Source: Pseudomonas sp. GM78 (GTDB lineage: Bacteria; Pseudomonadota; Gammaproteobacteria; Pseudomonadales; Pseudomonadaceae). Taken from it: a stretch of 45,166 bases of DNA. The DNA lies in assembly GCF_000282475.1 (NCBI RefSeq), contig NZ_AKJF01000133.1, positions 1 through 45,166 of the forward strand, written 5' to 3'. The notes beneath the pieces were generated by a model. The model was not told the DNA's origin. It ran no database searches and saw only the letters and a program-made list of their open reading frames with translations. Each line of letters begins with the position of its first letter. The stretch's first letter is position 1. This document shows positions 1 through 45,166 of this stretch, one piece after another. The position numbers and the translations under genes are program-made.

Positions 1-28
1 TTGCTTCCTTTTTGGCGTTTGAAAAAGG

Positions 29-102
29 GACTCGCCGTAAGGGCGAAACCATAAGTGGCCGTTACCGCAGCAACGGATATACACCCAATCCAAATATGCA
101 CC
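29..102 (+). repeat. Dispersed intergenic repeat, left copy
   Basis: This 74-bp stretch recurs in inverted orientation at 45054-45127 with only two mismatches, so the two copies face each other across almost the whole window. It lies just downstream of the pbpG stop codon and contains no convincing gene. Sequences of this kind are scattered between genes in fluorescent pseudomonads; that statement is from memory and the repeat family name is uncertain. Confidence 0.75.
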
Positions 103-125
103 CTTAAGCCTTCGATATCCGCCAC

Positions 126-1067
126 TTACTTCGAAGCCTCAACAACACCACTCTGACGCTGCTTGAGGTTCTTGTCCGATTTATACTGCAAGGCCGCAGA
201 AGCCACGTTCGCGCTCTTGCCGGTTTCGACCCAATTGCGTATGCGCGCAGCATCGGCGAAGTGCGTGTACTTGCCATAGGCGTCAAGCAACACCAGGGCA
301 ACCGGTCGATTACTCATCCGCGTCACCAACACCAGGCAGTGACCTGCTTCGTTGGTAAAACCGGTCTTGGTCAGCTGGATGTCCCAGTCCGGCTTGCGCA
401 CCAAATGGTCGGTATTGCGGAAACCCAGGCTATACACGGGTTTACGGAAGGTGACGGTTTTTTCCTTGGTGGTGCTCAGCTCTGTCAGCAACGGGTATTT
501 GTGCGCGGCAATCAACAGTTTGCTCAGGTCGCGCGCGGTGGAAACGTTGCGCGGGGAGAGGCCGGTCGGCTCGACGAAATGGGTGTTGGTCATGCCCAGG
601 GCCCGGGCCTTGGCGTTCATCGCGGCAATGAACGCCGCATAGCCGCCTGGATAGTGGTGGGCCAGGCTGGCGGCGGCACGGTTTTCGGAAGACATCAGGG
701 CGATCAGCAACATTTCCCGACGCGGAAGTTCGCTCTTGAGCTTCACTCGGGAGTACACACCTTTCATTTCCGGTGTGTCGCTGATGTTGATGTTGATGTA
801 TTCGTCCATGTTCTGCCGGGCTTCAACCACGACCAGGCCGGTCATCAGCTTGCTGACGGAAGCGATGGGGACGACGACGTCCGGATTGCTGGCATAGATG
901 ATTTTGTTGGTCTGCATGTCCAGCAGCAACGAACTGCCGGATGCGAGCTTGAGTTGCGAGGTGTCTCGGGGCGCTGCGGTGGTGGTGTCGCCCGCGCTGG
1001 CGATTGGCGTGATGAAAGTCCCTGTAACTGCAAAAAATAGGCTCAGGATGGAAAGACGGATTTTCAC
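126..1067 (-). CDS. pbpG: D-alanyl-D-alanine endopeptidase (penicillin-binding protein 7 type)
   Basis: This is a low-molecular-weight penicillin-binding protein of 313 residues that would cut D-Ala-meso-DAP cross-links in periplasmic peptidoglycan. The three serine-DD-peptidase motifs are all present: SVSK at residues 70-73 with S70 as nucleophile, SEN at 127-129, and KTG at 234-236. An N-terminal signal peptide ends with an ASA motif near residue 25. The start codon is GTG, with no strong ribosome binding site ahead of it. The gene is monocistronic and is followed by the dispersed repeat. Its length and motif spacing fit PbpG (PBP7) better than the longer DacA/DacC carboxypeptidases. Confidence 0.92.
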
Positions 1068-1248
1068 GCTGGCAGACTCAATAATGTGTTGATAAGCCGT
1101 TCTGTAACGGGCTATTACTTAAAAAGCGCGACATTCTGGAGTATGGCTGAATAACTGTCGATGGTTGTTCGAGGGCGGGGTGAAAGACCCCGGAAACATG
1201 AAAAAAAAGTCACTTTCCGGCGGATGGTCGATCAGTTTCCGCAGGCAC

Positions 1249-1277
1249 AAAAAACCCCGTCAGTGGCGGGGTTTCTT
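1249..1277 (-). terminator. Rho-independent terminator of folD
   Basis: An AAACCCCG/CGGGGTTT stem sits between the folD stop and pbpG, with A- and T-rich flanks. Read on the minus strand it ends folD transcription. The flanks could also let it work in the other direction. Confidence 0.75.
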
Positions 1278-1305
1278 GTGTCGCTGGCTACCGCTGCGTT
1301 GAGCC

Positions 1306-2160
1306 TCAGCTGTGCAGGGTTTCGGCCGCGTACAGGGTGTTTTCCAGCAGGCAGGCGCGGGTCATCGGGCCGACGCCACCCGGCACCGGAGTGATCCAGC
1401 TGGCACGGGGCAGGGCGGTTTCGTAGATCACGTCACCCACCAGCTTGCCGTCTTCCTGACGGTTGATGCCGACGTCGATCACGATCGCGCCTTCCTTGAT
1501 CCACTCACCTTTTACCAGGCCCGGCTTGCCGGCGGCGACCACCACCAGGTCGGCGCGGCCGACATGGCCGGCCAGGTCCTTGGTGAAGCGGTGAGTGACG
1601 GTCACGGTGCAACCGGCCAGCAACAGTTCCATCGCCATCGGGCGACCGACGATATTGGAAGCGCCAACTACCACCGCGTTCATGCCGTAGAGATCGGCAC
1701 CGGTGCTTTCCAGCAGGGTCATGATGCCTTTCGGCGTGCATGGACGCAGCAGCGGGATGCGTTGGGCCAGGCGGCCGACGTTATAAGGATGGAAACCATC
1801 GACGTCTTTATCCGGACGAATGCGTTCCAGCAATTTGGAAGCGTCCAGGTGTTCAGGGAGAGGCAACTGAAGCAGAACGCCGTCAATCGCCGGATCGTCA
1901 TTGAGGCGATCGATCAGGTCGGCCAGCGCTTGTTGAGTGGTGTCGGAAGGCAGGTCATAGGCCTGGGACAGGAAGCCGACCTCTTCACAGTCTTTACGCT
2001 TGTGCGAGACATAAACCTGAGAGGCAGGATCGCTGCCGACCAGGATCACCGCGAGGCCGGGCGTGCGCAGGCCTTGCTGGCGACGCTCGTTGACGCGTTG
2101 GGCGATCTGCTGGCGCAGGCTGGCGGCGATCGATTTGCCGTCGATAAGTTGTGCAGTCAT
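1306..2160 (-). CDS. folD: Bifunctional methylenetetrahydrofolate dehydrogenase/methenyltetrahydrofolate cyclohydrolase
   Basis: FolD interconverts 5,10-methylene-THF and 10-formyl-THF with NADP in the cytoplasm, supplying one-carbon units for purines and formyl-Met-tRNA. The 284-residue length is typical. The catalytic residues are visible at their usual places: Y50 and K54 in the [10 protein letters not shown] segment, Q98 in VLLQLPLP, and D121 in DKDVDGFHP. The C-terminal PGGVGPMT signature is also present. The gene is transcribed away from the tRNA cluster and ends at its own terminator at 1249-1277. FolD next to the tRNA-tig-clpPX-lon block is a familiar Pseudomonas arrangement. Confidence 0.97.
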
Positions 2161-2290
2161 TGCGCGTGATTAACCATCGAGAGGGGAAAAAAAGAGAGCG
2201 CATTCTCGCATGTCATGCGGTGAGGGCAAAGGCGCTTGGTCTGCAAATTCCGCTAACCCCTTTAATTAAATGAATTTTTTTCAAAAAGGA

Positions 2291-2318
2291 TTTGACGACC
2301 TGCGGGGGGCTCTATACT
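2291..2318 (+). promoter_or_regulatory. Candidate sigma70 promoter of the tRNA operon
   Basis: A TTGACG hexamer at 2292-2297 and a TATACT hexamer at 2313-2318 are separated by 15 bp, which is slightly short. Reading TTTGAC at 2291 as the -35 gives 16 bp. They lie about 120 bp before tRNA-Arg and are the best promoter match in the folD-tRNA gap (2161-2435), which otherwise shows nothing. Confidence 0.5.
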
Positions 2319-2435
2319 ATTCGTCGCACTTGTCGGGCACAGCCTAGCACTGGTTGAGAAGGTTGAGCGGGATTACGGTTCTGCAAGACTGAAAAGCACT
2401 TAGTTTGTAGTCCTCCAAGAGTACAGATTAACAAG

Positions 2436-2512
2436 GCGCCCGTAGCTCAGCTGGATAGAGCATCCGCCTTCTAAGCGGATGGTCGCAGGTTCGAGTCCTG
2501 CCGGGTGCGCCA
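2436..2512 (+). tRNA. tRNA-Arg (anticodon TCT)
   Basis: This is a 77-nt cloverleaf with acceptor stem GCGCCCG pairing CGGGTGC, an anticodon loop CTTCTAA, a GGTTCGAGTCC T-arm and an encoded CCA. It reads AGA codons, which are rare in GC-rich pseudomonads. It is the first gene of the tRNA operon. Confidence 0.95.
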
Positions 2513-2544
2513 TTAGGCAGCTTTGGCACAAGTAACGCGATATG

Positions 2545-2620
2545 GTGGGCGTAGCTCAGTTGGTAGAGCACGGGATTGTGACTCCCGTTGTCGTGGGTTC
2601 GATCCCCATCGTCCACCCCA
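2545..2620 (+). tRNA. tRNA-His (anticodon GTG), copy 1
   Basis: The acceptor GTGGGCG pairs with CGTCCAC and the anticodon loop is ATTGTGA. A G at 2544 can serve as the extra G-1 opposite the discriminator C, which is the histidine identity element. CCA is encoded. The copy at 2841-2916 appears identical across the mature sequence. Confidence 0.95.
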
Positions 2621-2630
2621 TATTTCGAAG

Positions 2631-2658
2631 GGCGCCAGATTAACAGTCTGGCGCCTTT
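2631..2658 (+). terminator. Hairpin after tRNA-His copy 1
   Basis: A nine-bp GGCGCCAGA/TCTGGCGCC stem with a 7-nt loop is followed only by TTTGCTTT. The interrupted T-tract suggests a weak terminator or processing signal, allowing read-through into tRNA-Leu. The stem is the same as the stronger one at 2928-2958. Confidence 0.55.
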
Positions 2659-2677
2659 GCTTTAAAGGCTTCATCTC

Positions 2678-2762
2678 GCGGATGTGGTGGAATTGGTAGA
2701 CACACTGGATTTAGGTTCCAGCGCCGCGAGGCGTAAGAGTTCGAGTCTCTTCATCCGCACCA
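2678..2762 (+). tRNA. tRNA-Leu (anticodon TAG)
   Basis: This is an 85-nt class II tRNA. The acceptor GCGGATG pairs with CATCCGC, the anticodon loop is TTTAGGT in a CTGGA/TCCAG stem, there is a long variable arm, and CCA is encoded. It reads CUA/CUG-type leucine codons. Confidence 0.95.
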
Positions 2763-2840
2763 AACAAGACTTCAATCATGCCGCCTGGTATGGTCGAGGT
2801 TCAACAAAGAAGTGATTTGGCTTCTTTGGCACGCAATATG

Positions 2841-2916
2841 GTGGGCGTAGCTCAGTTGGTAGAGCACGGGATTGTGACTCCCGTTGTCGTGGGTTCGATC
2901 CCCATCGTCCACCCCA
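2841..2916 (+). tRNA. tRNA-His (anticodon GTG), copy 2
   Basis: Its mature sequence matches the copy at 2545-2620, again with a G (2840) able to act as G-1. The flanks are also duplicated, from a few bases upstream through the following hairpin, showing that a unit of about 120 bp was copied around tRNA-Leu. Confidence 0.95.
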
Positions 2917-2927
2917 TATTTCGAAAA

Positions 2928-2958
2928 GGCGCCAGATTAATAGTCTGGCGCCTTTTTT
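2928..2958 (+). terminator. Rho-independent terminator of the tRNA operon
   Basis: The GGCGCCAGA/TCTGGCGCC stem is followed directly by six T residues, making this the strong end of the tRNA transcript. Confidence 0.85.
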
Positions 2959-3221
2959 GTTTCAGCGGTTTCGGCGACCGCGGGTTCCGGGTCGCAAGGG
3001 CAGGGCGTTTCGTCGTTTTTATGTTTCGCGATGATGCCGTGCTGCCCGCCGGCCTTGCTCGCAAGATCGGCTGTCAGGGAGATGATTGGCAACCTCATCC
3101 ATATAAGGAAGGGTTGGCGCAGAGCCTTGGCGTGATTGGCTGTATTTGCCACCGGGGCGAGGTGCACCCGTGCATTCGCACCTATAAATTGCCTGCTGCT
3201 TTTTTACCCGTTTTCAGTAGG
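2959..3221. other. Intergenic stretch with no recognised feature
   Basis: Between the tRNA terminator and the tig promoter region there is no gene with a believable start, composition or similarity. The open frames crossing it run through the tRNA genes and are rejected. No RNA or repeat family was recognised. Confidence 0.5.
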
Positions 3222-3250
3222 GTGACTTCTTGAGTTTGACCCACTAGAAT
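3222..3250 (+). promoter_or_regulatory. Candidate promoter of tig
   Basis: A TAGAAT -10 hexamer at 3245-3250 lies 17 bp after GTGACT at 3222-3227, which carries the TGAC core of a -35 element. This would start transcription about 55 nt before the tig ATG. The support is motif match and position only. Confidence 0.4.
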
Positions 3251-3311
3251 GCATGCCCTTGATTCTGGGGTCGGAAACGGCCGGCTAACGTCTGTGCAAC
3301 GAGGAATATCC

Positions 3312-4622
3312 ATGCAAGTTTCTGTTGAAAATACTTCTGCTCTTGAGCGCCGCATGAGCATCACCGTGCCGGCTGAGCGCATCGAGACTCAGGTCAACAA
3401 GCGTCTGCAGCAGACTGCCCAAAAGGCCAAGATTGCTGGCTTCCGTCCAGGCAAAGTGCCAATGAGCGAAATCAAGCGTCGTTTCGGCGCTGAAGCTCGC
3501 CAGGAAGCGGTAGGCGACGTCATCCAGTCTTCCTTCTACGAAGCTGTGGTTGAGCAGAAGCTGAACCCGGCGGGTTCCCCTTCGATCGAGCCTAAATCCC
3601 TGGAAGCAGGCAAGGACCTGGAATACGTCGCTGTATTCGAAGTGTTCCCTGAGTTCACCGTTGCCGGTTTCGAAGGTATCAACGTAGAGCGCCTGAGCGC
3701 CGACGTGGCTGATGCCGATCTGGACAAGATGCTGGACATCCTGCGCAAGCAGAACACCCGTTTCGAAGTGGCCGATCGCGCTGCCCAGAACGAAGACCAG
3801 CTGAACATCGATTTCGAAGGCAAGGTCGACGGTGAAGTGTTCGCTGGCGGTTCCGCCAAGGGCACTCAGCTGGTGCTGGGTTCCGGCCGCATGATCCCGG
3901 GCTTCGAAGAAGGCCTGGTTGGCGCTAAAGCCGGTGAAGTGCGCGTTCTGAACCTGACTTTCCCTGAGGATTATCAGAACCTGGACCTGGCTGGCAAAAC
4001 CGCCGAGTTCACCGTGACCGTCAACAGCGTTTCCGAGCCAAAACTGCCTGAGCTGAACGAAGAATTCTTCGCCCAATTCGGCATCAAGGAAACCGGTCTG
4101 GAAGGCTTCCGCACCGAAGTTCGCAAGAACATGGAGCGCGAACTGCGCCAGGCGATCAAATCCAAGGTGAAAAATCAGGTCATGGACGGTCTGCTGGCCA
4201 CCAACCCGATCGAAGTGCCGAAGGCTTTGCTGTCCAACGAAGTTGACCGTCTGCGTGTGCAGGCTGTTCAGCAGTTCGGTGGCAACATCAAGCCAGACCA
4301 ACTGCCGGCCGAGCTGTTCGAAGAGCAAGCCAAGCGTCGCGTTGTCCTGGGCCTGATCGTGGCTGAAGTGGTCAAGCAGTTCGACCTCAAGCCTGACGAA
4401 GCCCGCGTTCGCGAGATGATCCAGGAAATGGCTTCGGCTTACCAAGAGCCTGAGCAAGTTGTGTCCTGGTACTACAAAAACGACCAGCAACTGAACGAAG
4501 TTCGTTCGGTTGTGCTGGAAGAGCAAGTTGTGGATACTGTTCTGCAGAAAGCTAGCGTGACCGACAAATCGGTCTCTTACGAAGAAGCGGTCAAGCCGGT
4601 AGAAGCTCCACAAGCCGACTGA
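3312..4622 (+). CDS. tig: Trigger factor, ribosome-bound chaperone and peptidyl-prolyl isomerase
   Basis: Trigger factor binds the ribosomal exit tunnel at L23 and shields nascent chains. The protein has 436 residues, normal for the family. The ribosome-docking signature GFRPGKVP occupies residues 43-50 of the N-terminal domain. An FKBP-like isomerase domain follows around residues 150-245 ([21 protein letters not shown]), and the rest is the helical chaperone domain. The start chosen is the ATG at 3312, preceded by GAGGA at 3301. The open frame reaches back to 3249, but that extension is not part of the family. The gene precedes clpP and clpX, a conserved protein-quality-control order. Confidence 0.98.
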
Positions 4623-4650
4623 TCATTTTTGCGCTAAGAAGCACACACCA

Positions 4651-4674
4651 TAAGCCAGCTCTCGAGCTGGCTTA
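4651..4674 (+). other. Perfect hairpin between tig and clpP
   Basis: A ten-bp perfect stem (TAAGCCAGCT/AGCTGGCTTA) with a CTCG loop lies between the two genes. There is no T-run after it, so it is more likely an mRNA stability or partial read-through element than a full terminator. Confidence 0.5.
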
Positions 4675-4715
4675 TGCGTATTCAAGACATAACTATTTGG
4701 GAGTGACTGCAGAGC

Positions 4716-5351
4716 ATGTTCCGTAATTCGTATATTCAGCAGAACTCTGATATCCAGGCCGCAGGCGGCCTGGTCCCGATGGTTGTCGAGCAGTCCGCTC
4801 GTGGCGAGCGCGCCTACGACATCTACTCGCGCCTCCTCAAGGAGCGAGTGATCTTTCTGGTGGGCCCGGTAGAGGACTACATGGCCAACCTGATCTGTGC
4901 GCAACTGCTGTTCCTTGAAGCGGAAAACCCGGACAAGGACATCCATCTCTATATCAACTCCCCGGGCGGTTCGGTGACGGCGGGCATGTCGATCTACGAC
5001 ACCATGCAGTTCATCAAACCCAACGTGTCGACCACCTGTATCGGTCAGGCGTGCAGCATGGGCGCGTTCCTGCTGACGGCCGGTGCCAAAGGCAAACGTT
5101 ACTGCCTGCCGAACTCGCGCGTGATGATTCACCAGCCACTGGGCGGTTTCCAGGGCCAGGCCTCGGATATCGAAATCCATGCCAAGGAAATCCTCTTCAT
5201 TCGCGAGCGTCTCAACACGCTGATGGCCAAGCACAGCGGGCGCACCCTTGAAGAAATCGAGCGCGATACCAACCGCGATAATTTCATGAGTGCAGAAGCT
5301 GCGCGTGAGTACGGGTTGATCGATGAAGTGATCAACCAGCGCCCCGCTTAA
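4716..5351 (+). CDS. clpP: ATP-dependent Clp protease proteolytic subunit
   Basis: ClpP forms the tetradecameric serine protease chamber that degrades substrates unfolded by ClpX or ClpA. The 211-residue protein shows the complete triad: S114 in GQACSMGA, H139 in MIHQPLGG and D188 in DTNRDNF. The [11 protein letters not shown] strand near residue 80 is also conserved. The gene starts 93 bp after tig and is followed by clpX, its ATPase partner. Confidence 0.98.
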
Positions 5352-5394
5352 ATAAGCAGCTCAAAATAAGGCTGGTCGGCACGTCCGATCACCT

Positions 5395-5414
5395 GCGGGC
5401 TTGAAAAAGCCCGC
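5395..5414 (+). other. Hairpin between clpP and clpX
   Basis: A GCGGGCTT/AAGCCCGC stem closes a GAAA tetraloop. No T-run follows, so it probably tunes mRNA processing or read-through between the two genes rather than ending transcription. Confidence 0.45.
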
Positions 5415-5462
5415 AATAGCCTTCATCTTGTGTTGCAAGCCTATCGGATTTGGATCGAACGA

Positions 5463-6746
5463 ATGACTGACACCCGCAACGGCGAGGACAACGGCAAGCT
5501 GCTCTATTGCTCCTTCTGTGGCAAAAGCCAGCATGAAGTGCGCAAATTGATTGCCGGCCCCTCGGTCTTTATCTGCGACGAGTGCGTCGACCTGTGCAAT
5601 GACATCATCCGTGAGGAGGTGCAGGAAGCCCAGGCCGAAAGCAGCGCGCATAAATTGCCTTCGCCCAAAGAAATCAGCGGCATCCTTGATCAATACGTGA
5701 TTGGTCAGGAGCGTGCGAAAAAGGTTCTGGCCGTAGCGGTGTACAACCACTACAAGCGCCTGAACCAGCGTGACAAGAAGAATGACGACGTCGAACTCGG
5801 CAAGAGCAACATCCTGCTGATCGGCCCGACAGGCTCGGGTAAGACCCTGCTTGCCGAAACACTGGCCCGCTTGCTGAACGTTCCGTTCACCATCGCCGAC
5901 GCAACCACCCTCACCGAGGCGGGTTATGTGGGTGAAGATGTCGAGAACATCATTCAGAAGCTGCTGCAGAAGTGCGATTACGACGTGGAAAAAGCCCAGA
6001 TGGGCATTGTCTACATCGATGAAATCGACAAGATTTCGCGCAAGTCTGACAACCCGTCGATCACCCGGGACGTTTCCGGTGAAGGCGTGCAGCAGGCCCT
6101 GCTCAAGTTGATCGAAGGCACGGTCGCTTCCGTTCCACCCCAAGGTGGTCGCAAGCATCCGCAGCAGGAGTTCCTTCAGGTCGACACCCGTAACATCCTG
6201 TTCATCTGCGGTGGTGCGTTCTCCGGTCTGGAAAAGGTTATTCAAAACCGTTCCACCAAGGGCGGCATCGGTTTCAACGCGGAAGTTCGCAGCAAGGAAG
6301 AAGGCAAGAAAGTCGGTGAATCCCTGCGTGAAGTCGAGCCTGACGATCTGGTCAAGTTCGGTCTGATCCCGGAATTTGTCGGTCGTCTGCCGGTCCTGGC
6401 GACGCTGGACGAGCTTGATGAAGCTGCCTTGATGCAGATCCTCACCGAGCCGAAAAACGCGCTGACCAAGCAATACGCCAAGCTGTTCGAGATGGAAGGC
6501 GTGGACCTGGAATTCCGGGCCGACGCACTGAAATCGGTCGCCAAACGCGCGCTGGAACGCAAGACCGGTGCCCGTGGCCTGCGTTCGATTCTCGAAGGTG
6601 TGTTGCTCGACACCATGTACGAAATCCCCTCGCAGTCCGAGGTGAGTAAAGTAGTGATCGACGAAAGCGTTATAGAAGGCAAGTCCAAGCCACTGTATAT
6701 CTACGAAAACAGTGAGCCTGCTGCCAAGGCCGCGCCAGACGCCTAA
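5463..6746 (+). CDS. clpX: Clp protease ATP-binding subunit ClpX
   Basis: ClpX is the AAA+ unfoldase that recognises tagged substrates and feeds them to ClpP. The protein has 427 residues from the ATG at 5463; an in-frame upstream start at 5430 adds residues not found in the family. The N-terminal zinc-binding domain has C16, C19, C38 and C41. The Walker A motif GPTGSGKT is at 121-128, the pore loop GYVG at 154-157, and Walker B ends in D186-E187. The sensor/arginine-finger region and C-terminal small domain are intact. A strong terminator follows at 6769. Confidence 0.98.
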
Positions 6747-6768
6747 GCGTCACGCAGCCGGTACAAAG

Positions 6769-6796
6769 AAGGGGCCTTCGGGCCCCTTTGCTTTTT
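6769..6796 (+). terminator. Rho-independent terminator after clpX
   Basis: A GGGGCC/GGCCCC stem, extended by flanking A-T pairs, closes a TTCG tetraloop and is followed by TTTGCTTTTT. It separates clpX from lon. Confidence 0.85.
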
Positions 6797-6820
6797 CCGG
6801 GTTTTAACGCTGTCTTTGTG

Positions 6821-6849
6821 CTTGTTTTTTTTTAAGGCAGCCCCCATCT
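6821..6849 (+). promoter_or_regulatory. Candidate heat-shock (sigma32) promoter of lon
   Basis: CTTGTTT at 6821-6827 and CCCCATCT at 6842-6849 are 14 bp apart. The sigma32 consensus is CTTGAAA and CCCCATNT with 13-17 bp between. The -10 is an excellent match; the -35 is partial. Lon is a classical sigma32 gene in Gammaproteobacteria, which supports the call. Confidence 0.5.
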
Positions 6850-6907
6850 TGGTTTCAAGCTTACTTCCATCTGTTTCCGGCCTTATGGCCGCCGTAGAGG
6901 CGAAATC

Positions 6908-9304
6908 ATGAAGACAACCATCGAATTGCCTCTCCTGCCATTGCGTGATGTCGTGGTTTATCCGCACATGGTTATCCCGCTGTTCGTGGGGCGCGAGAAA
7001 TCCATCGAAGCCCTCGAGGCAGCGATGACGGGCGACAAGCAGATCCTTCTGCTGGCCCAGAGAAACCCTGCTGACGACGATCCCGGTGAAGACGCACTTT
7101 ATCGCGTAGGTACGATTGCGACCGTCCTGCAGCTGCTCAAGCTGCCTGACGGCACGGTCAAGGTTCTGGTCGAGGGCGAGCAGCGCGGCGCCGTGGAGCG
7201 CTTCAGCGAAGTGGATGGCCATTGCCGCGCCGAAGTTTCGTTGATCGACGAAGTCGATGCACCGGAGCGCGAGTCGGAAGTGTTTGTCCGCAGCCTGCTG
7301 TCGCAGTTTGAACAATACGTGCAGTTGGGCAAGAAAGTCCCTGCCGAGGTCCTGTCGTCGCTCAACAGCATCGATGAGCCAGGCCGCCTGGTCGACACCA
7401 TGGCTGCGCACATGGCGCTGAAAATCGAGCAGAAGCAGGAAATCCTCGAAATCATCGATTTGTCGGCCCGTGTCGAGCACGTGCTGGCCTTGCTGGATGC
7501 CGAGATCGACCTGCTGCAGGTCGAAAAACGCATTCGCGGGCGTGTTAAAAAGCAAATGGAGCGCAGTCAGCGCGAGTACTACCTGAATGAGCAGATGAAG
7601 GCCATTCAGAAAGAGCTCGGCGACAGCGACGAAGGGCATAACGAAGTCGAAGAGCTGAAAAAGCGCATCGATGCCGCCGGCCTGCCCAAGGACGCGCTCG
7701 CCAAGGCGACCGCCGAACTGAACAAGCTCAAGCAAATGTCGCCGATGTCCGCCGAAGCGACGGTGGTTCGTTCCTACATCGACTGGCTGGTCCAGGTGCC
7801 GTGGAAGGCCCAGAGCAAGGTGCGCCTTGATCTGGCTCGCGCAGAAGACATTCTCGACGCCGATCACTACGGCCTCGAAGAGGTCAAGGAACGGATTCTC
7901 GAATACCTCGCCGTGCAGAAGCGCGTGAAAAAGATCCGTGGTCCGGTGTTGTGCCTGGTCGGTCCTCCTGGCGTGGGTAAAACCTCGCTGGCGGAGTCCA
8001 TTGCACACGCCACCAACCGTAAATTCGTGCGCATGGCCCTCGGCGGCGTGCGCGATGAAGCGGAAATTCGTGGTCATCGCCGTACTTACATCGGTTCGAT
8101 GCCAGGAAGATTGATTCAAAAGATGACAAAGGTGGGTGTGCGCAACCCGCTGTTCCTGCTCGATGAAATCGACAAGATGGGCAGCGACATGCGTGGCGAT
8201 CCGGCGTCGGCGTTGCTGGAAGTGCTCGATCCCGAGCAGAACCACAACTTCAACGATCACTATCTGGAAGTCGATTACGACCTGTCCGATGTGATGTTCC
8301 TGTGCACCTCCAACTCCATGAACATTCCGCCAGCGCTGCTGGACCGGATGGAAGTCATTCGCCTGCCCGGTTACACGGAAGACGAGAAGATCAACATCGC
8401 CGTCAAATACCTCTCGCCCAAACAGATCACGGCCAACGGCCTGAAGAAAGGCGAGCTGGAATTCGACGCCGAAGCGATCCGCGACATCATCCGCTACTAC
8501 ACCCGCGAAGCCGGTGTACGGGGTCTGGAGCGCCAGATTGCCAAGGTTTGCCGCAAGGCCGTGAAAGAGCATGCGCTGGAAAAACGCTTCTCGGTGAAGG
8601 TCACTGCGGACGATCTGGAACACTTCCTGGGCGTGCGTAAATTCCGCTACGGCCTGGCAGAACAGCAGGACCAGATCGGTCAGGTGACCGGCCTGGCGTG
8701 GACTCAGGTGGGCGGTGAATTGCTGACCATCGAAGCCGCCGTCGTTCCGGGCAAGGGCCAGCTGATCAAGACCGGGTCTTTGGGTGATGTGATGGTCGAA
8801 TCGATCACCGCAGCCCTGACCGTTGTCCGCAGCCGTGCCAAGAGCCTGGGGATCCCCCTGGACTTCCACGAGAAGCGCGACACGCACATCCACATGCCGG
8901 AAGGGGCGACCCCGAAAGACGGCCCGAGCGCCGGCGTAGGCATGTGCACGGCGTTGGTGTCGGCACTGACCAGCATTCCCGTACGCGCGGATGTTGCCAT
9001 GACGGGTGAAATTACCCTGCGTGGCCAGGTATTGGCGATCGGTGGCTTGAAAGAAAAACTGCTCGCCGCACATCGTGGCGGAATCAAGACCGTGATCATT
9101 CCTGAAGAGAATGTTCGCGATTTGAAGGAGATTCCGGACAATATCAAGCAAGATCTTCAGATTAAACCAGTTAAATGGATTGACGAGGTCCTGCAAATTG
9201 CGCTGCAATACGCCCCGGAGCCCTTGCCGGATGTGGCTCCGGAGATAGTCGCGAAGGATGAAAAACGCGAGTCGGATTCTAAGGAAAGAATTAGCACGCA
9301 TTAG
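6908..9304 (+). CDS. lon: ATP-dependent Lon protease
   Basis: Lon is a homo-oligomeric AAA+ serine protease that removes damaged proteins and short-lived regulators. The 798-residue chain has the N-terminal substrate-binding domain (about residues 8-200), the ATPase with Walker A GPPGVGKT at 352-359 and Walker [10 protein letters not shown], and the C-terminal protease with the S674/K717 dyad in DGPSAGVGM and GGLKEK. The ATG at 6908 follows GAGGCG and fits the family start. The gene has its own terminator-separated promoter region and is followed by hupB. Confidence 0.98.
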
Positions 9305-9328
9305 TACGTATTTGCCTGGGGGGCTTCC

Positions 9329-9358
9329 TTGACAGCTTTTTAGAGCCCTTGTTATAAA
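9329..9358 (+). promoter_or_regulatory. Strong sigma70 promoter of hupB
   Basis: A consensus TTGACA at 9329-9334 is followed after 18 bp by TATAAA at 9353-9358. A second weaker -10 (TAGAAT at 9417-9422) lies closer to the gene. Together they fit the high expression expected for HU. Confidence 0.7.
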
Positions 9359-9452
9359 GCGGCTCTTAAGTGTCTGTAGGCCATTCAGCACTCGTTTTTG
9401 CTTTCACCAAAAAACTTAGAATCATACTCAAATAGATATAAGGGGACTTAGA

Positions 9453-9725
9453 GTGAACAAGTCGGAACTGATTGATGCTATCGCTGCATCCGCTGATATC
9501 CCGAAAGCTGCTGCTGGCCGTGCGCTGGACGCTGTAATCGAATCCGTCACTGGCGCTCTCAAGGCCGGCGACTCCGTGGTTCTGGTTGGTTTCGGTACTT
9601 TCTCCGTCACTGATCGTCCAGCTCGCATCGGTCGTAACCCACAGACCGGTAAGACGCTGGAAATCGCAGCTGCCAAAAAACCAGGTTTCAAAGCTGGTAA
9701 AGCACTGAAAGAAGCTGTCAACTAA
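9453..9725 (+). CDS. hupB: DNA-binding protein HU-beta
   Basis: HU is a small, abundant nucleoid protein that bends DNA as a dimer. The 90-residue sequence has the full bacterial histone-like fold: an N-terminal helical region, the [10 protein letters not shown] beta segment, and the arm with RNPQTGK that inserts into the minor groove. The start codon is GTG, placed after AGGGGA. The position directly after lon is the usual gammaproteobacterial location of hupB. Confidence 0.97.
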
Positions 9726-9778
9726 GTTCCATTCAGGTTTTTGCCTATCCGGGTCGGGGTCATGCCTGACCTGGCAGC

Positions 9779-9856
9779 GGAGCGGTAGTCCAGTCGGCAG
9801 TTCGCCGGTCCGAGACACCGAGGCTCGCAAGGTCGAGTCATCGGTCCGTTCCGCCA
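9779..9856 (+). pseudogene. Degenerate tRNA-Asp-like sequence
   Basis: The first 19 nt (GGAGCGGTAGTCCAGTCGG) differ by one base from a typical gammaproteobacterial tRNA-Asp, and the last 13 nt (GTCCGTTCCGCCA) are the same. The acceptor stem still pairs. The interior is ruined: the T-stem does not pair, and the loop where the anticodon should be reads CCGAGAC, with C instead of U33 and no GTC. It is followed by a tRNA-style terminator. This is best read as a decayed tRNA gene downstream of hupB; a structured non-tRNA RNA is the alternative. Confidence 0.65.
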
Positions 9857-9864
9857 GTTACGAG

Positions 9865-9893
9865 AAGGCGCATCCTCGGATGCGCCTTTCTTC
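9865..9893 (+). terminator. Rho-independent terminator after hupB and the tRNA-like sequence
   Basis: A perfect ten-bp AAGGCGCATC/GATGCGCCTT stem closes a CTCG loop and is followed by a short T-rich tail. It ends the hupB transcript before ppiD. Confidence 0.8.
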
Positions 9894-9957
9894 TATCCGG
9901 ATTCTACCCACGCTCCACGGTTGCCTAATTTGAAGTTCAACCGTTTATGGGGGACGC

Positions 9958-11829
9958 ATGCTGCAAAATATCAGGGACAATTCACAAGGCTGGATTGCCA
10001 AGACCATTATCGGGGTCATCGTTGCACTGATGGCTTTGACCGGTTTCGACGCCATTTTCCAGGCTACGACGCACAAAAATGAGGCGGCGAAGGTCAATGG
10101 TGAAGAAATCAGCCAGAACGAGCTGAGCCAGGCGGTCGATATGCAACGCCGTCAACTCATGCAACAGCTGGGCAAGGATTTCGACGCTTCCTTGCTCGAC
10201 GAAAAAATGCTGCGTGAATCGGCCCTCAAAGGCCTGATCGACCGCAAGCTGCTGTTGCAAGGCGCAGAAAACTCCAAATTCGCTTTCTCCGAAGCGGCGC
10301 TGGACCAGGTCATCCTGCAAACGCCTGAATTCCAGGTCGATGGCAAGTTCAGTCCTGAGCGTTTCGACCAGGTGATTCGTCAACTCGGCTACAGCCGTAT
10401 GCAGTTCCGCCAGATGCTGGCCCAGGAAATGCTGATCGGTCAGCTGCGCGCCGGTGTGGCGGGTAGCGGTTTCGTTACCGATGCCCAGGTTCTGGCCTTT
10501 GCCCGTCTGGAAAAACAGACCCGCGATTTCGCGTCCTTGAGCATCAAGGTCGACCCGGCAGCCGTGAAGCTGACCGACGAAGAGGTCAAGGCCTATTACG
10601 ACGAGCACGCCAAGGAATTCATGACGCCGGATCAGGTGGTCATCGATTACCTGGAGTTGAAGAAGGCTTCCTTCTTTGATCAGGTCAGCGTCAAGGACGA
10701 AGACCTGCAAGCGGCGTATCAGAAAGAGACGGCGAACCTGTCCGAACAACGCCAGGCTGCGCACATCCTGATCGAAGTGAACGACAAGACTACCGAAGCG
10801 CAGGCCAAGGCCAAGATCGAAGAGATCCAGGCCCGCCTGAACAAGGGCGAGACGTTCGAAGCCCTGGCCAAGGAATTCTCCCAGGATCCGGGTTCGGCGA
10901 ACAACGGCGGCGACCTGGGCTACGCAGGTCCTGGCGTGTATGACCCGGCGTTCGAGAAAGCCCTGTATTCGCTGGCCAAGGATCAGGTTTCCGAGCCGGT
11001 TCGCACCGACTTCGGTTTCCACCTGATCAAGCTGCTGGGCGTGGAAGCGCCTGAAGTGCCGACGTTCGCCAGCCTGAAAGACAAGCTGACCCGCGAATTG
11101 AAGGCCCAGCAGGTCGAGCAGCGTTTCGTCGAGGCGACCAAGCAACTGGAAGACGCCTCGTTCGAAGCGTCCGACCTGGTCCAGCCTGCGCAGGACTTGA
11201 AGCTGACCGTTCACACCTCCAAGCCGTTCGGCCGTGAAGGTGGTGAAGGCATCGCGGCCAACCGTGCCGTGATCACCGCAGCGTTCAGCCCGGAAGTGCT
11301 GGAAGAGAATGCCAACAGCACCGCCATCGAGCTCGACCCCGAGACCGTGATCGTGTTGCGCGCCAAGGAACACCTCAAGCCTGCGCAACTGCCATTGGAA
11401 AAGGTCGAGGGCCCGATCCGTGCGCAATTGGCCAAGGAGCACGCCAGTGCCGCCGCCAAGACCAAGGCTGACGAGCTGATTGCCAGCCTGCGCGATGGCA
11501 AGACGCCACTGGATAGCCCGGTCGACGGTCAGAACTGGAAGGTCACCGAAGCCGCGACCCGCGCTCAGGAAGGGCTGGACCCGACTGTGCTGCAGGCACT
11601 GTTCCGCATGCCCAAGCCAGCCGCCAAGGACAAGCCGACCTTCAGCAGTGTCACCTTGCCTGATGGAAGCCTGATGATCGTGCGTCTGAACGGCGTGAAC
11701 GAGGCCTCCACGCCAACCGAAGAAGAGAAGGCTCAATACCGTCGCTTCCTCGCTTCGCGCGTTGGCCAGCAAGACTTCGCTGCTTACCGCAAGCAGCTGG
11801 AAAGCCAGGCCGAGATCGAGCGTTTCTGA
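9958..11829 (+). CDS. ppiD: Periplasmic folding chaperone PpiD (SurA-N and parvulin domains)
   Basis: PpiD is an inner-membrane-anchored chaperone near the Sec translocon that assists newly exported proteins. The 623-residue protein has one N-terminal membrane helix (about 12-32, TIIGVIVALMALTGF), a SurA_N-type domain, and one parvulin domain around residues 264-357 (QAAHILIEV to GFHLIKLLG). A long C-terminal region without a second rotamase domain follows. A strong terminator follows at 11861. The position after hupB is conserved in this group. Confidence 0.95.
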   Translation: MLQNIRDNSQGWIAKTIIGVIVALMALTGFDAIFQATTHKNEAAKVNGEEISQNELSQAVDMQRRQLMQQLGKDFDASLLDEKMLRESALKGLIDRKLLLQGAENSKFAFSEAALDQVILQTPEFQVDGKFSPERFDQVIRQLGYSRMQFRQMLAQEMLIGQLRAGVAGSGFVTDAQVLAFARLEKQTRDFASLSIKVDPAAVKLTDEEVKAYYDEHAKEFMTPDQVVIDYLELKKASFFDQVSVKDEDLQAAYQKETANLSEQRQAAHILIEVNDKTTEAQAKAKIEEIQARLNKGETFEALAKEFSQDPGSANNGGDLGYAGPGVYDPAFEKALYSLAKDQVSEPVRTDFGFHLIKLLGVEAPEVPTFASLKDKLTRELKAQQVEQRFVEATKQLEDASFEASDLVQPAQDLKLTVHTSKPFGREGGEGIAANRAVITAAFSPEVLEENANSTAIELDPETVIVLRAKEHLKPAQLPLEKVEGPIRAQLAKEHASAAAKTKADELIASLRDGKTPLDSPVDGQNWKVTEAATRAQEGLDPTVLQALFRMPKPAAKDKPTFSSVTLPDGSLMIVRLNGVNEASTPTEEEKAQYRRFLASRVGQQDFAAYRKQLESQAEIERF

Positions 11830-11860
11830 TCCGGGTACGAGCTTTTTGCATGAAACGAAG

Positions 11861-11890
11861 ACCCCGGCCGCAAGGCCGGGGTTTTTTTTC
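11861..11890 (+). terminator. Rho-independent terminator after ppiD
   Basis: A nine-bp ACCCCGGCC/GGCCGGGGT stem with a GCAA loop is followed by eight T residues. Confidence 0.9.
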
Positions 11891-12030
11891 GGCTGTATAA
11901 CACAACGCGGGCAATTTTCTCCCGACCATCGGGTCAACAGTTTTGTAACTGTTTTAAGACACAATCGGTGCGACGCTAAGCATCGATCTGTTGCACAATA
12001 CGCCCCAAACCGTTTCTCTCAGGATGTTCA

Positions 12031-12873
12031 ATGTTTAAATCAATTCCCATGCGGGTTGTCGGGCTGGCCTTGGTGCTGGCTGCTGCTGCCGGTTGTTCGT
12101 CGAAGAAAGCCGCCATCTACGAGCATGAGAACTTCGATGATTCCGGAACGTTTTCCCGTAACTATCCGGTGACCGATTCGGCCTCCTGTGAAGCAGCTCG
12201 TCGAGCCTTGCTGAGCCAGGGCTATATCATCACCAGCAGCGATCCTAAACTGGTCAGTGGGCACAAGAGCTTCCAGCAGACCGGTGAAACCCACATGGAA
12301 ATCAGTTTCAGTGTGGTCTGTGCCGAAGACGGCACCTCGGCGCACCATGCCACCGTGTTCGCCAACGCCCTGCAGGACAAGTACGCGCTGAAGAAAACCA
12401 ACAACTCGGCAAGCCTCGGTGTCGGCGTGCTGGGCTCGGTGTCGATGCCGATCGGCTCGTCCGACGACTCGATGGTCAAGGTCGCCAGTGAGACCGTCAC
12501 GTCTGCCAAGTTCTACGAGCGTTTCTTCGCCTTGGTCGAGCTGTTCCTGCCCAAGGAAGTGAAAGAAGCGGCGCACATCCCCGACAAGCCGAAAACCGAC
12601 CTGGGCGTGCCCGAGCCCAAGCCGGCAGCGGCGCCCTTGGCTCCGGAATCCGCGGCACAGCCGGCGGCAGCGCCAGAGGCCGCCAAGGCCGCTGAAGTGG
12701 CGCCTGCCGCTTCCGAGCCGGTAGCACCGCCGCCTGAGGCCGCACCGATTACCTCGACCCCAGCCGCCGAGCCAACGCCTGCCACCGAAGAAGTGATAAC
12801 GCCACCGGCCAACCCGAGCGACATGGCGCCACCTTCGGAGCCGATCCGGGCGATGCCCATCACTGGCCAGTGA
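12031..12873 (+). CDS. DUF2242-type lipoprotein with Pro/Ala-rich tail
   Basis: The 280-residue protein begins with a lipoprotein signal peptide whose lipobox (AAGC) places the acylated cysteine at C22. Residues 23 to about 180 form a compact domain that I assign to DUF2242, a family without known function. From about residue 190 the chain is almost entirely Ala, Pro and Glu, a low-complexity region typical of proteins that reach across the periplasm or touch peptidoglycan. Residue 23 is Ser rather than Asp, so outer-membrane sorting is likely. The gene stands alone after the ppiD terminator. Confidence 0.75.
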   Translation: MFKSIPMRVVGLALVLAAAAGCSSKKAAIYEHENFDDSGTFSRNYPVTDSASCEAARRALLSQGYIITSSDPKLVSGHKSFQQTGETHMEISFSVVCAEDGTSAHHATVFANALQDKYALKKTNNSASLGVGVLGSVSMPIGSSDDSMVKVASETVTSAKFYERFFALVELFLPKEVKEAAHIPDKPKTDLGVPEPKPAAAPLAPESAAQPAAAPEAAKAAEVAPAASEPVAPPPEAAPITSTPAAEPTPATEEVITPPANPSDMAPPSEPIRAMPITGQ

Positions 12874-12927
12874 TGGCGTTACGGGGCCAGGCAACTTCGC
12901 GTGCCGGCCCCGTCCCCGCAACAAAGA

Positions 12928-12941
12928 TTGATCCGCGTCAA
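12928..12941 (+). promoter_or_regulatory. ANR/FNR-type binding box
   Basis: TTGATCCGCGTCAA matches the Pseudomonas ANR consensus TTGAT-N4-(A/G)TCAA in all fixed positions. It lies about 190 bp before the small ORF at 13127. A possible -10 (GATAAA at 12982-12987) would place it near -60 of the start site, a known position for FNR-class activators. Confidence 0.55.
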
Positions 12942-13126
12942 ACAGGCCGTCGTCCTGCGGCCTGCAGCGAAAAAAACCTGTGATAAATTCCCCATCGCCT
13001 GCTACGTTTTATCTGTAAGCGACGAAGTGTCGTGTCCGCGTCATTTTTATTTCATGCGGGCACTTTAGGCTCAAGGCGCTGGTCATTTATTCAGACGTTT
13101 TTCAATGGGCTGTGGGGGATTCGAAA

Positions 13127-13213
13127 ATGGACGATTATCAAGAAGAGCTGCTCGAGTATCAGGCGTTTGAACTGGACCCACTGGAGCCGGCCGAAGACGC
13201 CACCGAGCTCTAA
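13127..13213 (+). CDS. Possible 28-residue acidic small protein
   Basis: An ATG at 13127 follows a clear purine-rich ribosome site (GGGGGA, about eight bases ahead). It opens a short frame that ends in TAA. The predicted peptide begins MDDYQEELLEYQ and is strongly acidic, with almost no basic residues. The whole unit sits between the lipoprotein gene and a convergent AraC-family gene, downstream of an ANR-type box. I do not recognise the family. Support is the ribosome site, the composition and the regulated-looking upstream region. It could instead be untranslated sequence. Confidence 0.5.
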   Translation: MDDYQEELLEYQAFELDPLEPAEDATEL

Positions 13214-13214
13214 C

Positions 13215-14270
13215 TTAAAGCTTGCTGCTGGTGGCTGTTTCCCTGCGACTGCGACGAAAGTCGCCAGGTGTCTGGGCGGTCCAGCGCTTGAAGGCGCGTT
13301 GAAAGGCTTCGGCTGAAGCAAAACCCAGCAGATAGGCGATTTCTCCGAACGCCAGTTCTGTGTCGCGAATGTAGGTCATGGCCAGGTCGCGACGGGTGTC
13401 GTTGAGAATCGCGCGAAATTGCGTGCCTTCTTCGGCGAGTTTGCGGCGCAAGGTCCACACCGGCAGTTTCAGGCGTGCCGCCACTTCTTCCAGGTCGGGT
13501 TCCCGGCCACCATTGAGCAATGGCCCCAGCAGCTGGGTGATGCGTTCACGCAGGCTACGGGTGCGGGTCAATTGCTCCAGCTCCCGCTCGCACAATTGCA
13601 GCAGATGCCGCCAGGTGCTGGGGCAGTGCTCGGGGTTGCGCTGGGCAAGGCTGGCCAGGCTCAGGCGCAACTGATTGTGCTCGGCGCCAAACTGGATCGG
13701 GCAGTCGCCCAGCACCTCGTAGGCCGTGCGGTAATCGGGCGCGTCGAACTCGATGTCGATGCGTTCGGCGCGCAGCCGGGCAGGGCTGACGCTGGACAAT
13801 TGCTGCAACCAGCCGCCGATGATCGAGTCCACCACGAAGCGGTTATAGCTGTTGTAGGGGCTGATGGAATAGAAGCGCAACCAGGCACCCTGAGGGTCCT
13901 CGTGGAAGCTCGATTGGCCGCGATAGTTGGAGCCATACAAGGCTTCGAAGCGAATCAGGCAGCGCGCCGCCTCACGCACCGTCGGTGCCTGGGCGGCCGT
14001 GACGCCGGCAAGGCCGGCCTGGCTCAGGCGGCTGAGCTGGCCCATCCGCAAGCCGAGTGCCGGGTTGCCGGTCAACTGGATGGCTGCGTGACCCAGGCGC
14101 ATGTAGCGCGGGATCGAGAGACGGGCACCGGCTTCACCCAGTCGGGCCGCATCAAGGCCGTATTGCTCGAGCAGTGGCTGCGGATCTGTCCCGTGGCTGC
14201 GCACGGCGTCGGCCAGGCTGTGGACAAAGCCCACCGATAGATCTCCCAGGCGCATGGGGACGGGTTTCAT
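13215..14270 (-). CDS. AraC-family transcriptional regulator
   Basis: The 351-residue protein has an N-terminal effector domain of the Arabinose_bd type found in OruR/ArgR-like Pseudomonas regulators. Its C-terminal double helix-turn-helix (about residues 250-345) includes the conserved GFASAEAFQRAFKRWTAQTPGDFR segment. Two nearby ATG codons (residues 1 and 6) could start it. It begins four bases after the stop of the nitrilase-fold gene, so the two are co-transcribed. AraC proteins usually bind direct repeats, so it is not an obvious owner of the palindromic operators further right. Its effector is unknown. Confidence 0.85.
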   Translation of the reverse strand: MKPVPMRLGDLSVGFVHSLADAVRSHGTDPQPLLEQYGLDAARLGEAGARLSIPRYMRLGHAAIQLTGNPALGLRMGQLSRLSQAGLAGVTAAQAPTVREAARCLIRFEALYGSNYRGQSSFHEDPQGAWLRFYSISPYNSYNRFVVDSIIGGWLQQLSSVSPARLRAERIDIEFDAPDYRTAYEVLGDCPIQFGAEHNQLRLSLASLAQRNPEHCPSTWRHLLQLCERELEQLTRTRSLRERITQLLGPLLNGGREPDLEEVAARLKLPVWTLRRKLAEEGTQFRAILNDTRRDLAMTYIRDTELAFGEIAYLLGFASAEAFQRAFKRWTAQTPGDFRRSRRETATSSKL

Positions 14271-14273
14271 GCC

Positions 14274-15404
14274 CTACAGCCAAAGGTTCAGCAAGCGCGC
14301 GCCCCGGGCCTTGCCATCGGCGAAATGCCGGCCGTTGCTGCTGAGAAAACTCTGTCCGGCACTGCCCTGATCCCAGAACTGTCCACGCAGGAATACGCTC
14401 ATGCCGGCGATGGCCTGGCTGGCGGGGGCTTGGGTGCTCAGGTTGAGGCGTTGCCAGGCCTGGCCTTCACTGACTTCCCCGGCCTTGAGGCTGACGGAGC
14501 CGGGTGTCGATGAGTCCCTGTAGCCGCGCCACGGCTGGTCCCAGCTACCGCGGCCGGCAACGAACGCCGGGACGGCGACCAGCTGTGCCTGTTGAGTGTC
14601 GAGTTTGCGGTAGTTGTCCGGGTACCAGCTGTCGCTGCCGATCAGCACGCCCAGGCGCCCGGCCGGAGTATCGACGACATTGAGGGTGTGTTCGCCGTTG
14701 GCCTTGATCGCCTCCTGCTGCTCGAAAACCGGATGCATCTGGCGCTGGGGCTGGCCGATGGGCAGCCCATCGCGGCCAAACACCACGCTGCTGTTGAATA
14801 ACGCACCACGACCGATTTTCAGCGTACCGTCGATGACACTGGGTTCTGGGAGCACGATGGAGCCTGCCACCAGGGTGACGTGAAACTCCTTGGCCAGCCC
14901 GCCGAACAACGCCTGGTAATCCCTGGCCATGCCTTTGGCTTTCATGCGCAGGTGCGCGTCTTCGATACGGCTGTCGCCCTCGGCACCGATCAGCGCGCGG
15001 AGGAACTTCAAAGGATTGCTCACGGCCAGCCAGTTCATGGCCTCCTTGAACGTGGTGGCCTGGTACAACTCGTCCTTTTCGCCGCTGACCATCAGCCAGG
15101 TGCCAACATGTTCCGGCAATACGACGATGGTTTTTTCATTCAGCAGGCCCTGATCCCGGGCCGTCTGCAAGTAGGCGGCGAGTTTGCGGTGCAAGCGTTC
15201 GGGGCTTTGGTAGTCGGTGGGAAACAGCTCGGGCTGGATGCCCAGCAAATTGCCACGGTCAGCAGGTGTGCCCTGGTCGACGGCGACATCGATCCGCAGA
15301 TCCGAGAGGTAAAGGCCCGGCGGGCGATCCGCGGCCCACATTGCGTAGGTCGCAAGAGCGGCGACCAGCGCCATGGAGAAAGTCAGGTACAGAAGTTTGC
15401 GCAT
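14274..15404 (-). CDS. Membrane-anchored nitrilase-superfamily protein, probably catalytically dead
   Basis: The 376-residue protein has one N-terminal hydrophobic segment (residues 4-24) and then a carbon-nitrogen hydrolase fold facing the periplasm. The first catalytic residue is present (E98 in VVLPEHV). The lysine position in the usual RKxH segment reads R221-Q222-M223-H224. The nucleophilic cysteine of the usual ICYD segment is replaced: LIGSDSWYP has G256 and S257. With Glu-Lys-Cys reduced to Glu alone, amidase or nitrilase activity is unlikely. It is co-transcribed with the downstream AraC gene and may act as a sensor or binding partner. Confidence 0.7.
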   Translation of the reverse strand: MRKLLYLTFSMALVAALATYAMWAADRPPGLYLSDLRIDVAVDQGTPADRGNLLGIQPELFPTDYQSPERLHRKLAAYLQTARDQGLLNEKTIVVLPEHVGTWLMVSGEKDELYQATTFKEAMNWLAVSNPLKFLRALIGAEGDSRIEDAHLRMKAKGMARDYQALFGGLAKEFHVTLVAGSIVLPEPSVIDGTLKIGRGALFNSSVVFGRDGLPIGQPQRQMHPVFEQQEAIKANGEHTLNVVDTPAGRLGVLIGSDSWYPDNYRKLDTQQAQLVAVPAFVAGRGSWDQPWRGYRDSSTPGSVSLKAGEVSEGQAWQRLNLSTQAPASQAIAGMSVFLRGQFWDQGSAGQSFLSSNGRHFADGKARGARLLNLWL

Positions 15405-15413
15405 GGGGAACAG

Positions 15414-15656
15414 TCAACGGTCATGAGCAGGGCATGACTTTTCACTAGGATTTGCACCGAGGATAAAGGGAATCAACGCCTTAGTGGGCAATTTCGTTTT
15501 TTTTCTGATTTTTTTCTTTTGCGACAGCGAGTCCCACAATGAAATGTGTTCGGGTACAACGTCTGGCCAACCGAGCGCGTCGAAGTGGATCGCCTCGTAT
15601 TTCTTGAGCATGTCGAACCCGTCACCCGGCATCACTTCCTGCCGATACCGGCCCAA
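15414..15656 (-). pseudogene. Possible C-terminal remnant of a lost gene
   Basis: A minus-strand frame between the MFS gene and the nitrilase-fold gene encodes a stretch that looks like real protein (GDGFDMLKKYEAIHFDALGW and then VVPEHISLWDSLS) before running into a lysine-rich tail over AT-rich DNA. It overlaps the 3' end of the MFS gene in another frame, has only a TTG start and no ribosome site. I do not recognise the family. It marks the join between the core genes and the catabolic cluster. Confidence 0.3.
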
Positions 15657-16977
15657 GGGATGACGGCGATGTTGTAGTGGTTTGGTTCAGTGTCAAATGC
15701 TGATAGGTCCGCCAGAGCAGAATGATCGCAATGACGAGGGTGCAACTGACCAGCAGCAAGGCGTAACGCAACGACTCTCCAGCGAACATCGGCATCAGGG
15801 CATCGCTGAGCAAGCCGGTGGCCAGCGGGCCGATGCCGACGCCACACAGGGTCGAGATGATGGTCTGCAGCGCTACACCGGTCGCGCGACGGTGCGCCGG
15901 TACCAGCTGGGTCAGGAGCGAAAACGAGGGGCCAACCCACCAGACGGAGAAGAAGCTGGTCAGGGCGCACCAGAGCATGGCGGTGGGCACCGGTACTGTG
16001 CCTGCGTACAGGAGGATGTCGCGGGGCCAGATCAGGTAGATGACCATCGCGCAGCCACCGAGCAAATGACCGATGACCGGGATGCCGATTTGCCAGTGCG
16101 GGTTCTTCACCGCCAGGCGGTCGGTCAGCCAGCCGCTGAACAGCGCGCCGAGTCCGGCGCAAGTGCCGCCGACCAGGCCGGCGAGGATGCCGGCGTATTG
16201 CAGGGGCATGTCGTGGGAGCGCACCAGGAAACTGGCGTTCCACATGGCGTAGGCATAGGCGCTGAAGCTGGTGATGCCGCAAGCCAGCACCAGGCAGCGG
16301 TAGGCCGGTTGGGCCAGCAGCGCGCGGGCGCTGCCCAGCAGGCTTTGCACCGGGTGCGCGGTGTGCGTGTGGCTGAGGTCAAACCGACCTCGTGCCGGAT
16401 CGCGCATCACGAAGGCGAATACCGCACTGATCACCAGGGCCGGCAGCGCGACGGCAACGAAGGCGCTTCGCCAACCATGGTTGTCGACCACCCAGGCGCC
16501 GACGCTGAGGGCGATGATCGTCGAAAAAGTCGGTGCTGCGGTGTAGCAACTGATGGCAAACGAGCGCCGGTGCGGCGGGTAGACATCGGCGATGATCGAC
16601 ATGGAGGTGGAGGTGCTCGGAGACTCGAACACGGCCACGGCCATGCGCGCGATCACCAGCATCGCAAAGCTTGTGGACAGGCCGCAGGCCACGGTGGCCA
16701 AGGCCCACAACAGGCAGGACACGGCGAGCAGGCGCGTGCGCGGCAGGTGGTCGGCCAGGCGCCCGGCGGGCAAGCCCAGCAGCACGTAGACCGCCGCAAA
16801 GGCCAGGCCGGAGACCAGGCCCATGGCGGTGTCGCTGGCGCCGAACTCCCGTTTGATCGGTTCGATCATCACGGCAATGATCTGCCGCCCGACAAAGCTG
16901 TCGGCGTACATCATCGCGAGCAGAAACAGCAGGCCATGGCTGCGCCAGCCAGTGGGTTGAGGGTGCGTACTGCTCAT
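15622..16977 (-). CDS. MFS transporter, spinster-like
   Basis: The 451-residue protein has about twelve hydrophobic segments and the MFS loop motif after the second helix (GLPAGRLADHLPRTR). The early DSFVGRQIIAVMIEPIKREFGASDT segment is characteristic of spinster-type bacterial MFS proteins. These recur in gene clusters for hydrophobic compounds, including steroids and aromatics. It is the last gene of the leftward operon, 80 bp after the aldolase stop, with a hairpin between them. The likely job is uptake of the cluster's substrate or export of an intermediate. The exact substrate cannot be read from sequence. Confidence 0.85.
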   Translation of the reverse strand: MSSTHPQPTGWRSHGLLFLLAMMYADSFVGRQIIAVMIEPIKREFGASDTAMGLVSGLAFAAVYVLLGLPAGRLADHLPRTRLLAVSCLLWALATVACGLSTSFAMLVIARMAVAVFESPSTSTSMSIIADVYPPHRRSFAISCYTAAPTFSTIIALSVGAWVVDNHGWRSAFVAVALPALVISAVFAFVMRDPARGRFDLSHTHTAHPVQSLLGSARALLAQPAYRCLVLACGITSFSAYAYAMWNASFLVRSHDMPLQYAGILAGLVGGTCAGLGALFSGWLTDRLAVKNPHWQIGIPVIGHLLGGCAMVIYLIWPRDILLYAGTVPVPTAMLWCALTSFFSVWWVGPSFSLLTQLVPAHRRATGVALQTIISTLCGVGIGPLATGLLSDALMPMFAGESLRYALLLVSCTLVIAIILLWRTYQHLTLNQTTTTSPSSLGPVSAGSDAG

Positions 16978-17009
16978 GGGTGACTCCTGGCCAGGCGATG
17001 TATCCGGGG

Positions 17010-17038
17010 CAGGGGGCCAGGCGGTGCCTGGGCCCCTG
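17010..17038 (-). other. Stem-loop between aldolase and MFS genes
   Basis: Two 13-bp arms (CAGGGGGCCAGGC and GCCTGGGCCCCTG) pair with one mismatch around a three-base loop. No T-run follows on the minus strand. It may shield the upstream mRNA and lower expression of the transporter relative to the enzymes. Confidence 0.4.
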
Positions 17039-17057
17039 TAGTGCGCTCAGGCTTTGC

Positions 17058-18089
17058 TCAGGCGCTGGCTTGGCGTTGCCTGGCCAGGGTCATGGCGGTG
17101 TCTTCGATCATGTCTTCCTGGCCACCGACCATGCCGCGCCGGCCCATCTCCACCAAAATTTCCCGCGCGGAGACGCCGTACTTTTTCTCGGCACGCTTGG
17201 CGAACAGCAGGAACGAGCCGTAGACACCGGCATAACCCATGGTCAGTGCATCGCGGTCACTACGGATCGGGAAGTCCATGATCGGCACCACCAGATCCTC
17301 GGCAACGTCCTGGATGCCAAAGACGCTGACTCCGGTTTCGATACCCATGCGGTCGCAGACGGCAACCAGCACTTCCATCGGTGTATTGCCCGCGCCAGCG
17401 CCCAGACCTGCGCAAGCGGCGTCGATGCGAGTGGCGCCCGCGGCGATCGCCGCGATCGAGTTGGACACGCCCATCGACAGGTTGTGGTGGCCATGAAAGC
17501 CAATTTCGGTGTCGGGCTTGAGCGCCGCGCGCAATGCGCTCACTCGCGCGCTGACATCATGGGGCAACAGGTAGCCCGCCGAATCTGTAATGTAGATGCA
17601 ATTGGCGCCGTAGCTTTCCATCAGCTTGCCCTGGTCGACCAGGCCTTGCGGGCTGTTCATATGGGCCATCATCAGAAAGCCGACGGTGTCCATGCCCAGC
17701 TTGCGGGCCGCGGCAATGTGCTGCTCGGAAACGTCAGCTTCGGTGCAGTGGGTAGCGACGCGAATGGTGTTGACGCCCAGTTCGTAAGCCATGTGCAGGT
17801 GATCGACCGTGCCGATACCCGGCAACAGCAGCGCCGAGACCTTGGCGTTTTTCATCAGCCCGATGACGGCCGATAAATATTCCTCGTCACTGTGCGCTGG
17901 AAACCCGTAGTTCACCGAGCTGCCGCCCAGGCCATCGCCATGGGTGACTTCGATCAAGGGTACGCCGGCGGCGTCCAGGCCACAGGCAATGTCTTTCATT
18001 TGCTGCAAGGTGATCTGGTGGCGTTTGGGGTGCATGCCGTCACGCAGGCACATGTCGTGGACGGTGATTTTTTTGCCGTGAAGGTCCAT
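17058..18089 (-). CDS. dmpG: 4-hydroxy-2-oxovalerate aldolase (DmpG/TesG/HsaF type)
   Basis: This enzyme splits 4-hydroxy-2-oxo acids into pyruvate and an aldehyde, which is channelled to the partner dehydrogenase. The 343-residue length is typical. The N-terminal R16-D17-GM-H20 motif and the GFHGHHN metal-binding segment (about 198-204) match the DmpG family, as does the C-terminal communication domain. The start is ten bases after the dehydrogenase stop. In steroid degraders this pair takes 4-hydroxy-2-oxohexanoate from ring A to pyruvate and propionyl-CoA. In phenol pathways the same enzymes give acetyl-CoA, so the substrate is set by context. Confidence 0.93.
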
Positions 18090-18099
18090 GGCGCGCTCC

Positions 18100-19032
18100 T
18101 TAGACGGTGGCAGGTTGTGGGGTGCTGGTGGCGCCGAGAGTCAGCGCGCCCTTGAGCATTTCTTCGGCAAACATTTCGGCAGTGCGCGCCGCAGCGGCGG
18201 TCATGATGTCGAGGTTGCCGGCATAGGTGGGCAGGTAGTCACCCAGGCCTTCGACTTCCATGTAGATCGACACCCGATTGCCGTCGAACACTGGACCGTT
18301 GACCAGTTTGTAGCCGGGCACATAGCGCTGGACCTCCTCGATCATGGCCGCGATCGAGGCGCTGATGGCCGCCTGGTCGGGCTCGGTTTCGGTCAGGCAA
18401 TGCACGGTGTCACGCATGATCAACGGTGGTTCGGCGGGGTTGACGATGATGATCGCCTTGCCTTTTTTCGCGCCGCCGACCTGTTCCACGGCGGCGGCGG
18501 TGGTGCGGGTGAACTCATCGATGTTCTTGCGTGTGCCCGGGCCCACCGATTTGGAGGCCGCGGTGGCAATGATTTCGGCATAGGCCACCGGTTGCACGCG
18601 GGACACAGCGGCTACCAGTGGAATGGTCGCCTGGCCGCCGCACGTGACCATATTGACGTTCATCGCGCCGAGGCCGAGGTTGTGCTTGAGGTTGACGGGA
18701 GGCACGCAGTAGGGACCGATGGCTGCCGGGGTCAGGTCGATCATCAATACGCCCAAGGCGTTGAGCTTGCGGCTGTTCTCGGCATGCACGTACGCGGAGG
18801 TCGCATCGAAGGCGATCTGGATACCGTCTTGCAGTACATGCGGCAGCAGACCGTCGACGCCTCCGCTGGTGGTCTTCAGACCCATTGCTGCGGCGCGGGC
18901 CAGACCTTCGGAGGTGGCATCGATACCCACCATCCAGACCGGCTCCAGTACTTCGCTGCGCTTGAGTTTGTACAACAGGTCGGTGCCGATGTTGCCTGGC
19001 CCGATGAGGGCGCATTTGATCTTTTTGCTCAT
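18100..19032 (-). CDS. dmpF: Acylating acetaldehyde/propionaldehyde dehydrogenase (DmpF/TesF/HsaG type)
   Basis: It oxidises the aldehyde from the aldolase to acyl-CoA with NAD and CoA. The 310-residue protein has an N-terminal Rossmann motif GPGNIG at 11-16 and the catalytic cysteine C131 in MVTCGGQAT. It also carries the conserved [15 protein letters not shown] segment. It forms a complex with the aldolase encoded ten bases downstream. In the steroid reading, its aldehyde is propanal. Confidence 0.93.
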
Positions 19033-19069
19033 GGCATTGTTCTCGATCAGAAGAAGAGTGGGCGACGAT

Positions 19070-19861
19070 TCAGGGCACGAAATTCAAGTGCATCTCGCCC
19101 AGGCCGCTCAGCGACAGGCTGATGATGTCTCCCGGGGCGACCGGGACCAGCGGTGCCAATGCACCGGACAGAATGATTTCACCCTTGCGAAAGGGGATGC
19201 CCAGCTTGCCCAGGGTATTGGCCAGCCAGGCCACGGCGGCGCAGGGGTGGCCTTGTACCGCCGAGCCCAGGCCGCTGCCCACGTGGTAGCCGTTCTTGAA
19301 CATCTCTAACCGGACCTTGGCCAGGTCCAGCTCACGGGGATTGACGCGTTGCTGGCCGAGGGCGAACACGCCGCAGGAGGCATTGTCGGCAACGGTGTCC
19401 TGAATGCGGATCTGCCAGTTCTCGATCCGCGAATCGACAATTTCGAAGCACGGCAGTACCCACTCGCTGGCCGACAGCACATCGTCGGCGCTGATGTCGG
19501 TACCTTGCAGGTCTTCGCCAAGTACAAAGGCGATCTCGCCTTCGGCCCGCGGCTGTACCAGGCGGTGTGCGGCAAAGCTGATGTCGCTGCCATCGGCGAC
19601 CTGCATACGGTCGGTCAGAAAGCCGAAATCCGGTTGATGGACATCCAGCATTTCTTGCACGGCGCGGCTGGTAACGCCGATCTTCTTGCCGATCACCTGC
19701 TCACCCAGGGCTTCACGCCGGGCCAGGAAGCGCAGGGAAATTCGGTAGGCCTCATCGAGGCTGATGGCCGGGTAGCGCTGGGTCAGCGGCGTCAGGCTTT
19801 GGCGTGCTTGAAGGGCGTTGAACAGTTCGTCGCCCAAGGATTCAATCAGGTGCGCATCCAT
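19070..19861 (-). CDS. dmpE: 2-oxopent-4-enoate/2-hydroxyhexa-2,4-dienoate hydratase (DmpE/TesE/HsaE type)
   Basis: The enzyme hydrates a 2-hydroxydienoate to the 4-hydroxy-2-oxo acid used by the aldolase. From the ATG at 19861 the protein has 263 residues, the usual size, beginning [13 protein letters not shown]. An upstream TTG at 19933 would add 24 unrelated residues and overlap the previous gene, so it is rejected. Family features include [15 protein letters not shown], the [14 protein letters not shown] acidic pair and the [11 protein letters not shown] segment. Together with the next two genes it makes the classic hydratase-dehydrogenase-aldolase tail of a meta-cleavage pathway. Confidence 0.92.
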
Positions 19862-19929
19862 GGAAAGGTCGCTCTGTGGCAAGTGAATGAAATGCCGGAC
19901 GACTTGCAGCAGCGCCCGGCAACAAGGCC

Positions 19930-20703
19930 TCAACCCGGCCAGACGCTGGAATCGGCACCGCCATCGACATCAATGATTTTGCCGGTGACCCACGCGGAGG
20001 CGGGGCAGGCCAAATACAGGGCGGCGGCAGCGATATCTTCCGGCTGGCCCAGGCACTTGAGCGGGGTGTTGGCTTCCATCGTGCTGCGCATGCTGTCGGG
20101 CATGACCCCGGCCAGGGCGTCGGTGAGGATCGGTCCCGGTGCCACCGCATTGACCCTGATCTGCGGCGCGAACTCTTGTGCCAGCAGGCGTGTCAAGTGG
20201 GTCAGCGCAGCCTTGGCAGTGCCATAGGCGCTGAAATGGCGCTGGGCATAGCGGGCCGCGACCGAGGTGATATTGATGATGTTGCCGCCCCCGGCTTCGC
20301 GCATCAGCGGGACGCACTGCTGCGCCAGGGCGTAGGCGGCGGTGACGTTGAAGTTCATCACCTGCTCGAAATCTTCCGGGCTCATCGTCAGCGGGTCGTT
20401 CGGGCCACCACCGCCGGCGTTATTGACCAGGTGGGTAATGCGACCCATCTGTTCGCGGGCGTTGCTGACCAGTGCAATGCGCTGTTCGCTGTCGGTGACA
20501 TCGCAGCTCAAGGCCAGGGCGCGACGCCCACGGCTTCGCACTTCTTCAGCGACGGCCTCAATATCTTCCAGCGAGCGGGCGCTGCAGACCACATCGGCAC
20601 CGGCATCGGCGTAGGCCAGGGCAATGGCGCGACCGATGCCACGGCCGCTGCCGGTGACAATGGCGACACTGCCAGCAAGGTTGAAGCGTTGCAGAATGCT
20701 CAT
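19930..20703 (-). CDS. SDR-family dehydrogenase resembling 7-alpha-hydroxysteroid dehydrogenase
   Basis: This 257-residue classical short-chain dehydrogenase has the cofactor motif TGSGRGIG at 17-24, NNAG at 94-97, and the catalytic S147, Y160 and K164. The NNAGGGGP and APGPILTDAL segments and the C-terminal LGQPEDIAAAALYLACPA segment are close to Escherichia coli HdhA. A basic residue after the glycine motif (R43) leaves NADP use possible. In a steroid cluster, oxidation of a ring hydroxyl is the natural role. Related enzymes act on other alcohols, so the exact position is not determined. Confidence 0.8.
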   Translation of the reverse strand: MSILQRFNLAGSVAIVTGSGRGIGRAIALAYADAGADVVCSARSLEDIEAVAEEVRSRGRRALALSCDVTDSEQRIALVSNAREQMGRITHLVNNAGGGGPNDPLTMSPEDFEQVMNFNVTAAYALAQQCVPLMREAGGGNIINITSVAARYAQRHFSAYGTAKAALTHLTRLLAQEFAPQIRVNAVAPGPILTDALAGVMPDSMRSTMEANTPLKCLGQPEDIAAAALYLACPASAWVTGKIIDVDGGADSSVWPG

Positions 20704-20764
20704 GGCTGTCCTTGTTGTTCCAATGAATCGGTTGCTGTCTCAAGCGTTGCGACGCAGGTCGCAC

Positions 20765-21745
20765 TCAGCGCGGTGCCCACAGGTCCGGCAGGCCTGGGTC
20801 GGAGGTGGCGATCAGGCGCTTGAGCAGCACCTTGAGTGCCTGGGCATCACCGGCACCCAGGCGCGTGGAAATATCTTCCTCGACGGCTTTGGCCAAGGCG
20901 ACTTCCTGCATCGATGCCTCACGCCCATCGGCGGTCAGCACATAGCGCACCTCCTCGCCGTCAATCTCCCGGGCCACCAGGTTCTGGCGTTCGAGAAAGC
21001 GCATGCTCGAAGCACTGACCACATGACCGGTGTAGCCGACGAATGTGTTGATCTCATCCAGGGTCAAGTTGTCGCGAATGCACAGGGTCGAAAGGATGAA
21101 AAAAGCGTGCTCATCGAGCTGCTGGTTTTTCAGCAGGCGTCGCAACGCAAACAGCATCTGGTAGTGCGAGCGGCCGAGCAGGTAACCGAGCAAGTCTTCG
21201 GTGTAGCTGCATTCGGGCGGCGGCGGGGTGGTTGCCAGGCGCAGCTCGCTGCGTGGCTTGCGCATCGCCAGGGCGTATTGGCCGCTCTGGAAGGCCAGCG
21301 GCGCACGGTCGCTGTGGTCGAAGGCGAGCACTTCGCCGACGAAGATCACATGGTCGCCACCTTCATACTGGAACGCCGTGCGGCACTGGAAGCGCGCCGT
21401 GCAGTCCTGCAGCAAGGGTGCACCACTGATCCCGGTGTCGAGCTGGATTTCGGAAAACTTGTCTTCGCCCTGGCGGGCAAAGCGTCCGGACAATGACTCT
21501 TGCTCGGTCGACAGGACGTGCACGTTCCAGTGGCCGCCGCTGCTGAAGACCGGCAGACTGCGGGCGGTCTTGGACAAACTCCAGAGCACCAGCGGCGGAT
21601 TGAGCGAGACCGAATTGAAGCTGTTGGCGGTGATACCAACCGGTGAGCCATCTTCGGCCTGGGTGGTGACGATCGTCACCCCTGTTGTAAAGGTGCCGAG
21701 CGCGGCGCGAAACGCTTGAGGGTCGAAACTGGCGGGCGTTGCCAT
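20765..21745 (-). CDS. hsaB: Flavin reductase fused to a MarR-like domain, reductase of a two-component monooxygenase
   Basis: Residues 8-160 form a flavin reductase domain (FRAALGTFTTGVTIVTT, ANSFNSVSLNPPLVLWSL, and GDHVIFVGEV) that supplies reduced flavin to a partner oxygenase. Residues from about 181 to 326 resemble a MarR winged helix. This layout is known from the C1 reductase of Acinetobacter 4-hydroxyphenylacetate hydroxylase, where the MarR part binds the substrate and stimulates the reductase. The start is the ATG at 21745, behind GAGG; an upstream ATG at 21757 is possible. The probable partner is the HsaA-type hydroxylase at 25189. As first gene of the leftward operon it faces the aldehyde dehydrogenase across a shared control region. 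Confidence 0.85.
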   Translation of the reverse strand: MATPASFDPQAFRAALGTFTTGVTIVTTQAEDGSPVGITANSFNSVSLNPPLVLWSLSKTARSLPVFSSGGHWNVHVLSTEQESLSGRFARQGEDKFSEIQLDTGISGAPLLQDCTARFQCRTAFQYEGGDHVIFVGEVLAFDHSDRAPLAFQSGQYALAMRKPRSELRLATTPPPPECSYTEDLLGYLLGRSHYQMLFALRRLLKNQQLDEHAFFILSTLCIRDNLTLDEINTFVGYTGHVVSASSMRFLERQNLVAREIDGEEVRYVLTADGREASMQEVALAKAVEEDISTRLGAGDAQALKVLLKRLIATSDPGLPDLWAPR

Positions 21746-21837
21746 GATGTGCCTCATGGAAAGAGTGTGCGTGGTGGCAGTATTCCTCGCGAAACGGGGA
21801 TTCACATCGTCTCAACGGACTAACGTTTTTGGCCCAC

Positions 21838-21881
21838 TCGTCCACTTGGACGAGGCGGCTGGCGGGGGCTGGGGCTAGTTT
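21838..21881 (+). promoter_or_regulatory. Putative operator A with promoter of the rightward catabolic operon
   Basis: A perfect palindrome, CTCGTCCACTTGGACGAG at 21837-21854, lies in the divergent gap between the flavin reductase and aldehyde dehydrogenase genes. Its core is TCGTCC-ACTT-GGACGA (21838-21853). A possible -10 (TAGTTT, 21876-21881) follows after 22 nt, placing the palindrome centre near -42 of the start. Related sites at 25098, 33417 and 43330 support its reality. Confidence 0.6.
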
Positions 21882-21962
21882 GCAGTTCGGGGCGTTGTGC
21901 AATGACGGCCATGGTGGGTGCAGAGGTGTAGCGCTGGCCCTTGTAAAGTTGAGGAGGCACCA

Positions 21963-23399
21963 ATGAGTTGTGCAATTTCATCCGTCGACGGTCTGTCGGC
22001 CCTGTTGCTTGATCAAAAAACCGCGTTCAACGCCCAGGGTGCCGTCAGTGCGCCGCAACGGCGTGAACGAATCCAGCGCGTGATCGACATGCTGGTGGCG
22101 CACCACCAGGCGCTGGCAGAGGCCATGGATAGCGATTTCGGCGGTCGCCCCCAGGGGTTCTCGTTAATGAATGATGTGCTGGGCTCTTTGGGCTCGCTCA
22201 AACACGCGCGCGACCATCTGGAAGGCTGGATGCAGGACGAGCCTCGGCAAGTCTTCAGTCCCTACGATCATCTCGGCGCCCGCGCCTGGGTGATGTATCA
22301 GCCCAAGGGCACGGTGGGTATCCTGGGCACCTGGAACGCGCCGCTGTACACCTTGCTCAGCCCTTTGGCTTCGGCGCTGGCGGCGGGTAACCGGGCGATT
22401 CTCAAGCCTTCGGAAGTGGTGCCGCGGACGGCCGCGCTGGTGGCGAAACTGTTCAGCGAGCTGTTCGACCCGCTCGAAGTGGCCGTGGTCACCGGCGGTG
22501 CGGACCTGGCCCAGGCCTTCACGGCGCAGCCATTCGATCATCTGGTGTTTACCGGCAGCACCGCCGTGGCCAAATCGGTGATGCGAAATGCAGCCGATAA
22601 CCTGGTGCCCGTGACCCTGGAGCTGGGCGGGAAGTCGCCGGTCATTATCGGGCGCAGCGCCGAGCTGGGGACCGCGGCCTTTCGTATTGCCCTGTCCAAG
22701 ACCACCAACAGCGGCCAGGTCTGCATCAACCCGGACCTGGTCTACGTGCCGCGTGAGCAACTGGAAAGCTTCCTCGACGTGTTCGCCAGCGTTTACCGCG
22801 AATTGATCCCCGAGGTGAGTGACAACCCGGATGTGGTGGCGGTGGTCAACGCCCAGCACCTGGCCCGGGTTGAAAACCTGGTCGAGCAAGCCCGGCACGC
22901 TGGCGCCAGGGTCGAGAGCCTGCCTCACGCACAACCGGTCGATCCGCAAAACCGCCGTCGTCCGCTGCAGCTGGTGATCGACCCGCCTCAAGACAGCCTG
23001 ATCATGCACGAAGAAATTTTCGGGCCGGCGATGGTGGTATTGCCCTACGACGACGTCGAGCAGGTCATTGCCCATATAAACGGCCGCCCGCGACCGCTGG
23101 CCCTTTACTACTTTGGCAATGATGCCCGGGAGCAGGACCATGTGCTGACGCACACCTTGTCGGGCGGCGTCACCCTCAATGACGTGATGATGCATGCCGC
23201 CTTGCATGACGCGCCCTTTGGCGGTGTCGGCGCGTCGGGCATGGGGCACTATCACGGCCGCGAAGGCTTTATCGAGTTCAGCCATCTGCGCACGGTACTC
23301 AAGGCCCCGGAACACGATCCACGCCGCGAATGGGGTTTGCTGCCGCCCTACAGTGAGCACTTTCTCGCCGCGATGGTGGCGCAGATCACCCCGGACTGA
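21963..23399 (+). CDS. Aldehyde dehydrogenase (coniferyl-aldehyde dehydrogenase-like)
   Basis: This NAD(P)-dependent dehydrogenase turns an aldehyde into a carboxylic acid. The 478-residue chain starts at the ATG behind GAGGAGG and has N125 in GTWNAPL, the FTGST cofactor segment at 197-201, the general base E220 in LELGGK and the nucleophile C254 in GQVCINP. It is closest in feel to the short coniferyl-aldehyde dehydrogenase subfamily. In bile-acid degraders, aldolytic side-chain cleavage yields a steroid C22 aldehyde that an aldehyde dehydrogenase must oxidise; its lead position in this operon makes that a good hypothesis. It begins the rightward operon. Confidence 0.88.
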   Translation: MSCAISSVDGLSALLLDQKTAFNAQGAVSAPQRRERIQRVIDMLVAHHQALAEAMDSDFGGRPQGFSLMNDVLGSLGSLKHARDHLEGWMQDEPRQVFSPYDHLGARAWVMYQPKGTVGILGTWNAPLYTLLSPLASALAAGNRAILKPSEVVPRTAALVAKLFSELFDPLEVAVVTGGADLAQAFTAQPFDHLVFTGSTAVAKSVMRNAADNLVPVTLELGGKSPVIIGRSAELGTAAFRIALSKTTNSGQVCINPDLVYVPREQLESFLDVFASVYRELIPEVSDNPDVVAVVNAQHLARVENLVEQARHAGARVESLPHAQPVDPQNRRRPLQLVIDPPQDSLIMHEEIFGPAMVVLPYDDVEQVIAHINGRPRPLALYYFGNDAREQDHVLTHTLSGGVTLNDVMMHAALHDAPFGGVGASGMGHYHGREGFIEFSHLRTVLKAPEHDPRREWGLLPPYSEHFLAAMVAQITPD

Positions 23400-23460
23400 C
23401 CGGGGTTGCCGGCGTGAGTTATCCGACATGAAAAACACAATAAAAAACGGAATTCAGCAC

Positions 23461-25056
23461 ATGGAACACAACACTTTGCCACATGGCGACACTGCTGCTG
23501 CACCCTGCGCCGATGCCGTTGACGGTTGGCCGCGACGCCAGGTTCTCAAGGCCGGCGCTGTAGCGCTGGGCGTAGGGCTTCTGGGGCGTTTTGCCGATGT
23601 CCGTGCTGCCAGCGGGTTGTCGGCCAGCGACTATCAGAACCTGGATGCCTGGGCGATGGTCAAGGGCCTGCAGGCCGGCCACTTCAGCGCCGAGGACTTG
23701 CTGGCCGCGGCGATTGCCCGCTGTGAGCTGGTCAATCCGCAAATCAATGCGGTCAACATGCGCCATGACGATTATGCCCATGCGCTGCTGGCGGCCAGGC
23801 GCAAGGCCGCCACCCAGGCCCAGGGTTCGCTGGCGGGCGTGCCGATCCTGCTCAAGGATCTCAACACGTACCTGCAAGGTACGACCACCAGCAACGGCAG
23901 CCGTCTGTTCAAGGATGCGCCGCCGGCGAGCCTGACCAGCACCTTGATCCGCCGTTATGAACTGGCCGGGGCAGTACCTTTCGGCAAGGCCGCCAGCCCG
24001 GAATTCGGCCTGACCACGACCACCGAGTCGCTGGCCTGGGGGCAAACCCGCAATCCCTGGAACCTGGCGTTGAGCGCTGGTGGATCTTCCGGTGGCTCCG
24101 CCGCGGCGGTGGCTGCCGGCATCGTGCCGGTCGCCCATGCCACCGACGGCGGTGGCTCGATTCGCATTCCAGCCTCCTATTGCGGGCTGGTCGGGCTTAA
24201 ACCGACGCGCTACCGCACCCCAAGCGGGCCGACGCGCCTTGAAGGCTCGTTCGGTGCCAGTGTCGCCAACGTGGTCTCGCGCAGCGTGCGCGATACCGCC
24301 TTGTTCCTCGACGCCGGGCAGGGCCATGAGCCCGGTAGCCCGTATTGGACCCAGCCGTTGCCACGGTCCTATGTCGAGGAAACCGGCCGCGAACCCGGTC
24401 GTCTGCGGGTGGGCCTGGTGCGTGAGTCGCTGACCGGTGCGCCGTTGGACCCGGCCATTGCCAAGGTCCTGGATGAGACAGTCAAGCAGTTGCTCGGCCT
24501 TGGTCACGAGGTGGATGAACTGCGCTTGCCGATTCAGGCCCAGCAGTTGTTCGGCGCTCATGGAGTGGCGATCGGCAATTCCTTGCTGGCGATGGTCGAT
24601 GACCGTGAAAAGGCACTGGGGCGCACATTGGGGCCGCAGGATCTGGAAATCATCACCTTTGGTGTGCTGGAGCGAGCGAGCAAGGCCACGGGTGAGGGCG
24701 TCGTCCGCGCACGGCATGCGTTTGAAGACATCAGCATGGCCATGGAACAGCAGTTCGAGCGTTTTGATGTGATCCTCTCACCGGTCACCTCCAGCCTGAC
24801 ACCGGCATTGGGCGAACTCTCGCTCAACCAGCCCTACGAAAGCTACGCACGCAAGGCCATGGGCAGCGCCGGTTTCACCGTGCTGGCCAACGTCAGCGGG
24901 CAACCGGCCATTTCATTGCCGCTGGGCATGAGTGACAGCGGTCTGCCAGTGGGCATGATGTTCACCGCTCGCCTGGGCGCCGAAGACGTGCTGCTGCGAT
25001 TGGCTTCGCAACTGGAGCAGGACCGTCCCTGGGCCGCCAGGCGCGCAGCGATTTAA
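23461..25056 (+). CDS. Amidase-signature hydrolase with a Tat signal peptide
   Basis: The 531-residue protein belongs to the amidase-signature family, with the complete K132 / cis-S209 / S233 triad in [22 protein letters not shown] and [10 protein letters not shown]. Its N-terminus carries a twin-arginine motif (PRRQVLK, R25-R26), a hydrophobic stretch and an ADVRA-type cleavage site near residue 49, so it should fold in the cytoplasm and be exported. An in-frame ATG at 23428 is an alternative start. Export and cluster membership suggest it releases an amide-linked group before uptake. Deconjugation of glycine- or taurine-linked bile salts is an attractive but unproven idea. Confidence 0.85.
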
Positions 25057-25097
25057 GCCTGTAACGGCACCAGGGATGGCGCCGCGCAACTGTTCTC

Positions 25098-25141
25098 TAG
25101 TCCGCTTTGACGATGAATAATCGTTTGCTGCGTTCGATCAT
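25098..25141 (+). promoter_or_regulatory. Putative operator C with internal promoter before the hydroxylase
   Basis: TAGTCC-GCTT-TGACGA at 25098-25113 is an imperfect copy of operator A. It lies in the 132-bp gap between the amidase and hydroxylase genes. A possible -10 (GATCAT, 25136-25141) follows after 22 nt. This suggests a second regulated start inside the rightward gene series. Confidence 0.5.
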
Positions 25142-25188
25142 CAACCAAGGCTCGCGCAACCGCGCAACGAGATTGGGAGAACGAACGG

Positions 25189-26376
25189 ATGGACAGCATG
25201 CGAGTAAAAACGCGGGAAGAAATCCAACTGCTGGAACAGGCTCGGCGCCTGGTGCCGGCACTCAAGAACCGCACCGCGCGAGCTGATCGCGAGTTCCGGG
25301 TTCCTGACGAAACGATATACGAGCTGCAGCAGGCCGGTCTGTTGCGAGCGCTGCAGCCCCGGGCATTCGGCGGCTACGAGGTCGACCCGCGAACCTTTTT
25401 CGAAATCCAGATGATCCTCGCCGAAGGCTGCATGTCCACGGCATGGATCTACGGTGTGATGGGCGTACACCCCTGGCAGCTGGCGCGTTACCCGATCGAA
25501 GCCCAGCGCGACGTCTGGGGCCAGGATCAATCGACGCTGATTTCCTCCACCTACATGCCGGTGGCCAAGGTCACCGTGGTTGAAGGCGGCTACCGCATCA
25601 GCGGGCGCTGGGGATTTTCCAGCGGCAGCGAACACTGTCAATGGTGCTTGCTGGGTGGCGTACTGCCGGCCGATGGCGACCAGGCGGCTGAGCACGGTAC
25701 CTTCCTGATCCCGCGCAGCGACTACCGTATCGAGCATAACTGGGACGTCCTGGGGCTGCGCGGCACCGGCAGCCACGACATCGTGGTCGAGGATGCCTTC
25801 GTGCCGGCACACCGGGTGCAACGCACCAACAACAACACAATCGACGCAACGCCGGGACGCCTGGTCAACACCAACCCGATCTACGCCATTCCCTTTGCCC
25901 AGGTGTTCACCCGGGCGGTGTCCTCATCGGCCATCGGCGCCTTGCAGGGGGCGATCAACGAGTTTCGCGCCAGCGCCGCCGCGCACATCGGCAAACACGG
26001 GATGAAAACCGCCGATGATCCGGTGGCACAAACCACGGTGGCGGAGGCCACGATCACCGTCGACAGCCTGAGGCTGGTGCTTGAGCGCAACTACGCGCAC
26101 CTGATGCAACTGGCCGAGGCGGGCGAGTACCCGGACGTGGAAACCCGTTTGCTGTACCGCTACCAATCCTCTTATGTCACCAACATCTGCGCCGAGAAGG
26201 TCAACGAACTGCTGCGCTGCATGGCCGCCTCGGGGTTGTACAACACCAATCCGGTGGCACGCCTGTTCCGCGACCTGCACCAGGCGCGCGGGCATATCGC
26301 CAACAACTACATGGCCTTCAGTCGCAGCCTCGGAGCCGTGCAGATGGGCTTGCCCAACCCCGACCCGTACGTATGA
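25189..26376 (+). CDS. hsaA: Flavin-dependent phenol hydroxylase, HsaA/TesA1 type
   Basis: The 395-residue protein has the acyl-CoA dehydrogenase fold used by two-component flavin monooxygenases. Its features follow HsaA, which hydroxylates the phenolic ring A of 3-hydroxy-9,10-seco-steroids to a catechol. These include LPDET-like VPDETIYELQQAGLL, GGYEVDPRTFFE, the WGFSSGSEHC segment near residues 141-150, FLIPRSDYRI and GLRGTGSHDIVV. The catalytic glutamate environment of acyl-CoA dehydrogenases is absent, and it should use free reduced flavin from the reductase encoded at 20765. The related 4-hydroxyphenylacetate C2 oxygenases are the main alternative, but length and motif wording favour HsaA. 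Confidence 0.87.
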   Translation: MDSMRVKTREEIQLLEQARRLVPALKNRTARADREFRVPDETIYELQQAGLLRALQPRAFGGYEVDPRTFFEIQMILAEGCMSTAWIYGVMGVHPWQLARYPIEAQRDVWGQDQSTLISSTYMPVAKVTVVEGGYRISGRWGFSSGSEHCQWCLLGGVLPADGDQAAEHGTFLIPRSDYRIEHNWDVLGLRGTGSHDIVVEDAFVPAHRVQRTNNNTIDATPGRLVNTNPIYAIPFAQVFTRAVSSSAIGALQGAINEFRASAAAHIGKHGMKTADDPVAQTTVAEATITVDSLRLVLERNYAHLMQLAEAGEYPDVETRLLYRYQSSYVTNICAEKVNELLRCMAASGLYNTNPVARLFRDLHQARGHIANNYMAFSRSLGAVQMGLPNPDPYV

Positions 26377-26382
26377 GTCGTA

Positions 26383-26406
26383 CCCGGGCCTGCACGCAGG
26401 CCCGGG
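26383..26406 (+). other. Perfect stem-loop between hsaA-like and kstD-like genes
   Basis: A perfect ten-bp CCCGGGCCTG/CAGGCCCGGG stem with a CACG loop starts just after the hydroxylase stop codon. No T-run follows. It may stabilise the upstream mRNA or partly attenuate transcription. Confidence 0.5.
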
Positions 26407-26466
26407 CCTGCCAACCCCTGGCCGGCATGCCGGGATCTTTGCGAATACAGCCAAGGCACAAGAACA

Positions 26467-28176
26467 ATGACAGCTAAAGCTCAGCCTGTTTCTCACTATG
26501 ACGTGATCGTCGTCGGCTCCGGCGCAGGGGCAATGACCTCGGCGCTGTTTGCCGCCGACCAGGGTCTGTCGGTATTGGTTGTGGAAAAAAGCGACAAGTT
26601 CGGCGGCACGTCGGCGATCTCCGGCGGCGGCATCTGGATTCCCAACAACCATTATTTTGCTGCCAAGGGTGGTCAAGACAGTTTTGAACTGGCGCTGCGC
26701 TACCTCAAAGCGGCCACGGGTGAGCATGGCGATGAAAAGCGCTTGCGCGCCTACCTCAAACACGCGCCGCAGATGATCCAGGCCCTGGAACACACCAGCC
26801 ACGTGCGCTACGCCGTGGCGCAGAAATATCCCGATTATTACCCGCAACTGCCAGGCTCCCTGGCGGGCGGGCGCACCCTGGACCCGGAGTTGTTCGACAC
26901 CAGTCTGTTGGGTGACGAACTGGTGAACCTGCGCGCACCTTCACCTTCGACCCTGCTGATGGGGCGTATTGCCTGGACTGCCCGGCATGCGCACAAGGCC
27001 ATGTCCCGCTCGTTCGGCTGGCGCTTGCTGATCCTCGGCCTGATGCTGCGCTACAAGCTGGATTTCAAGTGGCGTCGCAAGAGCCGTCGCGATCGCCGCG
27101 CCGCCCTGGGCAGTTCCCTGGTTGCCTCCCTGCGCCGTTCCCTGATGGACCGCAACATCCCGTTGTGGCTCAACACCGACTTCCAGTCGCTGCTGACCGA
27201 GGATGGCCGCGTCAGTGGCGTGCAGGTCTGCCGGAACGGTGAGACGTTGCATCTGCATGCCCGGCGTGGGGTGATCTTCGGCTCTGGCGGCTTCGAGCAG
27301 AACCAGGCGCTGCGCGAGCGCTACCTGCCGCAGCCGACCCAGCGGGACTGGAGCGCCACGCCGCCGGGCAACAACACCGGCGCCGCGCTGGAGGCCGGAG
27401 TTGCGCTGGGGGCGGCAACGGCCCTGATGGACTGGGCCTGGTGGGCGCCGACCATTGCCGTGCCGGGCGAAGACAAGCCACGGGGCGTGTTTGCCGAGCG
27501 GGCATTCCCGGGGGCCCTGGTGGTCAACAGCCTGGGCCGGCGTTTCGTCAACGAGGCGGCCCCGTACCTGGAATTTGTCGACGCCATGTACCGCGACAAC
27601 CAGAACACCGGTGGGCAGTCGATACCGGCCTGGGTGATCTTCGATGGGCACTTTCGCTTCAACTACGCCATGGGGCCGTTGATGCCGGCCCAGGTCATGC
27701 CCGACAGCCGCCTGCGCAAGCAATGGCTCAATTCCCTGTACTTCAAGGCGGACAGCCTGTCGGCGCTGGCGGCGCAGATTGGCGTCGACGGTGCGGGGCT
27801 TGCGCAGACCGTGGCACGCATGAACGAGTTCGCCCGCAGTGGCGTCGATACCGACTTCGGCCGTGGCGGCAACATTTTCGACCGTTACTACGGCGACATG
27901 AATGTGAAGCCCAACCCGTGCCTGGCGCCGCTGAGCAAGGGACCGTATTACGCCATGCGCCTGGATGCTGGCGACATCGGCACCAAGGGCGGGCTGCTGA
28001 CCAACGAGCACGCCCAGGTCGTCAGTCAGGACGGCGAAGCGATTCCCGGCCTGTATGCCATTGGCAACTGCTCGGCGTCCGTGATGGGCACCAGCTATCC
28101 CGGCGCGGGCGGGACCCTCGGGCCAGCCATGACCTTTGGCTACATCGCGGCCAACCACATTGCCGCGCAACGCTGA
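26467..28176 (+). CDS. kstD: 3-oxosteroid 1-dehydrogenase (delta1-KSTD) family flavoprotein
   Basis: KstD introduces the 1,2 double bond into ring A of 3-ketosteroids with FAD, a step needed for ring opening. The 569-residue protein has the FAD motif GSGAG at 17-21, a second nucleotide-binding segment GVIFGSGGFEQN, and the C-terminal SYPGAGGTLGPAMTFGYIAA. There Y544 and G548 match the Tyr487/Gly491 pair known from Rhodococcus KstD1. A YPDYYP segment at 121-126 corresponds to the region of Tyr119. The size is within the family's range. The next gene encodes a second member of the superfamily, probably of different regiospecificity. Confidence 0.87.
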   Translation: MTAKAQPVSHYDVIVVGSGAGAMTSALFAADQGLSVLVVEKSDKFGGTSAISGGGIWIPNNHYFAAKGGQDSFELALRYLKAATGEHGDEKRLRAYLKHAPQMIQALEHTSHVRYAVAQKYPDYYPQLPGSLAGGRTLDPELFDTSLLGDELVNLRAPSPSTLLMGRIAWTARHAHKAMSRSFGWRLLILGLMLRYKLDFKWRRKSRRDRRAALGSSLVASLRRSLMDRNIPLWLNTDFQSLLTEDGRVSGVQVCRNGETLHLHARRGVIFGSGGFEQNQALRERYLPQPTQRDWSATPPGNNTGAALEAGVALGAATALMDWAWWAPTIAVPGEDKPRGVFAERAFPGALVVNSLGRRFVNEAAPYLEFVDAMYRDNQNTGGQSIPAWVIFDGHFRFNYAMGPLMPAQVMPDSRLRKQWLNSLYFKADSLSALAAQIGVDGAGLAQTVARMNEFARSGVDTDFGRGGNIFDRYYGDMNVKPNPCLAPLSKGPYYAMRLDAGDIGTKGGLLTNEHAQVVSQDGEAIPGLYAIGNCSASVMGTSYPGAGGTLGPAMTFGYIAANHIAAQR

Positions 28177-28185
28177 GGAGCTGCC

Positions 28186-29880
28186 ATGCCTGCCGCTGTG
28201 AACTCAACCTGTACCCCGATCCAGCCGGCCTTGCAGGTGGCCGACGCCGACGCCGTGCACTGGGATGATCAGTGCGACGTGCTGGTCATCGGCTGGGGGG
28301 CGGCGGGTGCCTGCGCCGCCCTCGAAGCCCGTGCCAACGGCGCCGATGTGCTGGTGGCCGATCGTTTTACCGGCGGTGGTGCCAGCGCCAAGAGCGGCGG
28401 CGTCGTCTACGCCGGCGGTGGCACCCGCCAGCAAACGGCCGCAGGCTTTGCCGACACGCCCGAGGCGATGTTCACCTACCTGCGGCACGAGACCCAGGGT
28501 GTGGTAACTGATGCCACCTTGCGGCGCTTTTGCCAAGACAGCGTGGCCAACCTGGCCTGGCTGGAAGGCCATGGCGTGCCCTATGCCCACAGCATGCCGC
28601 CGGGCGGCAAGACTTCGTACCCCTCGGACGGCCACTTTCTCTACTACTCCGGCAACGAGCTGGTGCCATCGCACCGCAATGAGCTGCCACCAGCCCCCCG
28701 CGGCCATCGCACCGTGGGCAAGGGCCAATGCGGCGCGGTGCTGTACTCGCACCTCAAGGCTGCCTGCCTGCGCAACGGTGTACGCCCCAAGCTCCAGGCG
28801 GCTGCCCGGCGCCTGGTGATTGACCCCACGGGGCAGGTGTTGGGCGCCGAACTCTGGTGCCTGCCGGCCGGCAGTGCACAGGCGCAGTTGCATGCCAGAT
28901 GGGCCACACGGGCCGAGCGCCTGCAGAACTTCGCCCCACGGTACTGCGACAAGTTGCGCCAGCGCGTGCATCAACTGGAGTGTGATTTCGCCCGTCCGCA
29001 GCTGGTACGTGCCCGACGTGGGGTGGTGCTGAGTACCGGCGGGTTCATCTTCAACCGTGAGCTGATCAGCCAGCATGCGCCAAAGTTTCGTCGCAACTTC
29101 AAGGTCGGGGCGACCGGCTGCGATGGCAGCGGCCTGCGCCTGGGGCTCAGTGCCGGCGCGGTGGGGGATCGACTGCAGCGGGTCTCGGCCTGGCGCTTCA
29201 TCAACCCGCCGCTGTGCTGGCCCAAGGGCATTGTGGTCAATACCCTCGGCCAGCGTTTCGTCAACGAAGAAGTCTACGGGGCGACGCTGGGCCAACCCCT
29301 GTGCGAAGAGCAGGGTGGCAAGGCGTGGCTGGTGCTGGATGCGCGCTTGCGCGGCCAGTCGATCAAGCAGGCGCTGTTCGCCGGTTACTGGTGGTTCCAG
29401 AGCCTGCCGGCACTGTTGCTGATGCTGCGCGGGGTGCGCAAGGGCCAGAGCATCGAGCAGTTGGCCCAGGTCACGGGCATGCGTGCCGATGTGCTGCGTG
29501 GCTCCTTGCTTGCCTACAACGCCGCCGCACGGGGTGACGCCGAAGATGCCTTCGGCAAATCCCGCGACAGCCGCCAGGTGCTCGATCAGGGGCCGTTCTA
29601 CGCCTGCGATATTTCGGTCGGCAACCCCGTTTTTCCCTTGGGCGCGCTGACCCTGGGCGGGCTCAAGGTCGATGAAGCCAGTGGCGCGGTGGTGGACGAC
29701 CAGGGGCAGCCGATCCCCGGCCTCTACGCGGCCGGGCGCACCGCCATCGGCATTCCTTCGCACCTGTACGTCAGCGGCCTGTCGCTGGCCGATTGTGTGT
29801 TTTCCGGGCGGCGTGCCGGGCGGTCGCTGACGACTGCCGGGACCCGCGTCGAAGTCGAACCCAGCGAGCAATTGATATGA
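28186..29880 (+). CDS. 3-oxo-5alpha-steroid 4-dehydrogenase-like flavoprotein
   Basis: This 564-residue FAD enzyme belongs to the same superfamily as KstD. It carries the features of 3-ketosteroid delta4(5alpha)-dehydrogenase, which introduces the 4,5 double bond into 5alpha-reduced 3-ketosteroids. The FAD motif GWGAAG is at 36-41. Near the C-terminus, SHLYVSGLSLADCVFSGRRAG places Y528 and S530 where the Rhodococcus jostii enzyme has Tyr466/Ser468. Y364 in the NEEVYGAT segment fits its Tyr319. The gene starts nine bases after kstD, and its stop overlaps the start of the next gene by four bases, so translation is coupled. Confidence 0.82.
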   Translation: MPAAVNSTCTPIQPALQVADADAVHWDDQCDVLVIGWGAAGACAALEARANGADVLVADRFTGGGASAKSGGVVYAGGGTRQQTAAGFADTPEAMFTYLRHETQGVVTDATLRRFCQDSVANLAWLEGHGVPYAHSMPPGGKTSYPSDGHFLYYSGNELVPSHRNELPPAPRGHRTVGKGQCGAVLYSHLKAACLRNGVRPKLQAAARRLVIDPTGQVLGAELWCLPAGSAQAQLHARWATRAERLQNFAPRYCDKLRQRVHQLECDFARPQLVRARRGVVLSTGGFIFNRELISQHAPKFRRNFKVGATGCDGSGLRLGLSAGAVGDRLQRVSAWRFINPPLCWPKGIVVNTLGQRFVNEEVYGATLGQPLCEEQGGKAWLVLDARLRGQSIKQALFAGYWWFQSLPALLLMLRGVRKGQSIEQLAQVTGMRADVLRGSLLAYNAAARGDAEDAFGKSRDSRQVLDQGPFYACDISVGNPVFPLGALTLGGLKVDEASGAVVDDQGQPIPGLYAAGRTAIGIPSHLYVSGLSLADCVFSGRRAGRSLTTAGTRVEVEPSEQLI

Positions 29881-30905
29881 GCCTGGACTACCTGACAGTG
29901 CGCGTGGCGCGCGTGATTGAAGAGACCGCCGACAGCCGCTCCCTGGAGTTCGAGCTGCCAGAGGCGCTGGCGCAACGTTTCCGTTATCGCCCCGGGCAAT
30001 TCCTGACCCTGCGGGTGCCGCACCAGGGCGGCTGGCTGCCACGCTGCTATTCGCTGTCGAGCACACCGCTGCTCGATGAGCCGCTGCGCGTCACGATCAA
30101 GCGGGTGCGCGACGGGCGCGCCTCGAACTGGCTGTGCGACGCCGTGCAGGCGGGTGACAGCCTGCAGGTGCTGGTGCCGGCCGGGGTCTTTGTACCGCGC
30201 CAGCTGGACACTGACCTGCTGTTGTTCGGCGGCGGCAGCGGCGTGACCCCGTTGCTGTCGATCTTGCGTTCGGCGCTGTTGACGGGTTCCGGGCGGATCC
30301 TGCTGATCTACGCCAACCGTGACGAAGCCTCGGTGATCTTTCGCGACTCGCTCAAGGCCCTGGCCAGTGCGCACCCGCAGCGCTTGCAGGTGGTGCACTG
30401 GCTCGACTCGGTGCAAGGCATTCCGGCGGTGAGCCAGCTGGCGGAACTGGCCCGGCCGTTTGCGCGAGCCGAAGCGTTTATCTGCGGTCCCGGACCGTTC
30501 ATGGATGCCGCCGTCAGCGCCTTGCAGAGCCTGGATATGCCCACCGCGCAGATCCATGTCGAACGTTTCGTTTCCCTGCCCGAAGAGGGCGCGGTCACGG
30601 CGCCGGTCATCGTCGATACCAACCAGCCGGCCAGCCAGCTTTCGGTGCGCCTGGACGGTGAAGAATTCGAGGTGCCTTGCGCCGAAGGCGAAACCCTGCT
30701 CGATGCCATGCGCCGGGCGGGTCTGAAACCGCCAAGTTCCTGCCTGGTCGGCTCCTGCGCCACCTGCATGTGTACCGTCGAAAGTGGCGAAGTGCAGATG
30801 CTGCGCAACGATGCCCTTGATCAACAGGAAATGGACCAGGGCTGGACGCTGGCGTGCCAGTCCCTGGCCCGCAGCGAGCACCTGCGGGTGCTCTTTCCCG
30901 AATAA
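29877..30905 (+). CDS. kshB: Ferredoxin-NAD(P)H reductase with C-terminal [2Fe-2S] domain, KshB-like
   Basis: The 342-residue protein has an FAD domain (RCYSLSS at 56-62), an NAD(P)H domain (GGGSGVTP at 118-125, CGPGPFM at 203-209), and a plant-type [2Fe-2S] domain with cysteines C289, C294, C297 and C327. This order and size match KshB, the reductase of 3-ketosteroid 9alpha-hydroxylase, and the PaaE/HmpX family in general. Its ATG overlaps the previous stop (ATGA). No Rieske oxygenase KshA is encoded in the window, so its oxygenase partner must lie elsewhere, or it serves another oxygenase. Confidence 0.82.
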   Translation: MSLDYLTVRVARVIEETADSRSLEFELPEALAQRFRYRPGQFLTLRVPHQGGWLPRCYSLSSTPLLDEPLRVTIKRVRDGRASNWLCDAVQAGDSLQVLVPAGVFVPRQLDTDLLLFGGGSGVTPLLSILRSALLTGSGRILLIYANRDEASVIFRDSLKALASAHPQRLQVVHWLDSVQGIPAVSQLAELARPFARAEAFICGPGPFMDAAVSALQSLDMPTAQIHVERFVSLPEEGAVTAPVIVDTNQPASQLSVRLDGEEFEVPCAEGETLLDAMRRAGLKPPSSCLVGSCATCMCTVESGEVQMLRNDALDQQEMDQGWTLACQSLARSEHLRVLFPE

Positions 30906-30927
30906 CCCGATAGCCGAGTTTGTCACT

Positions 30928-32559
30928 ATGACCGCATGTTCCGCATTACCGGGCACCTTGACTGCCTGGAACCCGTTGCCCTTGTCGATTCCCGCCTTGC
31001 TGTTCGCCAGTGCCGAACGCTTCGCCGGCCGGGCGGCCATCGAGCAAGACGGTATAGCCACCGATTACCGTGATTTACCGGCATTGGCGCTCGGTGTCTG
31101 CCGCAGCCTGATGGCACTGGGAATCGAGGCGGGCGACCGCGTGGCGATCTGGGCACCGAACTGCCGCGATTGGGTGATCGCAGCCTTGGGCGTGCATTGC
31201 GCAGGGGCGGTACTGGTACCGATCAACACCCGCATGAAAGGTGCGGAGGCCGCCGACATCCTGACCCGCAGCCAGGCGCGTGTGTTGTTGATGCAGGGCG
31301 AGTTTCTCGGCCTGGACTACCAGGCGATGCTGGCGCCGCTACGCCCGGCCAGCCTGGAGCAACTGGTGGTCATGGGGCTGGCGCAACCGCGGTTGACCAC
31401 CGACCTTGGCTGGGACGGTTTTCTCGCCAGGGGCGAGCCGGTCAGTGAGGTGCAAGCCCGCCAGCGTGCGGTGGCGGTCGGTCCGCGGCACTTGTCGGAC
31501 TTGCTGTTCACCTCAGGCACCACGGGCAAACCCAAGGGGGTGATGAGCGCCCATGGGCAAACCCTGCGCGCGTACAACGAATACGTCAGGGTGATTGGCC
31601 TGCAGCCCGGTGACCGTTACCTGATCATCAACCCGTTTTTCCATGCCTTTGGCTACAAGGCCGGCTGGCTGACCTGCCTGCTGGCCGGTGCGACCATCCT
31701 GCCCCATGCGGTGTTCGACGCCGAAGCGGTGTTCCAGCGCATCGCCGCCGAGCGCATCAGCGTACTGCCGGGGCCCCCGACGCTGTACCTGTCGATGCTG
31801 GCGCACCCGCGCCTGGCCGAGACCGACCTGTCGAGCCTGCGCATTGCCGTGACCGGATCATCGACCATCCCGCCGGTGCTGATCGAACGCATGCGCAAGG
31901 AACTGGGAGTCGCCGTGGTGACCACTGCCTACGGCCTGACCGAATGTGGCGGCCTGGCAACCATCTGCAACCCGGATGATCCCGCCGACATCGTCGCCGC
32001 CACCAGCGGGCGGGCGATCGAAGGCACCGAAGTGTGCATCCGTTCGGCTGACAACCAGCCCGTGGCGGCGGGGGAGTCGGGGGAAATCTGCCTGCGCGGT
32101 TTCCACGTGATGCAGGGTTACTTCAACGACCCCGAGGCCACGGCCCAGGCCATCGATGCCGACGGCTGGCTGCACACCGGTGATATCGGCAACCTGGATG
32201 CCGAGGGTAACCTGCAGATCACCGACCGGCTCAAGGACATGTTCATCGTCGGCGGCTTCAACTGTTACCCGGCAGAGATCGAGGCGGGGCTGATCGAACA
32301 CTCGGCCATCGCCCAGGTGGCGGTGATCGGGGTGGCGGATGAGCGCATGGGAGAAGTGGGTTGCGCCTGCGTGGTGTTGCGCCAGGGCCGGGAACTGGAC
32401 GAGCCATCGCTGATCGCCTGGGCGAGGGAGCGCATGGCCAACTACAAGGTGCCGCGCCAGGTGCGGTTCTTCGAGGCGCTGCCGGTGAACGCCTCGAACA
32501 AGGTGGTCAAGAGCGAGTTGCGCGCAGCAGTGGCGGGCCAGGCCCGCTCCTGCCCTTAG
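30928..32559 (+). CDS. fadD3: FadD3-type acyl-CoA synthetase
   Basis: This 543-residue adenylate-forming ligase activates a carboxylic acid to its CoA thioester. The P-loop LLFTSGTTGKPKGV is at about 192-205, and the GWLHTGDIG and ITDRLKDM motifs and the catalytic K525 (NASNKVV) are all present. The NPFFHAFGYKAGWLTCLLAGATI and VLPGPPTLY segments are strikingly like FadD3. FadD3 activates the indanedione propanoate (HIP) left after steroid rings A and B are removed. The ATG at 30928 is preferred because the upstream extension of the frame lies inside the reductase gene. It ends convergently with the enoyl-CoA hydratase gene, overlapping by four bases. Confidence 0.83.
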   Translation: MTACSALPGTLTAWNPLPLSIPALLFASAERFAGRAAIEQDGIATDYRDLPALALGVCRSLMALGIEAGDRVAIWAPNCRDWVIAALGVHCAGAVLVPINTRMKGAEAADILTRSQARVLLMQGEFLGLDYQAMLAPLRPASLEQLVVMGLAQPRLTTDLGWDGFLARGEPVSEVQARQRAVAVGPRHLSDLLFTSGTTGKPKGVMSAHGQTLRAYNEYVRVIGLQPGDRYLIINPFFHAFGYKAGWLTCLLAGATILPHAVFDAEAVFQRIAAERISVLPGPPTLYLSMLAHPRLAETDLSSLRIAVTGSSTIPPVLIERMRKELGVAVVTTAYGLTECGGLATICNPDDPADIVAATSGRAIEGTEVCIRSADNQPVAAGESGEICLRGFHVMQGYFNDPEATAQAIDADGWLHTGDIGNLDAEGNLQITDRLKDMFIVGGFNCYPAEIEAGLIEHSAIAQVAVIGVADERMGEVGCACVVLRQGRELDEPSLIAWARERMANYKVPRQVRFFEALPVNASNKVVKSELRAAVAGQARSCP

Positions 32560-33341
32560 CGGCCCTCGAACTGCGCAGGCCTTTTCTCGATAAAGGCCTG
32601 CATCCCTTCCTTCTGGTCCCGCGAGGCGAACAGCAAGGCATTGGCCTTGCGCTCCAGCGCGAGGCCGGTCTCCAGCGGAGCATCCATGCCCGCGAGTATG
32701 ACTTCCTTGATCTGTTCGGCGGCCAGCGGCGGCATGGCGGCAATCAGCTGGGCCAGTTTCAGGGCATGGGTTTGTACCTGATCGTCATCCACCACCTCGC
32801 TGACCAGGCCGCTGACCCAGGCTTCTTCGGCGGTAATCGGCTGCCCGGTCAGGGCCATGCGCATGGCCTTGGCCTTGCCTACCGCGCGTACCAGGCGCTG
32901 GGTGCCACCAATGCCGGGCATGATGCCGATGCGGATCTCCGGTTGGCAAAACCGCGCGCTGCGCCCGGCCACGATGATGTCGGCGAGCATGGCCAGCTCG
33001 CAGCCACCGCCATAGGCGTAGCCGCACACGGCCGCTATCACGGGCTTGGGGCAATGCTGGATGGGTGCCCAGACCCGCTCGGTATGGCGCTGGTAGATAT
33101 CGATCGGGCCGACCCCGGCCAGGCTGTTGATATCGCCACCGGCGGCGAACACCTTGTCGCCTCCGGTCAAGAGGATGCAGCGCACCTCGGGATTGTCCCC
33201 CAGTTCGCTGAAGTACTGCGACAGCAGGGCCTGCAGCTCAAGGCTCAGGGCGTTGGTGGCGTGTGGGCGGTTAAGCCGCAGCAGGGCGACACCGGGGGTC
33301 GGGTACTCCAGCAGTACCGGCGCGGGCAGTGAGTCGGACAT
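32556..33341 (-). CDS. Enoyl-CoA hydratase/isomerase family protein
   Basis: The 261-residue crotonase-fold protein starts at the ATG behind GAGG; a TTG two codons upstream is less likely. Both glutamates of true hydratases are present, E115 in GGGCELAM and E135 in CQPEIRIGIMPG, along with the oxyanion-hole segment FAAGGDINSL. It should hydrate an enoyl-CoA in steroid side-chain or ring C/D oxidation. The mycobacterial ring-opening enzyme EchA20 is a more distant alternative. The gene is divergent from the SDR operon, sharing the control region with operator B. Confidence 0.87.
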   Translation of the reverse strand: MSDSLPAPVLLEYPTPGVALLRLNRPHATNALSLELQALLSQYFSELGDNPEVRCILLTGGDKVFAAGGDINSLAGVGPIDIYQRHTERVWAPIQHCPKPVIAAVCGYAYGGGCELAMLADIIVAGRSARFCQPEIRIGIMPGIGGTQRLVRAVGKAKAMRMALTGQPITAEEAWVSGLVSEVVDDDQVQTHALKLAQLIAAMPPLAAEQIKEVILAGMDAPLETGLALERKANALLFASRDQKEGMQAFIEKRPAQFEGR

Positions 33342-33416
33342 GGTCAACCTCAGGTCATGGGCACCAGCGGGCGGGCGCCGTTTGGCGGATTGTTGCGAGC
33401 GCGGCGCGCCGCTTCA

Positions 33417-33460
33417 TCGTCCGTTCAGACGACGTGGCCGGGCGACTTTGTCCCTAGAGT
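33417..33460 (+). promoter_or_regulatory. Putative operator B with promoter of the side-chain operon
   Basis: TCGTCC-GTTC-AGACGA at 33417-33432 differs from operator A by one arm base. A -10-like TAGAGT at 33455-33460 follows after exactly 22 nt, the same distance as at operator A. The site lies between the divergent enoyl-CoA hydratase and SDR genes. On the minus strand an AACAAT hexamer at 33389-33394 is similarly spaced, so both directions may be driven. Confidence 0.6.
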
Positions 33461-33490
33461 GATCCTCAACACAAGCATGAGGAGCGTGCC

Positions 33491-34276
33491 ATGAGTGGTC
33501 ACTCGGGGCTGGATTACAACGGCAAGGTGGTATTGGTCACCGGCGGAACCAAAGGCATAGGTGCGGGCATTGCCCGTAGCTTTCTCGCCGCGGGTGCCAG
33601 GGTGATCGTGTGTGGGCGCAACGCGCCGGAACAATTGCCAGGCGTGGAGGGCGCACGGGCGGACTTCATCGCCGCCGACGTGCGAGACCAGGTCTCCCTG
33701 CAATGCCTGTTCGACACTATCCGCAGCGACTACGGGCGCCTCGACGTGCTGATCAACAACGCCGGTGGCAGCCCGTCAGCCGACGCCGCGAGCGCCTCGC
33801 CGCGGTTTCATGAGGGGATCATCCGCCTCAACCTGATTGCCCCGCTCAACGTCGCCCAGCAAGCCAACCTGATGATGCAAACCCAGGACGAGGGCGGTTG
33901 CATCGTCTTTATCGGCAGCATCAGCGGGCTGCGCGCCTCGCCGGGCACCGCGGCCTATGGTGCGGCCAAGGCCGGGGTACTGGCGCTGGTGCAATCGCTG
34001 GCAGCGGAATGGGCGCCCAAGGTGCGGGTTGTGGCCGTGAGCCCGGGGCTGGTGCGTACCGAACTTTCACACGTGCACTACGGCGATGAAGCCGGTATCG
34101 CCGCCGTCAGTGCCGGTATCCCGGCAGGACGCATGGCCCTGCCGGAGGATATCGGCAATGCCTGTCTGTACATCGCGTCCAGGCTGGCTGGTTACGCCAG
34201 TGGATGCAATTTGTTGCTACATGGCGGCGGTGAACGCCCGGCTTATCTCAGTGCGGCGCAGGTCGCGCCGCACTGA
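33491..34276 (+). CDS. SDR-family oxidoreductase
   Basis: This 261-residue short-chain dehydrogenase has TGGTKGIG at 17-24, NNAGG at 89-93 and the catalytic S143, Y156 and K160. It leads the side-chain operon behind an AGGAG site. In actinobacterial steroid regulons, similar SDRs sit with the igr and FadD3 genes and oxidise ring-D or indane hydroxyls (IpdF and its neighbours). Sequence alone does not fix the position or the direction of the reaction. Confidence 0.8.
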   Translation: MSGHSGLDYNGKVVLVTGGTKGIGAGIARSFLAAGARVIVCGRNAPEQLPGVEGARADFIAADVRDQVSLQCLFDTIRSDYGRLDVLINNAGGSPSADAASASPRFHEGIIRLNLIAPLNVAQQANLMMQTQDEGGCIVFIGSISGLRASPGTAAYGAAKAGVLALVQSLAAEWAPKVRVVAVSPGLVRTELSHVHYGDEAGIAAVSAGIPAGRMALPEDIGNACLYIASRLAGYASGCNLLLHGGGERPAYLSAAQVAPH

Positions 34277-34333
34277 TCGACCCACGTCGGCGTTGCAGTA
34301 CCGGGCGCCGCTTTGAACACGCAGGAGACGAAC

Positions 34334-35311
34334 TTGGCTGATCCAGAATTGCTATCCAAAGTACGCGCCCTGGTTGGGCGCCAATACGGTCGCGTGAACG
34401 CCTGGGATGAAGTGAACGCACCGATGATTCGCCAGTGGTGCGAAGTCATCGGCCTTGAAAATCCGCTCTACACCGACCCCTTGACGGCAGCCAGCAGCTG
34501 CAACGACGGGATTATCGCGCCGCCACCCATGCTGCAGATCTGGTGCATGGAAGGCTTCCACATCAACAACTACGCCCCGGGCTCGACCACCGAGAACCCG
34601 TATGAAGTGCTTGGACTGATGGATGCCTACGGCTATCCGTCGGTGGTGGCGGTGAACTCCGAGCTGACCTTCGAACGCAACCTGCGCCTGGGTGAAAAGC
34701 TCTACTACACCACGCGCCTGGAGTCGGTCGGCGATGAAAAGACCACGGGCCTTGGCACCGGCTTTTTCGTCACCCTGGTCATGACCTACTTCTCGCAACA
34801 GGCCGCTGGCGACGAAAAGGTCGGCGAGCTGTTGTTCCGGGTCTTCAAGTTCCGCCCGGCCAGCGTGGAAAAGGTCGAGGCGCAGCCCCAGGCGAGCGTC
34901 GAACCGGTGGTGGCCAAGCGGCCGACCCCCGGCATGAGCGACGACACGCGGTTTTTCTGGGAAGGCTGCAAGCAAGGCCAGCTGTTGATCCAGCGCTGCA
35001 CCCAGTGCGCCACCTTGCGGCATCCGCCGGCACCGGTGTGTATCGAGTGTCACTCGTTCGACTGGGACACCCTGCAAGCCAGCGGCAAGGGGCGGTTGTA
35101 TTCCTTTGTGGTGATGCACTACCCGCAAGTGGCGCCATTCGATCATCCCAATCCGATCGGCCTGATCGAGCTGGACGAAGGCGTGCGCCTGATCGCCGGC
35201 CTGGTGGGCGTCAAGCGTGAAGACATCAGCATCGGCCAGCGTTTGCAGGTCGAATTCCAGACCTTCGACGACGATCTGGCGTTGCCGATGTTCCGGCCGT
35301 TGGCAGAGTAG
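34334..35311 (+). CDS. chsH2: Two-domain MaoC/DUF35 protein, ChsH2-like hydratase subunit
   Basis: Residues 1 to about 170 form a MaoC-like hot-dog domain. Residues from about 200 form a DUF35 module: a zinc ribbon with C222, C225, C236 and C239, followed by an OB fold. This is the layout of mycobacterial ChsH2, which pairs with ChsH1 to hydrate the last three-carbon steroid side chain. Its DUF35 part docks the Ltp2 aldolase. The predicted start is a TTG at 34334, six bases after AGGAG; another TTG at 34313 lacks this spacing. The ChsH1-like and Ltp2-like genes follow in the same operon. Confidence 0.85.
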   Translation: MADPELLSKVRALVGRQYGRVNAWDEVNAPMIRQWCEVIGLENPLYTDPLTAASSCNDGIIAPPPMLQIWCMEGFHINNYAPGSTTENPYEVLGLMDAYGYPSVVAVNSELTFERNLRLGEKLYYTTRLESVGDEKTTGLGTGFFVTLVMTYFSQQAAGDEKVGELLFRVFKFRPASVEKVEAQPQASVEPVVAKRPTPGMSDDTRFFWEGCKQGQLLIQRCTQCATLRHPPAPVCIECHSFDWDTLQASGKGRLYSFVVMHYPQVAPFDHPNPIGLIELDEGVRLIAGLVGVKREDISIGQRLQVEFQTFDDDLALPMFRPLAE

Positions 35312-35319
35312 GGGGCGGT

Positions 35320-36453
35320 ATGGATTTTGAACTCAATGAAGACCAGCGTGCCATTGCCGAAATGGCGGGCAGCCTGATGAGCGACTACTGCACCGACGAG
35401 CGCCTGCGTGACTGGGATCTGTCGGGGCAAGCCTACATGCATGAACTGTGGTCCGGTTGTGTGGAAACCGGCCTGCATGCCTTGGCCATCCCCGAAGCGG
35501 CCGGTGGCAGCGGGCTGGGCATGACCGAGCTGATGCAGATCCTCGATGCCCAGGGTGGCGCTTTGGCGCAAGTGCCGCTGTGGCGTCACCAGCTGGCGGC
35601 GGCCACCCTGGCCGAATTCGGCGGTGCGCCACTGGCGCCCTGGGTTGAACAGGCCGTGACAGCTACGGGGTTGCTGACCCTGAGCCTCGATGGCCTGAGC
35701 AACGTGCGCGGCATTGAACTTCAGGCCAGCGCCGAGGCTGACGGCTGGCGGCTGGACGGGCGGGTCGCGGCGCTGGCCCTGGCCGAACAATCGGTGGCGG
35801 CGCTGGTGCTGGCCCTGGTCTCAGGGCTGCCACGGCTGGTGCTGGTAGACCTGGGCCAGGCGGGTATCAGCAGCGTGGCAGGGGTCATGACCCACGGCGA
35901 AGCCCTGGCCGACCTGAACTTCGAAGGCGTCACCCTGGGCAAGCATCAAGTGCTGCCCGAGGCCGCGCTGGACTGGCTGGCACCGCGCTCGATTGCCGCC
36001 CTGGCGGCGTTGCAGCTGGGCGTCAGCGCCGAGCAGGTGCATCGCACCGTGGCTTATGTCAGCGAGCGTGAGCAGTTCGACCGCAGCATCGGCAGCTTCC
36101 AGGCCGTGCAGATGAGTATGGCCGACACCCATGTGCACCTTGAGGTGCTGCGCAGCGCGCTGTGGCAACTGTGCTACCGCCTGGACGCCGGCCTGCCGGC
36201 ACCTGCCGAGGCCCTGGCCACGGCGTACCTGGCCTGCGAGGCCGGGCACCGCATCGGGCACACCGCACAGCATGTGCACGGCGGTATCGGCGTCGACCTG
36301 ACGTACCCGATCCACCGGTTCCTCTATTGGAGCCGGGCGCTGAGCAGTGCATTGGGAGGATCGTCGGTGATCCTGGAACGCCTCGGCGACTGGCTGAGCG
36401 ATAACGACACCTTGGGATGGAAATATGACCTCGATGAACACCAAGCGCTTTGA
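35320..36453 (+). CDS. chsE1: Acyl-CoA dehydrogenase subunit, ChsE1/FadE28-like
   Basis: The 377-residue protein has the acyl-CoA dehydrogenase fold, including the FAD-contacting REQFDRSIGSFQAVQ segment and the HVHGGIGVDLTYPIHRF helix. The C-terminal position of the usual catalytic glutamate reads RALSSALGG, with no Glu. Steroid acyl-CoA dehydrogenases are alpha2beta2 heteromers in which only one subunit type carries the catalytic base. This is therefore probably the non-catalytic partner of the ChsE2-like protein at 38053. Its 3' end overlaps the next gene by 29 bases. Confidence 0.8.
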   Translation: MDFELNEDQRAIAEMAGSLMSDYCTDERLRDWDLSGQAYMHELWSGCVETGLHALAIPEAAGGSGLGMTELMQILDAQGGALAQVPLWRHQLAAATLAEFGGAPLAPWVEQAVTATGLLTLSLDGLSNVRGIELQASAEADGWRLDGRVAALALAEQSVAALVLALVSGLPRLVLVDLGQAGISSVAGVMTHGEALADLNFEGVTLGKHQVLPEAALDWLAPRSIAALAALQLGVSAEQVHRTVAYVSEREQFDRSIGSFQAVQMSMADTHVHLEVLRSALWQLCYRLDAGLPAPAEALATAYLACEAGHRIGHTAQHVHGGIGVDLTYPIHRFLYWSRALSSALGGSSVILERLGDWLSDNDTLGWKYDLDEHQAL

Positions 36454-36844
36454 AGACGTGCACACCGGCGAACAACTGCCCGAGCTGACGATTCCGATCA
36501 CGGTCGGCCTGATTGCCGGCGGTGCGATTGCCACCCGCGACTACTTTCCCGGCCACCATGACCTGGAGGCGGCTCGTGCGCTGGGTTCGTCGCATATCTT
36601 CATGAACATCCTGACCACCAACGGCCTGGTGCAACGCTTCATCGAGCAGTGGAGCGGCCCGCAGGTGCAGTTCCGTTCGCTGAAAATCAAGCTAGGCGCG
36701 CCGAACTACCCCGGTGACAGCATGATCTTCAGCGGCGAAGTGACCCATCAGGATGCTGCTACACGCACCCTGGAAGTGACCCTCAAGGGCAAAAACTCCA
36801 TGGGCAATCACGTGACCGGTACGGTCGCGCTGGTTCTGCCCTAA
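36425..36844 (+). CDS. chsH1: Single-domain MaoC hydratase, ChsH1-like
   Basis: The 139-residue hot-dog protein carries the hydratase-2 dyad D39-x4-H44 in ATRDYFPGHHD, so it should be the catalytic subunit. Its partner is the two-domain protein at 34334, which lacks a clear dyad. In mycobacteria the pair hydrates the C17-C20 double bond of the three-carbon steroid side chain. The frame starts inside the preceding acyl-CoA dehydrogenase gene; an alternative ATG lies three codons later. The aldolase gene follows after 19 bp. Confidence 0.85.
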   Translation: MTSMNTKRFEDVHTGEQLPELTIPITVGLIAGGAIATRDYFPGHHDLEAARALGSSHIFMNILTTNGLVQRFIEQWSGPQVQFRSLKIKLGAPNYPGDSMIFSGEVTHQDAATRTLEVTLKGKNSMGNHVTGTVALVLP

Positions 36845-36863
36845 TTCGCGGGAGACATCACAG

Positions 36864-38042
36864 ATGACGAATTCGTCGATTTCCGGGCGCGCCGCCATTG
36901 TCGGGCTGGGCGCGACCGAGTTTTCCAAGAATTCCGGGCGCACCGAACTGCGCCTGGCCATGGAAGCGACCCTGGCGGCGCTCAAGGACGCCGGCATCGA
37001 TCCCTCCGAGGTCGAGGGCTTCAGTTCCTATTCGGTAGACAAGGTTCCGGAGTATGAAATTGCCCGCCTGCTGGGCTGCAAGGACGTCAAGTTCTTCTCC
37101 CAAGTGCCCCACGGTGGTGGCGCCGCCTGCGGGCCGGTGATGCATGCGGCGATGGCGGTGGCCACAGGCGTGGCCAAGGTGGTGGTGGTCTATCGGGCGA
37201 TGAACGAACGCTCCTGGTACCGCTTCGGCACCGGCAGTTACGGCTTTGCCTCGACGCCGACCTTCGAGAACGTCAATTACGGCTGGTACATGCCTCACGG
37301 CTTCCACACCCCGGCGGCCTGGGTCGGGATGTTTGCCCAGCGCTACATGCACACCTACGGCGCCACCTCCGAGGACTTCGGCCGGGTCGCGGTAGCGGTA
37401 CGCGATTTCGCCGCCACCAACCCCCAGGCGTTTTTCTACGGCAAGCCGATTACCCTCGAAGAGCACCAGGCTTCGCGCTGGATCTGCGAGCCGCTGCACT
37501 TGCTTGACTGCTGCCAGGAATCCGATGGCGCGGTGGCCATGGTCATCACCTCGGCGGAGCGCGCCCGCGACCTGCCGCAAAAGCCGGTGATCATCAAGGC
37601 CGGGGCCCAGGGCATCGCCGCGGGGCAGCAAGTGATGACCTCCTACTACCGTGACGACATCACCGGCTTGCCGGAGATGGGCGTGGTCGCCAGGGAGCTG
37701 TACAGCCAGTCGCGCCTGGGCCCGCAAGACTTGCAGACGGCGGTCATCTACGACCACTTCACGCCTTTCGTGTTGCCGCAACTGGAAGAATTCGGCCTGG
37801 CCAAGCGCGGCGAGGCCAAGGAATTCATTCGCGCCGGGCACCATGCCCGTGGCGGTAAATTCCCGATCAACACCCATGGCGGTCAGTTGGGCGAGGCCTA
37901 CATCCACGGCATGAACGGTATCGCCGAAGCGGTGCGACAGGTCCGTGGCACGGCGGTCAACCAGGTGGACAGTGTGGAAAACGTGCTGGTGACCGCCGGG
38001 ACCGGCGTGCCTACCAGCGGCCTGATTCTCGGCGCGGTATAA
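36864..38042 (+). CDS. ltp2: Thiolase-fold retro-aldolase, Ltp2-like
   Basis: This 392-residue protein has the SCP2-thiolase fold, but the segment that normally holds the nucleophilic cysteine reads GGGAACGP, without a clear thiolase CSxG. Y296 (VIYDHFTPF) and Y346 (GEAYIHGMN) sit two residues from the positions of the two tyrosines (294 and 344) proposed as catalytic in Ltp2. Ltp2 is a retro-aldolase that cleaves the hydrated steroid side chain to a 17-ketosteroid plus propionyl-CoA. It works in complex with the DUF35 domain of ChsH2, encoded here at 34334. The operon order supports this strongly. Confidence 0.85.
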   Translation: MTNSSISGRAAIVGLGATEFSKNSGRTELRLAMEATLAALKDAGIDPSEVEGFSSYSVDKVPEYEIARLLGCKDVKFFSQVPHGGGAACGPVMHAAMAVATGVAKVVVVYRAMNERSWYRFGTGSYGFASTPTFENVNYGWYMPHGFHTPAAWVGMFAQRYMHTYGATSEDFGRVAVAVRDFAATNPQAFFYGKPITLEEHQASRWICEPLHLLDCCQESDGAVAMVITSAERARDLPQKPVIIKAGAQGIAAGQQVMTSYYRDDITGLPEMGVVARELYSQSRLGPQDLQTAVIYDHFTPFVLPQLEEFGLAKRGEAKEFIRAGHHARGGKFPINTHGGQLGEAYIHGMNGIAEAVRQVRGTAVNQVDSVENVLVTAGTGVPTSGLILGAV

Positions 38043-38052
38043 GGAGCGTCTC

Positions 38053-39222
38053 ATGTTCGTCGATCTCACCCCCGAACAACGTGCTCTGAGGCTCAAGGTC
38101 CGGGACTATTTCCAGAACCTGATGACCCCCGAGCTCCGCCAGCAAATGCGTGGCACCGAAGGCGGCGAGCTGTTTCGCCGCACCATCGCCCAGATCGGCC
38201 GTGATGGCTGGCTGGCCGTCGGCTGGCCCAAGGCTTACGGCGGCCAGGGCTACGCGGCCACCGAGCAGTTGATCTTCTTCGAAGAAGCCAACATTGCCGG
38301 CGCGCCGCTGCCGTTCGTGACCATCAGCACTGTCGGCCCGGCCCTGATGGCGCATGGTTCGGCGCTGCAGAAGGAAAAATTCCTGCCCGGCATTGCCGCC
38401 GGCGAAATCAACTTCGCCATTGGTTACTCCGAAGCCAGCGCCGGCAGTGACCTGGCAGTCCTCAAGACCACTGCCCGCGAAGATGCCGAAGGCTTTGTGG
38501 TCAATGGCAGTAAACTCTGGACGTCTGGCGCCGACTCGGCCGATTACATCTGGCTGGCGGCGCGTACCGACCCTGAGCAGGCGCGGCACAAGGGTATCTC
38601 GATCCTGATTCTCGATACCCGGGCCGAAGGATTTTCCAGCACCCTGATTCCGACTTCCGGCAACCCCACGGCCGCCACGTATTACGATAACGTACGGGTG
38701 CCGCGGAACATGCTGGTGGGCGAGTTGCACGGTGGCTGGAAACTCATCACCGCGCAGCTCAACCACGAACGCCTGGGGCTGGGAGCATGGTCCGACAAAG
38801 TCGTCAGCCTGTTCAGCCGGGTCTACTTGTGGGCACGTTGTGCCGATGAACAGGGCCACCGCGCCACCGATCATGCGTGGGTACGGCGCGACCTGGCCGA
38901 GTGTTATGCAAGGCTTGAAGCCATGCGCCTGATCAACTTTCGCATCGCCGCCGACCTTGAGCGCGATCGGGTCGACGTAGCGCTGGCCTCCACGACCAAG
39001 GTCTATGGCTCGGAGTCGGCGATCGAGATCCTGCGCAAGTTGTCGGCCATTGTCGGTGCCAGCGGGCTGACCCGGGCAGGTTCTGCGGCAGCTTATCTGC
39101 TCGGCGAGCTGGAGTATGAAGTGCGGGCGTCGGTCAACCTGACCTTTGGCGGCGGCACCAATGAAATCCAGCGCGAGTTGATCGCCCAGTTTGGCCTGGG
39201 GATGCCGCGCACCAGGCGCTGA
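38053..39222 (+). CDS. chsE2: Acyl-CoA dehydrogenase, ChsE2/FadE29-like catalytic subunit
   Basis: The 389-residue flavoprotein has GYSEASAGSDLAVLKTTA at about 124-141 and LWTSGADSADYIW for FAD and substrate contacts. It has the probable catalytic base E239 in the LNHERLGLG helix and the C-terminal FGGGTNEIQRELIAQFGLGMPR. These match FadE29, the catalytic half of the ChsE1-ChsE2 heterotetramer, which dehydrogenates the three-carbon side-chain CoA ester. It starts ten bases after the aldolase stop. Confidence 0.85.
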   Translation: MFVDLTPEQRALRLKVRDYFQNLMTPELRQQMRGTEGGELFRRTIAQIGRDGWLAVGWPKAYGGQGYAATEQLIFFEEANIAGAPLPFVTISTVGPALMAHGSALQKEKFLPGIAAGEINFAIGYSEASAGSDLAVLKTTAREDAEGFVVNGSKLWTSGADSADYIWLAARTDPEQARHKGISILILDTRAEGFSSTLIPTSGNPTAATYYDNVRVPRNMLVGELHGGWKLITAQLNHERLGLGAWSDKVVSLFSRVYLWARCADEQGHRATDHAWVRRDLAECYARLEAMRLINFRIAADLERDRVDVALASTTKVYGSESAIEILRKLSAIVGASGLTRAGSAAAYLLGELEYEVRASVNLTFGGGTNEIQRELIAQFGLGMPRTRR

Positions 39223-39275
39223 GTCAGGCTGTACCCTTGATGCGAATAACAATAACGTCCCTTTCAGGTGAACGA

Positions 39276-40463
39276 ATGAGCGCAATCGAACAATTCAGGC
39301 AAGCGACGCGCGACTGGCTGGAGGCCAATTGCCCAGCGTCGCTGCGCACCGCCACTCCCGAGGGCGAGATGGTCTGGGGTGGTCGTCATGTAGCCTTTCC
39401 CAATGAAGACGCCCGCCTCTGGTTCGAGCGTATGCGCGACAAAGGCTGGTTCTGTCCGCAATGGCCCAGCGAGTATGGCGGTGGTGGACTGAGCGCCGAA
39501 TACAACGCGGTACTGGAAAGCGAACTGCGTCGGCTCAAATGTCGACCGGCGCAAATCAACCTGGGTATCTGGATGCTCGGTCCGGTGCTGCTGGAGTTCG
39601 GCAGCGAAGCGCAGAAGCAGGCGCTGTTGCCACCCATGTGCCGCGGTGAGGTGCGCTGGTGCCAGGGCTTTTCCGAGCCCAATGCCGGTTCCGACCTGGC
39701 CAGTTTGAAAACCTCGGCCATCGCCGATGGCGATGACTTCGTGGTCAATGGCACCAAGATCTGGACCTCCTACGGCGACAAATCCGACTGGATGTACGCC
39801 TTGGTGCGCACCGATCCCAAGGCGCCCAAGCACCAGGGCATCAGCCTGATCGTGCTGGACATGAAAAGCCCGGGAGTCAGCGTTTCGCCGATTGACCTGA
39901 TCAGCGGCAAGTCGGCGTTTTGCCAGGTGTTCTTCGACAATGTGCGGGTCCCGCAGAGCCAGTTGATCGGGCCGCTAAACGGTGGCTGGAACCTGGGCAA
40001 GAGCCTGTTGCAGCACGAGCGCAGGGCCATGTCCAAGTTTGGCGAATTCAGCCTGCCGACACACTTTCATCTGCTGCCGTTGATCGAACGTTACCTGCCA
40101 GACAGCCAGTCGCCCGCTGACCAGGCCCTGCGCGCCCGCGCCCAGGCCTGCGCAATGGACGAACATGCCTACAACCTCACCGTGCAGCGCATGGGCGAGG
40201 AGGCCAGGGCTGGCCTGGACACCAGCGCGATCATGGCGATCATGAAGCTGGTGCATACCGAGCAGGAGCGCGACAAGTTCGAGATCCTCCTCGATGCCCT
40301 CGGCTACCGCGCGTTGGGCCTTGAAGGCGAGCCGTTCAGCAGCGAGGAACTGGCCGTCACCCGAGGCTGGCTCAACAGCTTTGCCCTGACCATCTCTGGC
40401 GGTTCGTCGGAAGTGCAGTTGAATGTCATCGCCAAGCGGGTCTTGAACCTGCCGAGTGTTTAA
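39276..40463 (+). CDS. Acyl-CoA dehydrogenase, catalytic type (second pair)
   Basis: From the ATG at 39276 (after AGGTG) the protein has 395 residues. CQGFSEPNAGSDLASLKTSA, IWTSYGDKSDWMY and the probable base in LLQHERRAMS are present, and the C-terminus ends SGGSSEVQLNVIAKRVLNLP. It looks like the catalytic member of a second steroid-type heteromer, related to FadE26/FadE32-like proteins. Its partner is probably the next gene. Whether it acts on a five-carbon side chain or on a ring C/D intermediate cannot be told from sequence. Confidence 0.82.
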   Translation: MSAIEQFRQATRDWLEANCPASLRTATPEGEMVWGGRHVAFPNEDARLWFERMRDKGWFCPQWPSEYGGGGLSAEYNAVLESELRRLKCRPAQINLGIWMLGPVLLEFGSEAQKQALLPPMCRGEVRWCQGFSEPNAGSDLASLKTSAIADGDDFVVNGTKIWTSYGDKSDWMYALVRTDPKAPKHQGISLIVLDMKSPGVSVSPIDLISGKSAFCQVFFDNVRVPQSQLIGPLNGGWNLGKSLLQHERRAMSKFGEFSLPTHFHLLPLIERYLPDSQSPADQALRARAQACAMDEHAYNLTVQRMGEEARAGLDTSAIMAIMKLVHTEQERDKFEILLDALGYRALGLEGEPFSSEELAVTRGWLNSFALTISGGSSEVQLNVIAKRVLNLPSV

Positions 40464-40476
40464 GGGGAGTGTGACC

Positions 40477-41631
40477 ATGAGTCTGGTGTATAGCGAAGAG
40501 CAACGCCTGTTGGCGGACAGTGCTCGCGAGTTCCTGGCGGCGCGCAGCCCGGTAGCGGCGCAGCGGCGCCTGCGAGACGAGGCCTGCGAACCCGGTTACG
40601 ACCCGCAACTGTGGCAGGAGACAGTTGGCCTGGGCTGGAGCGCGATACCGTTTCCCGAGGCGCTGGGTGGACTGAATTTTGGATGCATGGGCCTGGGGCC
40701 GATTTTCGAGGCCATGGGTAGAAACCTGTCGGCCTCACCGCTGTTGTCCAGTGTGGTGCTCGGTGGTTCGCTGATTCATCTGGCAGGCTCTGCGGCGCAG
40801 CAGGATCAGTGGCTGACGGCGTTGATCAGCGGCGAACGGCGCCTGGCCCTGGCCCTGGATGAAAAACCGCGCCATGGGCCTGTGCACACGGCGCTGACGG
40901 CCACCGCCGAGTCCGGTGGCTATCGTCTGGACGGCGAGAAGTTCTTCGTGATCGATGGCCTGGGTGTCGATGCCTACCTGGTCACTGCACGAACCGACGG
41001 CCAGGCGGGTGAAGAGCAGGGCATCAGCGTGTTCCTGGTGCCGGCAGACACGCCGGGGCTGCAGGTCAGTGCACTGTCGTTGATCGACTCGCGCAATTAC
41101 GCGCAGCTGCGTTTCAGTGCGGTGCAACTGGGCAGCGAAACCTTGCTCGGTACCGTTGGGGCAGCGTGGCCAGCCCTGGATGAAGCGCTGGATCGGGGGC
41201 GTGCGTGCCTGGCTGCGGAGTTGCTTGGCGCCGCCGAGCAGTTGTTCGCCCTGACCCTGGATTACCTCAAGACCCGCGTGCAGTTTGATGCCTTGATCGG
41301 CTCGTTCCAGGCCTTGCAGCATCGTGCGGCGCGCTTGCACGTGGAACTGCAACTGGCCCGCAGCGCCGTGATGGCGGCGTTGTCAGCGCTCGACGACAGC
41401 GCCTTGAGCGCGGCTGAACGTGGGCGCCTGGTGAGCCTGGGCAAATGGAAAGCGGGCGAAGCCGCTGCCCGGATCAGCAATGAAGCGGTGCAGATGCACG
41501 GCGGTATCGGTGTCACCGACGAACTGGATGTGGGCCTTTATCTCAAGCGAATTCGCGTGGTCCAGGCGTGTCTGGGTGACAGTGATTTCCAGTGTGCGCG
41601 CTACGCCGCTTTCGAGTCTTTGGAGAAGTGA
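40477..41631 (+). CDS. Acyl-CoA dehydrogenase subunit lacking the usual catalytic glutamate (second pair)
   Basis: The 384-residue protein starts at the ATG behind GGGGAG and keeps the fold, including VQFDALIGSFQALQHRAARLHVE and VQMHGGIGVTDELDVGLYLKR. The C-terminal segment reads RIRVVQACLGDSDFQ, without the typical catalytic or FAD-binding YEG element. It is probably the structural half of a heteromer with the protein from 39276, as in FadE27- or FadE33-type partners. The gap to the previous gene is 13 bp. Confidence 0.82.
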   Translation: MSLVYSEEQRLLADSAREFLAARSPVAAQRRLRDEACEPGYDPQLWQETVGLGWSAIPFPEALGGLNFGCMGLGPIFEAMGRNLSASPLLSSVVLGGSLIHLAGSAAQQDQWLTALISGERRLALALDEKPRHGPVHTALTATAESGGYRLDGEKFFVIDGLGVDAYLVTARTDGQAGEEQGISVFLVPADTPGLQVSALSLIDSRNYAQLRFSAVQLGSETLLGTVGAAWPALDEALDRGRACLAAELLGAAEQLFALTLDYLKTRVQFDALIGSFQALQHRAARLHVELQLARSAVMAALSALDDSALSAAERGRLVSLGKWKAGEAAARISNEAVQMHGGIGVTDELDVGLYLKRIRVVQACLGDSDFQCARYAAFESLEK

Positions 41632-41635
41632 AAAC

Positions 41636-43324
41636 ATGAAGCTGGAACAGTGGCGCAACGCCTGGCAGCAGTTGATCGGCCCGGGATCGCCGTACGAGGT
41701 GGTGACTTCGCCCAACGGTAACCTGCGGTATTTTCGCCATGCACCACCCAACCTGCTCGATGCCATCGATGCAGGTCGCGTGCACGGTGACCGTGAGTTT
41801 CTGGTGTGGGAGCAGGAGCGGCTGACGTTCGCCGGATTTTTCGACCAGGTCGATCGGCTGGCCGCACAACTGTCCCAACGTTTTTCGGTGAAGCAGGGCG
41901 ATCGGGTGGCTATCGCCATGCGCAACCAGCCGGCCTGGCTGGTGGCCTTTGTCGCGGTGCAACGGTGCGGCGCGGTGTGTGTGCCCCTGAACAGTTGGGG
42001 CCTGCGCGACGAGCTGTTCCATGGCCTGCAGGACAGTGGCGCCCAGGTGCTGGTGTGTGACGAGCAGCGCCTGCGCCTGCTGGCGGGCGACGTGCTCAAC
42101 GAGGGCCTGGTCAGCATTGTGGTCGGTGTACAGGAAGGGCAAGCGCTTGCGCCCAACTGCCAGCGTTTTGAGGCATTGATCCAGGCCCCGGTGCTGGCGT
42201 TGCCGGCCATCACCATCGACCCCGATGACCCGGCGCTGATCCTCTATACCTCCGGTACCACCAGTCGGGCCAAGGGTGTGCTGTCAAGCCACCGCGCCAT
42301 TTGCCAGGCGCTGACGGCCCTGGAGTTCCAGTCAGCGTTCTGCGCTGTGAGTTCGCCCGAGCGCATCCAGGCGGTGATCGACAGCGGCCTGGCGCCGACC
42401 AACCTGATGGCGGTGCCGCTGTTCCATGTCAGCGGCCTGCACGCGCAGTTTCTGCTGGCCCTGCGCAGCGGACGACGCTTGTTGCTGATGTACAAGTGGG
42501 ACGTCGACAAGGCCTTTGACCTGATTCGCGACGAGCGCTGTACCCAGTTCAACGGTGCACCGGTGATGATGCAGCAATTGCTCGGCTCGCCACGCTTTGA
42601 CAGCACCGACAGCGACAGCCTCTACGGCCTCGGCCTGGGAGGGGCGCTGGCGCCGAGCCGGCTGCTGGCGCAGATCAGCAAGCGCAAGCCCAAGGCGATT
42701 GGCGGCAGTGGTTACGGCCTGACCGAGAGCAACGGCATCGGCGCGGCGGTGGGTGGCGACCAGTTCGTGTACAAACCCGATTCGGTGGGCTGGCCGCTGC
42801 CGATCGTTGATGTGTGTATCGGTCCCGACCCGTATTCGCCGCTGCCAGCAGGGCAAAGCGGCCTGATCTGGCTGCGTTCGCCAACGCTGATGAGCGCCTA
42901 CTGGCGCTTGCCCGAAGCCAGTGCCCAGACGTTGCAGGACGGCTGGCTGGACACCGGTGACATCGGCCTGCTGGATGACGAGGGCTTCCTCTACATCACC
43001 GACCGGGCGAAGGACCTGATCAACCGTGCGGGGGAAAAGATTTCCGCCAGTGAAGTGGAGTCCTGTATCTGCGAAATGCCCGGGGTCGTTGAAGCGGCCG
43101 CCTTTGCGGTGGCCGATGAGGAGTTGGGTGAGCGCCTGGTGCTGGTATTGCGCAGCGAACTTGATCCGGCGCCGACCCGGGAGCAGGTGTGTGCCTTTAT
43201 CGGCCAGCGCCTTGCCGCCTACAAGGTACCAGCCGAGGTACATGGTTTTCAGGAGCCGCTGCCACGTAATGCGTCGGGCAAATTGATCAAGGCACAGATC
43301 CGTGAATTATTGGTCAGTGCCTGA
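41636..43324 (+). CDS. Steroid-type acyl-CoA synthetase
   Basis: This 562-residue adenylate-forming enzyme has the P-loop LILYTSGTTSRAKGV near residues 201-215, with the unusual TTSRAKG in place of TTGxPKG. GWLDTGDIG, ITDRAKDLINRAGEKIS and the catalytic K549 (NASGKLI) are also present. It starts four bases after the preceding stop. It would attach CoA to a steroid side-chain carboxylate before dehydrogenation by one of the upstream pairs. Together with the FadD3-type enzyme the cluster has two ligases, matching separate side-chain and ring C/D activation steps. Confidence 0.85.
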   Translation: MKLEQWRNAWQQLIGPGSPYEVVTSPNGNLRYFRHAPPNLLDAIDAGRVHGDREFLVWEQERLTFAGFFDQVDRLAAQLSQRFSVKQGDRVAIAMRNQPAWLVAFVAVQRCGAVCVPLNSWGLRDELFHGLQDSGAQVLVCDEQRLRLLAGDVLNEGLVSIVVGVQEGQALAPNCQRFEALIQAPVLALPAITIDPDDPALILYTSGTTSRAKGVLSSHRAICQALTALEFQSAFCAVSSPERIQAVIDSGLAPTNLMAVPLFHVSGLHAQFLLALRSGRRLLLMYKWDVDKAFDLIRDERCTQFNGAPVMMQQLLGSPRFDSTDSDSLYGLGLGGALAPSRLLAQISKRKPKAIGGSGYGLTESNGIGAAVGGDQFVYKPDSVGWPLPIVDVCIGPDPYSPLPAGQSGLIWLRSPTLMSAYWRLPEASAQTLQDGWLDTGDIGLLDDEGFLYITDRAKDLINRAGEKISASEVESCICEMPGVVEAAAFAVADEELGERLVLVLRSELDPAPTREQVCAFIGQRLAAYKVPAEVHGFQEPLPRNASGKLIKAQIRELLVSA

Positions 43325-43329
43325 CTGAT

Positions 43330-43373
43330 TAGTCTTTCCGGACGATGTTCTCCCCAGCAGATCAGGAACAATG
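43330..43373 (+). promoter_or_regulatory. Putative operator D with promoter of the DUF1329 gene
   Basis: TAGTCT-TTCC-GGACGA at 43330-43345 begins five bases after the ligase stop codon. A -10-like AACAAT at 43367-43372 follows after 21 nt. The layout repeats that of the other three sites and gives the DUF1329 gene its own start within the regulon. Confidence 0.5.
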
Positions 43374-43412
43374 GAGTACCCCAGTAGTCCTGGTCTGCGA
43401 AGGAGCCAATCG

Positions 43413-44795
43413 ATGAAAATAACAACAAGAGGCGTGATGTTCGTAGCTGCAGTGGCCGCCAATGTCGGCCTGCAAGGCAACGTACTTGCGCAGGTATCGC
43501 CGCAAGAGGCTGCCAAACTCGGCAAGGAACTGACCTGTGTCGGTGCCGAGAAAGCCGGCAACGCCGAAGGCACCATCCCGCCCTACACCGGCAAGTACCT
43601 CGGCGAGGTACCAGGCTGGAATCACGTGAAGTTTTCCGGCAGCCAGCCGGTCGACCCCTACGCTTCCGAAAAGCCGATCCTGGTGATCACCGCGCAGAAT
43701 ATGAGCCAGTACGAAAGCCATTTGACCGAAGGTCAGAAGGCCCTGCTCAAGCGCTACCCAACCACCTACAAGATGAACATCTACCCAGGTCATCGTGACT
43801 TCCGCTACCCGGACTATGTTTGCGAACGGGCGATGAAAAACGCCTTGAACGCCAAGCTGGCCGACGACGGCATGGGCATCGAAGGGATCGGCCAGATACC
43901 GTTTCCGATCCCGAAAAACGGCATGGAGCTGCTGTGGAACCACCAGCTGCCGGCGCGTGCCTACACCGAAGAAAAGGTCAGCGATTTGGCGTCAGTCCTG
44001 CCTAACGGCAGCATCGGCTGGGGTCGTGCCCATGCGCGAAATCTCTCGCAAGCCAACTCGCCGACAGTCGAGCCCAAGACTGAAGGCGCGATACAGGCCA
44101 TGAGCTGGAACACCACGCTAAAACCGGCGCGCGACAACGGTGTAGTGAGTATTTCCCAAGAACCCTACAACTTCCTCACCAACCCGCGTCAGGCCTGGAG
44201 CTACAGCCCGTCCACCCGGCGTGTACGGCAGTTGCCTGGCTACGGTTACGATCAGCCCATGATCGGTACCAACGGCACCATGACTGTCGACGAAGACCGT
44301 CTTTACAACGGCTCGCCCGAGCGTTTCAACTGGACGCTGATCGGCAAGCGTGAAGTCTACGTTCCGGCCAACGCTTTCAAGCCGAACACCGGTGCCGTCA
44401 AGTACGCCGACATCCTCACCCCCAACCACCCCAACCCTGACTACATGCGCTATGAGCTGCGCCGTGTCTGGGTGCTTGAGGCCAAGTTGAAAGAGGGCTA
44501 CCGCCATGTCTACGGCAAGCGTGTGCTGTTTATTGACGAAGACACCTGGAACTCGGTGGTTTCGGACAACTACGACAGCCGTGGTGCACTGTGGAAGCAT
44601 GCGATGATCAACTACTACTACCACCCGGACATGAGCGCCTGGCAGGCCGGTTCGCAGTTCTTCATGGACCTGAACTCAGGGCAGTACACCGGCTACGCCA
44701 TGACCAACGAGTCCAAGAAGGGGCCGATTCTCAACGAAGCCAAGTTCACCCCGGACATGTACACCGCGGATGCGGCACGAGCGATGGGGCGCTAA
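43413..44795 (+). CDS. Exported DUF1329 protein
   Basis: The 460-residue protein has a Sec signal peptide (MKITTRGVMFVAAVAANVGL, cleavage after about residue 26) and a long domain I recognise as DUF1329, related in fold to LolA/LolB-type lipid carriers. The ATG at 43413 follows AAGGAG; upstream ATG codons in the frame lack a signal peptide. In Pseudomonas, DUF1329 genes often accompany DUF1302 genes in clusters for hydrophobic substrates, but no DUF1302 gene is present here. A role in binding or carrying the steroid through the periplasm is plausible. A strong terminator follows. Confidence 0.85.
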   Translation: MKITTRGVMFVAAVAANVGLQGNVLAQVSPQEAAKLGKELTCVGAEKAGNAEGTIPPYTGKYLGEVPGWNHVKFSGSQPVDPYASEKPILVITAQNMSQYESHLTEGQKALLKRYPTTYKMNIYPGHRDFRYPDYVCERAMKNALNAKLADDGMGIEGIGQIPFPIPKNGMELLWNHQLPARAYTEEKVSDLASVLPNGSIGWGRAHARNLSQANSPTVEPKTEGAIQAMSWNTTLKPARDNGVVSISQEPYNFLTNPRQAWSYSPSTRRVRQLPGYGYDQPMIGTNGTMTVDEDRLYNGSPERFNWTLIGKREVYVPANAFKPNTGAVKYADILTPNHPNPDYMRYELRRVWVLEAKLKEGYRHVYGKRVLFIDEDTWNSVVSDNYDSRGALWKHAMINYYYHPDMSAWQAGSQFFMDLNSGQYTGYAMTNESKKGPILNEAKFTPDMYTADAARAMGR

Positions 44796-44817
44796 CGGCA
44801 CTGATCATGTGAAGATA

Positions 44818-44850
44818 AAAAAACCCAGGTGAAAATCTGGGTTTTTTTTT
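44818..44850 (+). terminator. Rho-independent terminator ending the catabolic cluster
   Basis: An eight-bp AAACCCAG/CTGGGTTT stem with an eight-base loop is followed by a run of T residues. It marks the right end of the cluster. Confidence 0.85.
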
Positions 44851-44889
44851 GGCTTGAGCGACCTCATTGCAGGGCTGTTCGAGGTCCAT

Positions 44890-45017
44890 TGTGGGAGCGA
44901 GGCTGCTCCGGGCGGCGTTCCGACGAAAAACGTCTAGACACCGCGACCATTCAGACAGTGCGCGTTATCGTTGACGTCCATCGTCGGAACGCCGCCCGGA
45001 GCCGGCTCGCTCCTACA
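44890..45017. repeat. REP/BIME-like inverted repeat
   Basis: Two 37-base arms (44890-44926 and 44981-45017) are inverted copies with three mismatches, flanking a 54-base centre. The outer TGTGGGAGCGAG...CTCGCTCCTACA ends are typical of Pseudomonas REP elements. It could form a large cruciform or RNA hairpin downstream of the cluster terminator. Confidence 0.75.
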
Positions 45018-45053
45018 GTCGTAGTACTGCTCACTTTAGGTTGGAGGGCTCCA

Positions 45054-45166
45054 GGTGCATATTTGGAATGGGTGTATATCCGTTGCTGCGGTAACGGCCA
45101 CTTAGGGTTTCGCCCTTACGGCGAGTCACTTGGAAAAGCCCCAAGTAACCAAGGGCTCTTGCCCCT
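45054..45166 (-). repeat. Dispersed intergenic repeat, right copy
   Basis: Positions 45054-45127 are the inverted counterpart of 29-102, with two mismatches. The sequence continues to the window end with an AAGTAACCAAGGGCTCTTGCCCC-like stretch common to this repeat type, so the element probably extends beyond the window. No gene is visible from 44851 to the end. Confidence 0.75.

Follow-up and report, generated by a model that had tools for sequence, protein, structure and literature searches.

A TesR-type activator is likely to bind a 16-bp dyad, its predicted operator, and to switch on 8–13 steroid promoters in Pseudomonas sp. GM78. TesR is already known as an activator; the new element, derived from sequence, is a candidate operator with a promoter position. 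The dyad consensus is TMGTCY-N4-RGACKA, usually with TG after it. An earlier note on this DNA had proposed that the operons of the cluster have a dyad near −42 in common and form one steroid regulon, with a class II activator such as a LuxR-type dimer as its reader; the computable tests support this as a prediction. The sites and genes of the window (the whole 45,166-nt stretch that was analysed) are given below; HsaA-, HsaB-, HsaC-, KstD- and IpdA-like proteins are called '-like' because their NCBIfam matches lie below the curated cut-offs.

21807..21822, minus strand: dyad TAGTCCGTTGAGACGA, then TG; exact match in the leader of the leftward hsaB-like operon
21779..21784, minus strand: −10-like hexamer AATACT, gap of 22 from dyad 21807
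21838..21853, plus strand: dyad TCGTCCACTTGGACGA, facing the rightward aldehyde dehydrogenase gene; weak −10
21876..21881, plus strand: −10-like hexamer TAGTTT, gap of 22 from dyad 21838, agreeing with TATAAT at only 3/6 positions
25098..25113, plus strand: dyad TAGTCCGCTTTGACGA, then TG; leader of the hsaA-kstD-like operon
25136..25141, plus strand: −10-like hexamer GATCAT, gap of 22 from dyad 25098
33417..33432, no strand assigned: dyad TCGTCCGTTCAGACGA, flanked on each side by a −10-like hexamer
33455..33460, plus strand: −10-like hexamer TAGAGT, gap of 22, rightward to the short-chain dehydrogenase (SDR) gene and side-chain operon
33389..33394, minus strand: −10-like hexamer AACAAT, gap of 22, leftward to the enoyl-CoA hydratase gene
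43330..43345, plus strand: dyad TAGTCTTTCCGGACGA, then TG; leader of the DUF1329 gene
43367..43372, plus strand: −10-like hexamer AACAAT, gap of 21 from dyad 43330
20765..21805, minus strand: HsaB-like flavin reductase (NCBIfam below curated cut-off), opening the leftward operon; longest ORF, real start further in
21918..23399, plus strand: aldehyde dehydrogenase gene (longest ORF), under dyad 21838
25189..26376, plus strand: HsaA-like oxygenase subunit of 3-HSA monooxygenase (NCBIfam below curated cut-off)
26467..28176, plus strand: 3-ketosteroid 1-dehydrogenase-like (KstD-like) protein (NCBIfam below curated cut-off)
32556..33347, minus strand: enoyl-CoA hydratase/isomerase, downstream of dyad 33417 in the leftward direction
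33491..34276, plus strand: short-chain dehydrogenase, opening the side-chain operon
34313..35311, plus strand: ChsH2-like protein (dehydratase plus ChsH2 OB/zinc domains), side-chain operon
43371..44795, plus strand: DUF1329 gene (longest ORF; by reading, an ATG near 43414 is the more likely start)

The four dyads listed earlier (21838, 25098, 33417 and 43330) are all present, and the hexamers TAGTTT, GATCAT, TAGAGT and AACAAT start 22, 22, 22 and 21 nt after them, as claimed. All four are exact, but the list was incomplete, having overlooked the fifth exact dyad at 21807–21822(−). The idea that dyads tie the operons together holds in that the dyad is shared, but one assignment changes: by position, the leftward hsaB-like operon is faced by dyad 21807, and 21838 belongs to the gene on its right.

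The exact pattern TMGTCYN5GACGA occurs at 22 places in the 7.29-Mb genome. Of these, 5 fall on the 45-kb contig, which makes up 0.6% of the genome, and another 3 on contig C58, the carrier of kshA-, hsaC- and ipdA-like genes. All eight leader sites among these lie at steroid genes, while the remaining 14/14 fall within called coding genes. Beyond the window, too, matches gather at steroid genes of GM78, the outcome that the earlier note had proposed to look for. At C58:29009 and C58:46470, two of the eight, the leader site touches the start of a longest ORF; the true start of that gene probably lies further inside.

The promoter geometry was examined in oriented sites, which were reduced from 220 to 200 by removing 20 in coding sequence and to 117 by removing look-alike flanks; the final set contains asymmetric sites only. 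In a gene-blind test, a −10-like hexamer was found 21–23 nt downstream in 103/117 sites and on the mirror side in 2/117, although many of these sites are orthologous promoters and therefore represent fewer than 117 independent events. The gap was 22 nt in 72 sites, 23 nt in 26 and 21 nt in 5, and a −35 with at least 4/6 agreement to TTGACA was present in 6/117. The base following the dyad is T in 98% and the next is G in 97%. For the eight leader sites of the GM78 genome, 0/20,000 base shuffles equalled the agreement with a −10 at a gap of 22 nt. Among symmetric non-coding sites (84 stretches), 9/18 have a −10 on at least one side; the other nine, all of the 21838 type, have none of comparable quality on either side. 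Given a −10 at a gap of 21–23 nt, the dyad centre falls at −42.5 (taking the hexamer as −12 to −7), the position of a class II activator, and the spacing together with the poor or absent −35 fits the centre near −42 suggested before.

The lux box of LuxR-type class II activators is likewise centred at about −42.5. The resemblance extends to a dyad overlapping the place of an absent −35 and to a sigma-70-like −10, whereas the dyad here is TMGTCY-N4-RGACKA and the expected ligand would be a steroid rather than an acyl-homoserine lactone. A TesR/TeiR-type protein, in which a GAF-like and a PAS-like sensor would be joined to a GerE/LuxR DNA-binding domain, may sense a steroid or a breakdown product. 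Its dimer would occupy the dyad from −50 to −35, centred at −42.5, replace the missing −35 and recruit sigma-70 RNA polymerase to the −10 located 22 nt on, in a class II mode of activation. A single regulator could in this way turn on ring A/B, ring C/D, side-chain and transport genes, and probably its own operon.

The dyad is conserved in orthologous leaders of Pseudomonas, Halopseudomonas, Marinobacter, Comamonas and Pandoraea, a point on which the earlier proposal could have failed. Of 80 hsaA loci, 79 were usable for the leader test, and a dyad with at most one mismatch was found 20–160 nt before hsaA in 68/79, compared with 0/79 for the reversed-pattern control. Three of the 11 misses (L097–L099) have a slightly more distal dyad, at 164–176 nt, and the hsaA leaders of L109–L111 and L113 carry only versions with 2–3 mismatches. 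Across the 80 loci, non-coding matches numbered 232 versus 19 for the reversed pattern. In Comamonas suwonensis, a dyad with a −10 at gap 22 precedes tesB, and the DUF1329 and hsaA genes are also preceded by dyads; the best that the Comamonas tesA1-side leader offers is a poor, two-mismatch candidate.

A LuxR-type gene lies at C58:29079–30329(−) in the same genome, two genes from kshA, and it adjoins one of the C58 dyads, in agreement with the earlier expectation of such a regulator near other sites. The Pfam LuxR/GerE domain PF00196 matches its C-terminal residues 327–380 with 24.2 bits (cut-off 23.5), and NCBIfam gave no above-cut-off match. The predicted fold combines GAF/PAS-like sensors with a C-terminal HTH (mean pLDDT 72, <50 over residues 370–416). 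The PDB matches shown by Foldseek, mostly GAF/PAS sensor proteins, have whole-chain TM-scores of 0.20–0.36 and were therefore used for domain types only; a profile search of solved structures matched HTH regions eight times and a histidine kinase once, over a short stretch. The C. suwonensis homologue, 47% identical over 371 aa, closes a cluster that opens with hsaC/tesB-ipdA-ipdB, which is the published tesB-to-tesR layout; the comparison is with that layout and not with the TA441 sequence itself.

Homologues of the regulator occur in 36/80 hsaA loci and in 21/149 genomes of the genus; identity to the GM78 copy is 55–100% in 12 of the 21 and about 40% in the other 9. The 21 genomes with the regulator hold 7–17 exact dyads (median 13), versus 0–8 (median 3) in the 128 without (Mann-Whitney p 6e-14 over 149 genomes, GM78 included, related genomes not being independent). 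The ranges touch: G106, with the regulator, has 7, and six genomes without it have 7 or 8. This co-occurrence is confounded with the pathway, since hsaA (E ≤ 1e-120) is found in 20/149 genomes, each of them one of the 21 that carry the regulator. Homologue and dyads were found together in Pseudomonas, Marinobacterium, Comamonas and Pandoraea. The homologue set comprised 65 distinct proteins with at least 200 aligned residues and a matching ORF; 64 entered the helix comparison (one ORF >600 aa was omitted), and another alignment used 31/65. The helix NTARAHLR is kept in 56/64. The distant homologues of Haliea read HTARAQLK, and its 5 exact dyads equal background. The helix argument is nevertheless given little weight because a Zoogloea MAG, whose single homologue found is partial with a helix (HTARSQLR) unlike the others, has 14 exact dyads, though Haliea fits.

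Chance palindromes in GC-rich leaders would account for loose matches, which are common: with up to two mismatches, TMGTCYN5GACGA has 49 matches in the window against a shuffle mean of 27, with 0/100 shuffles reaching 49. The exact leader matches of the GM78 genome, however, lie only at steroid genes, and the leader/coding split, the mirror-side −10 control and the reversed-pattern control rule this explanation out, leaving it a negligible probability. The dyad could also be the operator of a KstR-like TetR-type repressor, as the earlier note had allowed, with a dimer blocking the promoter until a CoA-thioester metabolite frees it. A TetR dimer would fit a dyad of 16 bp. In actinobacteria, this pathway is described as being under the TetR repressors KstR and KstR2 (PMC6678751, in the portion available); their regulons resemble the one predicted here in having many steroid genes under a dyad-binding regulator. 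The TetR alternative is disfavoured because the −10 spacing is fixed and the −35 nearly always missing, features that suit an activator and that a repressor site does not need. Moreover, a review reports, in its accessible part, that bile acid-degrading Proteobacteria are without KstR homologues (PMC8399759), and no TetR domain was detected by Pfam in 40 proteins (20 of the window and 20 of C58, covering part of the C58 genes). We consider a repressor very improbable. EdcR of Caenibius tardaugens offers a proteobacterial parallel in that a palindrome lies in steroid-gene promoters, but it is a TetR-type repressor with a different sequence and a dyad over the −10 (PMC8700777, in part).

Another activator may read the dyad, the LuxR gene being merely a neighbour. 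The regulator always accompanied the pathway in the genomes searched, and dyad binding by TesR is a prediction; in addition, two C58 genes (L023:10680–11354 and 17404–18069) start like response regulators, as judged by eye, and the Zoogloea MAG combines dyads with its deviating homologue. Against this stand the joint presence of TesR homologue and dyads in four genera and the conserved helix. The AraC-type gene at 13215–14270 was rejected as the cluster's own regulator, being present in 149/149 genomes with or without dyads; it falls just beyond the flanks of the 80 hsaA loci, which are thus uninformative about it. A different activator appears unlikely on these grounds, and a TesR-type protein is the preferred candidate.

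In Comamonas testosteroni, TesR is a positive regulator needed to induce tesB-tesR, tesA1-tesG and tesA2-ORF18, according to the available parts of PMC6895838 and PMC13101464. The GM78 regulator shares with TesR/TeiR the C-terminal LuxR-type HTH and, through its C. suwonensis homologue, the position at the cluster end, and TesR/TeiR is described in print as a positive regulator of the same genes; unlike there, the regulator is here linked to a predicted operator and promoter position. No TesR/TeiR operator is named in the literature searched, as far as its accessible text goes, and Pruneda-Paz 2004 and Gohler 2008 could still contain one. For TeiR, a polar location in the membrane and kinase activity have been reported (Gohler 2008, cited through parts of PMC6678751 and PMC8399759), whereas the sequence here predicts a soluble GAF/PAS-LuxR protein. 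No transmembrane-like stretch was seen in it (highest 19-residue Kyte-Doolittle mean 1.32); two Comamonas homologues reach 1.65–1.75 and look alike in hydropathy, which therefore does not separate them from the GM78 protein. Pfam found no kinase domain, a result that does not refute the reported TeiR kinase activity.

On balance, and with less assurance than for the GM78 promoters themselves, we favour a joint reading in which an ancient 'tes box'/TesR pair would govern the aerobic breakdown of steroids in Beta- and Gammaproteobacteria alike. The regulator would be a soluble GAF/PAS-LuxR protein that binds DNA directly at −42.5, with no membrane-kinase cascade; its own operon would be driven via a variant box, TAGGCC-N4-GGACGA, and some boxes would fire two divergent promoters. 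A named regulator with a predicted operator of exact promoter geometry makes the mode of action of TesR directly testable, and bears on the claim of TeiR as a membrane kinase. It has been repeatedly stated in print that tesR-like genes are confined to C. testosteroni (PMC6895838, in the part available); the homologues in 21/149 genomes of the genus, together with the TeiR-like genes that a review (seen in part) had already noted in P. stutzeri Chol1, speak against that statement. A dyad promoter may serve as a steroid biosensor part, and the pattern provides a search string for steroid operons in unannotated genomes. In GM78, the composite of dyad, TG and −10 with at most three mismatches has 54 matches on both strands versus 30 for the reversed control, and with at most two it has 12 matches in 7.29 Mb, 10 of them on the two steroid contigs.

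The earlier note had placed four 16-bp palindromes in the window, at 21838, 25098, 33417 and 43330, and all were found there, with the -10-like hexamers TAGTTT, GATCAT, TAGAGT and AACAAT beginning 22, 22, 22 and 21 nt after the dyad end. A fifth exact match (TMGTCYN5GACGA) had been overlooked. It lies at 21807-21822 on the minus strand, oriented towards the leftward hsaB-like operon, and is followed directly by TG and by AATACT at a gap of 22 nt, and since it had played no part in deriving the spacing rule, it serves as a held-out confirmation.

The spacing was examined blind to gene positions, with orientation taken solely from the asymmetry of each site (TAGTC upstream, GACGA downstream). 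The loci examined held 220 oriented sites (200 non-coding), from which we kept 117 with flanks <60% alike, although many of these are orthologous promoters and thus not independent events. The mean -10 log-odds peaked at +1.22 at gap 22, with -3.2 at the second-best offset and values between -5.5 and -7.1 throughout the mirror side. A hexamer with at least 4/6 matches, including A2 and T6, stood at gap 21-23 in 103/117 sites, compared with 2/117 on the mirror side. The dyad is directly followed by T (98%) and then G (97%), and a -35-like hexamer was seen in only six of the 117. Taking the -10 hexamer as -12 to -7, the dyad spans -50 to -35 and is centred at -42.5, in keeping with the proposed centre near -42. 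Symmetric sites, with GACGA in both halves, were weaker for the -10 than asymmetric ones: among 18 non-coding examples, five had a -10 on both sides, four on one side and nine on neither, all nine of the 21838 type. Boxes of the 33417 type may fire in both directions, as -10 hexamers flank both sides in 5/9.

Within the 7.29-Mb GM78 genome the exact pattern occurs at 22 places: the five in the window (contig C133), three on C58, the second steroid contig (29009, 46470 and 57458), and 14 elsewhere, all within called coding genes. The eight on the steroid contigs are leader sites (two touch the start of the longest ORF), and their gap-22 score exceeded all 20,000 base shuffles. The leader matches gather at steroid genes, as the earlier note had proposed to check by a genome scan. 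C58 carries kshA (KshA_C match above cut-off), genes for an HsaC-like dioxygenase and an IpdA-like CoA-transferase subunit (NCBIfam matches under cut-off), ChsH2-like and thiolase genes, DUF1302 and an MMPL exporter; the names IpdB and IpdC rest on gene order and reading, without a family match. A composite pattern (dyad, TG and -10, up to two mismatches) gave 12 matches, of which ten fall on the two steroid contigs, together 107 kb or 1.5% of the genome; the result is descriptive and no independent test, as the pattern was tuned on loci including both contigs. The composite also reads the 33417 dyad leftward and adds four weaker boxes on C58, each with a 3/6 match to the -10:

C58:27277, before kshA
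C58:33912, before the YCF48-MMPL-tesR gene run
C58:49322, before a thiolase gene
C58:57508, before an MFS gene

The box is conserved in orthologous leaders, another check the note had named. In 80 hsaA neighbourhoods, non-coding dyads with up to one mismatch numbered 232, against 19 for the reversed pattern, and such a dyad lies 20-160 nt before hsaA in 68/79 usable loci (control 0/79). Comamonas suwonensis has dyads before tesB/hsaC, the DUF1329 gene and hsaA, so the box is kept at several orthologous promoters between Beta- and Gammaproteobacteria, and in a Pandoraea genome 15/18 exact dyads sit in a 99-kb stretch of C6, the contig that encodes the regulator. Against conservation, the hsaA leaders of four loci (L109-L111, L113) have only forms with 2-3 mismatches, and the Comamonas tesA1-side leader offers only a poor candidate. 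The hsaA boxes of Craterilacuibacter and Crenobacter (L103-L105, L107) read TAATCCAATCAGACGA, with an upstream half that varies in a consistent way.

A regulator gene of the kind the note had suggested looking for nearby, tesR (416 aa, LuxR/GerE domain), has its 3' end just short of the C58:29009 box. Homologues occur in 36/80 hsaA loci (one at 88% identity, 27 at 65-69%, one at 58%, seven at 36-40%) and in 21/149 genomes of the genus, own included (12 at 55-100%, nine at about 40%). The 21 have 7-17 exact dyads (median 13) versus 0-8 (median 3) in the other 128 (p 6e-14), a co-occurrence confounded by hsaA, whose 20 host genomes are all among the 21. Thirteen genomes outside the genus, picked via their loci, all have a homologue (E <= 1e-12) and 5-24 exact dyads. 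In C. suwonensis the homologue (47%) closes the tesB-ipdA-ipdB cluster, like the published layout running from tesB to tesR (PMC13101464). The helix NTARAHLR is present in 56/64 aligned homologues; Haliea, whose dyads are not enriched, has HTARAQLK, and the partial homologue of a Zoogloea MAG with 14 exact dyads has HTARSQLR. The AlphaFold model (mean pLDDT 72) comprises GAF-like and PAS-like domains and a C-terminal HTH, and the Foldseek matches listed are mostly GAF/PAS sensors. Eight of the 21 genomes (G015, G042, G077, G092, G107, G128, G130, G137) carry two or three tesR copies, one in G015 with an internal stop; all eight have 12-17 exact dyads, and the paralogues may therefore share one box.

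On the best reading, TesR would bind the box as a dimer centred at -42.5 and, on sensing a steroid signal, would recruit polymerase to promoters without a -35. Self-activation of tesR is likely, because the variant TAGGCC-N4-GGACGA precedes the tesR gene run on C58 and tesR in two further loci (172 nt upstream of the ORF in L039, 2.6 kb in L060); the copy in L091, the fourth, has no tie to tesR. YCF48-like and MMPL exporter genes lie upstream of tesR on the same strand of C58 (L024:9079-13753, minus strand) behind a near-consensus box, which suggests that tesR is self-activated and co-expressed with the exporter.

TesR/TeiR is a positive regulator needed to induce three steroid gene clusters (PMC6895838). 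According to a review, the mechanisms are for the most part unknown, and P. stutzeri Chol1 has TeiR-like genes, the deletion of one of which delayed growth on cholate (unpublished, in PMC8399759). A LuxR-type class II regulon is a known sort of system; of the proposed operator we found no description in the literature searched, the two main TeiR papers lying outside the reach of that search.

The AraC gene in the window (13215-14270) was considered as cluster regulator and rejected; it is present in 149/149 genomes of the genus and is therefore a backbone gene, which suggests that the steroid island meets the core chromosome just to its right. DUF1329 and DUF1302 genes lie on the steroid contigs (window 43371-44795; L025:9388-11127) and are adjacent, downstream of a box, in C. 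suwonensis (L198); they may take part in moving steroids into or out of the cell. At 2436-2916 of the window stand four tRNA genes (Arg, His, Leu, His), both tRNA-His with the same anticodon.
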